Positions 1 through 64,000 of a stretch of 64,000 nt of DNA are shown here, piece by piece; positions within the stretch are counted from its first letter, which is position 1; each line of letters opens with the position of its first letter. The notes below the pieces were generated by a model. It was given only the letters and a program-made list of their open reading frames with translations, was not told the origin of the DNA and did not search any database. The DNA comes from Pegea sp. RAD2-039 (Eukaryota > Chordata > Thaliacea > Salpida > Salpidae), in contig JAQGEQ010000324.1 in assembly GCA_034620365.1 (NCBI GenBank), forward strand, positions 459,697 through 523,696, in the 5' to 3' direction. A program made the translations under genes and the position numbers.

Positions 1-3000
1 AAAATAATTTTTTATTTGAAATCTATAAAAACCAAACAAAGCAGATATTTCGGAAAAATAAAACTTTTAGGTTTATAAAAGGGTTTAAAACTGATTTAAA
101 ACTTACTATTAGAACTGGCCTCTTCAAAACAATAAAAAAATTTTTTTTTATAAAATGTTAGGTTATAGAAACCTCCAAAGAAATACAAGATGAAAACTTT
201 CTAATCTAAAAAAGATTAAATCAAAAAATTGAAAATGAAATCTTACAAAGTTGTAACGTTCTAAATTGAATTTAACAATTTTCCTGAAAAGTATTTACAT
301 TTTTTTCAGGTTTAGAGTTTTAAGAAAAATATACTACTTGTGTTAGAAAAGTTTTATCTGTAACTTTATTTATTTATTTGTAATATTCAGCCACCAAGCA
401 CAAGATTTGTTTGAAGACAAGTTACTATTGACTTTATGTTTTGGGTCGAGGAGGTTTGACAAGTCAAGGTGCTAGAAGCAGGTAAGTCTTCAGGACGACA
501 ATTTAATTGTTGAAATCGGGTAGATGTTTTGCTTTTAGCTTAAATCAAAGTTTTTCACTTATTATTATTATTCACTTATTATTAATAAAAATTATTGAGA
601 AAATTAAAATTCTGTGAGTTGGCTGAAAATGTTTCAAAAATCAGAAATTTCTAAGCATTTCCAGGTTTCTTGGAATTATTTCGAGAAAAAATATTTATTT
701 TGCAAAAAACTTGAGAATTAATAATCAAATAATAGAGAGTTTATTGAATAAATAAAATTGACAAAATGGTTTATTTCTGGTTTATAATAAAAATATTCTT
801 TCAAATTTTACAATAACAAGTAAAAAAATAATCTTTTAAAAATATTTTACAATTAGATGACATTAAAAGGAAAATTTATTTTTAAAAAACTATTTTCTTG
901 TTTAAATTGAAACTGTATTTAAATTATGGAATTATTGCTCAAGCTAAATACTAAAACGTTTTTTTAGATCTTATTGATTTACAGAAAGTTTAAGCTACAA
1001 ACAAAATCATTTAATTTGAATTATAAAGATTTACTGAGCATAAAATAATCTTGAATAAAAGCAGAAGACATCAGAAAAAAAATTTGTTAAAATTACATGA
1101 TGTTTTTTTCATTGAGTAAAAATTTAACATTTCTATCTTTTAATCTACTTTTTTGTCTTGATCCAAAATCTTTATAATTTCAATCGATTTTAAATATTTG
1201 ATTCTTTATAAACTTGTTTAGTCCTGACAAAATTTTTCGTTGTTCAGATTAAAAAATAGTTTTTTGAAATCTTTGAAAAATTTTCATTTAAAGAAGAGCT
1301 TAAGAAATAAACATATGTATTAATGAAAACAATTTTCTTTTCCCGTTTGTTTATTGCAAAGGATTTTGCTTTAGCTTGAATCCGTATGATTGATAATCCA
1401 GTTTTTTGACTTTCTCGTTCGTGAATTAGACGTTTATCAATAATCTTTGTTGAAGATTTTTCTTTTTTACTTTAAGAATTTTTGGAAGCTTATTTAGAGT
1501 ATAAATTTTGCTAAAAAACTTTCAGTAAAAACTTCTTTTTTTGGACGACATTTTTTTTGCAATTTTATTTATTTGCTTTTTTATTACTGTTTAAAAAGAC
1601 TTTGTAATTAACTACAAAGTTCACTATTTACATATTTAATTTATTCATAATTGAAATTTTGTTTTGCATTTATAAATTATAATTTCAGTTATCCTAAATA
1701 ACTGTTTGTTACTTTGCTTTATGGAAATTTATTTTATTTTAATTTAAAGTGTTTAAAAATCATTTTCAATTATTAAACAGTAAAATTTAAGATATTCTAT
1801 CAATCAAATAAATTACTTAATCCGATTAAGTTCTTTTAACTCTTTTTAAAATAACTCTAAATGAAAAGATTAATTTGTTTTAATTACAAATTTCAACTAT
1901 TAACTATTTGTTGAAACATCCCAAAAAAGTCAAAATAATTGCTTGAAACAAATACTGCATCTTAATATTAAAAACAAAATATTTATGAGTTTACTAGCCT
2001 CATAAAATAGAACCTTTGAACATTCACTTTTGAAAACTGTTTACAACTTTCGACAAATTCAAATAAATAATTTCAACTTCTTACTAAAAGGTGGTTTTTG
2101 AAAAAATGATTTTAATTGCTTAATTATTTCAAAATACCGTAAAGTTGAAATTAATCTTAGTTAATTGATAAAGTAGTAATGATATAAATAACAAAAAAGC
2201 ATCTTACAAAATTATAAAAAGAAAATAAGTTAAATTTGAAATAAACAGTTTAAACCAAATTGTTATAAGTTAATTTAATAATTGGCCAAATTGTTTATTT
2301 TATTACAATTGTTTGTTTATAACAATTTAAAGTCAGTGAAGACATTTTCCAAAATAAATTTCTAAAAATAAATCCAGAAATACCTAAATTGTTTAGTTGT
2401 TCTACTTTTAAAATTGTTACTTTTTGTAAATTTATTAAGCTATCTTTTTAAGGTAAAATAAAAAGTTACAAATTCTACGAATTGTTTGATTTTTTTTGTT
2501 TAACTATTTAACAAAAATAGTTTTTATACATTTTTTTATACCAAATAGTTTTAACTACTTGTTTTTAAAACTTGTTGATAAGCTTTCTTAAAAACTTTAT
2601 GAGTAAGTAATCAATAAACTTAAAAGTTTTTCTTGTCAACTAAACTTTCTTATTTTTGTTTTTCTTCAACAGTTTTACTTTCTGCCAGTTCTCTTTTTAT
2701 CTAATTTGTTTCTAATTTTCTTTTCTGTATTTTTTGTTCCTTTATCTAAACAGACACTATAAATCAGAAAGTAAATCGAATATAAGGTTGCTTTAGTTAA
2801 ATGTAAAAATATTTTTTGTATTTTGTTAAAATTAGATAAAAAAAGTTAATAAAACATCAATCAATTTATTGAACATAATTTACAATTTTATATTTACTTT
2901 TTATAAATGTTATAAAAGATTAAAAAGTTAAAGTTAGAAAAGCTTTTTTGGTGAACTTTTAAATATATAAATTCCAACTTGAAATTTCTCATTTATTTAG

Positions 3001-4260
3001 TTTGAAACTGATAACTTTTTTGTATTTTCAAAGATATCTTTTTGAAATTTAAATTTTTATATTTTAATCTAAGTTTAAATAATAAAAAATGAAATTAAAT
3101 ATAATTTTATCTAACTGAAAATGAAACCAGTTTTTAATTTCTGCCCAGACCTCAGTTTTAACTTTAAAAGATTAATTAAAAGTTTAAACAAAAAGGATTT
3201 CTAAGCTTTCTGGTTTTAATTCTAAAATTGAAACTCAACAAAAAAACAAATTTGAAATTTTCATGATTTATTTTAAAATTTGAAATTTAAACACAGTTTA
3301 TAAACTGCAATAACAACAAATAGATGACATCATCAGTGACGTCATTTACATCTTGACCAAATACACAAATTGAAAAAAAATGAAATTTTAAGGAAACATT
3401 CAACAACAAAAAAATTAAATTTTGGAGAAAAAAAAACAGATTTGAAGCAAGAAAGCGAAATAAGAAAGTTCCGACGAACAAATACCAACAATTGATCAAC
3501 AAACATGCTAATATATAAATAAGAAAAAAAATCATTCCATTTGTCAAATGAAAGCTCTAAAGACTAATTTGAAATTGAAAACATTTCTAAATATTTAAGT
3601 GATTTTGTTAGAGAAATTCAAAACGTTCTGTTTTGAAAATAAATCTTCAAAGTCTTTGAATTGAGTCTTTTCTACAAAAGTTTTGAAGAACAGAAACAAA
3701 AGAATTCAGTATTTTGTCAACAGATCGTCTTTTGTGTCTAAAAAATTGTTAAAACAAACTTAAAAAAATTTGAAATGTAAAAAGAATTGAATTAATTATC
3801 GATAAGAAAATTTTCAATGAAATTTTATTAAAATAAAATTTTAATGATTGATTGAAAAAAAGAACTTTCTTTTAATAAATACAAATTTGTTAGAATTAAA
3901 AAAAAATTGAAAAAGCAAAAATATTTATACAACAAATGTGAAAAAAGTGTTTCCAAGCCAGTAAATAAAATATCAAAGTTTTGTACATCAAAAAAATTGT
4001 TTATTTTCAACCGATTTTTTGTTTATTGAAATTGTCAAAAAACACTTTTCAGGGTTTCCCGTGCAAAAAACAAAAACTTTTGTGAATAAAATAAACAGAA
4101 TATGAGTTGAAGGCAGTTATCATCAAAGTGCAAAAGATGATGACGTCATCATTGAACTATGAAATCATCATTTAATTATGACGTCATCATCTAAATCTGA
4201 CGTCATATCTAATTATGACGTCACTACTGCTAGTTGAAACTTTGAAGATTATTTTAAGGT
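1..4260. other. AT-rich non-coding region downstream of teashirt
   Basis: There is no convincing gene here. The open frames are short, phenylalanine/leucine/lysine-rich and typical of chance ORFs in AT-rich DNA. The stretch holds one diverged repeat near 384-485 and one isolated TGACGTCA at 3337. The last 120 bp carry a dense TGACGTCA cluster listed separately. The part nearest 4260 should include the 3' UTR of the teashirt gene, but no poly(A) site can be chosen with confidence. Confidence 0.6.
384..485 (+). repeat. Diverged dispersed repeat, second copy near 24665-24790
   Basis: The segment containing CACAAGATTTGTTTG and GACAAGTTA resembles, on the opposite strand, about 24665-24790, and therefore also the end of the right arm at about 63910-64000. 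The similarity continues through GGTCGAGGAG (GGTCGAAGAG in the other copy). It is an old copy of a dispersed element of unknown class. Confidence 0.5.
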
Positions 4261-4318
4261 TCAACTAATCACTTGGATGGCGTCATCACCGCCCATATCT
4301 TCCGGACAGATGACGTCA
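4141..4318. promoter_or_regulatory. Cluster of five TGACGTCA (CRE/ATF-type) octamers
   Basis: Perfect palindromic TGACGTCA occurs at 4141, 4179, 4198, 4216 and 4311. The first four lie in the presumed 3' flank or UTR of the teashirt gene; the fifth lies inside its last exon. TGACGTCA is the consensus for CREB/ATF-type bZIP factors. The four upstream sites sit in a degenerate repeat with irregular spacing, so simple-sequence expansion is an alternative to regulatory selection. Confidence 0.45.
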
Positions 4319-7300
4319 CACTTGAGTGCTTCCGAAGAAGCGATCTTGGACTTGATTGAAAATTCTTCTTTTGAAGATTTGCAGCTAAAAGATGAAAAAT
4401 TTTTTAATTTGTTGAAAAGCTCGGAAAAATTTTTTCGGAAAATTTCTGTTTTTTGAAGATTGATTATTACATGAAACTTGACGCCCGAAAAATTCATCTT
4501 TTTCAACTTATTTGTTTCAAATGCGACAAAATCTTTTTCAAGAAACAAATTTTTGATAAATTTGTAGAAAGTTTTGAAATTGATAAATTTGAAAAAAACT
4601 TTTTTACAAATTGTCATTTTGCTGATTTATTAAAATCTTTTTTTTTGTAAATTAATTATTTTGGAATCAGTTTTTCAGGAGGAAATGAAAATAAATAAAA
4701 ATATTTTGATAAATTGTTCTAAACTTATTTATTTTGACAAACTTTTTTCTACTTTTGATAAAGTCTTGAGATCTTTGCAGCTTTAAAGAGGTCAGGTTCT
4801 TTTGTAAGTCAAAAAAAGTTTTTTTTTTGTAAAAATATTCCAAAAATGAAATTTTCAAAATGTTTTTTTTTTGTCTTCAACAGAAGTGAAATTAATATTT
4901 AATTTTTTTTAAATTTGAACATAAAAAAAACGTCAAAAGTTAGTCACTAGATGTCAGTAAGGAGCGCACCAAAAATTACATCTTTGTTGAGATCAAATAA
5001 TCAGAGATTTTTATTCAAAAATTTTATGAAAGAAATCAAATAAAGATGACAAACCTTTGAAGATCTTTACCAACATCTTCATCATCTACATCTTCATCAA
5101 AAAACTTTTTTTTCTTTCTTTCATTTTCTAAATTTGATATTTGAAAATCGTAATTGAAATTTGGTGATTTTTTCTTACCATTCACATGATGTTTAACTCC
5201 GTGTTTAAAAAAGTCTTCAGATGAAGTAAAACATTTCTGACAAGAACTACAATAGAACTGAAAGTTTTTTTGATCTTCTTTTTTTAGATCTTTCATAAAT
5301 GGAAGATTTAATCCCGAATTATAAGATTCAATCATCTTCTGAATGTGATTCTATAGACAAAAAAACTCGGAATGTTTTTAATGAGTTTATATTTGACAAA
5401 AGTTTAATAATTCACAAGAAGTTACTGAAAAGAAAAATATTTAATCAACATTAAATTGACAAAATAAAATTTCTGTTATTAACCACTGTAAAAAGAACTC
5501 TGGAATAAATGATAATAAAGAGGAAAAAATTAAATGATTTAAAATAATGTTTAGAAATTCTACATGAAGTTAATCTTATATCTGAAAGCGTAAAAACTAA
5601 CACAGAAATATTTTCGAAGATGTATTTTCAAGATCGATTTTTTTCGAATGTTTTCAAAATCTTGTAAATTTTGTGAGCTACTTTTTATCAGCTGAGATTT
5701 TTGGTAATTGAAGGAAATTTTTGACATAAAAAAATGGAAAAGAAATTTGTAGATAGATAAGTTCAAAGTTGTTTTCGCTTTTGACTAAAATCAAAGAAAA
5801 AAAAAGCAAATTGTACAAAACAAGGAAAGTGTTGAGAAGCGTTACAAGAAGCATTACCTTGAAATAAATTTTATATTTTTTTAAAATCTTAAAATAAAAA
5901 TTTATTTTTTACAAAGATCAGAAAAAGATGAACTTGAAGATCAATTAATAAAGATCAGTTGATGAGGATCAATTAATGAAGATCAGTTGATGAGGATCAA
6001 TTGATGAAGATCGGCTGATTATTTATTTCACTTATTTCAGACGAATTAGAAATTTTGGAAATTTTTTGAATCTTTTTTTAAAATGAATTTTTTCAACTTT
6101 TGAAAATTTTTTCAAATCGTGAAACAGAAGCTTCGATTTGATGATTTGAAATCTTAGTTGAAAAGCGTGAAGAGCCTTCAAATCATCACGATGACATCAC
6201 AAACGCGCGCGACCCACCTTAACTTGAAGCTTTTCAACTTTGATCATTTCACAAATTTCGATGACGTCATCATCATTTACATCATCATCGATACGATCAG
6301 GTCGTTGATTAGAAAAATTGCGTCGCGCGACAAAAGCATCGATGACAAGGCATTGATCGGTCGTCATGACAACGTCATCTAGATGACAACACGTCAAAAC
6401 CATTTTCTCATGCATCAACGATTACACACCCTTCTTCTTGATGACGTCATTATGTTGATGGTTGTCATGATGTGACGCGAGTTGTTGACCTCTAGTGGCA
6501 GCTAATTTTTCATCTACCATTTGTTGAAGATCATGAATAGGATTAAAAGCATCTGGAACCTCTGGAGCGATCACAAGATCATCGAAGATGCGGATCTTCT
6601 CTTGATTGTGGACACTAGAGGGCCTCTTAGTCACATGGTTGCTGGTTGGGAGGTTACTATGACAGCTGAAAGCTGTTTTGGTGAACTTGTCAGTATCGTT
6701 GACAATTCGAAGCATTTCTCGAAGCGGGTTTGCGACTGATGACGTCATTGATGACGTAGTAAGTTTTTGTTTGTCTGTGGGTTTTCCCGGAGTGGCAGTA
6801 GCAGTCTCAAACATTTCTTTGATGCTTTGAAGTGGATCCTTTGGGGGTAAATGACCCGTATAAGCCGCGAATTCGCGTTTCAAACCGCTTTTTATCGTCG
6901 TTTGTTTGTTAAAAGGTGATTTCGTGGGTTTAGGGATTATTTGGGAGGATTTTTGGGGCGTAGAAGGACTGGAACCCCTTTTAAGAGTAAGATCAAGTGG
7001 AGAATTACAAATCTGCGTTAAAGATCGGCCACTAGATGGCGATGTGTTATTGTATTTAGTCACATGATCATCTGAAGTATCTGCAAGTTTTTTAGATGAT
7101 TTCTTCTCAAAATTTGGAAAGTTTGTCGACGTCTGAGAGGTTTGAACTTTACTGAGGGCACTATGGACAGTTCCTTCTAGCATATTGATAAAATCCTGAG
7201 TTGACGACAAACTAGTTGATGGTCCAGGAGATGTATTAGTTGAGGACAATGTTGGGGTGGTTGAAGATGATTTGTGGGTCTCTTGATGGCTTCGATGGTT

Positions 7301-10300
7301 TATTGGGTTCTTAAAAAGAAGTTTCGAATATTTAACAGCATTGATGGGATCTATATTCGAGTCCTTGTTGGTTTCTGATGCTACTGACGTCATCAGATGA
7401 CGTAGATGACACGCAGCTGTATACTGAAGGACTCTTTCATCTAATCCCTGGAAGATTGAAGATGTTGGAAAAAGTCCAGATGTAGTTTGCTGAGGTAGAA
7501 ATGGAATTGAAGGAAATTGAAGCAACGAATTTTGCATGGAAGCAGCCAACCATGGATAAAAATACATCAAAGTGCTGTAATATGCTGAAGGGTCTGTAAA
7601 AAGATTTACCGATGATTAGGTGTTCCAGGAAGACACAAAAGATGAGATCTAGAATTGTTAGGGCAATTCATGGTAGAAACAACAATCTCTACTAAAGAAG
7701 AATGTTGGACAAACGCAAGTCACTTGCTCTGTAAGTGTTGGAGGATAATATTCAGAGCTACATCTAGAGAGATCTTAATAAAGCATGGAGTCAAAATTCT
7801 GTGGCTCAGCCATCAGAGAATGTCACCAAGGAGAAAGAAAATAAGAGGTGATGTGGACCCACGCCCTGAGACAACCATCACCAATCACTGTATTTTCTTT
7901 GGGTACCAGGACAAGAGGCGATGTGGACCGACGTCCTGGGACAACCATCACCAATCACTGTATTTTCTTTGGGTACCAGGACAAGAGGCGATGTGGACCG
8001 ACGTCTTGGGACAACCATCACCAATCACTGTATTTTCTTTGGGTACCAGGACAAGAGGCGATGTGGACCGACGTCTTGGGACAACCATCACCAATCACTG
8101 TATTTTCTTTGGGTACCAGGACAAGAGGCGATGTGGACCGACGTCCTGGGACAACCATCACCAATCACTGTATTTTCTTTGGATACCAGGACAAGAGGCG
8201 ATGCGAGGTTAACAACAAAATAATTATTTTGGGGGTAGGGTTCCTTTCAGGATATTTGGAAATTTCTGGCAGCTATAATTTTGTTGTTGAGTAGAAAAGA
8301 TCTTTGTAAATAAATAAATCAAAAAAAGTTGAAATTTGATAAAGAATAAGCAGATGACTTTGTAGAAGAGTTTGTCAAATCATATCAGTATCTGTAGAAG
8401 CAGGTTTTTATGCTTGAATACTTTGTCATTGTAACATGAGATGAAATGTCAGTCGACTATATGATGGCTTTTATGAATAACTTTTCAACTGGAAGATTTT
8501 ATTTCAAAGTATTTGTCACTTTTCAATTTTATTTCTGTCATTTTTTTTATTTCTTTTTTTTTGCAGATATTTTTAAAGATTTTTTCACTTCAAAGATACA
8601 ATCTGTTTTTTTGCTGTTTTTTATACTTTGTCACATTATCTGAAGATTTGATTGAAAAGGTGAAGATAGAATAAATATTTGACAGAAAACATCAGCGGAG
8701 AACTACTTGGTGGTCACAGATAAAATTGTTTGATAAAATACTAATAATTGATGTTTAAAGAAAAGAGTTGAACAAAAAAGAATTTTTAAATGTTAAAAAT
8801 TAATTTGTTAAAAAATTATTTAAAGAAATAAATTAAAAGAAGAGGAAGACACAAAAAAGATTCGAAAATCTCTGATTAACTTTTGATTCGATTTTCAGCT
8901 GTAAATTCTAATCAATCATTATTCAGCAAATCTGTTGGTAAAAAAATTGACTAGTTAATCTAAAAGTGGCTTCACATGCAGGTGGTGTTAGCTTTGATCA
9001 GTAACTAGAACGAAATTGTGATTCGTACAGCTGCTCGCTTTGTGTGGTCCTCTTGCTATTATAACATTAATAACTATAATGACTCGATCAGGCAGAGGTC
9101 ACAAAAAAAGTAAATTTAGGAAAAGAATGTTTTGAACAAGATGTAATTGATGTTAAGATGGAAAAAAGTTCAACTGAAAAATTTCAGTTTTTTTATTTAG
9201 AAATAAAATAAATCATTTTAAGATGACTCAAAAATTTCTATTTTTCACCTGATAATTTGCAAAAAAAAAAATTGAAAAATTTGTTGAATATTTGAAAGAC
9301 TCACTTGTCAACATAGAATTGAAAACTGAAATATTTAATTGGTTATAATTTGAAGATGTCAAATTATTGTTGTTGATTTTCATCAAATGGTTTTGGTGGA
9401 TTTGTTTGTCATTTGTAATCAATTTTTTACGGTTTTGTGAAGCAGTAGCTGATGAAGTGATTGTCGAAGTTGGGATAGAGCTTGTTGCTTCATTATCAGA
9501 AGTGAAAGTTGGTTGATGTTGCGGCCAAGCTCTTATAGAAGGAACATTTTCATAATGTCGAGTCTTCATCATATGAACGCTCAAATCCTGAGTCGAAGAT
9601 TTGATCGGAAATTTCGAAATTTAAAAACTTTCAGACAAAATAATTGATAGCAACAAACAAACACACAAACAAGCGAAACCTGAAGTGAATCGAAGCTGTG
9701 CTTGCATTCCATGCAAGTGAGAACGTTTTCAGAAGCTCTATCTTCATTTTCACTCAATTTGCGTTTCTTGTTGTTACTAACTCCTGCTGCAAGAAACAAA
9801 TAAATAATTTCATTCAATTTATTTGTAATTTGATTCAAGTCAAATCTAAAAAGTTTTCAAATTGAAGAAAATTAAATTCGAAAAGAAAAAAATTTACAAA
9901 ATGAGCAACTTTGAAAAAAGTAGAGTTGAAAAAAAGAAAATTGAAATGAATAAATTAGTGAAAGCCTCATGTCACAAAAGATAAATTGTTTAATCTTCAT
10001 AAAGTAAGTTAAAAAAAGAAAAAAAATAAACTTGGTAAATGACATTTGTAATATATAATCATGTCATTTTGTGTTTGCTTCTAAAACAGAAGTTTAGCTT
10101 CATTATCATCGTGCATATGTTGAAATAGAGGTAGTATCTCTAAACATAATGATTTATCAGTTGAGAGTTGTATCATTTAATTGCTACAAAAAGATTTAAT
10201 TTCAGAAATTTTTCGTTTTTTTTTGTTGTGATAAAATTTTCGTAAACAAAAAATTTAATTTCTAAAAAGTTACTTTTGAAACTAATTAATAAAAATGTAA

Positions 10301-13300
10301 TTTTTTAGTTAATTATCTAAATCTCAATAAATGATATCCGCGCACCTATCGCGCACAAAAAACACCTGTTAGGTTGATTTGATTGATTGAGTTGTAAGTT
10401 TTGTAAAAGAGTTGGAGAAATTGTTGATTGGGAAGCAATTTGTGAAGTTTATATTTAACTTGTAACTTGTAACATTTAACTTGTATATTTAACTGTTCTA
10501 CCAAAGATTTAAAAAGAAATAAGTTCTGATAATTAATTTATAACCCTTTAAAAAGTAGATCCTAACCATATTACTCCGCGCTCTAATTCGCGCGTATTTC
10601 TCGTTTTATGATTTATATGATGAAGGTAATATTGATGTTATAAGTCTCCAATTTTGTTAATTAAAAGCAGAAAGCTCTTGAAAGATTTTTGTTATTAAAA
10701 TACCAACAAAAACAAAAAGATGAAAATGGAAACAACATTAACAGATTTTACTTTTAATATTTTGTTCTTGAATTAAACAAAAAAAGCTTTTATTAACTTT
10801 TATGTCATTAATTTTCTGCTTAAATGAACAAAAAATAAAATATCAGAAAAAGATAAACTTTTTGGAGACGAAAAATTTTCTTTTTATTTTCACTTCGTGA
10901 ATTAAGTTGAAAAATACCGGAGATATTAATTTGGAGATTAATATTTGATAGAAAAGAACAAAATATTTGTTAAGATTTTTTACAAATGTGACAAAAAGGA
11001 TAATTGAAGAAAATTAAATAAACAATTTAGAAAAACTTTTTATAAAATGAAATTTTAAACGAGATCTGGAAATAAAGAAGTTGAAATTACCTAAAGTAGT
11101 ATTTGGTTGGCTTTTTTCATTTGTCACTTCATTAAAATCTCTAAAATGTCCCGTTTTGCTCATATGAACAGTAAGATCAACTAAAGTATCAAATGATAAT
11201 CCACAATCACGACAAGAGAATTGACTTGCTCCCGAAAAAACGGAGCTGAAAAGTTTTTCCTGCAAATATCAATTTGTATCAAAACAAAATTTTCAATTTA
11301 AAGTTCAAAATATTTTTTCTGTTGGTTTGAAATGAAAAAAAATTAAAGAAATCAAATTGATAAAAATCTAATTTTAAAATTAAATAAAAAAATCGACTAA
11401 CTGGCATCGGCGTGACGTCACAACCAGCTAAGTTGGCCGAGCGTTTTAAGCTGGTCACGTGTGTTGAATTATGGTGTTTCTGGCTGTTGCTGGTTGTTTT
11501 ATGGTTACAGTTAGAACCATTATTTGGTGTAGGAACACACCATCTGTATCTTTCAGCTTTGCTCTTACTTAAACAATTATTATCAGATCGTTGTTGCTGG
11601 AAAATTGAATAAAAAAATTTGAAGTTTTGAAATTTGGTTGAAAATTTTTTGGTGATTTGCCAAAATATTGTGGACAGTTTTGAATATTGATAATTAATTA
11701 TTTCAAAGAACTTATCGCGTAGAAGAAATCAATTTTGACCGAAAATTTTGACCAATTTAAATAGCAGAAAATTTTTTTTAAGAAATTTGAAATATTAAAA
11801 AAAAACTTTCGGAAACACTCAAAAAATATTTAGAAAACTGCAAAAAAGTTGCTTCAATAATGTAATAATAATTAAGTTGAAAAAATTCAATTTTTTTAAC
11901 TTTGAAATTCTTCTTTTTGACCAATTTTTACATCAAACCTTTTTTATTTAATATAAATTTTAGTTTGATATTTAAATATATATATATAAAATGAATTATT
12001 CGTACCTGTGCATACATCCAGTTACTTTGGCATTGTTCATATAATTGTTGTCTTAACATACTTTCAAACAGAAGTCGCTCTTTTGGTGAAATCTCATCTG
12101 CAAGTAGAGATTACAATTTTCTATGTCAGTTAAAAAACTAATTGAGAAAATTTGAATAATTATAAAAAATTTTTGCAGATTTTAAAGTTTTTAATGAGGC
12201 AACAATTCATTTAGATGAAGATAAGAAATTTGCGAGTTTTTAAAACTCTTTAATTTTATTAAAAAATTTGAATAAATTTTCAATTAACAATTTCTAAATA
12301 TAGAATTTAAAATACAACAAAATAATTTCTTATTTTCATCAATATAAATTGTTTGTTAAAATTTTTATTTCTTTATGTATCGAATTAGTTAAAAATCTTT
12401 ACAATGAAGAAATATAAAAATAATCTGATTGAAAAGTAACTACAATATACAAACAATTAAACAAGTAATAGAAGACTAACAATACATCAAAGCTTCTCTC
12501 TTTGATGAATTTGTACTAGTGTAAGTGACAGATGTTGTAGATGTAATTGTGTTTATGTCTTAGTGATATATATTTAGTTTCTACTTCCATCAGATGATAA
12601 TTGAAATATTGATCATAAGACTGTCACAATTTACAGATAATTTCAAAATAAACTGTCTTTACTTTGGAGACTTTATGAAGCGTTAATGTAAGTCTCATCT
12701 GGAACATATGTTAAATCTATTAACTTCATTTAATTTGCATATCTATAGGGACAGAATTTGATAGGCTGAAAAATAAAATATCAACTTCAATAAAACTCTA
12801 ATTACTCTAGCAGCAAAACTCGAAGCTTTCTATAGACCTGGTCTAAGACGAGCTCTTCTACAAATGACAACTAGGAGATAGCTCTCTACAAAGCTTCAAG
12901 AAGTTAACAAAAAAAGAAGATTTCTCTTCAATTCAATGCGCACGCGTACAGCACATACACGCAGCACATACACCCTGCAGCTGAAATTTGAGTTGGTGAA
13001 CAACGTAATGATGTATCGCTTGTAGATTGTTACTAGCTGTATCGTGATTAATGTTCACCTAAAACTCTTAATCTTCTGCTTTTATTTGATAGTACGTGGC
13101 AGAAGAACCACAAAACAAGAAACTGTCGAAAATGGAGGAGCTGAAGACGTTCTACAGCTGAAGTAATCCCTGATTGAAAGATGAAAAGTTTTCGAAGTGA
13201 TATCGATTGAAGACATTAATTTTTTTTACTAAATTATGTATGAATATATTTGATTAAGTAAAATTTGCTCGAATCATTTCAATGTTTAGATGTTAAATAA

Positions 13301-16300
13301 TGTATCTGAGAAAGAGCTTCCAAACTGTTTTTAATAACTTGTTTTCGATAATCTTATTTAGAAACACGCCTGAAAAAAACTTCTGTTTCATTTTCTACTG
13401 ATTAAATTACTTGGAAAAAAATGTAGAAATTATGAAATATAAAAAGCGCTAGAAAGTTTAACATGAAATTAATATTTAATTAAAATTTTATTCTTGGAAT
13501 ATATTAGAAGATATTTCTGTTATCTCTCTCTTTTCTAGCAACGAATGAAAATTTTCAAATATTTAAAAACAAATAAATTTTGTTGAACAAAAAAGTTTTT
13601 AGAAATTAAATAAGTTTTCTTTTTCACTTTCTTTTTTTTTAACTTTCTGACAGATTTATATATTTGATCATTTTATAATCAAATTAAGAAATGGTCCAAA
13701 AAATAATGATCAAAAACTACTGCTGGTAATATAGCAAGAAAATTAATCTTTTTTTTGTTATTGCTTCCTTGAAAATCTTGATTTGAAATAAAAAGAAAAT
13801 AATCAGTTAGTATGACCTCAAACAAACCTCGATTTACTAAAAACTATTTTTCATCAACAAAATATTCCTCAAATGGATTATAATTCTGACAAATAAAAAA
13901 AAACTGTTAAAAAGATTTGGTAAAAATAGAAGTGAAAATTTAGAAGTTAATTTCAACAAATGATTTCACATCTGGATGTTAATTACTTCAGAAAATTTAA
14001 GTAGTTCTTCTTCAAAGCCGGAAATTAAATTCGAAGTTTGATGATTTTAAGATGAAAGATTTAATTAAACAAAAATTTCTTCATCAAATTATCCTCTTAT
14101 AAAAATAATTAAATATCTAAAATAATATTTTAATAAATTAATAAAAAAAAGTATATTTGAAATTAAAAAAAAGTTGTCTTCAAATTGATTAAAATGAAGA
14201 AATATTTTTACTGGAAACTTACCTGGAAACACTGATTTACAAAGTTACAAAAACTAAATTATTTGACATAAAAATCGAAAATTCGAACTTTTGTTTGTGT
14301 TTACAATTTTCTGATCTTCAGCTGGAAAGGACGAAGAAGATGTTGCTTGAGAGGTCTTCCTCAACTTCCGGATGGGTCCTTCTGTAGATTGTTTGCTGAA
14401 AATATTTGTTGAAATTTTAATTGAAAAATAATTTTAATTATTCATTGAAATAAAACTTTAATAAAAAGAAGAAATAGTTGAAATATTCAAAGAAGAAACG
14501 TAGAAAGCCAAATTAGTCATAAGACATTAAACAAAACGTCAATTTGCAAAGTAATAATTTGCAGATGGTTTTGAAGTAACATAAGACATTGATAAGTGTA
14601 ATATGAAAACAAATAGTTTGTCGGAGGCATTTCTTATAAATTAAAAATGATGCTGCTACAGAAAAAGAAGAAAAGATGTTTGTTTTGAAAAATGATCATT
14701 ACAATCAGATATCTGATCTAAAAAGCTCCAAATGATTTGGTCAAGAAGAGAAAAGCAACAAGATAGAAATTAGGAAGATTGAAAAGACCTTTTTCTCTCA
14801 GTGTCTTGATTACTTTCATTAATAAAAGTCCGTCTTCTTTTATTTGCTCCAACAGCCGCTCTTTCAGCAGAAGAAATCTTCTGATTTGAATAATCGTAAA
14901 GTTTTTGTTCGTTTTTCTCTATTGGTGACGGTTCATCTCTCTGTTGCTTGATTACAGGACCCAACAGAGGGTTTGAACTCACTTCTAAGCAACCGTTAGC
15001 CGAAGGTAATTGACACGTATCTTTCAAAGATTCAAGATTAAATGCTAGTTGGTTATCTGAGCTTATATTAGCCTGTGTGGATATCTTGAAGACGCTGTCT
15101 GCTTTTAGAACTAAAAAAGAAAAAAAATTGGATAAAATTTTGAAGTTATTATTAGGAAAAGCGACATCAAAATTGAATAAAATTACAGAAATTCACAATG
15201 TTCAAAGATTTACTGAAATTAGAAGAAAATATTTCAAATGTTGAAGATAATAGGCTGAAAAAGTGAACAGTTCTTCCCAATTTTAACTTTTGTTGTTTCG
15301 AAAATTAAAATCTGTTTCGGATTTTCAGGTTTTTAGGATTTAATTTGAAGTTGAAAAAAAGTCTTGAATTAAAAACTAATTTGCTTGAAAGAAATTTATA
15401 GAAATTCAAAAAAAATATTAATCACAATTTCAACCACCTTTAAATTTCTTTTACAAAAATAACCAAATATTAGAAGGATTTTTTAGAGAGAAAACATTTC
15501 AGAGCATTTTCTTTGAAATTGAAGCTTCAGTTAATTCACTAAAAAATTTTTATGCCAAATTGTCGATCTATTTGCAACAAGTAAATGTCGAGACGAAGTA
15601 ATTAGTCATATGTAGGTCTCGATCTATGCCAATAAGCCTCAAATGTCGCTCAAATAAGACCTACATATTGTCCAAAATCACCTTCAAGTAAATTACTTAA
15701 TTAAAACCTTCTTGTTCAGTTTTTTTTAACGATGGATATATCGGTTAATAAAATAGTAGAAATTTGTTGGCAGGCCAATTCACAAGAAGCTTTATTGGCG
15801 GCTTTGTAGCCGAAATTCCGTTTTTTCAACTTTCGATAATTTTGAGAAAACATAAAAATATTTTCTAACTTTAAAAGTATCAAATAAAAAGAATAATTTT
15901 GAATAAAATTATTTGAATTACTTTTAATTGAAATAATTGTTTCTAGACTTTTACATTTGGAAGTAAACCTTTAATTTGTTTATATCACAACGACTTAAAG
16001 CTGAGAAAACAAATAAGATTAAATCCTATTGAAGCAGATTAAAGGCATCTATAGATGGAATAAAACATATATATGAGAATAATTAAAGAAATAGAAGCGA
16101 GTAATACGATCACCTCTGGTTCTTTTAACTTATCAATTATTCATTAAAAGTGTTTATAATTGTTTAAGCTAGGTTATTAATGTATACTTAACTGAGGAAC
16201 AACAAGTATAAAAGATAGAACTTTACTTGTAAGTAACCTTCTTAAAAAGCTGCGGAATTTGTCTACAAAATCAAGTCAGAATAAAAAGTTTTGAAATTTG

Positions 16301-19300
16301 TTTAATAGTTCTTTTATAAAATGAAAATTAGAAATAATTTTGCTACTTGATAAAAATGAGTTTTTTAAACAATTTCATCAAATAATTCTTTATTAAATTA
16401 ACAAAATATAAAATTACAATTATCTAAAGAGTAAATAATAAGTAGAAAAATATCAAAAAGTTGAAACCCAAAAATCTACAAATTTGTAACAAATGAAATG
16501 CAAAAGTTAATAAAATCCTAAAATAAAAAGATAAAAACCGCCGGCAAGTTGTTGGTTTGTAGATCAAAAAGTTAATTAAGATCTCAAATACACCAGAGAA
16601 ATAAACCCCTGTATGAAAAAAATTATAAAAAACGATGGAAAATCATAGATTGTAGCGTTGGATATGACACTAATGTTGAAAAAGGTCTTATCTGCGACAA
16701 CATGACATCAATGACATAAATTTCTACAAACTACAAACATGAAATCAGATTGTTTCAAGTAGAAGAGAATATTTGTCATTTCTAGCAATTTGCTGCGAAA
16801 ATATGTTAAATAGAACGCTTCAGTAGTCAATTAAATTTGTCGTCCTCAAGATTTCGAAACTACTTCATATGAAAAAGTCAACTAGAGGTGTCATTTCAGC
16901 AAGAAAGTAAAAAGTTCATCGGAATTTGTTTTAAGATGGATGCTAGAATTGTTGAAGATAGTTTTACTTGAAATTGACAAAAAACTTTAAAAGCCTTTTT
17001 ATTTGAAATTGTTTTTAAAGTTGGTTTCAATCAAGCTAAAAGAATTTCGAATTTTCTGTCGATGAAAGATCTTTCAAAATTTCAAGTAATTTTCTGTTGA
17101 TTGAGTTGAAAATGATTTTTTTGATTCTTTAATAAATTGTTGTAAATAACTGAAAAGTATTCAAAAAAGTTGAAAAATAAATGAAAAAGTTTTTTGGTGA
17201 TGGTTCGAGATATCTTCAAAGCATTTGATGAAATTAATAAACTTTGAGACTGATTTATCATCTTTTGTAACTAACAGATGTTCACATAATATTTTGAACA
17301 TTAGAAAAATTGAAAACAGAAGATATAAGGTAGCTGGTGTGGAGAAATAGTTGCTGCCTAGTGATTTATTTCTATAATAAATTGATGTAGATACCAGCGA
17401 CTCCATCTTCATCATTTACGATTTGATTGAAGCGTAATGAATACAACCTTCAATCATCCTGTAACTACTTGTAAAGAAGATGTTAACTGAACTATCTACG
17501 ACCCAAGACTTGAAGAGGTTGTAACTATGAAAAAGTGGTGATGATCAGGTTTTTGGGTGGTTTTTGTCACGTCTCAATCGAGCAGTTTTGTTGATAAAAC
17601 TTGTCTCAGATTGGAATTGTTGTGTGTGTGGTGAGAACTTGTTCGAATTCAGCTTCTTACACTTGAACAAAGGTGAACGCAGTTTCGATATTTCATTAAA
17701 TATTTGTAACTTTTATTTCAATTACTTTCAAATGCAATAAATTATTTTTTTTTTGGAAAGTGAAAATTGAAATTCGCTTAACAAGCTTTTAGATCTGAAT
17801 TCTCATCAAGTGTTGATTTGAAAATCTTTCGGTTTTTAGAAATAATTGAAAAATGTTGAAAACAGGTTTTGCTGTCAACTATTCGTCAAATTGCTTCACA
17901 CAAAAGCTTGTTTGAGTTTGTCACGTGACTTCATTTGGTGAATGAGAAGTTTTGTGAAGTATAAAACAGATATTTTAGTTCAGTTTTAAAAGCATTTGAG
18001 CGTTTGACAGTGAGATGGATTGATAAGTAAGAAGAAGCTTACAAAAAGTTATTACAAATAAACAAACCGATCATTTGATGTTGAAATTCTTTAAAGATAT
18101 CTCAATTAAAAGTTGTTCATCGAAATTTGTTGAAAAATTATCAATTTTCTTCGAGTTAATTTTGAAAACTTTTCAAATAATGAAATAATTTTTTTTAATT
18201 TGATGAAAATGGAATCTGAATTAGCTCTCTGCTGCTGTCTGATTCCAACTAAATCAAAGATGTATCTAATTGAAGATAGATTTTGTAAATGTCATAAAGT
18301 GTTTACATAAACCTTAAAATGATTTAATCGACTCAACAAACTCAAACACACATCAAATTTCAATTTAATAAATTATCGTTTTTAAGAGAAGCAATTTCTG
18401 TTGTGATCAGGAGAAAGGAAATTGTTTCAAATCAAATATCAGAAATCCTTTAAAGTTGAAAAAAGGAAAATAAGGTTAGGGAAAAAAGTGTTTAACAAAA
18501 GAAACCTATTTTCTAGAAGATTTAGTTTCATTAAAAACTTTCTTTTAATGAAAGACAACTTTTTATCAAAAGTTTCAAAACATCAAAAAGTTTTTACTTT
18601 ACGCTTCAAAGACAGAACAATTTTCTTTCGAGCTCTTTAACAAACTGCTATTAGCTAAGCAACAAGCCGAACAAATAGATTTGTAAAATTTGCTTCTTCA
18701 AAACTGCATTTTTAAATTATGGGGTTTCAATTAAAAGAATAAAATTATTTCTTCGATAACTTAAAAGATTGATTTAAATTATTAAAAATTAAAAGAATAT
18801 TTCGAATATTAAACAAGCAAAAAATAGGTTTTTACATCTTTTAGGTTTTTAAACAGGAATATAAATACAAGTTTAAATCAAAAGAAAAAAGTTAAATTTA
18901 TTTTGATAATTATCTCAAATTAAAGAAAACTATTCTTAAATAATAAAGATTTCAAAAGAATTAAAAATCGTCAAAATTTCTTTCAAATCAAAAAAAGTTT
19001 TCAACAAAGATGTTTAAGATTGAATTGGAAGTCTTTAAAAGTTTCAATGAGTTTTTGAGTACTTTGAAAATAATGAGTCTCAAAATTAAGAAGTTTTTTA
19101 AGGGCAGAAAAACTTTTCTAAAGTTTAATTCAAATTAAAAGTTTCAAAATTCTTCTGAAAGCTTTTTATAATTAGTAAAAGATTAAAAATTTTGTTACTG
19201 TTAATAAATGAAGTAAAAAAAAATGAAAATAAATTAGTAGGAGAGTTTCGTTGGCTACATTTTCACTAAAAGCCACTCGAGGGACAAACCTTTAACTAAT

Positions 19301-21619
19301 ATCTTTAACTGTCTTTGGTAAGTGTTTTATGAAAAAAAAATGTTTAGATATAAAAAAAACTTTAGTTTAAAATGAAAAGTTTCTAAAGTTGTTATGAAAG
19401 TTGTTAAAAACCCAAAAGTCTTTTCAAAAATAAATTATTTACTGAAGTTTAGAATATTAAATCGCCAAAAAGATTTTGGCGTCAGTCAATTTGAATTTGA
19501 TAAAATACTTTTTTGCAAAACAGGTTTGGAGTTGAGAAGCAAATGTGAGCCAATTAATTAGCCTGCAGAGTTAGAAGAGAGATGTCTTCAACAGCATCAC
19601 AAAGACTTGCTCCCTTTCAACTAATTTTCAACATTGATGAACTTCAAAATTATTTCATTAAATTTTCAATGAATAAAATTTCAGAATTTTCTAAATTGAA
19701 ATCAAAGTTTGATTTGTAAAATGTAAGAGCAGAAGCACTTGCTACAAAAAAATCAATTTTCAACTCCTTAAATCAATCTTACATTAAAAGAAGATACAAA
19801 AAAAAGTTTTGTAAAATTGAAAATGTATTTCCTTTTTTTAGTTAATTCGTCTCAACGATTTACAAATGAAATAAAAGGCCAACAGAAGGTTTTAAAAAAA
19901 CTCAGATCAATTTGAAAGTGTTGAAAGTGAGTCGAGAGAAGGTGACAGAAAAATAATTAATTTAAAATCAAAGAATTTGTTTAGAAGAACAAAACGTCGC
20001 TAAAATTGTTGAAAGATAAGAAAATTGTTGACAAGCTGGGGTTTTTACAAATATACTTTAATAAGTTGTCGTATGTTGATATTTTATTTAACTGGAATAA
20101 ATATTTGACGATTTTTGAAGCGTTTAATCGCATAAAATTTCATTTAATTAAATATTTTAAAACTAAAAAAAAACGAATTTTTATTGGAAAATTTTGAAGT
20201 TTTAAAAAAGGTTTTTATTTGGTGAGAAAAATTTCTGTAAAAAAATCGGTTTGAAGCCATTTAAAAACATTTATTTTGATTTATTCATTTTTGACGTCTA
20301 TAAGCACCAACTTTTTGATTGTGGTTTTTAAAAAGCACAATGAAAAAGCTTTCGGTTTATAAGTGATTATGAATTAAACAAAATAGTTTTTTGAGCATGT
20401 CAAAGAAATAAGTCTACCTTCTTCTATTTGTTTGTTTTTAAAGGTCAATAATTTGATAAGGAGTCTTGTTGAGAATTGTCAGTTAAAAATTGTGTTTTTG
20501 AAAAGTCAGCTTTTTAGTTATTGATGTCTCAATCATGATGTTATCAATCTAACTGAGATTTGAAAATCAAATATGACAAAATACAACTGACAGTAGAAAA
20601 CAACAATCTTAACTTGTGTAGATAAAGCAAAGTTTTATTTGAGATCAAAATATGTCTTCAATCTGTTCTAACTTTCAATTACTTAAATGGTAAAAAAGAA
20701 ATGAAAAAACAGAAGGTCTTGATAACAGCAAATGATTTTTGAGCTTAATTAAACTATCTTATTAGCTGCAAAATTTGCATAATTATTTCTAAAGCAATTA
20801 AATTTACAATGAAAACAAAGAAATGATAACAAAAAAAAATTGCCAATCGTTTTTACACCAGAATTTTACAATAAAATGAAAAATATTTACCATTTGATGG
20901 GTCTTCTGATTTCACTTTTTCACCATTCAAAGTTTTATTGTTCAAATCCGAAATATTATCGTCATAGATGTCTACAAATAAATTTCAAATAATTAAAATC
21001 AATAATTTTTTGAACAAAATAAAAAACCTAAAATTCAAATTTAGAATAAAAACTTTTTTAAAAGCTGCTGGTTAAAATTTGCTAAAACAAATTAGAGTAA
21101 TTAAAAAAATTGTAGCTCTTAAAATAATTTATGGAAAGCAATAAATATATTGAGTACAATGATATTTACTAACTAAACTCAAATTGTTTGCAAAGTAGAA
21201 TAAAACAAACAGAGCTATTCCTTCAAAAAATAAGACAGTGACTTGATAGTATATAAAGTGAACAATTTGATTAAATCAATCATTTATTCAGTTTAAACAG
21301 TAAAACTTAATCTTTTTCAAAAAAAAAGAAAGAAACAGAATTAAAAAAATTCTTTTAAATATTTATTGCTAACAAGTTAAAACTAGTTAAATTAAAATTT
21401 ATCAAATTTTTCATGATAATGATGACAAAATATAAGGATGAAAGTTTAAGACTTTTATTTTTTAGCTTTTCATAAATAATAAAATGAACTAAAAATTAAA
21501 TTTTGATTTTAATCATTGAAAACATCTTTTGCCGGAAATAAATTTATCTTTGAGAGAAATTTATGATTTTTTTTATACAAACCATTAAATCTTTGAGGAG
21601 CTCCTTTTTTTCGAGTCAT
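4261..21619 (-). CDS. tsh: Teashirt/tiptop-type C2H2 zinc-finger transcription factor (about 12 exons)
   Basis: Inferred exons: 21619-21583, 20971-20891, 15110-14789, 14395-14305, about 12092-12006, 11596-11402, 11259-11091, 9786-9680, 9587-9305, 7593 to about 6428, 5350-5055 and 4384-4261, giving roughly 985 aa. The protein begins MTRKKGAPQRF, resembling the N-terminal RRKQ-type repressor motif known from SALL, FOG and TSHZ proteins. Fingers seen: CRDCGLSFDTLVDLTVHM with TGH (exon 7), CMECKHSFDSLQ joined across an intron to DLSVHMMKTRHY (exons 8-9), and CSSCQKCFTSSEDFFKHG (exon 11). The widely spaced CxxC...HMxxTxH fingers are the teashirt signature. Exon 10 is Ser/Thr-rich and holds PLDLTL, a CtBP-binding type motif. 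Teashirt proteins are nuclear repressors in body patterning. Weak points are the exon 5 acceptor (12097 or 12092) and the exon 10 donor. Exon 11 opens with NHIQKM, which looks like the end of another finger, so one exon may be missing. Confidence 0.85.
5939..6020. repeat. 14-bp tandem repeat (six units, alternating variants)
   Basis: Units of the form GATCAATTRATGAA and GATCAGTTGATGAG alternate, ending in a decayed unit starting GATCGGCTG. This is effectively a 28-bp higher-order repeat inside the teashirt intron between the long exon 10 and the next finger exon. No function is evident. Confidence 0.8.
7850..8199. repeat. 70-bp minisatellite, five near-identical copies
   Basis: Units begin at 7850, 7920, 7990, 8060 and 8130, each starting GATGTGGACC and ending GGACAAGAGGC. 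Copies differ by a few bases, for example CGTCCTGG versus CGTCTTGG. The unit is much more GC-rich than its surroundings. It lies in the teashirt intron between exons 9 and 10. Because 70 is not a multiple of 3 and the unit has no stop in any + frame, three overlapping open frames of 100 to 185 codons appear. They encode the same three short peptides in rotation and are best read as by-products of the repeat. Confidence 0.93.
15111..20890 (-). other. tsh: Large teashirt intron 2
   Basis: This is the intron between the 81-nt exon 2 and exon 3 of the teashirt gene. I find no exon, RNA gene or recognisable transposon in it. The only structured segment noticed is a perfect 12-bp inverted repeat at 15608-15668. 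Short ORFs at 17161-17415, 18422-18640 and 20006-20197 have AT-driven composition and no family resemblance. Confidence 0.6.
15608..15668. other. Hairpin: perfect 12-bp inverted repeat
   Basis: ATATGTAGGTCT at 15608-15619 is matched by AGACCTACATAT at 15657-15668, with a 37-nt loop. The segment is somewhat richer in GC than its neighbours. It could be a small folded RNA within the teashirt intron or the remnant of a transposon end. Confidence 0.5.
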
Positions 21620-24386
21620 TTTTCAGTAATTTTTTGTTATTTCTTTTAAATGTTGATAAACTTTCAGAAATTTTTTACAAACGAACAAATGTTTTTTATA
21701 TATTTTCAAATTAAATTTATTTTTTATTATATCTGTAAAAAATCAAATAATTATTATAGATTTTTCTTATTTGATTGAAAATTGGATTCGAAAGATTTTA
21801 TCACTAAAATTCTGGTTACATCAAAAAGATTTTTGTTTTTCTATCATAAAAAATCAAATATTTAAAATAATTTGTTCTATAAATAAAATAAAATAAAACA
21901 TAAACTATACATCTCTAAAGTTTTATCTTGTATTTATAGTTACCTATAAGCAAATTACTACCAAATAGTTTAACCAATTACATTGATTTATTAGAAATTT
22001 TTATACTTCAAAAAGCTATAAGAATGAAGGCATTTAAAAAAAGGAGCTTTAAATTAATCAAACTTAATTCATAAGTTAGAAAATTTTGAATCTTAATATT
22101 ATTTCAATTGAATTTTAATATAAATATTAACTTATTTAAAAGAATTAACTTTCCATTATTTCTGAAAATGTTAAAACTTAAAGTATTAAATTAAAATTAT
22201 AATTTTGTAAAGGAAAAATAAAACATTTTATTTTTCTACAGGGAAGCTAAAAAAACTAACAAAAATAAAGTTGATTTTCACAATATGATAAAATAAAAAC
22301 AAAAATGAAAGAAAACAACAAAATATGACAAAAAAATATAGAAAAAATACATATAAACTGAATAATAAGCTGAAAATAAAAGTAAACATTATCAACATTA
22401 AAATAAGAAGTTCATAAAAAGAATAAAACTACAACTTACATATATTTTAAGTTAAAAAAATTAGAAAAGTTTAAATATGATGAATTAAAAATGAAATAAT
22501 TCAAAATAGTTTAGGTACAAAATAAGAAAAAAGTTGAATTTAAATCTTAAAGTTAGAAAAAAAGAAGATAAAATATAGAGGGTCATGTCTAAAACGTGAT
22601 CTGGATTTTTAACAAATATAAATTCAGAAATAGATTTTTTCATTTTTGCAAGGCTAATTTTACATAACAAAAAAATAGTTTAAAATTTAAACAATTTCTA
22701 AAAGTAAATCTTAAGAAAGAAACATTTTGATTAGATAAAAATCCAATTTTGTATATTTTAAAATCAAAGTTAAAGTCTGAATTTTCATTTTGATTTATTA
22801 AGTGATAATAAATAACTAAAAAAATCTCTCAACACAATATCATAACAGAACTAACTTTAACTCGTTGTAAAAATTCACTTAGCAAAAAATCTTTAAAAAA
22901 ATGCCCCAAGCTGAAATTGTTGTTAAATGTTTAAAAGGTTTTCGAAATTTTACTTGAATATGTTTCGTTTGCTAGCCAATATAGACCAAATATATCACAT
23001 AATCAAATTTAAAATATTTGTTCATTAATTATAATGTTAATTAATGTCTGCGTAAGAAGCACTAATTATTCTATAAATGCATTAGATAGATTTTTCAATT
23101 TTATATGAAAAAAAAAACATACAAAACTATATATTGTCAAATTGTTTAATGCATAATTTTTTAACAATTTCAATTAATATTGTTACAAAATGGATACTTT
23201 TAAAGTTAAATAAAAAATTAATATAATAGTGTTTAGTTTATGAAATAAGATCTTTTTTATATTTAATGCTTAAAGTAAAAAATAAATAAATTTTGAAATA
23301 CTAGAATAAAAATAACACAAAATTGATAAAAAAGTTTTTTTTAGTTATTTTAATTGAAAAAATATTCAGAATGATCTACTATGAAATCAAATAAATCTTG
23401 TAGAAAATTATTTAGTTCATGTAAGAGAACTATCAATAAAATTTTCAAGTTTTGATTGAAAAATTTAATTTTTGAATAAACATTTGACCTCAAAATCTGT
23501 TTATCAATAAAACAGAAATTTTTTTTTAATATAAAACTTATATTCACTATAATAATGTCTTAAGCAAAAATAGACAAATAAATCATCTCAAATTCAATTT
23601 TGCAACCTCAACAACAACTAAAATCTACTGAAGTTTCAATTTTTCTGAAAGAGTTAACCTAAAAAATTTTTTTTTTCTCTAAAATTAGAGAATTTTTTGC
23701 TAAAAGAGTAAACTTTTTGAGATTTAGACAAGACTTTATTAACAACTAAACTTTGTTGATAAATTTCATAAATTAATGATATTACTAATATCAAATACAA
23801 AATAGTTTTACATCGATCAAAAATTTCCTAGTTTACGACTTTGCAGTTTTTTTTAACAGCAGCTCGTTAAATAGATTTTTTTCTTTGGATAATTAGAAAA
23901 TAATTTATGATAAACAAATTTTGTTCTAAAGTTTTTTTTATCTCACTTTTGTAGTCAAAACAATACTAAAAATTTAATTTGAAATGTAAAGTTTTTTCTT
24001 TTAGAGCAGATTGAAAATAATAAATATTATATTTTGCTTCATAATAAACAATTAAGCTTATTTGTTATTAAAGCTTGATTTTATTATTTATCAGATTTTG
24101 TATCATAAAACATCTGTTAATCGAATGCAAATTTCGACATTTGAAAATTTTATATAGTATGAAAATGGTTTCAGTGAAACTGAAAATTTTTAATAAGTTT
24201 ATCTGTTTAAATTAGTTGATGGCTAATTAACTTTAAGACTATCAAATAGACTCCATGGCACCATAGTTTATTTAAGATCATTTTCAAGACAATTTTTCCT
24301 CATTCGTTATTAGTGGCTGAGAATTTTTTCACATAAACTAAAGTGCAATGTTATAATTTAGATACATTAAAATCTGCCCTGAATGT
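21620..24386. other. Intergenic AT-rich DNA upstream of teashirt
   Basis: This should contain the teashirt promoter and 5' UTR, but no clear TATA box or initiator can be chosen in such AT-rich sequence. Short ORFs here (22485-22670 and 23350-23547) are phenylalanine/leucine-rich chance frames. No repeat was recognised. Confidence 0.6.
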
Positions 24387-24458
24387 GGCCCGTTGGTCTA
24401 GGGGTATGATTTCCGCTTAGGGTGCGGGAGGTCCCGGGTTCAAATCCCGGACGGGCCC
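24387..24458 (+). tRNA. tRNA-Pro (AGG)
   Basis: This is a 72-nt cloverleaf. The acceptor stem GGCCCGT pairs with ACGGGCC, with discriminator C. The A-box region is TTGGTCTAGGGGTATGA. The anticodon stem CCGC/GCGG encloses loop TTAGGGT with anticodon AGG. The T arm is CCCGGGTTCAAATCCCGG, containing the B box. CCA is not encoded, as expected for a eukaryotic nuclear tRNA. A short T run follows shortly after and may end Pol III transcription. It lies just outside the part of the left arm that can be compared with the right arm. Confidence 0.97.
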
Positions 24459-24894
24459 TGAACTTTTGTTTAATTTTACTTATCTAAACTTTTAAATTTA
24501 TCAGAAGTTCTTTATTCAAAAAGTTTGCTAGTTGATTAATTTTTTAAACTTCTGTTTATTACAAAAAAAAAAGTTATACTTTCAACATCAGCGATCTAAG
24601 CGATGTGTTTGATTATAACTTTGATTTGAGCCAACTCAGTTTAATAAAAAAAAGTTTAGCGCTTGAACTGACAACAACTCTTCGACCATCAGTACCAAGT
24701 CAGTAATAACTTGTCTTACAAACAAATCTTGAGCTTGGTGATTGAAGGTACTGAGGGCTCACTTGCTTCTAGCATTTTGGCTTAAAGCAGATATAGCAAT
24801 GCACTATTCAGTGATTAATGTTTATATGAACGTAGATAAGACCTTTAAATTTATCTAATTAAATAACTAGTAAATAACTAAATAATAGTGTCTA

Positions 24895-25105
24895 TCAATT
24901 GGAAAATTTTGTTAATAATTGACCATGCGTTGAAGAACATATTTAATGTGATAGAAGAATTGTCTTTTTGACGCTTGTGAGATTTGATGATGGGTTTTCT
25001 GTAGATTGATACCTTTGGTATTCACACTTATGTGCGGAAAGAGTTTAAAAAAAGAAGATGTGAGTTCAGTGATTAATTGCCAGTTCTGTTTGTTTAATAA
25101 TACCT
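24895..25105 (-). mobile_element. Decayed CR1-like LINE fragment (left arm)
   Basis: This segment resembles the ORF1/ORF2 junction of the intact LINE at about 38130-38340, sharing GAAAATTTTGTT, GCGTTGAA and the block AATTGTCTTTTTGAC. It is an older relative, broken and non-coding, lying just 3' of the NUDCD3-like gene. It is mirrored at about 63600-63810. Confidence 0.75.
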
Positions 25106-25236
25106 TCCTTATAATTCTTTGTCTTATTTAGACCCAAATTTGTTAATTTGAAAGCAAAATTCAATTTTATAATTTTACAAAACAAGTAATTCTTTTTTGT
25201 TCAAATATTTATTTATTTCAATTAATGAGAAAGAGA

Positions 25237-27158
25237 TTATTGACTTATATTAAACATTCTTGGGTCAAATTTTTGCCCTTTAAAAGGGGAACCTTCATTA
25301 TTCCATCCTTTCTTTAACATCTCATGAACATTCTGAAGAAAAAAGAAGAGTTTCTAAAACTATAAGTTTAAATATTCACAAAACTAACCAATTCGTGGCT
25401 TTGTGGTTTTCCGAGTCGTTTCTGGTTTGCATCAAATTTCAATTTATTTAAAACTGCGTTCTCTTCTTCGGTTAAATCTGCAGCGCTCCTTTCAGCAGAG
25501 ATATTCTCAATATCAATGTTTTCCTCATCAACTATTAACTTCTTCCACCAGATAGGCTTCAGTTTAGTTAAAGTAATCTTTAAGACAATCCAAATGTAAA
25601 TGAATCTTGAGTATCTAAACTTAATCTTACTTGTATATCTTTACTTTTCTCTAAGCTCCACATACTTTCATCTAGTTTCACTTCTTCATCTAATTCACCA
25701 TCTATTAGACTTATGGAGGTTTTATCATCTTCATTTCGTTCAATATTCACTTTTAAATGTTTCTTTCTGATATGTACGTGAACCTAAACATTAAAAATAA
25801 AATTTCAACCCAAAAAAGCTTCTACAAAACCTGTTTAGCCTTTTGTATGTGAGTAGGAATCTTTATCTTAACATCCACATCATCATAACTTTGAGACCAG
25901 CTGTAATTATTACGTACAGCTCCATTAAAACTATCTGGGTTTGCTTGAAATTGCTTTTGACTGAAATCAATTAAATCGAATTATTCATTTATTTTACTCA
26001 ATACATGGCTGATGACAAAGTATAGAGATCTTTACGAAATTGTTCAATGCAAAAGTTAAGACAGAGGTTAATGTTAAACTTTCTGGGAGTTTTTGCTAAT
26101 ATGAGATGTGAAACTGAGTCAAAGGCTTTGTGGTTGTCTTTATAGATGATATTGGTTGTTAAATTATTTGCTTAGAAATATAGCTACTGGTGGAGACAAA
26201 ACAACAGCTGATCACTGGAGGATCAAAATTGATAATCATAAAATTAGTTATTGTGGACAAGATAAGTCAGATTTTTTTGGATATAATCAATGGCAGTTAG
26301 ATTGCAAAACTAAACAAACGTTAAAGGTTTAGATGGTTGTTTTGTCTCAACAGTTTTTTGTTTGATCTTTTCATGATATTTTTTAGGTTTATCTTCTTTC
26401 ATTGAAGGCTTCTTTTCTATAAAACAAAAGTAATTAAAGTTGAAAGTTTTAGAAAAATCTTAATATAAAAAACCTTTCATCAGTTTTTGCAAAGCAACAT
26501 TCTTCTGAGCAATTTCTCGGTGATTCTTGAAAAACTAGAAAAAAAAATAGAAATAAAAACTATAAAACTTAACTTTTTAAAATTAAGTTAAGTTAAACCC
26601 TTTAACACTTTTTATGAATTTAATTAAACTTTTATAACAAATCAAATAAAAGTATTTAAAAAATGAAAATAAATTATTGTTAAAAGATAATTTAATGGAA
26701 AGTTCAACATAAAAAAGATTTTTGTTCAAATAATAAAAATATTTTTGAAATATTAAAATCATTAAAAACACTTAGAAAACTGAACATTCTGAATATTGTA
26801 TAAAATATATATTTATATATTATCTAATAATTTTTCACATGTTTATATTTAAGTTTAAAAATACCCTAAAAATCATTTTATTATAACTTTAACAAAAGAT
26901 AAAAACAAACTATTTGATTTAATTCATAAAATAGAAGATAAAAGCTGAAAGATTTTGATTCACATTAAGTAATAACTTTTCAGCCATGCCTTCAGGAAAT
27001 CCAACATTTGGTGATTCTTCTGTCAATATCCAAAAAAAATCTGTTTTTTCCCTTAAAAAACTAAAAATGATATCCATAAAACTTTCTAAGTTTCCTTCTT
27101 GTTGCAATATTCCCATCAAAGCAGTAAAATAAGATTCTTTTTTGTTATAGTTTGACAT
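25237..27158 (-). CDS. NUDCD3: NudC domain-containing protein 3-like co-chaperone (left-arm copy)
   Basis: Seven exons: 27158-26964, 26534-26474, 26416-26320, 25960-25831, 25783-25631, 25577-25389 and 25332-25237, giving about 306 aa. The family's human member is longer (about 360 aa), the difference lying in the acidic linker. An N-terminal helical region (ALMGILQQEGN...GFPEGMAEKLLLN) is followed by a short Lys-rich linker. The CS/p23-like domain is recognised by NYSWSQSYDDVDVKI and SMWSLEKSKDI. The near-invariant family tail KPQSHELNVHEMLKKGW...GSPFKGQKFDPRMFNIS is present. NUDCD3 proteins work with Hsp90 and stabilise dynein intermediate chain. The start is the first ATG in exon 1, which matches the family N terminus. 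Intron 3 holds a decayed LINE fragment and a 1-bp length difference from the right-arm copy. The reading frame appears intact in both arms. Confidence 0.92.
26030..26260 (-). mobile_element. Decayed LINE reverse-transcriptase fragment in NUDCD3 intron 3 (left arm)
   Basis: On the minus strand a frame reads NIIYKDNHKAFDSVSH followed by KFNINLCLNSCIEQF. This corresponds to the reverse-transcriptase motif with the first catalytic aspartate (usually YxDxxKAFDSV). Sequence upstream of it is rearranged. The flank TAGCTACTGGTGGAGAC recurs at about 28675. It is mirrored at about 62445-62675. Confidence 0.6.
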
Positions 27159-27199
27159 TTTTTTAAATTTTAAACTAAATTCTATAATCAAATAGAATA

Positions 27200-30100
27200 A
27201 TGATTAAAAATAAATTCTCAACAGAAATATTTTTTATTCAATTTTTAAAAATTAAAACATTATTAATTGGGATAAATAATTCATCAAAAGAAATAAGACA
27301 AACATAAAATAAATTTTTAAGATTTAATTTAGGTCAATAATAACAATAACATTTATTTCTTATTCTCCAAAATAAAATTCAATTTCATTTATATTTTATC
27401 AGAGCAAATATAATTGAATCACATCAAAATATTTTCAATTTATAATAATATTAACCAAAGAAGCAAAATTGAATACTAGATAAAATCATTTCAGAACAAT
27501 TTTAAAAATAATAAAATAATTTAGAATAATCTGGTTTAGACTAAAACTTATGCATTTTACCACTTTTAGTTCAAATATTTTTTAATGCTAAAAAAAATAT
27601 TTTTGATAAAATTTTTTAACAGTAAAACCATGACAAAATAAAAAATACAAAAAACAACATGAAACAATAAACTAAAGGAAGCAAAAATAATATAAACAAA
27701 TACATGATTAAATGTATAAATCAAATTTCTCATAAACTTTATTAACCTTGAAATATTCTAACATTCAGTTTACTTTTTACAAAAATTGATAAAAATATAA
27801 AAACAAATAAAAGAAATCCCATGAAAAACTTGCTTGTTGTTTATCTAAAAATTCAATTATTTAGAAATCCATTTTAAGAAAACTGAAAAAGCGACTTGAC
27901 AGTTTTGTTAACCCCAAAAGTAATAAATTATCATTTATATTATTTATGTAGAAGGTTTCTTTATATTTTTAGATGATTGAACTCTTTTTATTCAACTAAA
28001 ATAAATTTTCAAAATGTTAAAATAAATTTTCCTCCATTAAATTCATTCAACTTTTTATTTGTTACTAAGGTTACAAACAAGAACTTTATTCAAAATATCT
28101 TCGGTATATTGCAAAATTTGATACATAAAAGAAAATTAAGTACCTTAAAAGGATGCGTAAAAATTTCTGCTTAGAACAAGGTTGACGAAAAAATTAAATT
28201 TTGCTTTCATACCAATATGTTATAGAACTTGGATATATATTTTAACGAAAGCTTGTAATCTTTTTCGTCCTGGTAGCGGACTCAAACGTACACAAGATTA
28301 GCCTCCATCAATTTAATCTTACACTATCATCATAAACTACAGAATCTTGAGTGAATATTTTGTTGTTGATGTACATGATAAAGGCCCAACACTTAACGCC
28401 TTTGACAGACACTTTCCCAATCATTAGTTTATAGCTTTCTCGAGTTCAACACACAGCTTACTGTCCTTTCATACACTATTGGAATGCACCTCTTTACCTG
28501 GTCTTACCAAATTGAAAAACATGCTTTTTAATGGTTGTTAAAAAGGAGGGTAAACGTTAAATTTTCTGAAAGAAAAGTAAAAAGAATAATCAAAATTCGA
28601 TGTCAAATTGAATTAAAAGCTTTGCGTATATCTGTATAAAAGATATTAGCTGCTACAACATTTAATCAGAAACATAGCTACTGGGGGAGACAGCTGATCA
28701 CTGGAAGATCTTTCAGGAAGAAACCAAAATTGATATTCAGAAAGTGTATCTTTATGAAAAAGAATTTTGAGAGCTAAACCAGAGTCAGCACAGAAGAAAA
28801 GATTAAGAAATTTAAAGGTTCAACTTTCAACCAAGAACCTCAATAACTTGAAAAAAAATTGCGGCATAATATGCGTTGGCATATTATACAAATTAATCAA
28901 ACACATCCATACTAAAAGACCAATAATGTTTCTATCTTCATACTTTCTATAGACCTTTCTTGTTGTATGATTTTCTTCTTAGCAAGAATGTACATTTAAA
29001 CTTCACGGCTAGCACATTTATATGTTTATAGTTTATACATAATTGTAGTTCATTAAGGATAATTTAACTTGTTATACTGTTAAGTTTAAATGATGCAACG
29101 CGCAACCGATTGTATATTTTAAAGGAATTGTCAAAAGACAAGGCAACGACGAAACGTGTTTTCATTACATTCGAAGGCTGCTATCGTAGATAGTTCATCT
29201 GTTATTGTTAATGATACTATGAGACCAGCTTCCACACTTAGGAAAAGTTCTAGAAGGACAATTCCATTGACTAGATTCACCAATATCAAAAACCAGTTTC
29301 ATACCTAAGAAATACAATGAATATTTTAACGACTTTTTTTGAACAAATGTTGGATAATAATTCTTGTAAAATTACGCGTGGCGATGGTAGTATTGAAAAC
29401 CTTGAAATGTATGTAAATCTAAAAACTTTTAGTGGCGAGCAGTTTTTGTTTTGCTTTAAAAAGTATTATTTTAGGAATTGAGATTTTTTGATCGTATTGC
29501 ATTTATCTACAGATAATTTTGACTAAATAGAAACTCTAAAATATTTCAAAAAGTAACTTTAAAAAGCTCAATGTTACATTTATGTACTGATTATTAGTAA
29601 AAGTTAGTTTTATTTTTGAGTAGAAAATAAAGTTTTGTTTTGAATTCTTTTTGTATGTGAGCTAATAATATGAAATAAGTAATAATATCACAATTTATCA
29701 AGAAATTTTAATGAAAATTATGAGCTTTTAGATAACTTAAATTTTTGCAAATAGATCTTAAAACAGAAAACCGTTTTTTGACTGTTGAAATTCCGCATAA
29801 TAATTATTAGTTCTTTTATTCAAACATTGTTTTATTTTGTGTCTTCTTTTCAATAAAGATTTAAAAATGTAGAAAATTTTTACCCCTTAAGAATCCAAAA
29901 AATCAGTTTTAACTTGATTAAGTAGCTTTAGGACAAGTTCGATCATTAAATCGACGCATCCATTAAAAAGGAAATGATGACAGATTTGGGGTATGCTTAT
30001 GGAAAAGGTTTGTATAGCAACGGATACCCAGCTTTTAAAACAAGTTTTTTATTGCAAAAAATAATCGAAAGTCAAACATTTAGGTTTAGTTTAGCTAATA

Positions 30101-31130
30101 ATGTTTCTAGATATCTTTCAAAATTTACAATAACTATTTTTTATTTTAATGCTAGGACTGAACAAATGATAATAGTAGGGGTGTGTATACTTAAGGTAGG
30201 GACGACCGATGTTACATTTACCTTTCTAAAGCTCTCCATACGACACATCACACTCTTTCAACTGAAATTTTAAACAAAGTTTTAAGCTCTTGACTAAGTT
30301 TAAAAATTAAATTTAAGACTTAAAAGAAAATCAAAAACTATCTTTTTTACCAAAGACATTTTAAAAAATACTTTTTATGATATTATTCGACAAATATTAT
30401 TTAAATAACTTTTAAAAGTTTATTTTTTATCTAAACTGGTCACTACAGTTCCTTACTAGTTGCTTATTAGACATACCTTTCAAATTTTATTTTTAAGTTA
30501 AACATTCATTATAACTCTGAATTTTATTATATTCAAATTTTTGTTGTCTGAAAAAAAATAAATTGATAACAAATTGATGTAAACAGAGAAATCTATTTCA
30601 GAATCTTTATTCTGGAGACAAAAAAAAGATTTTTGCACAATTTTGCTTAGAATAAAAATAAGTTCATTTCAGTAATCATTATTTACTTTTAATCTTTTTT
30701 ATCTTAGTAAGTTATAATAGTTATTCAAAAAAGTTTATTTATAAATAATAAACCATTTTTCAATAAATTATGTGATTATATTTTTTACTTTAGTAATTTT
30801 CTGTAAATTTCCACTTAAAAATGCTTGACTAACTTTGGTTATAGAAATTTATTCAAATAAGATACTTTGTACTGTGAAAATAAATTAAAATCAGAAAATA
30901 GTTTAACAACTAATTCAGAGTTTAATATGAGTTAGTTAACTAAAATAGAAGAAATTAAGAAAAAAAACTATTCATTAGGCTCATAAGTAGCTTTCAGAGG
31001 AATTGTTTATAATTTACCAAAAAGTTTAATATGCTTATTTTTAGAATTACTAAACTTTTTTTTCTATTTATGCTACAAAATTTTTCATTCGTTGTTTTAC
31101 TATTTAAATATTCATAAAAATAGAACTTTC
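27200..31130. other. Intergenic region between NUDCD3-like and MMP genes (left arm)
   Basis: The two genes diverge from here. The outer half is plain AT-rich DNA. About 28380-28740 holds a LINE remnant listed separately. Open frames at 27977-28174, 28767-28952 and 29974-30273 are short, and at least one residue differs between arms in the last. I do not recognise them. A segment near 29100-29460 is less AT-rich and has a 54-codon ATG frame from about 29321, possibly transposon debris. Confidence 0.5.
28380..28740 (-). mobile_element. Decayed LINE-like remnant (left arm)
   Basis: AGCTGATCACTGGAAGATC preceded by TAGCTACTGGGGGAGAC matches the LINE fragment in NUDCD3 intron 3, so both derive from the same family. 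On the minus strand IYADIRKAF-like and DQVK-like snippets are interrupted by stops and frameshifts. It is mirrored in the right arm at about 59965-60325. Confidence 0.45.
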
Positions 31131-31136
31131 ATTTAG

Positions 31137-31144
31137 TATAAAAG
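31137..31144 (+). promoter_or_regulatory. TATA box of the MMP gene (left arm)
   Basis: TATAAAAG lies 64 bp upstream of the MMP start codon. This leaves room for a transcription start about 30 bp downstream and a 5' UTR of 30-40 nt. The same element is present in the right arm at 57561-57568. Confidence 0.6.
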
Positions 31145-31207
31145 GCAATGAATTTAGAAAAGTAAATCATAATCTGCTACAAAGTAACTCGGCAGTTTAA
31201 CTTAGCT

Positions 31208-34177
31208 ATGAAACGATTTATTCTAATCATTGCCCTGTGCGCTGTTGTCAATTCAATTTCATTAAAAAATGTAAGGTTTTACATTAACGTCACTGAGTTA
31301 GCTTAGCAAACAGTCGCGTTAATAATTTGTAGAAAAGAAGTATTTAAAATAATGATAACAAATTTTAGAAAAATCTTATTACTCATTAGTTTAAAATAAT
31401 TAATTTTTAACGATTTTGAAGGATAATGTTCAATCTCATAAGAACAAGAAAAAGGACAATTTGGTGGTGAAGTATCATGACCAACTGAATATATCGTCTG
31501 CTGAGAGTAAAGGTTTAGAAGCTACAGAAAAAGATTTATTTAACAAAACAACAGCATCAAAAAACGTCGAATCATTTTGTGGTTTTGAAAATGAGGTTCA
31601 AAAAACTTTGATAAAATTACTTTTATAAACAAGTAACCGAAAAATAGTTTTTAAAAGTGGAAGTTTTTAAATGTTGCTCATTATTTCATTTCTTAAATTA
31701 ATTGAAGGTTACGAAGAGTAATAACGTTCCTGTTGCTCTTCGAGTAGTATGGCGTAAAAAGGTCCTTACTTATAGGTTAGTAATTTGTGATTAGAATGTC
31801 TAATTATATGTAATATTTGTGGAGTTACATTAACTTTTTAATCATTTTTTAAAGTTTTATAAATTTTTCATCGAAAATTTATTGGAACAAGCAACGCGAG
31901 TTGATGAAAAAAGCTTTTGATATATGGAGCGAACACATTCAGTTAACTTTCGTGGAAACTTGGAGAGACTATAATGCAGATATTAAAATCTCATTTCAAA
32001 GATGGCATCATCTTGATTGTCATAAATATCCTTTTGATGGACCTTCTGGAGTTCTTGCACATGCATATTATCCTGTAAATGGTGATATTCATTTTGATGA
32101 AGATGAAAATTGGTCAGATGATACTAAAGGAAAATCAGGTTAGAAATATTTTTCTGTGTTAAAAAGAAAATTTTTATAAAATTTTTATAAAATTTTTTGA
32201 TTTGATAAAACTGTTATAAATTATCTTTTATAAATTTATCAAAATTTGCTCAAATGTGATAAAAATTTATTATTTATAATATTTATGAAACATTTATCAG
32301 AATGAAATCATTTTCAATTAAAACAAAGTGTTAAAAAGTTCTTGTATCTAAAGAATTTTTTTTTTAATTTCTCATTAAATAGAATTGATCGACTTTTTCC
32401 TTGTGGCTGTCCATGAAATTGGTCACTCAATAGGCTTGCAGCACAGTAACGATAAAGAATCTATCATGTTTAGAAAATACAAAGAACGCAAGACTGCTGG
32501 GTTTAGATTACCACAACCCGATGTTAACGAGGTTGTTCAGTTGTATGGTGAGTAACTTTAAATAGAAAATAGCCAAAAACTAGATGTTCAAATATAGGTA
32601 GAAGAAGTGGATCCTCAAAAACTATTACTTCATCGTTACCAAGAAATACTAAAGAAGGGACTAAAACAACTACAACTAAACCCACCATAACAACTTCTAC
32701 AGCTGAATCAATTCCAAAACTTTGTAATCTTGATTCGTATGATTCTGTTTCTTACTTTTTGGGAGATTTCTTTATTTTCAAGTAAGTAAAATTCAGTTTA
32801 AATTACAACAGAGTTTTGTTTGTTAGTCGAAGACACTTATAAAGATATATAGAGAAATAACAATTTGTATTTGATGGAAACAGGGGAATGTATTATTGGA
32901 GGAAAATACGAGATACAAGTTATTTCAGAGGACCAACGAGGATTACGAGGTTTTTTAGAAGTTTTACTGGAAAAGTTACAGCTGCTTTTGAAAACCCAAC
33001 TAAAAATCGTATCAAACTATTTAATGGTAAAATTACAAATCTTCTATTTCCTTGAGTAATTTAGCCTAACGTTTCAGCAAAGCACTTGTATGTTGAACAT
33101 TTCTCAAAGTTTGTAAATAAGTTGGTTAAGTTGACTTGTCACCTAAAACCACTCTAAACTCAAGCGTTAAATAAATAAGAACCAGTCTTATAGATAACTT
33201 TAGTACATACAGACCTTGTGATTGGTAACTAAAATATTAGCAGGTAGTAGATAAGATGACTTGTTTTTTAAATTAATCATCTTTGAAGAAAGTAATTTAG
33301 AGAACTTTTAATTACAAGTTATTGTTTATTTAGTATTTAAAACTTGATGTAAAACTTTTATAATATACTAAAGTGGGTTTACTAACAATTTGCTAAATGA
33401 CTTCAGTCTACAATGAGCAAAAACATTTGTTATTTTATTCAATCAAAAACCATTGATATCAATAAGATTGTTTTTATACTGATTTAAATCCGTGTTTGAA
33501 TAAAATTATCATTAAGGTGATACTGTATCAGAGTTTCGTTTCACAAGACTGATTAAGGGGCCAACTAAAGTCAGCAATTTTGGATTAAATAGTAAAGTTG
33601 AAGCAGCCGCATATATAGAAGAAACGGATGAAACTATTGTTTACGATGGTAAGTAAATAAGGTATCATAATCAAATTTTAAGGATATTTTTATGAAATTG
33701 ATTCAAAAACATAATTTTGTAACCATTTATTTTTTATAGCTACATTTTTTCTTAATTTTCAACAGATAAATAAGATATTTGAATTTGTCAAAATACTTTA
33801 TTAACTTCACTGAAGAAACTTAGACATTTAAAATTACTGAGACTTTGAAGAAATAAGTTGCTAACTGAAATCTTTGCAGGAAAATTATTCTGGAAAACTA
33901 AAGGTCGAGACCGCTACTTTGCTAAAACATTTTATGATGCACCACAGAAATTAGACAGTATGTTTACAAAACGTTCGGAAGGTAATGATAATGCAAACAA
34001 AAACTCGTCAAAGTTTAAATGAATTGAACTGTCATGAAATAATATTAACGTAATTTTCTCACAGGTTTTGATAAACTGTATTTTGTTTTCAACACGGAGT
34101 ATTATGTTCATGACTTGAAAAAAGAAACTACATTTGGACCATATTCATTCGCCAAAGATTTTCTTGGATGTGACTGA
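31208..34177 (+). CDS. Secreted matrix metalloproteinase with hemopexin domain (left-arm copy)
   Basis: Ten exons: 31208-31270, 31422-31595, 31708-31775, 31855-32138, 32383-32547, 32598-32781, 32884-33026, 33517-33648, 33880-33981 and 34065-34177. All phases close, giving 475 aa. Exon 1 encodes signal peptide MKRFILIIALCAVVNS. The catalytic domain includes LTYSFINF, AFDIWSEHIQLTF, PFDGPSGVLAHAYYP and GDIHFDEDENW. The zinc site is HEIGHSIGLQH, followed by Met-turn SIMF. A Thr-rich hinge (TKTTTTKPTITTST) leads to a four-blade hemopexin-like domain opening with a Cys (LCNLDSYDSV) and ending LGCD, the expected disulfide pair. It has no membrane anchor. The role would be cleavage of extracellular matrix. 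The propeptide is only about 70 residues with FCGFEN where PRCGxPD is usual, and no clear furin RxKR site precedes the catalytic domain. AATAAA follows at 34295. Confidence 0.95.
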
Positions 34178-34702
34178 GTTATTTATGCTCAATGTCTAAA
34201 TAATTTGTAAACTTTCGAATATTTGATGATCTGACTTTAGTTCAACAAATATCAAGTCTTATATATTTTATCGATTCTTTTATTATATGCAGAAAATAAA
34301 TTGAAAAATGTATCTAATGGTTATTTGAAGTTCTATAGAAAGTAATGAAAATATTTTGTTTTTTTATTCACTTTTAGATTCAAGAGGTTCTTACAAATAA
34401 TCTTTCAGCAAATAAAGACTTCAATCTTAGTTTTCAGAAATACACTTTATCTACTAATAAGATTTATCATTTTACAGATTATAGTTATTTCCTTTCAATC
34501 AATCTACTAAACAATTTATTTCTAAATTTACTCAATCAAAAGAATTTAAGATCAAAATTCTTTAACCTAATAGTTTGTCAATCTTTTGAGTTTACTTTAA
34601 AAGCAAAATTAAGTTGTTTACAACTTTATTATAATTGTAAGAAGATTAGAAGTTTTATTAATATTTATATTATGGTAAAGGGTATTTTTACATTTTCAAC
34701 CT
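34178..34702. other. 3' flank of the MMP gene (left arm)
   Basis: AT-rich sequence with a polyadenylation signal AATAAA at 34295-34300 for the MMP gene. No other feature is evident before the SINE-bearing repeat begins. Confidence 0.6.
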
Positions 34703-34830
34703 AATGACCAAATCAATCAAAATTTGCCACTTAAGTTGGATTCACAAATGTTTATAACTATATTGAAATAAAAAGTTCAAACAACAACATAGTTTAAACA
34801 TAATCCAAAAGTAAGTTGCAGTATTATAAT

Positions 34831-35020
34831 GTCCTGCTTAGTGGCGAAGCGGTTACTACACCTACCTTCTAGCTCGGAAGTACCGGGTTCGACCCCAGGT
34901 GGAGACATATAAGACTCCTGAGAAAAACCATAGAAAACTCGTGAGAATGTGTGTTAGAGAGATGTGCTCTCTTTAGGCACCCTCCTTCGCATTTATATAT
35001 ATAAATAAAAATAAATAATA
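34831..35020 (+). mobile_element. tRNA-derived SINE (left arm)
   Basis: The head at 34831-34907 resembles a tRNA. A-box-like TAGTGGCGAAGCGG and B-box GGTTCGACCCC are spaced as in a Pol III promoter. The body ends in a tail (34941-34993) starting GAGAATGTGTGTTAG and running through TAGGCACCCTCCTTCGC. An (AAATA)-type simple repeat follows. The tail is nearly identical to the 3' end of the LINE inserted next door, suggesting that the SINE uses that LINE's machinery. Confidence 0.9.
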
Positions 35021-35179
35021 CTCTGCCGTGATTACACTAATTAAAATTACATCAGGCGTATAAATAAAATTTGAACAACATTCATCTTTAAGATGCCATC
35101 TTTATTACTTTACTAGTAAAGAATTTTGCAAATTTACATATACGTTTTTTATTTATTTATTTATTTATTTATTACAATA

Positions 35180-35232
35180 AATGTGAAGGAGGGTGCCTAA
35201 AAAGAGCACCTCTCGCTAACACACATTCTCAC
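35180..35232 (-). repeat. LINE 3' end shared with the SINE tail
   Basis: Read on the minus strand this is GAGAATGTGTGTTAG, then a GGTGCTC core, then TAGGCACCCTCCTTC. It aligns with the SINE tail at 34941-34993 with only a few differences. Such shared 3' ends are recognised by the LINE reverse transcriptase in known SINE/LINE pairs. Confidence 0.9.
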
Positions 35233-35317
35233 AAATTAGATCTATTTGACGTGTAAACGAAAAAGCATATGACAATGAAGAACTGCACAGAATCATAGTA
35301 TTGTAAAAGAGAAAAAT

Positions 35318-38300
35318 TCACAGTTTAGAAATGGCAATGTTGGCGATATTATAACAATTCAGCTTTTTCTTGAACAGCATAAGTGATTTTGACATGACAA
35401 TCTCTGATGGCAGATTGTTCCATGTACTGATTATGCGGTATGAGAAAAAACTTAATCTGGTTAACGTAGCTGGTGGAGTGGGCTTATTAAGATGTAATTT
35501 ATTTCTTCTAAGTTGATATAACTTGAGGGAGGGACTAATGGAGAAAAAGTCATCAAACTGAAGATCAATTAGGTTGTGAATAATTTTAAAAATCAGAATA
35601 AGGTCGTATTTGATTCTTCGGATTTCCAAAGAATCTAGATTGAAGAAGCTGAGACGATGGTTATAACTCCCGTATTTGATATTAAGTTTCCTGCAAACCA
35701 ATCTCGTAAATGTTGCCTGAACAGATTCGATTTTTCTGATATCACCAACTTGATATGGCATCCATGCACTGATATTGTATTCAAGAATAGGGCGTATGTA
35801 CAGTTTGAAAAGGTTGACGAAAAACCATGGATCTTTAGAATTAAAAGTCTTTATGATGAGGTGGACAAGCTTGATAGATTTTCCAAAGATTCTGGAAACA
35901 TAACTGTGCCATTTGAAGTCAGATGTCAGAGTAATGCCGAGGTCTATGACTGAGGATACTCGTTCAAGAATGGATCCATTGATGTAGTATTGGTTGCTGA
36001 AGTTGGCCGCTGGCTTACGGGAGAATGTTATAACTTCAGACTTTGTTGGCTGGATTTTAAGTTGCCAATTCGCAGACCAGTTTTCTACAATGTTTAGTGC
36101 AGTTTGGAGTTTTGAGTGAGAACCAGATAATAGCTTGATGTCATCTGCATACACAAACACACTGACATTGTCTACTGTTATTAGTCTTCTGATGAGGTCT
36201 TCAATGAAAATCAAAAAGAGAAGTGGACCCAGGACGGAACCTTGAGGAACGCCGCTGGTGACTTTACTAGGAGTAGATAAAGATCTTTCTACACGGGTTC
36301 GTTGGGTTCTACCTGATAAGAAATCTTCAATCCATTTTAAGATAGAGTTGCTGATTTTTATGTTTTTCAATACAGTAATGAGCTTGTTGTGTGGAACAGA
36401 ATCAAACGCTTTAGCAAAATCAAGGTATATGATGTCACATGGAGTATTACTTTCGTAATGAGCTGTAAGCTCATTGAAAAAAGTGAGATGTTGAGTCAAA
36501 GAAGATCTTTGCTTAACAAAGCCATGCTGGGCATCAGATATTAGATGATGCTCCGTCAAATGGCTAGTTATATGGTTGTGAATGATATGTTCTTGAGTTC
36601 TGCAGATAACCGAAGTCAGCGAAACTGGTCTGTAGTTAAGTGCAGTGTTTCTGGGACCTTTCTTATAAATTGGAGTAATAATAGCATTCTTCCAAATTTG
36701 TGGAAGTCTTCCCCGCTTAAGAGTCATGTTAAAGAGTAGCGATAAGGGTAGCGCTAAAGAAGAAGTACTTTTTCTTAAAAACAAAGCTGGGATTTGATCT
36801 GGGGTGTTGGAAACTGTTGATTTTAGAGAAGAAATAGCCTTAGATACTATATCAACTGTTATGTCTAGATCTACCATCTCAGAGATATTTGAAAGGATAT
36901 TGGAGTAGGAAATAGTAGGAGTATTGCCATCATCGGTTATAAAAACCTTTTCAAATTGTTTGTTTAGCAATTCAGCTTTATTCTTTGGTTCCATCACCAG
37001 CTGATTGGCGTTATCAAGCAAGGGAGGTAGATGAGATCTCGCCTTAAGCTTGTGATTAATGAAGCCAAAAAACGTTTTCTTGCTAGGTGAAGATAAGATT
37101 GCACTTTCTTTTCCTAAATAGAGGCTATAAACTGATTTCTTGTAGACTAGACAAAGATCTTTGTATAGAGGTTTGATGGAAGGATCTGCTTTAGTTTGTT
37201 TGTATAAGAGGTTTTTCAAATGCTGTAAATTCCTTAAATATCTTGGCAAGTGTGGTTTTTTGTTGACTCTATATAAAGGTATGAACTTTTTAATTGACTC
37301 ATTAACAATGTTAGTAAACCTTGAGTAGATATCATTGATGTCTTCGGTAGAGTTGAAAACAGAAATCCAGTCAACACCTGATAAAAACTTGTTTATACTG
37401 TTATAATTTCCACGATAAAAGTTCCGTATGCTTGGAGTTTTAACGTTCGTAGAAAAAGTTTGTTGGAGCTTGAATTCAATCATGTTGTGATCGCATGTCA
37501 GAGCAAAAGGTTCATTTTGATCAACGTAGATAACGTTATCAGGTTTTGACGTGATGAGAAGATCCAAAGTATTACCACTAACTTGGGTTGGAAAAGTAAC
37601 CATCTGAGATAGATTATTGGCATCAAGGAAGTTTACAAAGACATGACTCAGATTGGCTAAATTAGTTTTGTCTCCATTCAAATTAAACATTTTTCCATTG
37701 AATGCTAAATTTGGGTTATTCCAATCAATTCTACTAAAATTAAAATCCCCGAGAATATACATCTCAGGACAAACAAGGCTTTTCAGAACCTTCAATAAGG
37801 CCTTAATAGTAACCTCATCGTTAACTTTAGACGGTGGTAGGTAGGTACATATAAAGCGGGAAAACTTAGACTTTGAGTAATGAAAATTGAAAGCAATAAT
37901 CTCAAATCCTGGGCAATCAATGGTATCTATCTTAATTCTTGAAATCATGGGTGCCAGTGATGTTTTATAGATTACACAAACACCGCCGCCTCTATCAAAC
38001 AGTCTATCACAGCGCAAAGCACGAAAAAGATCACTGTCATCCAGAAAGGAGTCAGGATAAAAGGGTTTCAACCAAGTTTCGGTAATGAAAACAAATGTAA
38101 AATCTTGAGAAAGCAAAAGAGCTTTCAATTCGAAAATTTTGTTGACAATTGACCGTGCGTTGAAAAGCATACCTAATATAAAAGAAAAATTGTCTTTTTG
38201 ACACTTGTAAGATTTGGTGGTAGTCTTCTGTGTACTGTTATCTTGGGCTGGAAGCATAGTATTAATAATTTTGTGCGAAGAGAGGTTGAATAAGGGTGAT

Positions 38301-38365
38301 GTGGGTCCAGTGGTTATTTTGCACTTCCGTTTTTTGAAAAGACCTTCACAATCTGTAAAGCCCAT
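35318..38365 (-). CDS. LINE ORF2: endonuclease and reverse transcriptase
   Basis: 1015 aa. The N-terminal third is an APE-type endonuclease: FNARSIVNKIFEL, ITETWL with the catalytic Glu, GGGVCVIYK, ILGDFNFSRIDW and CDHNMIEF near residue 300. The reverse transcriptase follows at about residues 500-800: NYRPVSLTSV, YLDFAKAFDSVPH, SGVPQGSVLGPLLF, VYADDIKLL with the YADD active site, and VIDLGITLTSDFKW. The C-terminal part (LEYNISAWMPY onward) is the usual CR1/Jockey-group tail. It nicks target DNA and reverse-transcribes the element RNA. It overlaps ORF1 by 52 nt in another frame, so translation probably depends on reinitiation or termination coupling. The clade call CR1-like rests on motif style and the PHD-type ORF1. 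Confidence 0.95.
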   Translation of the reverse strand: MGFTDCEGLFKKRKCKITTGPTSPLFNLSSHKIINTMLPAQDNSTQKTTTKSYKCQKDNFSFILGMLFNARSIVNKIFELKALLLSQDFTFVFITETWLKPFYPDSFLDDSDLFRALRCDRLFDRGGGVCVIYKTSLAPMISRIKIDTIDCPGFEIIAFNFHYSKSKFSRFICTYLPPSKVNDEVTIKALLKVLKSLVCPEMYILGDFNFSRIDWNNPNLAFNGKMFNLNGDKTNLANLSHVFVNFLDANNLSQMVTFPTQVSGNTLDLLITSKPDNVIYVDQNEPFALTCDHNMIEFKLQQTFSTNVKTPSIRNFYRGNYNSINKFLSGVDWISVFNSTEDINDIYSRFTNIVNESIKKFIPLYRVNKKPHLPRYLRNLQHLKNLLYKQTKADPSIKPLYKDLCLVYKKSVYSLYLGKESAILSSPSKKTFFGFINHKLKARSHLPPLLDNANQLVMEPKNKAELLNKQFEKVFITDDGNTPTISYSNILSNISEMVDLDITVDIVSKAISSLKSTVSNTPDQIPALFLRKSTSSLALPLSLLFNMTLKRGRLPQIWKNAIITPIYKKGPRNTALNYRPVSLTSVICRTQEHIIHNHITSHLTEHHLISDAQHGFVKQRSSLTQHLTFFNELTAHYESNTPCDIIYLDFAKAFDSVPHNKLITVLKNIKISNSILKWIEDFLSGRTQRTRVERSLSTPSKVTSGVPQGSVLGPLLFLIFIEDLIRRLITVDNVSVFVYADDIKLLSGSHSKLQTALNIVENWSANWQLKIQPTKSEVITFSRKPAANFSNQYYINGSILERVSSVIDLGITLTSDFKWHSYVSRIFGKSIKLVHLIIKTFNSKDPWFFVNLFKLYIRPILEYNISAWMPYQVGDIRKIESVQATFTRLVCRKLNIKYGSYNHRLSFFNLDSLEIRRIKYDLILIFKIIHNLIDLQFDDFFSISPSLKLYQLRRNKLHLNKPTPPATLTRLSFFSYRIISTWNNLPSEIVMSKSLMLFKKKLNCYNIANIAISKL

Positions 38366-39309
38366 GGTGGACCTCGAACTTTGTATTTGAAATCAGTTGG
38401 TTGCTCTTTCTGATTTCGGCTGTACGCCTCTTTTAGAAGACGCTTATTTTCTACGCGATCGTCTTCACACATATCATGTGCTACTCTGATGCCCTGGAAT
38501 TTTTCCTCCTGCTTAAGTTTATACAGCTTAGCAAGAAACTTACGTTTGTCCCATCTTTCCTGAAAGGAAACTTTTAACGGTCTTTTATGATTTGATCTTT
38601 TTGCCCCGAGTCTGGTCATTGAAACTTTTGGAGTGTCCACAGCACCAAGGCCTTGAGTGCACATTTGATTAAAAGTCTTGATGTCATCGTCTTTATCAGT
38701 CTCAGGGACACCAAAGATGATGACATTGTTTTCTCTATCCTCCCGGTCCAGAGTAAGTTTCTTGTGCGTGTCAGTAACCTTCTTGGCAAGAAGTTGCACC
38801 ACGCTAGTACCCTTTTCGGATCCAGAATTACCAACAACTGAGGCCCACGTGAGAGGCTTCTTTGTGGAGGCCTCCAGTTCATCCATAGATTTGGATAAGA
38901 TAGAAATCTTTTCATTGATTTTGGCAACATCGTTGCCGATTTCAGATTTTAATTTGGTCAATTCAGTGGATATGGTGTTGCTGATGTCAGACAATAGGCT
39001 TTTGTTAGTGTTGGACGAGGTAGTTGTTTTGTCCATAGATCTACATTTAATGCAGGACCAACAAAATCCCACTTGCTGCATTTTATTATTTTCAAATATA
39101 TCATATAATTTTTTATTCACATCACTACAAGTGAGGTGAAACCTAGAGAGGCATTTGATGCAATCTATTGCCAGATCTTTACCAGAGCAAGTTTTGTTAC
39201 AAGCTTGGCAATTGCCATTGCAAGCTTGTTTTGAAGAACTTGGTTTGCTTGGGTCTTTTGGAGCTTTTGACCGCAAGGTCCTGTCATTTGTATCTACCAT
39301 AGTTTCCAT
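38314..39309 (-). CDS. LINE ORF1: PHD-type zinc-finger nucleic-acid-binding protein
   Basis: 331 aa. Residues about 34-90 form a Cys/His cluster of PHD-finger type (CQACNKTC, DCIKCLSRFHLTC, CWSCIKC). A coiled-coil-like segment follows around residues 100-150 (ISTELTKLKSEIGNDVAKI). The C-terminal region has ENNVIIFGVPE and RPLKVSF, resembling the RRM/CTD-like part of other LINE ORF1 proteins. PHD-type ORF1 is typical of the CR1 group. It is expected to coat the element RNA. The first ATG gives the complete domain, and the ORF is intact. Confidence 0.88.
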   Translation of the reverse strand: METMVDTNDRTLRSKAPKDPSKPSSSKQACNGNCQACNKTCSGKDLAIDCIKCLSRFHLTCSDVNKKLYDIFENNKMQQVGFCWSCIKCRSMDKTTTSSNTNKSLLSDISNTISTELTKLKSEIGNDVAKINEKISILSKSMDELEASTKKPLTWASVVGNSGSEKGTSVVQLLAKKVTDTHKKLTLDREDRENNVIIFGVPETDKDDDIKTFNQMCTQGLGAVDTPKVSMTRLGAKRSNHKRPLKVSFQERWDKRKFLAKLYKLKQEEKFQGIRVAHDMCEDDRVENKRLLKEAYSRNQKEQPTDFKYKVRGPPWALQIVKVFSKNGSAK

Positions 39310-40059
39310 GATAGATTTTTAGTAACTCCCACCAAAGTATACAAGGTTAATAAATGTGTATCCACCAAAGATTTATAAAAGATTTTTACTGTCACCAGCC
39401 ACAAAATATAATATATATATAATAAACAATTCACTTCCTAGAAATAACTTTATCACAACTTATGAGCACTTATTCAAATAGAACCTATAACCTGAAACTT
39501 ATTCAAATAGAATTTACTTACGATGTTTAGTTATTCCATTGATTACGTGGGTGCAGGTAACAAATCATACAGCTATAAAAGCGACTATGACACAAAATGA
39601 CTGGAGAGAATTAAAAGAAAAGACCACATTAATCAAAATTAAATTAAATTAGAAACATCAGAAAACATAATTTAACACAGATATGAATTAAAAAGAGATA
39701 CAAATAAAAAATTATGAAAACAGTAGAATAATTAACCAAAAGTCAAGAAAACTACTTAAGTCATTTTTGTAAACTTAGCTTGAATCTCATTTATCGGCTC
39801 CTTTTTAAAGATGTCAGCCATTTTTGGTTAAATCCTTAATTTTATCATGTATCTTGGTGCCAAAAAACCAATTTTTGATTGACTAACTCTTTAATTGTTA
39901 AAACTTTCTCTTTTCTTAACTATTTGTAGTTCCAAACTTCGTTTTTTCAACCCTAAGGATCTGTTTGCAATTTTTCTTCTTTCGTCTACTTCCTAATCAT
40001 TGTTGGCATCACATAATAATATAAACACTTTAAATGTGGTATCTCAAATGGTAGTATGA

Positions 40060-41310
40060 GTTGGGTGGTATTTGTAGCATGAAGCAAGTTGATGGAGAAG
40101 GTTTGTCAACTTCTGGCTTGCTTTAAAGAGTGTTGGAGCCGTCTAGAGGGTTATTTGATATAGCCAAGATTTACAGCCTTTGAGAAAAAGGTGTTTCATT
40201 ATTTGAAGTGTTGATTTAGTGCCACTAAAGTAGCGTCATCAGCAAAAAAGGGTTTAATTTAATGTGGGAAGTTTTACTTTTATAGTTTGGATGTATTGGA
40301 CTGAATAGGCAGTCATCAAGGCAGTACCTAATATAAACTACCTCATCGTGACTACTGTTTGATATTGGCATAGAATCATACTGAAAAGTAGAGAAAAATG
40401 TTGATGCAAGTGAAAAGATCATTGTTTTTACTATGTTCAATCATTTTTATCGCAAACGGTGGGAAGAGGTTATCACCACACCTTATTGATTCTTTTAGAT
40501 CTTGATGCAGTTGCACCACAAGGTAAACTGTATTGGACATCGAAGACATTTGATAATCTTCCACAAGACTTTTCTAACAACAGGATTAAAGCTTTCCCAA
40601 GTACAGACCCTCAATTTTAAGACTAAGAATTATGTCAATAGTGCTCTTAATACTAGTACGATGCTCTTTAAAAGTAAGAAATATGGTTATTCTACAAAAA
40701 TATTTTTGAGTTTTGTAACAATTAAAAATGTTTGGCAATGAAATGACGCTTGAATGAAGCTTCTCGTTCTCGAAAAAAACTAGAACAAGACAGGGTGCGA
40801 CTAACAATTGGTTTATTGAGACTTGCAGCAAGGCAAATTTCCTTAAAACTAGCTTTCTTGTAATATTGTTTCTTATTAAATTACCATGTTAAAAACATAT
40901 CTACTTCTCTACATTGTAGGCTGCTTGAGCGTCCAGAGTGCCGCCAGATATTGCTGTCGTCTCTGTGAAATGTAAAAGAACTAAAAAGTGTTTTGGGTTT
41001 TTCTCTTCTTTAAAGTTACTTCGTCATCTTTGCCCTTCAGTTGTTTTCAGAGTAGAGAGGACCGTTAGGAGCGATCTGCTGCGATATATTACCAATTCCT
41101 AATATTGATGTTCAGCGATTTCATATCTTCAATATCTAAAAGCCGAAAAAAGACGGACAATGCTATGCTTGCCTTTTCAGAGCTCACTATACACAGATTC
41201 TTTGGGAATTCCGTCTTCCATTCGAAGTATGTGACCGAGCAAGGGAAGTTTGTGCTGGCTTAGCATGTTTTGTGTCGTTGCAGGCTGGATGTTGATGACA
41301 GCGTCATTGG
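40060..41310 (-). mobile_element. Decayed LINE: reverse-transcriptase and C-terminal remnants (left arm)
   Basis: Read on the minus strand, fragments in several frames give FFADDATLVALNQ, corresponding to the reverse-transcriptase YADD/FADD box. They also give LLGHILRMEDGIPKESVY, typical of the C-terminal part of LINE polyproteins (GHxLRM...P). Stops and frameshifts are frequent, so it is non-functional. It is mirrored at 51756-53006. Chance ORFs of 62-81 codons in this segment are shadows. Confidence 0.7.
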
Positions 41311-41584
41311 AGCTACCAAAAAGTAAAGTAACGAGCTGCATACATCACCAGCTATAAATTTAGAGTCTTACATCTCATTGTGCTGTCTTAAAATAACGAA
41401 CTAAGCCATTTTACTTAGGTACTGTAAACTTTTCTTAGTCGCTTATTATTTATAATTATACATATTTATTTAGTTATCAGTATTATATATTTAATAATTA
41501 TACATATCACAAAGATGCTTATATAATTTTATTCATTTCCTAAATGTGAAAACGTAACAAAGAATTATTTCAACACAAATTTCT

Positions 41585-43603
41585 TTAAACACATCTACAG
41601 CCTGAAATCACCATTTCATCAATTTCTGAGATGACAACATTGCTCTCATCGTCATGGTAAATAATACTAATTGGGTCCATCGTTTTAGGTGCGCAGCAAC
41701 TCGCAGCTTCTTCTTGGGTAAAATAATCAGCTTCATGAGCTACTAGCCTGCTTCTCATCGTATCCCGAGTATGAGCATAATCACAACTACCAGAGCAGTA
41801 CTTAGCATTGAAACTTTTTGGGAAGACAACAAAATCCCAGCCCACTTGCTTGAAGTTTATTTCCAAGTCAAACATACAGCAATGAAGATGTGCATTCTGT
41901 CCATAGCACTCTGGCCGTGGTCGAGAGTCAGAAGAACGTTTTCCTCTTCTCAGTACGGTAGTGTCTTCTACAAGTGTGAGATGAATGTACGGCTTCTGAA
42001 ATACCATATAAAATCATTATCTAAAGATAAAGGTATAAGCCTTTAACATACTTTAATTAATTTATTCAAAGTTTACATGAAATAATTGAAGGTTACTTTA
42101 AACGTTTTTTTTTAATTTCAAGAATTATCTAAAGAATTTAAGTCATGAATTTTAAGTTACTTCATTCATTCAAATTATTAAACGTTTTTAATTTTAAATA
42201 AAACATGAAAATACTATATTTTGGCAGCATATTTTGGCAATATCATATTTTGGCATAAAAATACTATATTTGGTTCATTTAGCATCAATTTACAAGAAAC
42301 TTCATTTAAAAACATAATATCGTAAGAAAACAATAAACTTAAGTTAAAAATATATTTTCAAGGTTATAAACGTTTTAATATATTTTACTCAAGTCATTTC
42401 AAAAACTGCAATAAATGAAAAATAAAAATTCATTCATGAATTTTTGAATGTCTTTAAATAGTTGTCATCTCTTTACATCAAAAGCAGACTCAAGACCAAA
42501 ATCAACTAGCACAACAGAATCATCAGAAAATATTTTTGTTTAAGAAAAAAACTATTTTTTTAAACCTTTTTAAGTTTGTAATATTAATGTCATAAACAGA
42601 AAACAAACTTACAAATGCAAATTGATCTTCACTAGCTGCCATTACAAGATCTTGAGCATCGTTTTCAGGTACTACTTTCATCATTTGACTTATACTTTGA
42701 TTAGTAAGCACTCTGTTGACATGATCAGTTATTTCAATCTTTTTCCAATGACCTTTATCAGATGTAATAAGGATAAGAAGTGTTGGTCCTGTTACAGGAA
42801 TGTAACTTCCGTTTTCCGCTTTTTCAAATTGTATAAAAGTGATGTGAGCAGCACTGGGCACAATCCGTGTGGCATTGGGTTGAATATAAAGCCACAAAGT
42901 TGCTTTTCGAGCTTTGAACTTCTTTTCTGCATCAGTCAATTCAAAGTAGCACCCTTCTTCACTTTCTCCATCCATTTCTAGTGGAAGTGAAATTTAGAAA
43001 GTTTTAAAACACAAAAAAAAATGAAAACTTTACCAGCAATCAACTCACTGATTTTTCACGCTTAATCAGTAGAATACTTTATAAATTTAAATTACTTATA
43101 TAAACTAAGAAAATATAACGACATACTTAGCTTGGCCAGACTGATAACTTCCTTCTTTTCAATTTTCATTTTTTGAGAGTTGATTTCAGATCGTTTTTCA
43201 AAATGATCGATTCCATGTCTTTTCTTCAATGATGCGATAGTAAGTTGACTGGGCAACTCACTCTTGCTCACGATTGGTGGTTCTTTCATTTTCAACTGCT
43301 TCAACAAGTCAATCTTAAACTGTTTGATTCTTTTGACTCGTAAACGTTGATGTAGCAAACAGACTGTATCATTCTCTTCGCAGTTATCTAATTTTATTTC
43401 TTTATTAGCATGCTCCTGGTTAAACATAGATTGATTGTACAAACCGCTAGGATCAGATGTTGAAAGAGACTCTGTTAAATTATGTATTTCTCTTTTTCCT
43501 TCTTCTAAAGCCTTCTCATTAGCCTTGATGAAGCTTGTAGAAGCAAGTGGTGCCATTAGAACCAACAATAAGATACAACCAGCAAAAAAATCAACTTGTT
43601 CAT
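41585..43603 (-). pseudogene. TGF-beta superfamily ligand, left-arm copy, frameshifted in the signal peptide
   Basis: Exons 43603-43127, 42977-42613 and 41995-41585 match the right-arm gene base for base except for a few changes. One is a missing T in the T run after MNKLI (7 Ts here, 8 in the right arm). From the normal ATG the frame therefore hits TAA after 15 codons. Restart at a downstream Met would lose most of the hydrophobic signal peptide. The remaining exons are open, with the RGKR cleavage site and all mature-domain cysteines intact. It also differs in upstream sequence, since similarity to the right arm stops 55 bp before the ATG. A homopolymer sequencing error remains possible, so pseudogene status is provisional. 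Confidence 0.7.
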
Positions 43604-43664
43604 TTTGTTTTATTCGTTTAAAATCTCTGCAAATAAAGTGTATTCGTTTTTATTTACCATTTTT

Positions 43665-44472
43665 TAATGACCAAATCAATCAAAATTTGCCACTTAAGTT
43701 GGATTCACAAATGTTTATAACTATATTGAAATAAAAAGTTCAAACAACAACATAGTTTAAACATAATCCAAAAGTAAGTTGCAGTATTATAATGTCCTGC
43801 TTAGTGGCGAAGCGGTTACTACACCTACCTTCTAGCTCGGAAGTACCGGGTTCGACCCCAGGTGGAGACATATAAAACTCCTGAGAAAAACCATAGAAAA
43901 CTCGTGAGAATGTGTGTTAGAGAGATGTACTCTCTTTAGGCACCCTCCTTCGCATTTATATATATAAATAAAAATAAATAAAATAAATAATACTCTGCCG
44001 TGATTACACTAATTAAAATTACATCAGGTGTGTAAATAAAATTTGAACATCATTCATCTTTAAGATGCCATCTTTATTACTTTACTAGTAAAGAATTTTG
44101 CAAATTTACATATACGTTTTTTATTTACTTACGATGTTTAGTTATTCCATTGATTACGTGGGTGCAGGTAACAAATCATACAGCTATAAAAGCAACTATG
44201 ACACAAAATGACTGGAGAGAATTAAAAGAAAAGACCACATTAATCAAAATTAAATTAAATTAGAAACATCAGAAAACATAATTTAACACAGATATGAATT
44301 AAAAAGAGATACAAATAAAAAATTATGAAAACAGTAGAATAATTAACCGAAAGTCAAGAAAACTACTTAAGTCATTTTTGTAAACTTAGCTTGAATCTCA
44401 TTTATCGGCTCCTTTTTAAAGATGTCAGCCATTTTTGGTTAAATCCTTAATTTTATCATGTATCTTGGTGCT
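43665..44472 (+). repeat. 0.8-kb SINE-bearing repeat, spacer copy without the LINE
   Basis: This matches 34703-35155 plus 39517-39853 in direct orientation and lacks the LINE. It is more diverged from those copies than the two arms are from each other, for example ATAAAACTCC versus ATAAGACTCC and GATGTACTC versus GATGTGCTC. It begins within 7 bp of the inner edge of the left arm, so its start may mark a rearrangement breakpoint. Confidence 0.9.
43794..43992 (+). mobile_element. tRNA-derived SINE (spacer copy)
   Basis: Same structure as the copy at 34831: tRNA-like head with A box and B box, LINE-like tail, and a longer (AAATA)n stretch at the end. It lies inside the spacer copy of the 0.8-kb repeat. 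Confidence 0.88.
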
Positions 44473-45700
44473 TGGCAAAGCAAAACCAGTTTTGCTTGGT
44501 TTGATGGGGATTTTATATTCTTTACTCAGACATGTTAAGAGACCTGGTAGATGCTATCTATGCTTATACCACAAGTGATAGCTGCATTGGTACCTTTTTT
44601 AATGAGACCATACCAAAAGAAATAGTAAAAAGACACAAAAATATTTAAATCCTTATTAGCTTTGATCAATAGAATATAACCTTTTTCAAATAGAAAGTTT
44701 ATCAAAAATTGTTCTTTAGGTTTAAAAAAAGTAATTTTAGAAATTATTTTTTGACATTAGTGGTATAAATGATGCCACAAAAGCATTAAAAATAAACATT
44801 TTAAAACAAATCTTCTACGTTAGCTTAATAAAACTTGTATCCTAATGTAAAATATGCAACTGAAAAAAGCTCCTGCTGTCTGTTTGTAAATAAGCCAGGT
44901 TGTTAAATTCTAAGTTAACAAAAGCATTATCAATTTATGTCAACATAAAAGCATAACATTTCCAGAACAATTTAGCGATGAAAAAACTTATGCAATAATC
45001 GATGTTACAAAATTTTGTTTATTTAGATATAAAAATTGTATTGAAAAGCCTAAAGAAAAAGTATAAAAGATTCATAAATTTATTGTAAAAATAATGTGAA
45101 GGATAGTAACAAATTTTTATAGAAAATAAAACAAAGTTATATTGTACTTATACTCCATTTTATAGTCGGCGTTAGTGAAAACAGTGTTTAAAAAAATTTG
45201 TATTTTACCATGATGTTGAAGATTTTTCAAAATAAAGTTTTTGAAATCAACACTGTTTAAAGAAACTTCCAAACAAAATGTCCTATTATAAACATTAAAT
45301 ACTTTGTAAATGTTGAATAAAATGAGCTGTACAACCAGATTTGTATTCAAAATATCTTTATTATGTAACAAAAGTTATGAAAAAATTTTCATCTTACTTT
45401 TATAAATATTGTTGCTCTACTGAATATTTTTTGATATGTGTATCATGTCTTGTAACTACAATTCTTAAAAAAATTCTATAATTTATAAAAAAAAACTTAA
45501 TATTATGAAAGCAAATAAGATTTTGTTTATAAACATGTTTTTACCAAAATAAAAATAAAAATTTCAAAGATTTTTGAAAGAAAAAATCTAAAATTTTTCC
45601 TAATTTCCTTATTTAATGAAAATATTATAGAATTAAACAAAAAAGGAATTAACGCTTTATTGTAAAAGATTAAAAGTTTTTTTTTGATATAGACATATTT
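44473..45700. other. Spacer sequence without recognised features
   Basis: AT-rich. It contains a small perfect hairpin (AGCAAAAC, 2-nt loop, GTTTTGCT) near 44480 and a slightly GC-richer patch to about 44610 of unknown origin. The ORF at 45117-45371 has no recognisable family. Confidence 0.5.
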
Positions 45701-46480
45701 CATGATGCTTTATTGTTACTAAGAAAGTAGAGAAACGACTTGTCAGTCACCACCCACAAAACTTAGGGTTAAGGTTTACGAAAAATGGTAATTAAATAGT
45801 CGCAAACAGTCATACAAAAAGAGAAATAAGAAATATGGAAATTATTTTAAAGCAGTAAAGATTTCGTTAGAGTGCGATGCATAGTTTTGCGATTGATATT
45901 AAATAGTAAAAGTAAGAAATATTGTAAAAAAAGAGGTTAAGAAAAATTGCAAATCCAATTCAGCACCAAAACTTTGGATTATATGTGCGCTGTTCCAAAA
46001 AGCGCTAACATTTGAATTTCAGCTACTTAAATATTTCTTGGTATTTTTCAATATATTTAATAAACTTCTCCTTTTAAATTGATATTATTCCTAATATACC
46101 AATATATCACAACTGGAAGTATTTTAGTATTAACTTTCCACATTCTTCGGAATTCGTTTTATACATTCATGTATTCACATTTCTTCTCTAATTCTATGGT
46201 ACTTACGTTTGCGTCACTTGGTACTGTGATGTCTAATAGGAGGCATGTTTTATTGGTTTTGTCTTTTAGAACAATGTCTGGTAGGTTGGGTCTAATTTCT
46301 CTGTCTGTTTGCGTAGTAATTGTATAGTAATAGCTGTGGCAGAGGATTGTGTAATTCTAATTTTCAATAACCGCTTCAGAAGTATGATCGGAACATTTTT
46401 CATCCGCAGGAATATCTGTTACTGTACAAATGTGCCAGCAAAGGTATTTGGATACTTTGTTAAGACGTTGTAGGTATTCT
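45700..46480 (-). mobile_element. Decayed LINE 3' end with restriction-like-endonuclease-type region, copy 1
   Basis: On the minus strand a frame reads EYLQRLNKVSKYLCWHIC, TTQTDREIRPNLPDIVLKDK and CLLLDITVPSDANVS, with two or three stops, ending RRMWKVNT and KILPVVIYW. The PDIV...K...IDxxVPxDxNV...VVIG pattern is, from memory, the C-terminal region of R2/R4/NeSL-group LINEs. The part below 46060 matches the presumed 3' UTR of copy 2. It is non-functional. The plus-strand ORF at 46079-46327 is its antisense shadow. Confidence 0.65.
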
Positions 46481-47479
46481 GCTGTTGCTACTGCTATTAT
46501 CAAACATCCTAAAATGGCATTGTTGATGGTTTATAATTTTTAGGAATGACTTGTAGATATTACAACTTAAAAAATTTGATGTTAAAAATACAGTTATGTT
46601 CCTCAAAAACTGTCCATATAAAATGCAAAGAGAGAATTTTTTGAACAAGATTTTTTCAACTTTGATTAAATCAATAAACAGTAAAATGTTAAATATTTTA
46701 AAATCCAAATCCAAATTCAATATTAATCTATAATTTTTAACTATTGTTATAGAACTTTTCAAAGGATGTTTTTACAAATATGCAGTTGTTCCAATGCTTC
46801 TGTAATCTTACAAGTTAAAATATTGTAATGAAAACGCTCTAAAACTTTAAATAGTCTTCAAATATTTTTATGGGAAAATTTTACAACCTTTTAAAGCTTG
46901 TCTACTTTTGTAAATTTGTACTAATTTCTTTGTAAAGAAATCGTTTTAAAATATTAAAACATTATATTAATATTAAGATACTTATTTAAAAATGTTCTCA
47001 TTTTAGCTTGAACCCCATTGCTTACTGATAAAGGAATAAAACATTTTATAACCCCTACAAGCCATCTAGCTGAACATCTTTTGAGATAATTCAAGAGGTT
47101 CATAACAAGTTGATTGAAACTTAAAATTCTTGTAGGTAAAATTTGTTTATTTCAAATGGAGCTGCTTATTGCTTAATGCAGTTTCTAATCATAATCAATT
47201 GAAATTGCTAAAAATCATAATCACATAATATGCTAAGACAAAAGTTAGTAGTAAGTTTTTCTTAAATTTTGAAATGAAATTAAGATTAGTAACAAATGCA
47301 TAATTTAATTCATGTCACAATATATGTTTTAGGATTTTTTTACCAGCTAATTTTTGGCTAATACAGCTGTTACAAATAATTAAATTCAATTCAATTTTTT
47401 AGTTGACTTACTTATATCCCAAAAGTTAGAGAAACTTGCTCAATAATCAGTACTCGAATAACTTATGCTCACAGGTTTA

Positions 47480-47880
47480 TATAAATATAAGAATTGAAGT
47501 AAAAACCGTGTCACCAATAATTATAAACCAAAAAAGCTAAAAGATGAAAAAGTTTTAACGGCAGTAAAGACTTGGCTGGAGTACAGTTTATAGGTTATGG
47601 GTAACATTAAACACTGAACTTTAGCAACATTTTAAAAAGAAAGTTAAGAAAAGTTCCAAATTGATTATCAAAACTTTTTCGAATTCCTTTGATGTTGTTT
47701 CTAATGCACCAATCATAACTCGAACTATTTTGGTTTCATTTTCCAAATTTCTCATATTTCGACTTAAATTCATGTTTTTGTTTTTCTACTCAAATTCTTT
47801 GATACATTTGTGTCACTTGGTACTGCGACGTCTATTAGTAAACATTTTTTTAAAATTCTATTGTTATTATTATCATTTTT
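47480..47880 (-). mobile_element. Decayed LINE 3' end, copy 2
   Basis: Minus-strand fragments CLLIDVAVPSDTNVS and, after a frameshift, KIVRVMIGALETTSKEFEKV match the same LINE region as copy 1 and extend further to the C terminus. The segment around 47550-47600 (GCAGTAAAGACTTGG) matches copy 1 near 45860 (GCAGTAAAGATTTCG), so both share a 3' UTR. The plus-strand ORF at 47661-47882 is the antisense shadow. Confidence 0.65.
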
Positions 47881-49406
47881 GAATCTAAATATTACAAGTC
47901 AACATTAAGTAATATAAACAATGTAATTTTTCTTTTGAAATATAATTTATGGCCTTAAAAATATTTTGTAATAATTTCTTTATATAAGAAGCATTGGAAT
48001 TCTTAACATCCACTTAATCTTACTGTAGACAGTTTGGTTAGAACAAGTAGACAAGACTTTAGAAACCAAGATTGCCAAGGCCAAGATTCTTCCATAAAAA
48101 ACTGAACGGTATCATTTATTATTTTTTTGTTTGGTGACTTTCTTAAAAAAGTTTCAAAGAAAATAAATCAAAGAAATTTTTTATTTGATAGTTAATAAAT
48201 CTTTGATAATATGTTTAAATCTTTAATAAATAATCTATATAAAAATTATATATAAAATTAAATTTAAAATTTAGTAGAGAAGTCAATATAAATTGATCTG
48301 TTTTATAGAAATGACTTTTTATTTTTATTTATGCATATTGTTACAACAAAAGTTATCATAAGTAGCTTTTAAGAATTTAATATTTATGTTAGTTGCTATA
48401 TTCATAAAATAATCTTCTTAAGTAAAACATCATTAAATTTAGATGATCTCAAAATTGCAAATCAAATTTAATATATTATTTTTGTTTTGATTACAAAATA
48501 GAGATCATTCTGTGTAAAATAAATTAACATTCGAACACAATCTAAAGTATACTTGAAGAATTTTAAAAGTTTCTTAGTAAACATATCTGAATACTTTCAT
48601 GTTTGTTTTCATTGAGTTATATGTTATTCAGATTTATGCTTGTTGAATAAGTGTATCAAATACTGTTATAAGGTTTAATATTTGTATTTTGTTGTCTACT
48701 TCAGTTTTGTTTTAAACCTAGATTTGAATAGAATGCAAAATACGACTGATAAAAATCCATTACTTTATAAATTGTATTGCTTCAAACAAAATGATAATAT
48801 CATAATACGTAAGAAGAGCTTGCAGGTTTGAAGTAAATAAAAGCAGTTACTATTACAGTTTTAGAAAATGTTTTAGTTCCGTTAGTTTTAAATAAACTTT
48901 ATTTGTTTTAACGACAATTTTTTTTTTCTTTCAGCTGATTTAGGGCTTTCGCAATTAAAACTTTCTCACAATATATTACATAATGTAAAAGCGTTGAAAA
49001 AAGTTTTGTTTGATTTTTGATTATATAATCAGTAACAAAAGTATGAAAGACTCCATCCAGGGTTTTTATCTTTTACTGTAACTATAATTGATCGCTTATG
49101 AATTGTTGATTAATCTATTGTTTGGTTTGATTTACTTTAAAAAACTCACGTTTCCACTTCTCAATAAATTAACTTTCCGATCGTAATCCAGCATTATATG
49201 ACTTCTACTTAAACTAAATAATCATTGTGCAATTTCCATTGTTTAACGAATTTGGCTAAAAATGGGCTCCCACATAAAATATTTGTTCAGGATTTATTTA
49301 GTTACTAAAAGTCCTTTCAATAATTTTGCAAAAAAAATACTTTTACTCGCTGTGAAAGCCATCTGTCATTTGTAGCCACGCATTGCAAAAATGAATAAAA
49401 TTAGAA
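47881..49406. other. Upstream region of the right TGF-beta copy
   Basis: AT-rich single-copy sequence within the window. It is the 5' flank of the intact TGF-beta gene and probably holds its promoter. TTATTTGCAG just inside the right arm could be a splice acceptor, so a 5' non-coding exon may lie somewhere here. No specific element can be supported. Confidence 0.5.
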
Positions 49407-49461
49407 GGTAAATAAAAACGAATACACTTTATTTGCAGAGATTTTAAACGAATAAAACAAA

Positions 49462-51481
49462 ATGAACAAGTTGATTTTTTTTGCTGGTTGTATCTTATCG
49501 TTGGTTCTAATGGCACCACTTGCTTCTACAAGCTTCATCAAGGCTAATGAGAAGGCTTTAGAAGAAGGAAAAAGAGAAATACATAATTTAACAGAGTCTC
49601 TTTCAACATCTGATCCTAGCGGTTTGTACAATCAATCTATGTTTAACCAGGAGCATGCTAATAAAGAAATAAAATTAGATAACTGCGAAGAGAATGATAC
49701 AGTCTGTTTGCTACATCAACGTTTACGAGTCAAAAGAATCAAACAGTTTAAGATTGACTTGTTGAAGCAGTTGAAAATGAAAGAACCACCAATCGTGAGC
49801 AAGAGTGAGTTGCCCAGTCAACTTACTATCGCATCATTGAAGAAAAGACATGGAATCGATCATTTTGAAAAACGATCTGAAATCAACTCTCAAAAAATGA
49901 AAATTGAAAAGAAGGAAGTTATCAGTCTGGCCAAGCTAAGTATGTCGTTATATTTTCTTAGTTTATATAAGTAATTTAAATTTATAAAGTATTCTACTGA
50001 TTAAGCGTGAAAAATCAGTGAGTTGATTGCTGGTAAAGTTTTCATTTTTTTTTGTGTTTTAAAACTTTCTAAATTTCACTTCCACTAGAAATGGATGGAG
50101 AAAGTGAAGAAGGGTGCTACTTTGAATTGACTGATGCAGAAAAGAAGTTCAAAGCTCGAAAAGCAACTTTGTGGCTTTATATTCAACCCAATGCCACACG
50201 GATTGTGCCCAGTGCTGCTCACATCACTTTTATACAATTTGAAAAAGCGGAAAACGGAAGTTACATTCCTGTAACAGGACCAACACTTCTTATCCTTATT
50301 ACATCTGATAAAGGTCATTGGAAAAAGATTGAAATAACTGATCATGTCAACAGAGTGCTTACTAATCAAAGTATAAGTCAAATGATGAAAGTAGTACCTG
50401 AAAACGATGCTCAAGATCTTGTAATGGCAGCTAGTGAAGATCAATTTGCATTTGTAAGTTTGTTTTCTGTTTATGACATTAATATTACAAACTTAAAAAG
50501 ATTTAAAAAAATAGTTTTTTTCTTAAACAAAAGTATTTTCTGATGATTCTGTTGTGCTAGTTGATTTTGGTCTTGAGTCTGCTTTTGATGTAAAGAGATG
50601 ACAACTATTTAAAGACATTCAAAAATTCATGAATGAATTTTTATTTTTCATTTATTGCAGTTTTTGAAATGACTTGAGTAAAATATATTAAAACGTTTAT
50701 AACCTTGAAAATATATTTTTAACTTAAGTTTATTGTTTTCTTACGATATTATGTTTTTAAATGAAGTTTCTTGTAAATTGATGCTAAATGAACCAAATAT
50801 AGTATTTTTATGCCAAAATATGATATTGCCAAAATATGCTGCCAAAATATAGTATTTTCATGTTTTATTTAAAATTAAAAACGTTTAATAATTTGAATGA
50901 ATGAAGTAACTTAAAATTCATGACTTAAATTCTTTAGATAATTCTTGAAATTAAAAAAAAACGTTTAAAGTAACCTTCAATTATTTCATGTAAACTTTGA
51001 ATAAATTAATTAAAGTATGTTAAAGGCTTATACCTTTATCTTTAGATAATGATTTTATATGGTATTTCAGAAGCCGTACATTCATCTCACACTTGTAGAA
51101 GACACTACCGTACTGAGAAGAGGAAAACGTTCTTCTGACTCTCGACCACGGCCAGAGTGCTATGGACAGAATGCACATCTTCATTGCTGTATGTTTGACT
51201 TGGAAATAAACTTCAAGCAAGTGGGCTGGGATTTTGTTGTCTTCCCAAAAAGTTTCAATGCTAAGTACTGCTCTGGTAGTTGTGATTATGCTCATACTCG
51301 GGATACGATGAGAAGCAGGCTAGTAGCTCATGAAGCTGATTATTTTACCCAAGAAGAAGCTGCGAGTTGCTGCGCACCTAAAACGATGGACCCAATTAGT
51401 ATTATTTACCATGACGATGAGAGCAATGTTGTCATCTCAGAAATTGATGAAATGGTGATTTCAGGCTGTAGATGTGTTTAA
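49462..51481 (+). CDS. TGF-beta superfamily ligand, activin/myostatin-like (intact right-arm copy)
   Basis: Three exons: 49462-49939, 50089-50453 and 51071-51481, giving 417 aa. Signal peptide MNKLIFFAGCILSLVLMAP. The propeptide includes ATLWLYIQP and KKIEITDHVNRVL, similar to the LWLYI and V...VL segments of activin and myostatin propeptides. A furin-type site LRRGKR precedes a mature domain of about 116 residues. Its cysteines follow the family knot: ECYGQ, HCC, VGWDFVVFPKSFNAKYCSGSC, SCCAPK and a terminal CRCV. Nine cysteines, with CC near the start, fit the TGF-beta/activin/myostatin type rather than BMPs. The product would be a secreted disulfide-linked dimer acting on type I/II receptor kinases. 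The short QNAHLHCC loop is divergent, so orthology (activin, myoglianin or other) is open. Some distance upstream lies its own unique flank. Confidence 0.93.
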
Positions 51482-51755
51482 AGAAATTTGTGTTGAAATA
51501 ATTCTTTGTTACGTTTTCACATTTAGGAAATGAATAAAATTATATAAGCATCTTTGTGATATGTATAATTATTAAATATATAATACTGATAACTAAATAA
51601 ATATGTATAATTATAAATAATAAGCGACTAAGAAAAGTTTACAGTACCTAAGTAAAATGGCTTAGTTCGTTATTTTAAGACAGCACAATGAGATGTAAGA
51701 CTCTAAATTTATAGCTGGTGATGTATGCAGCTCGTTACTTTACTTTTTGGTAGCT

Positions 51756-53006
51756 CCAATGACGCTGTCATCAACATCCAGCCTGCAACGACACAAAACA
51801 TGCTAAGCCAGCACAAACTTCCCTTGCTCGGTCACATACTTCGAATGGAAGACGGAATTCCCAAAGAATCTGTGTATAGTGAGCTCTGAAAAGGCAAGCA
51901 TAGCATTGTCCGTCTTTTTTCGGCTTTTAGATATTGAAGATATGAAATCGCTGAACATCAATATTAGGAATTGGTAATATATCGCAGCAGATCGCTCCTA
52001 ACGGTCCTCTCTACTCTGAAAACAACTGAAGGGCAAAGATGACGAAGTAACTTTAAAGAAGAGAAAAACCCAAAACACTTTTTAGTTCTTTTACATTTCA
52101 CAGAGACGACAGCAATATCTGGCGGCACTCTGGACGCTCAAGCAGCCTACAATGTAGAGAAGTAGATATGTTTTTAACATGGTAATTTAATAAGAAACAA
52201 TATTACAAGAAAGCTAGTTTTAAGGAAATTTGCCTTGCTGCAAGTCTCAATAAACCAATTGTTAGTCGCACCCTGTCTTGTTCTAGTTTTTTTCGAGAAC
52301 GAGAAGCTTCATTCAAGCGTCATTTCATTGCCAAACATTTTTAATTGTTACAAAACTCAAAAATATTTTTGTAGAATAACCATATTTCTTACTTTTAAAG
52401 AGCATCGTACTAGTATTAAGAGCACTATTGACATAATTCTTAGTCTTAAAATTGAGGGTCTGTACTTGGGAAAGCTTTAATCCTGTTGTTAGAAAAGTCT
52501 TGTGGAAGATTATCAAATGTCTTCGATGTCCAATACAGTTTACCTTGTGGTGCAACTGCATCAAGATCTAAAAGAATCAATAAGGTGTGGTGATAACCTC
52601 TTCCCACCGTTTGCGATAAAAATGATTGAACATAGTAAAAACAATGATCTTTTCACTTGCATCAACATTTTTCTCTACTTTTCAGTATGATTCTATGCCA
52701 ATATCAAACAGTAGTCACGATGAGGTAGTTTATATTAGGTACTGCCTTGATGACTGCCTATTCAGTCCAATACATCCAAACTATAAAAGTAAAACTTCCC
52801 ACATTAAATTAAACCCTTTTTTGCTGATGACGCTACTTTAGTGGCACTAAATCAACACTTCAAATAACGAAACACCTTTTTCTCAAAGGCTGTAAATCTT
52901 GGCTATATCAAATAACCCTCTAGACGGCTCCAACACTCTTTAAAGCAAGCCAGAAGTTGACAAACCTTCTCCATCAACTTGCTTCATGCTACAAATACCA
53001 CCCAAC
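51756..53006 (+). mobile_element. Decayed LINE remnants (right arm)
   Basis: Mirror of 40060-41310. LLGHILRMEDGIPKESVY is read near 51810-51875. The reverse-transcriptase box FFADDATLVALNQ is read near 52815-52860. Note that the C-terminal fragment precedes the RT fragment on this strand, so the two are rearranged or come from different insertions. Confidence 0.7.
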
Positions 53007-53213
53007 TCATACTACCATTTGAGATACCACATTTAAAGTGTTTATATTATTATGTGATGCCAACAATGATTAGGAAGTAGACGAAAGAAGAAAAATTGCA
53101 AACAGATCCTTAGGGTTGAAAAAACGAAGTTTGGAACTACAAATAGTTAAGAAAAGAGAAAGTTTTAACAATTAAAGAGTTAGTCAATCAAAAATTGGTT
53201 TTTTGGCACCAAG

Positions 53214-54003
53214 ATACATGATAAAATTAAGGATTTAACCAAAAATGGCTGACATCTTTAAAAAGGAGCCGATAAATGAGATTCAAGCTAAGTTTACAAA
53301 AATGACTTAAGTAGTTTTCTTGACTTTTGGTTAATTATTCTACTGTTTTCATAATTTTTTATTTGTATCTCTTTTTAATTCATATCTGTGTTAAATTATG
53401 TTTTCTGATGTTTCTAATTTAATTTAATTTTGATTAATGTGGTCTTTTCTTTTAATTCTCTCCAGTCATTTTGTGTCATAGTCGCTTTTATAGCTGTATG
53501 ATTTGTTACCTGCACCCACGTAATCAATGGAATAACTAAACATCGTAAGTAAATAAAAAACGTATATGTAAATTTGCAAAATTCTTTACTAGTAAAGTAA
53601 TAAAGATGGCATCTTAAAGATGAATGTTGTTCAAATTTTATTTATACGCCTGATGTAATTTTAATTAGTGTAATCACGGCAGAGTATTATTTATTTTTAT
53701 TTATATATATAAATGCGAAGGAGGGTGCCTAAAGAGAGCACATCTCTCTAACACACATTCTCACGAGTTTTCTATGGTTTTTCTCAGGAGTCTTATATGT
53801 CTCCACCTGGGGTCGAACCCGGTACTTCCGAGCTAGAAGGTAGGTGTAGTAACCGCTTCGCCACTAAGCAGGACATTATAATACTGCAACTTACTTTTGG
53901 ATTATGTTTAAACTATGTTGTTGTTTGAACTTTTTATTTCAATATAGTTATAAACATTTGTGAATCCAACTTAAGTGGCAAATTTTGATTGATTTGGTCA
54001 TTA
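53214..54003 (-). repeat. 0.8-kb SINE-bearing repeat, right-arm copy with empty LINE site
   Basis: Mirror of 34703-39853 without the LINE. The uninterrupted target sequence, reading CGTAAGTAAATAAAAAACG on the plus strand near 53543-53561, is the pre-insertion allele of the left arm. Confidence 0.92.
53685..53874 (-). mobile_element. tRNA-derived SINE (right arm)
   Basis: Mirror of the SINE at 34831-35020, with the same A and B boxes and the same LINE-like tail. No differences were noticed in the promoter boxes. Confidence 0.9.
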
Positions 54004-54527
54004 GGTTGAAAATGTAAAAATACCCTTTACCATAATATAAATATTAATAAAACTTCTAATCTTCTTACAATTATAATAAAGTTGTAAACAACTTAATTTT
54101 GCTTTTAAAGTAAACTCAAAAGATTGACAAACTATTAGGTTAAAGAATTTTGATCTTAAATTCTTTTGATTGAGTAAATTTAGAAATAAATTGTTTAGTA
54201 GATTGATTGAAAGGAAATAACTATAATCTGTAAAATGATAAATCTTATTAGTAGATAAAGTGTATTTCTGAAAACTAAGATTGAAGTCTTTATTTGCTGA
54301 AAGATTATTTGTAAGAACCTCTTGAATCTAAAAGTGAATAAAAAAACAAAATATTTTCATTACTTTCTATAGAACTTCAAATAACCATTAGATACATTTT
54401 TCAATTTATTTTCTGCATATAATAAAAGAATCGATAAAATATATAAGACTTGATATTTGTTGAACTAAAGTCAGATCATCAAATATTCGAAAGTTTACAA
54501 ATTATTTAGACATTGAGCATAAATAAC

Positions 54528-57497
54528 TCAGTCACATCCAAGAAAATCTTTGGCGAATGAATATGGTCCAAATGTAGTTTCTTTTTTCAAGTCATGAACA
54601 TAATACTCCGTGTTGAAAACAAAATACAGTTTATCAAAACCTGTGAGAAAATTACGTTAATATTATTTCATGACAGTTCAATTCATTTAAACTTTGACGA
54701 GTTTTTGTTTGCATTATCATTACCTTCCGAACGTTTTGTAAACATACTGTCTAATTTCTGTGGTGCATCATAAAATGTTTTAGCAAAGTAGCGGTCTCGA
54801 CCTTTAGTTTTCCAGAATAATTTTCCTGCAAAGATTTCAGTTAGCAACTTATTTCTTCAAAGTCTCAGTAATTTTAAATGTCTAAGTTTCTTCAGTGAAG
54901 TTAATAAAGTATTTTGACAAATTCAAATATCTTATTTATCTGTTGAAAATTAAGAAAAAATGTAGCTATAAAAAATAAATGGTTACAAAATTATGTTTTT
55001 GAATCAATTTCATAAAAATATCCTTAAAATTTGATTATGATACCTTATTTACTTACCATCGTAAACAATAGTTTCATCCGTTTCTTCTATATATGCGGCT
55101 GCTTCAACTTTACTATTTAATCCAAAATTGCTGACTTTAGTTGGCCCCTTAATCAGTCTTGTGAAACGAAACTCTGATACAGTATCACCTTAATGATAAT
55201 TTTATTCAAACACGGATTTAAATCAGTATAAAAACAATCTTATTGATATCAATGGTTTTTGATTGAATAAAATAACAAATGTTTTTGCTCATTGTAGACT
55301 GAAGTCATTTAGCAAATTGTTAGTAAACCCACTTTAGTATATTATAAAAGTTTTACATCAAGTTTTAAATACTAAATAAACAATAACTTGTAATTAAAAG
55401 TTCTCTAAATTACTTTCTTCAAAGATGATTAATTTAAAAAACAAGTCATCTTATCTACTACCTGCTAATATTTTAGTTACCAATCACAAGGTCTGTATGT
55501 ACTAAAGTTATCTATAAGACTGGTTCTTATTTATTTAACGCTTGAGTTTAGAGTGGTTTTAGGTGACAAGTCAACTTAACCAACTTATTTACAAACTTTG
55601 AGAAATGTTCAACATACAAGTGCTTTGCTGAAACGTTAGGCTAAATTACTCAAGGAAATAGAAGATTTGTAATTTTACCATTAAATAGTTTGATACGATT
55701 TTTAGTTGGGTTTTCAAAAGCAGCTGTAACTTTTCCAGTAAAACTTCTAAAAAACCTCGTAATCCTCGTTGGTCCTCTGAAATAACTTGTATCTCGTATT
55801 TTCCTCCAATAATACATTCCCCTGTTTCCATCAAATACAAATTGTTATTTCTCTATATATCTTTATAAGTGTCTTCGACTAACAAACAAAACTCTGTTGT
55901 AATTTAAACTGAATTTTACTTACTTGAAAATAAAGAAATCTCCCAAAAAGTAAGAAACAGAATCATACGAATCAAGATTACAAAGTTTTGGAATTGGTTC
56001 AGCTGTAGAAGTTGTTATGGTGGGTTTAGTTGTAGTTGTTTTAGTCCCTTCTTTAGTATTTCTTGGTAACGATGAAGTAATAGTTTTTGAGGATCCACTT
56101 CTTCTACCTATATTTGAACATCTAGTTTTTGGCTATTTTCTATTTAAAGTTACTCACCATACAACTGAACAACCTCGTTAACATCGGGTTGTGGTAATCT
56201 AAACCCAGCAGTCTTGCGTTCTTTGTATTTTCTAAACATGATAGATTCTTTATCGTTACTGTGCTGCAAGCCTATTGAGTGACCAATTTCATGGACAGCC
56301 ACAAGGAAAAAGTCGATCAATTCTATTTAATGAGAAATTAAAAAAAAAATTCTTTAGATACAAGAACTTTTTAACACTTTGTTTTAATTGAAAATGATTT
56401 CATTCTGATAAATGTTTCATAAATATTATAAATAATAAATTTTTATCACATTTGAGCAAATTTTGATAAATTTATAAAAGATAATTTATAACAGTTTTAT
56501 CAAATCAAAAAATTTTATAAAAATTTTATAAAAATTTTCTTTTTAACACAGAAAAATATTTCTAACCTGATTTTCCTTTAGTATCATCTGACCAATTTTC
56601 ATCTTCATCAAAATGAATATCACCATTTACAGGATAATATGCATGTGCAAGAACTCCAGAAGGTCCATCAAAAGGATATTTATGACAATCAAGATGATGC
56701 CATCTTTGAAATGAGATTTTAATATCTGCATTATAGTCTCTCCAAGTTTCCACGAAAGTTAACTGAATGTGTTCGCTCCATATATCAAAAGCTTTTTTCA
56801 TCAACTCGCGTTGCTTGTTCCAATAAATTTTCGATGAAAAATTTATAAAACTTTAAAAAATGATTAAAAAGTTAATGTAACTCCACAAATATTACATATA
56901 ATTAGACATTCTAATCACAAATTACTAACCTATAAGTAAGGACCTTTTTACGCCATACTACTCGAAGAGCAACAGGAACGTTATTACTCTTCGTAACCTT
57001 CAATTAATTTAAGAAATGAAATAATGAGCAACATTTAAAAACTTCCACTTTTAAAAACTATTTTTCGGTTACTTGTTTATAAAAGTAATTTTATCAAAGT
57101 TTTTTGAACCTCATTTTCAAAACCACAAAATGATTCGACGTTTTTTGATGCTGTTGTTTTGTTAAATAAATCTTTTTCTGTAGCTTCTAAACCTTTACTC
57201 TCAGCAGACGATATATTCAGTTGGTCATGATACTTCACCACCAAATTGTCCTTTTTCTTGTTCTTATGAGATTGAACATTATCCTTCAAAATCGTTAAAA
57301 ATTAATTATTTTAAACTAATGAGTAATAAAATTTTTCTAAAATTTGTTATCATTATTTTAAATACTTCTTTTCTACAAATTATTAACGCGACTGTTTGCT
57401 AAGCTAACTCAGTGACGTTAATGTAAAACCTTACATTTTTTAATGAAATTGAATTGACAACAGCGCACAGGGCAATGATTAGAATAAATCGTTTCAT
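54528..57497 (-). CDS. Secreted matrix metalloproteinase with hemopexin domain (right-arm copy)
   Basis: Mirror of the left-arm gene with the same ten exons: 57497-57435, 57283-57110, 56997-56930, 56850-56567, 56322-56158, 56107-55924, 55821-55679, 55188-55057, 54825-54724 and 54640-54528. It is 475 aa. Signal peptide, HEIGHSIGLQH zinc site, Thr-rich hinge and hemopexin-like domain are all intact. One substitution noticed in the hinge changes Ser (left) to Pro (right) just before IPKLC. The TATA box at 57561-57568 is also retained, so both copies look expressible. As in the left copy, the cysteine-switch motif is degenerate (FCGFEN). Confidence 0.95.
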
Positions 57498-57560
57498 AGC
57501 TAAGTTAAACTGCCGAGTTACTTTGTAGCAGATTATGATTTACTTTTCTAAATTCATTGC

Positions 57561-57568
57561 CTTTTATA
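57561..57568 (-). promoter_or_regulatory. TATA box of the MMP gene (right arm)
   Basis: CTTTTATA on the plus strand is TATAAAAG on the gene strand, 64 bp upstream of the ATG and identical to the left copy. Confidence 0.6.
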
Positions 57569-57599
57569 CTAAATGAAAGTTCTATTTTTATGAATATTT

Positions 57600-60500
57600 A
57601 AATAGTAAAACAACGAATGAAAAATTTTGTAGCATAAATAGAAAAAAAAGTTTAGTAATTCTAAAAATAAGCATATTAAACTTTTTGGTAAATTATAAAC
57701 AATTCCTCTGAAAGCTACTTATGAGCCTAATGAATAGTTTTTTTTCTTAATTTCTTCTATTTTAGTTAACTAACTCATATTAAACTCTGAATTAGTTGTT
57801 AAACTATTTTCTGATTTTAATTTATTTTCACAGTACAAAGTATCTTATTTGAATAAATTTCTATAACCAAAGTTAGTCAAGCATTTTTAAGTGGAAATTT
57901 ACAGAAAATTACTAAAGTAAAAAATATAATCACATAATTTATTGAAAAATGGTTTATTATTTATAAATAAACTTTTTTGAATAACTATTATAACTTACTA
58001 AGATAAAAAAGATTAAAAGTAAATAATGATTACTGAAATGAACTTATTTTTATTCTAAGCAAAATTGTGCAAAAATCTTTTTTTTGTCTCCAGAATAAAG
58101 ATTCTGAAATAGATTTCTCTGTTTACATCAATTTGTTATCAATTTATTTTTTTTCAGACAACAAAAATTTGAATATAATAAAATTCAGAGTTATAATGAA
58201 TGTTTAACTTAAAAATAAAATTTGAAAGGTATGTCTAATAAGCAACTAGTAAGGAACTGTAGTGACCAGTTTAGATAAAAAATAAACTTTTAAAAGTTAT
58301 TTAAATAATATTTGTCGAATAATATCATAAAAAGTATTTTTAAAAATGTCTTTGGTAAAAAAAATAGTTTTTGATTTTCTTTTAAGTCTTAAATTTAATT
58401 TTTAAACTTAGTCAAGAGCTTAAAACTTTGTTTAAAATTTCAGTTGAAAGAGTGTGATGTGTCGTATGGAGAGCTTTAGAAAGGTAAATGTAACATCGGT
58501 CGTCCCTACCTTAAGTATACACACCCCTACTATTATCATTTGTTCAGTCCTAGCATTAAAATAAAAAATAGTTTTTGTAAATTTTGAAAGATATCTAGAA
58601 ACATTATTAGCTAAACTAAACCTAAATGTTTGACTTTCGATTATTTTTTGCAATAAAAAACTTGTTTTAAAAGCTGGGTATCCGTTGCTATACAAACCTT
58701 TTCCATAAGCATACCCCAAATCTGTCATCATTTCCTTTTTAATGGATGCGTCGATTTAATGATCGAACTTGTCCTAAAGCTACTTAATCAAGTTAAAACT
58801 GATTTTTTGGATTCTTAAGGGGTAAAAATTTTCTACATTTTTAAATCTTTATTGAAAACAAGACACAAAATAAAACAATGTTTGAATAAAAGAACTAATA
58901 ATTATTATGCGGAAATTCAACAGTCAAAAAACGGTTTTCTGTTTTAAGATCTATTTGCAAAAATTTAAGTTATCTAAAAGCTCATAATTTTCATTAAAAT
59001 TTCTTGATAAATTGTGATATTATTACTTATTTCATATTATTAGCTCACATACAAAAAGAATTCAAAACAAAACTTTATTTTCTACTCAAAAATAAAACTA
59101 ACTTTTACTAATAATCAGTACATAAATGTAACATTGAGCTTTTTAAAGTTACTTTTTGAAATATTTTAGAGTTTCTATTTAGTCAAAATTATCTGTAGAT
59201 AAATGCAATACGATCAAAAAATCTCAATTCCTAAAATAATACTTTTTAAAGCAAAACAAAAACTGCTCGCCACTAAAAGTTTTTAGATTTACATACATTT
59301 CAAGGTTTTGAATACTACCATCGCCACGCGTAATTTTACAAGAATTATTATCCAACATTTGTTCAAAAAAAGTCGTTAAAATATTCATTGTATTTCTTAG
59401 GTATGAAACTGGTTTTTGATATTGGTGAATCTAGTCAATGGAATTGTCCTTCTAGAACTTTTCCTAAGTGTGGAAGCTGGTCTCATAGTATCATTAACAA
59501 TAACAGATGAACTATCTACGATAGCAGCCTTCGAATGTAATGAAAACACGTTTCGTCGTTGCCTTGTCTTTTGACAATTCCTTTAAAATATACAATCGGT
59601 TGCGCGTTGCATCATTTAAACTTAACAGTATAACAAGTTAAATTATCCTTAATGAACTACAATTATGTATAAACTATAAACATATAAATGTGCTAGCCGT
59701 GAAGTTTAAATGTACATTCTTGCTAAGAAAAAAATCATACAACAAGAAAGGTCTATAGAAAGTATGAAGATAGAAACATTATTGGTCTTTTAGTATGGAT
59801 GTGTTTGATTAATTTGTATAATATGCCAACGCATATTATGCCGCAATTTTTTTTCAAGTTATTGAGGTTCTTGGTTGAAAGTTGAACCTTTAAATTTCTT
59901 AATCTTTTCTTCTGTGCTGACTCTGGTTTAGCTCTCAAAATTCTTTTTCATAAAGATACACTTTCTGAATATCAATTTTGGTTTCTTCCTGAAAGATCTT
60001 CCAGTGATCAGCTGTCTCCCCCAGTAGCTATGTTTCTGATTAAATGTTGTAGCAGCTAATATCTTTTATACAGATATACGCAAAGCTTTTAATTCAATTT
60101 GACATCGAATTTTGATTATTCTTTTTACTTTTCTTTCAGAAAATTTAACGTTTACCCTCCTTTTTAACAACCATTAAAAAGCATGTTTTTCAATTTGGTA
60201 AGACCAGGTAAAGAGGTGCATTCCAATAGTGTATGAAAGGACAGTAAGCTGTGTGTTGAACTCGAGAAAGCTATAAACTAATGATTGGGAAAGTGTCTGT
60301 CAAAGGCGTTAAGTGTTGGGCCTTTATCATGTACATCAACAACAAAATATTCACTCAAGATTCTGTAGTTTATGATGATAGTGTAAGATTAAATTGATGG
60401 AGGCTAATCTTGTGTACGTTTGAGTCCGCTACCAGGACGAAAAAGATTACAAGCTTTCGTTAAAATATATATCCAAGTTCTATAACATATTGGTATGAAA

Positions 60501-61500
60501 GCAAAATTTAATTTTTTCGTCAACCTTGTTCTAAGCAGAAATTTTTACGCATCCTTTTAAGGTACTTAATTTTCTTTTATGTATCAAATTTTGCAATATA
60601 CCGAAGATATTTTGAATAAAGTTCTTGTTTGTAACCTTAGTAACAAATAAAAAGTTGAATGAATTTAATGGAGGAAAATTTATTTTAACATTTTGAAAAT
60701 TTATTTTAGTTGAATAAAAAGAGTTCAATCATCTAAAAATATAAAGAAACCTTCTACATAAATAATATAAATGATAATTTATTACTTTTGGGGTTAACAA
60801 AACTGTCAAGTCGCTTTTTCAGTTTTCTTAAAATGGATTTCTAAATAATTGAATTTTTAGATAAACAACAAGCAAGTTTTTCATGGGATTTCTTTTATTT
60901 GTTTTTATATTTTTATCAATTTTTGTAAAAAGTAAACTGAATGTTAGAATATTTCAAGGTTAATAAAGTTTATGAGAAATTTGATTTATACATTTAATCA
61001 TGTATTTGTTTATATTATTTTTGCTTCCTTTAGTTTATTGTTTCATGTTGTTTTTTGTATTTTTTATTTTGTCATGGTTTTACTGTTAAAAAATTTTATC
61101 AAAAATATTTTTTTTAGCATTAAAAAATATTTGAACTAAAAGTGGTAAAATGCATAAGTTTTAGTCTAAACCAGATTATTCTAAATTATTTTATTATTTT
61201 TAAAATTGTTCTGAAATGATTTTATCTAGTATTCAATTTTGCTTCTTTGGTTAATATTATTATAAATTGAAAATATTTTGATGTGATTCAATTATATTTG
61301 CTCTGATAAAATATAAATGAAATTGAATTTTATTTTGGAGAATAAGAAATAAATGTTATTGTTATTATTGACCTAAATTAAATCTTAAAAATTTATTTTA
61401 TGTTTGTCTTATTTCTTTTGATGAATTATTTATCCCAATTAATAATGTTTTAATTTTTAAAAATTGAATAAAAAATATTTCTGTTGAGAATTTATTTTTA
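57600..61500. other. Intergenic region between MMP and NUDCD3-like genes (right arm)
   Basis: Mirror of 27200-31130. It carries the same decayed LINE-like remnant at about 59965-60325 and the same unrecognised short ORFs. A few single-base differences from the left arm lie here, for instance near 58340, 58575, 58858 and 59729. Confidence 0.5.
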
Positions 61501-61546
61501 ATCATTATTCTATTTGATTATAGAATTTAGTTTAAAATTTAAAAAA

Positions 61547-63467
61547 ATGTCAAACTATAACAAAAAAGAATCTTATTTTACTGCTTTGATGGGAATATTG
61601 CAACAAGAAGGAAACTTAGAAAGTTTTATGGATATCATTTTTAGTTTTTTAAGGGAAAAAACAGATTTTTTTTGGATATTGACAGAAGAATCACCAAATG
61701 TTGGATTTCCTGAAGGCATGGCTGAAAAGTTATTACTTAATGTGAATCAAAATCTTTCAGCTTTTATCTTCTATTTTATGAATTAAATCAAATAGTTTGT
61801 TTTTATCTTTTGTTAAAGTTATAATAAAATGATTTTTAGGGTATTTTTAAACTTAAATATAAACATGTGAAAAATTATTAGATAATATATAAATATATAT
61901 TTTATACAATATTCAGAATGTTCAGTTTTCTAAGTGTTTTTAATGATTTTAATATTTCAAAAATATTTTTATTATTTGAACAAAAATCTTTTTTATGTTG
62001 AACTTTCCATTAAATTATCTTTTAACAATAATTTATTTTCATTTTTTAAATACTTTTATTTGATTTGTTATAAAAGTTTAATTAAATTCATAAAAAGTGT
62101 TAAAGGGTTTAACTTAACTTAATTTTAAAAAGTTAAGTTTTATAGTTTTTATTTCTATTTTTTTTTCTAGTTTTTCAAGAATCACCGAGAAATTGCTCAG
62201 AAGAATGTTGCTTTGCAAAAACTGATGAAAGGTTTTTTATATTAAGATTTTTCTAAAACTTTCAACTTTAATTACTTTTGTTTTATAGAAAAGAAGCCTT
62301 CAATGAAAGAAGATAAACCTAAAAAATATCATGAAAAGATCAAACAAAAAACTGTTGAGACAAAACAACCATCTAAACCTTTAACGTTTGTTTAGTTTTG
62401 CAATCTAACTGCCATTGATTATATCCAAAAAATCTGACTTATCTTGTCCACAATAACTAATTTTATGATTATCAATTTTGATCCTCCAGTGATCAGCTGT
62501 TGTTTTGTCTCCACCAGTAGCTATATTTCTAAGCAAATAATTTAACAACCAATATCATCTATAAAGACAACCACAAAGCCTTTGACTCAGTTTCACATCT
62601 CATATTAGCAAAAACTCCCAGAAAGTTTAACATTAACCTCTGTCTTAACTCTTGCATTGAACAATTTCGTAAAGATCTCTATACTTTGTCATCAGCCATG
62701 TATTGAGTAAAATAAATGAATAATTCGATTTAATTGATTTCAGTCAAAAGCAATTTCAAGCAAACCCAGATAGTTTTAATGGAGCTGTACGTAATAATTA
62801 CAGTTGGTCTCAAAGTTATGATGATGTGGATGTTAAGATAAAGATTCCTACTCACATACAAAAGGCTAAACAGGTTTTGTAGAAGCTTTTTTGGGTTGAA
62901 ATTTTATTTTTAATGTTTAGGTTCACGTACATATCAGAAAGAAACATTTAAAAGTGAATATTGAACGAAATGAAGATGATAAAACCTCCATAAGTCTAAT
63001 AGATGGTGAATTAGATGAAGAAGTGAAACTAGATGAAAGTATGTGGAGCTTAGAGAAAAGTAAAGATATACAAGTAAGATTAAGTTTAGATACTCAAGAT
63101 TCATTTACATTTGGATTGTCTTAAAGATTACTTTAACTAAACTGAAGCCTATCTGGTGGAAGAAGTTAATAGTTGATGAGGAAAACATTGATATTGAGAA
63201 TATCTCTGCTGAAAGGAGCGCTGCAGATTTAACCGAAGAAGAGAACGCAGTTTTAAATAAATTGAAATTTGATGCAAACCAGAAACGACTCGGAAAACCA
63301 CAAAGCCACGAATTGGTTAGTTTTGTGAATATTTAAACTTATAGTTTTAGAAACTCTTCTTTTTTCTTCAGAATGTTCATGAGATGTTAAAGAAAGGATG
63401 GAATAATGAAGGTTCCCCTTTTAAAGGGCAAAAATTTGACCCAAGAATGTTTAATATAAGTCAATAA
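61547..63467 (+). CDS. NUDCD3: NudC domain-containing protein 3-like co-chaperone (right-arm copy)
   Basis: Seven exons: 61547-61741, 62171-62231, 62289-62385, 62744-62873, 62921-63073, 63127-63315 and 63372-63467. All phases close, giving 306 aa. Features are as in the left copy: N-terminal helical region with GFPEGMAEK, Lys-rich linker, CS domain with NYSWSQSYDDVDV and WSLEKSKDI, WWKKLIVDEENIDI, and conserved C-terminal tail KPQSHELNVHEMLKKGW. The predicted role is Hsp90-linked folding of dynein intermediate chain and similar beta-propeller clients in the cytoplasm. It is divergently transcribed from the MMP copy, about 4 kb apart. Intron 3 contains the mirrored LINE fragment. Confidence 0.93.
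62445..62675 (+). mobile_element. Decayed LINE reverse-transcriptase fragment in NUDCD3 intron 3 (right arm)
   Basis: Mirror of 26030-26260. The frame NIIYKDNHKAFDSVSHLILAK and onward is open here for about 50 codons. Confidence 0.6.
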
Positions 63468-63599
63468 TCTCTTTCTCATTAATTGAAATAAATAAATATT
63501 TGAACAAAAAAGAATTACTTGTTTTGTAAAATTATAAAATTGAATTTTGCTTTCAAATTAACAAATTTGGGTCTAAATAAGACAAAGAATTATAAGGAA

Positions 63600-63810
63600 G
63601 GTATTATTAAACAAACAGAACTGGCAATTAATCACTGAACTCACATCTTCTTTTTTTAAACTCTTTCCGCACATAAGTGTGAATACCAAAGGTATCAATC
63701 TACAGAAAACCCATCATCAAATCTCACAAGCGTCAAAAAGACAATTCTTCTATCACATTAAATATGTTCTTCAACGCATGGTCAATTATTAACAAAATTT
63801 TCCAATTGAT
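63600..63810 (+). mobile_element. Decayed CR1-like LINE fragment (right arm)
   Basis: Mirror of 24895-25105, related to the ORF1/ORF2 junction of the intact LINE at 38130-38340. It lies just 3' of the right NUDCD3-like gene. Confidence 0.72.
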
Positions 63811-64000
63811 AGACACTATTATTTAGTTATTTACTAGTTATTTAATTAGATAAATTTAAAGGTCTTATCTACGTTCATATAAACATTAATCACTGAATAG
63901 TGCATTGCTATATCTGCTTTAAGCCAAAATGCTAGAAGCAAGTGAGCCCTCAGTACCTTCAATCACCAAGCTCAAGATTTGTTTGTAAGACAAGTTATTA

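Follow-up and report, generated by a model that had tools for sequence, protein, structure and literature searches.

Large inverted repeats have been described from several animal genomes, and some of them bear directly on the locus analysed here. Human inverted duplications explained by the fold-back model consist of inverted copies around an unduplicated spacer; the 21 spacers sequenced in the cited work range from 766 to 70,466 bp with a median of 3,428 bp, 13 of the junctions show 2-8 bp of inverted microhomology, and template insertions are mentioned at complex breakpoints (PMC3907307). The palindromes of the human Y chromosome, e.g., P6, possess inverted arms with an identity near 99.9%, and conversion between their arms was shown with population data (PMC3723533). 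In the tunicate Botryllus schlosseri, palindromes made of many-gene synteny blocks raised the question of uncollapsed haplotypes, and were judged to be real on the basis of read depth, duplicated BUSCO genes, and CRAQ (PMC12448946). Adineta vaga and Folsomia candida, too, are reported to have homologous blocks of genes that are inverted relative to each other within a scaffold (PMC5916493, PMC7953838, PMC5490193). Those of A. vaga are absent from A. ricciae, and scaffolding errors were raised in that account for breaks in collinearity (PMC5916493), whereas the F. candida palindromes are described as having a wide Ks range, which speaks against concerted evolution (PMC5490193). Palindromes in published assemblies can also be created by erroneous scaffolding (PMC7953838). 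A literature search, which was not aimed at the species by name, found no published description of the present locus.

The locus lies at the end of contig C59 (JAQGEQ010000324.1, 523,696 bases) in an assembly of 105.7 Mb and 387 contigs. The window, i.e., the whole stretch of DNA that was analysed, comprises the final 64,000 bases of this contig, so that its position 64000 is the terminal base of the contig. A giant, nearly perfect inverted repeat had been claimed here in an earlier note, and self-BLAST of the window bears the claim out: the left arm (24704-43658, forward strand) pairs in reverse with the right arm (64000-49407, reverse strand, reaching the contig end) at about 99.88% outside a LINE at 35160-39511 that is enclosed by the left arm only. 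More precisely, 24704-35159 matches the reverse complement of 64000-53546 at 99.876%, and 39512-43658 that of 53554-49407 at 99.879%. The coordinate sums given in the same note, 93066 and 88705, proved to be correct to a single base, and the two indels account for the shifts. Between the arms lies a non-palindromic spacer of 5,748 bp (43659-49406). The left arm measures 18,955 bp (14,603 bp without the LINE) and the right arm 14,594 bp, and the 9-base gap in size that remains when the LINE is excluded corresponds to a short repeat next to this element. Over the roughly 14.6 kb that were aligned, the arms differ by 15 substitutions (10 transitions and 5 transversions), or 0.10%, and by two homopolymer indels of one base each, one base at the edge of the LINE (35156) being excluded from the count. 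The differences nearest the inner junction are an indel at 75 bp and a substitution at 91 bp, and the inner ends of both arms fall on the same base. A match of 99.9% on the kilobase scale is far above chance. The arms are two copies longer than 1 kb, at least 90% alike and in opposite orientation on one contig, as a segmental duplication is defined. With queries from 24600-33000 and 39512-43658, no near-identical arm DNA was found elsewhere in the assembly, the two copies on this contig and a third, partial copy aside.

This third copy (43665-44471, forward strand, 807 bp) consists of 34702-35159 joined to 39512-39860, with the LINE site empty. It begins 6 bp past the inner end of the left arm and adjoins that arm only. 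It differs from both arms by 7 substitutions, at identical sites, and by a 9-bp insertion. Its divergence from the arms (7 in 798 bp, or 0.88%) thus stands against 15 in 14,603 bp (0.10%) between the arms (Fisher p 8e-5), a contrast that would be expected if the third copy had split off before the arms and the LINE had come last, or if all three had a joint origin and the arms were later converted by each other. Past the third copy, the spacer gives a single full-length match in the genome, parts of it being dispersed repeats, and the copies are thus separated by a single-copy spacer, as the fold-back model has it. One of these parts, 45700-46500, is a dispersed repeat found in many places at about 66-73%. 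A search of 44472-49406 for inverted self-homology returned short, weak matches only, the best being 70 columns at 71%.

The LINE (35160-39511, reverse strand) is a full-length element of 4,352 bp with two long open frames, in which Pfam recognizes RVT_1 and endonuclease domains. At least 28 other copies of more than 4 kb at 96-100% exist in the genome, which indicates that the element is young, and its site is empty in the right arm and the third copy alike. A SINE-like repeat (34824-35018, forward strand), labelled as tRNA-derived by eye, is present in the arm, in the third copy, and upstream. Ordering the events by means of the upstream SINE copy was attempted and dropped, as two polarisable sites, one arm-derived and one third-copy-derived, were too few.

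Each arm carries the block of three genes that the earlier note had named, with Pfam support in the left arm. There, a NUDCD3-like gene (25237-27158, reverse strand; Nudc_N and CS) has both its start and its stop inside the arm, and is followed by a matrix metalloproteinase gene (31208-34177, forward strand; Matrixin), for which the bounds are approximate, and a gene for a TGF-beta-family ligand (41585-43603, reverse strand; TGF_beta), for which the signal-peptide frame is shifted. The right copy of the ligand gene (49462-51481, forward strand; 3' end approximate) has its signal peptide in frame. The best named matches of the spliced NUDCD3 model come from the ascidians Ciona intestinalis (50%), Clavelina lepadiformis (46%), and Phallusia mammillata (45%), two top matches being nameless, and this makes a tunicate the likely host. 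The closest solved relatives of the ligand domain are GDF11 and GDF8. A relative of the metalloproteinase region, 72-73% similar, lies at C6:1286793-1290542. In ten more short frames, taken from the spacer, the arm, and the flank outside it, Pfam recognized no family except for one match at chance level (E 0.09).

Several of the differences between the arms fall in these genes, for which exons were read by hand. The one at 25900 is synonymous in NUDCD3, the one at 32708 turns a metalloproteinase Ser into Pro, and those at 43567 and 43583 lie within the first TGF-beta exon. The difference at 42565 is exonic by rough script bounds and intronic by a donor-like splice site, and we prefer the latter reading. 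The one-base homopolymer difference at 43583 shifts the frame of the signal peptide in the left TGF-beta copy, although it may stem from an error in sequencing. As the start codon of TGF-beta is situated 55 bp within the arm, counted from the inner end, the two TGF-beta copies have different upstream DNA, and so probably just one of them yields a normal secreted ligand.

At its outer end, the repeat meets a dispersed satellite unit (24673-24783, forward strand), which forms arrays with 113-bp spacing elsewhere. The contig end is the mirror of 24704 and falls inside this satellite stretch, where the right arm is cut. The earlier note has the arm running on beyond the window; this is unsupported, as the contig stops at 64000, within the satellite unit. 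A 221-base query around the stretch gave 552 matches; those listed are centred on 24673-24783, some of them 113 bp apart, and the closest match elsewhere among them is 89% alike, while none elsewhere in the genome passed E 1e-40. Satellite-type units account for about 0.3% of a sample of 104 kb, and the coincidence of the contig end with such a unit, although spotted after the fact, is suggestive. A related 52-bp tandem fills the final 500 bases of contig C3. On the simplest reading, the second arm would end at, or enter, satellite DNA. Neither a second copy of the left flank (20704-24703) nor a contig carrying its outer continuation was found in the assembly. Just outside the left arm lies a tRNA-Pro (AGG) gene (24387-24458), with similar matches of 70-100 bases on several contigs, and farther out, at 7843-8203, a 70-bp unit forms a tandem array of 5.2 copies with 97% matches, in or beside the 2-kb stretch richest in G+C.

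As a control, we tested 12 other contig ends, taken from 20 after 8 repeats had been discarded by eye. With the best 40 of 301 candidates scored, at least 9 of the 12 have a second near-exact copy somewhere, which for at least 2 of these is inverted and on the same contig, and 3 match only themselves. The tested contig ends thus tend to sit in recent duplicates, some of them inverted. The tail of contig C11 holds an inverted repeat with arms 99.94% alike over 3,349 bp around a non-palindromic centre, together with a second pair of arms (863 columns at 96.6%). The head of contig C5 repeats this structure in the same order, with arms 99.47% alike over 4,910 columns, and the two contigs are 99.2-99.6% alike; they may represent alleles or a second duplication. 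Their recurrence means that inverted repeats of similar design are reproducible in the assembly. It is no proof for the repeat on C59, as a habit of the assembler would likewise yield several. Two further contig ends may be mentioned: C22:1-80 has an exact inverted copy at C22:46978-47057, 47 kb inside the same contig, and the head of C125 is telomere-like, with seven TTAGGG/CCCTAA words in its first 500 bases.

When compared with the known systems, the locus is similar to the human fold-back cases in having inverted copies around an unduplicated spacer, which is also of comparable size, and its 807-bp third copy may be set beside the template insertions mentioned there. The human cases differ in that the sizes noted for them are megabases and that they come with terminal deletions or translocations in patients (PMC3907307). 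Moreover, the inverted microhomology at the right inner junction is 0 bp when the junction sequences are compared by eye, and we therefore do not class the repeat under the fold-back mechanism. Its arm identity (99.88% by BLAST, LINE excluded) lies above the 99% by which Y-type palindromes are recognized and is close to that of P6. However, in contrast to the Y palindromes, conversion is here a possibility, and sex linkage is not known (PMC3723533). The likeness to B. schlosseri lies in inverted gene blocks of a tunicate and in the same question of uncollapsed haplotypes, which here is approached from assembly sequence alone (PMC12448946). Like the blocks of A. vaga and F. candida, the two arms lie on one scaffold, and the warning about erroneous scaffolding (PMC7953838) is to be set against a window that contains no N.

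In our opinion, the structure is probably a young inverted segmental duplication, which is a known kind of structure, and came about by a complex repair or replication event. A segment of about 14.6 kb with three genes would have been duplicated at a distance of about 5.7 kb, in reverse orientation, when repair or replication after a break copied it the wrong way round. A template switch may have taken place in the process and would have left the 807-bp templated insertion at one inner junction, and the LINE would have entered the left arm only, after the duplication. A single event may lie behind the whole structure, with the satellite as the presumed site of the outer end. The right arm appears to be the older copy, because its TGF-beta frame is intact and the inserted segment is found at the left junction only. 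The duplication is supported by the presence of the LINE in one arm with an empty site in the right arm and the third copy, and by a spacer that has no arm-like inverted symmetry. In addition, with 15 substitutions and twice as many transitions as transversions, the arms resemble a pair of evolved copies rather than a single molecule that was read two times. The confinement of near-identical arm DNA to this contig in the regions searched, the position of the contig end in a satellite unit, and the independent recurrence of inverted repeats on C11 and C5 count on the same side. Against it count the termination of the contig inside the second arm, with the outer continuation of the left flank on no other contig, a divergence of 0.10% that is within the allelic range, and the right inner junction with its 0 bp of inverted microhomology. 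Also, the inverted copies at at least 2 of the 12 other contig ends could reflect an assembler habit, and the satellite at the contig end has no match above 89% among those listed, so an array beyond it is conjecture.

An assembly join of any sort seems unlikely to us. The version in which two haplotypes were joined, which by itself has a slightly smaller chance, takes the arms to be two alleles and places a false junction at 49406/49407, where the contig would turn back on the second allele. This is consistent with a contig that terminates in the second arm, with a left flank and a spacer that are single-copy, and with an allele-like arm divergence of 0.10%, and a heterozygous LINE would account for the difference in length. 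However, alleles should continue alike past the inner end, whereas the left arm leads to the third copy and the right arm to unrelated DNA; haplotypes alike to 99.9% along 14.6 kb would have to lose their homology right at the inner arm end. Palindromy up to the join, which is to be expected in this case, is not seen, and one would have to assume a chimeric junction or a further structural difference as well. Furthermore, C11 and C5, if they are alleles, give about 0.25-0.5% substitutions (0.4-0.8% with gaps), which is above 0.10%. The plain head-to-head haplotype join suggested as an alternative in the earlier note is thus a poor fit, whereas its young palindromic duplication fits best and its gene conversion is kept as an option. 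A fold-back chimera, in which a strand re-primes on its own displaced strand during library preparation or whole-genome amplification, would also give the anatomy of arm, loop, and arm, and palindromic reads are known from amplified tardigrade DNA, where they are reported as about one-third of the mitochondrial reads (PMC13265396). However, one molecule should give identical arms, and a 4.35-kb LINE together with substitutions that begin 91 bp from the junction make such an origin very improbable.

A variant of the young duplication and compatible with it, although doubtful in its own right, is the idea that the inverted duplication is older and that gene conversion has kept the arms alike, with the third copy escaping conversion and recording the true age. 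The position of the third copy, which starts 6 bp past the arm, would suit an origin in the same event, yet this copy is far more diverged (Fisher p 8e-5), although a two-step history, or the other homologue as a template, explains this equally well. The differences between the arms are partly clustered, with 7 within 1.4 kb (simulated p 0.011) and 6 within 1 kb (p 0.019), window sizes that were picked after viewing the data; however, three other spacing tests were non-significant (2-kb window, p 0.069; gap variance, p 0.16; longest gap, p 0.40), and conversion did not remove the LINE. A fuller version, to which we give somewhat less credence again, would see in the locus a gene-bearing palindrome of a small tunicate-like genome, with arms homogenised by conversion, an 807-bp fragment serving as the unconverted clock of the founding event, and TGF-beta copies with different upstream DNA, without a known tie to a sex chromosome.

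What the locus means depends on which of these explanations holds. In the case of an assembly join, three genes are double-counted, and the other inverted contig ends of the assembly merit equal scrutiny. If real, the repeat is an inverted duplication that bears genes and is very young, set in a compact animal genome, and the third copy, the arms, and the LINE record a series of events that can be read. NUDCD3 and the metalloproteinase would then each be present twice, with nearly identical coding sequences. The locus could also serve for studying the loss or gain of function in a newly inverted copy of a signalling gene, as well as possible conversion between the arms.
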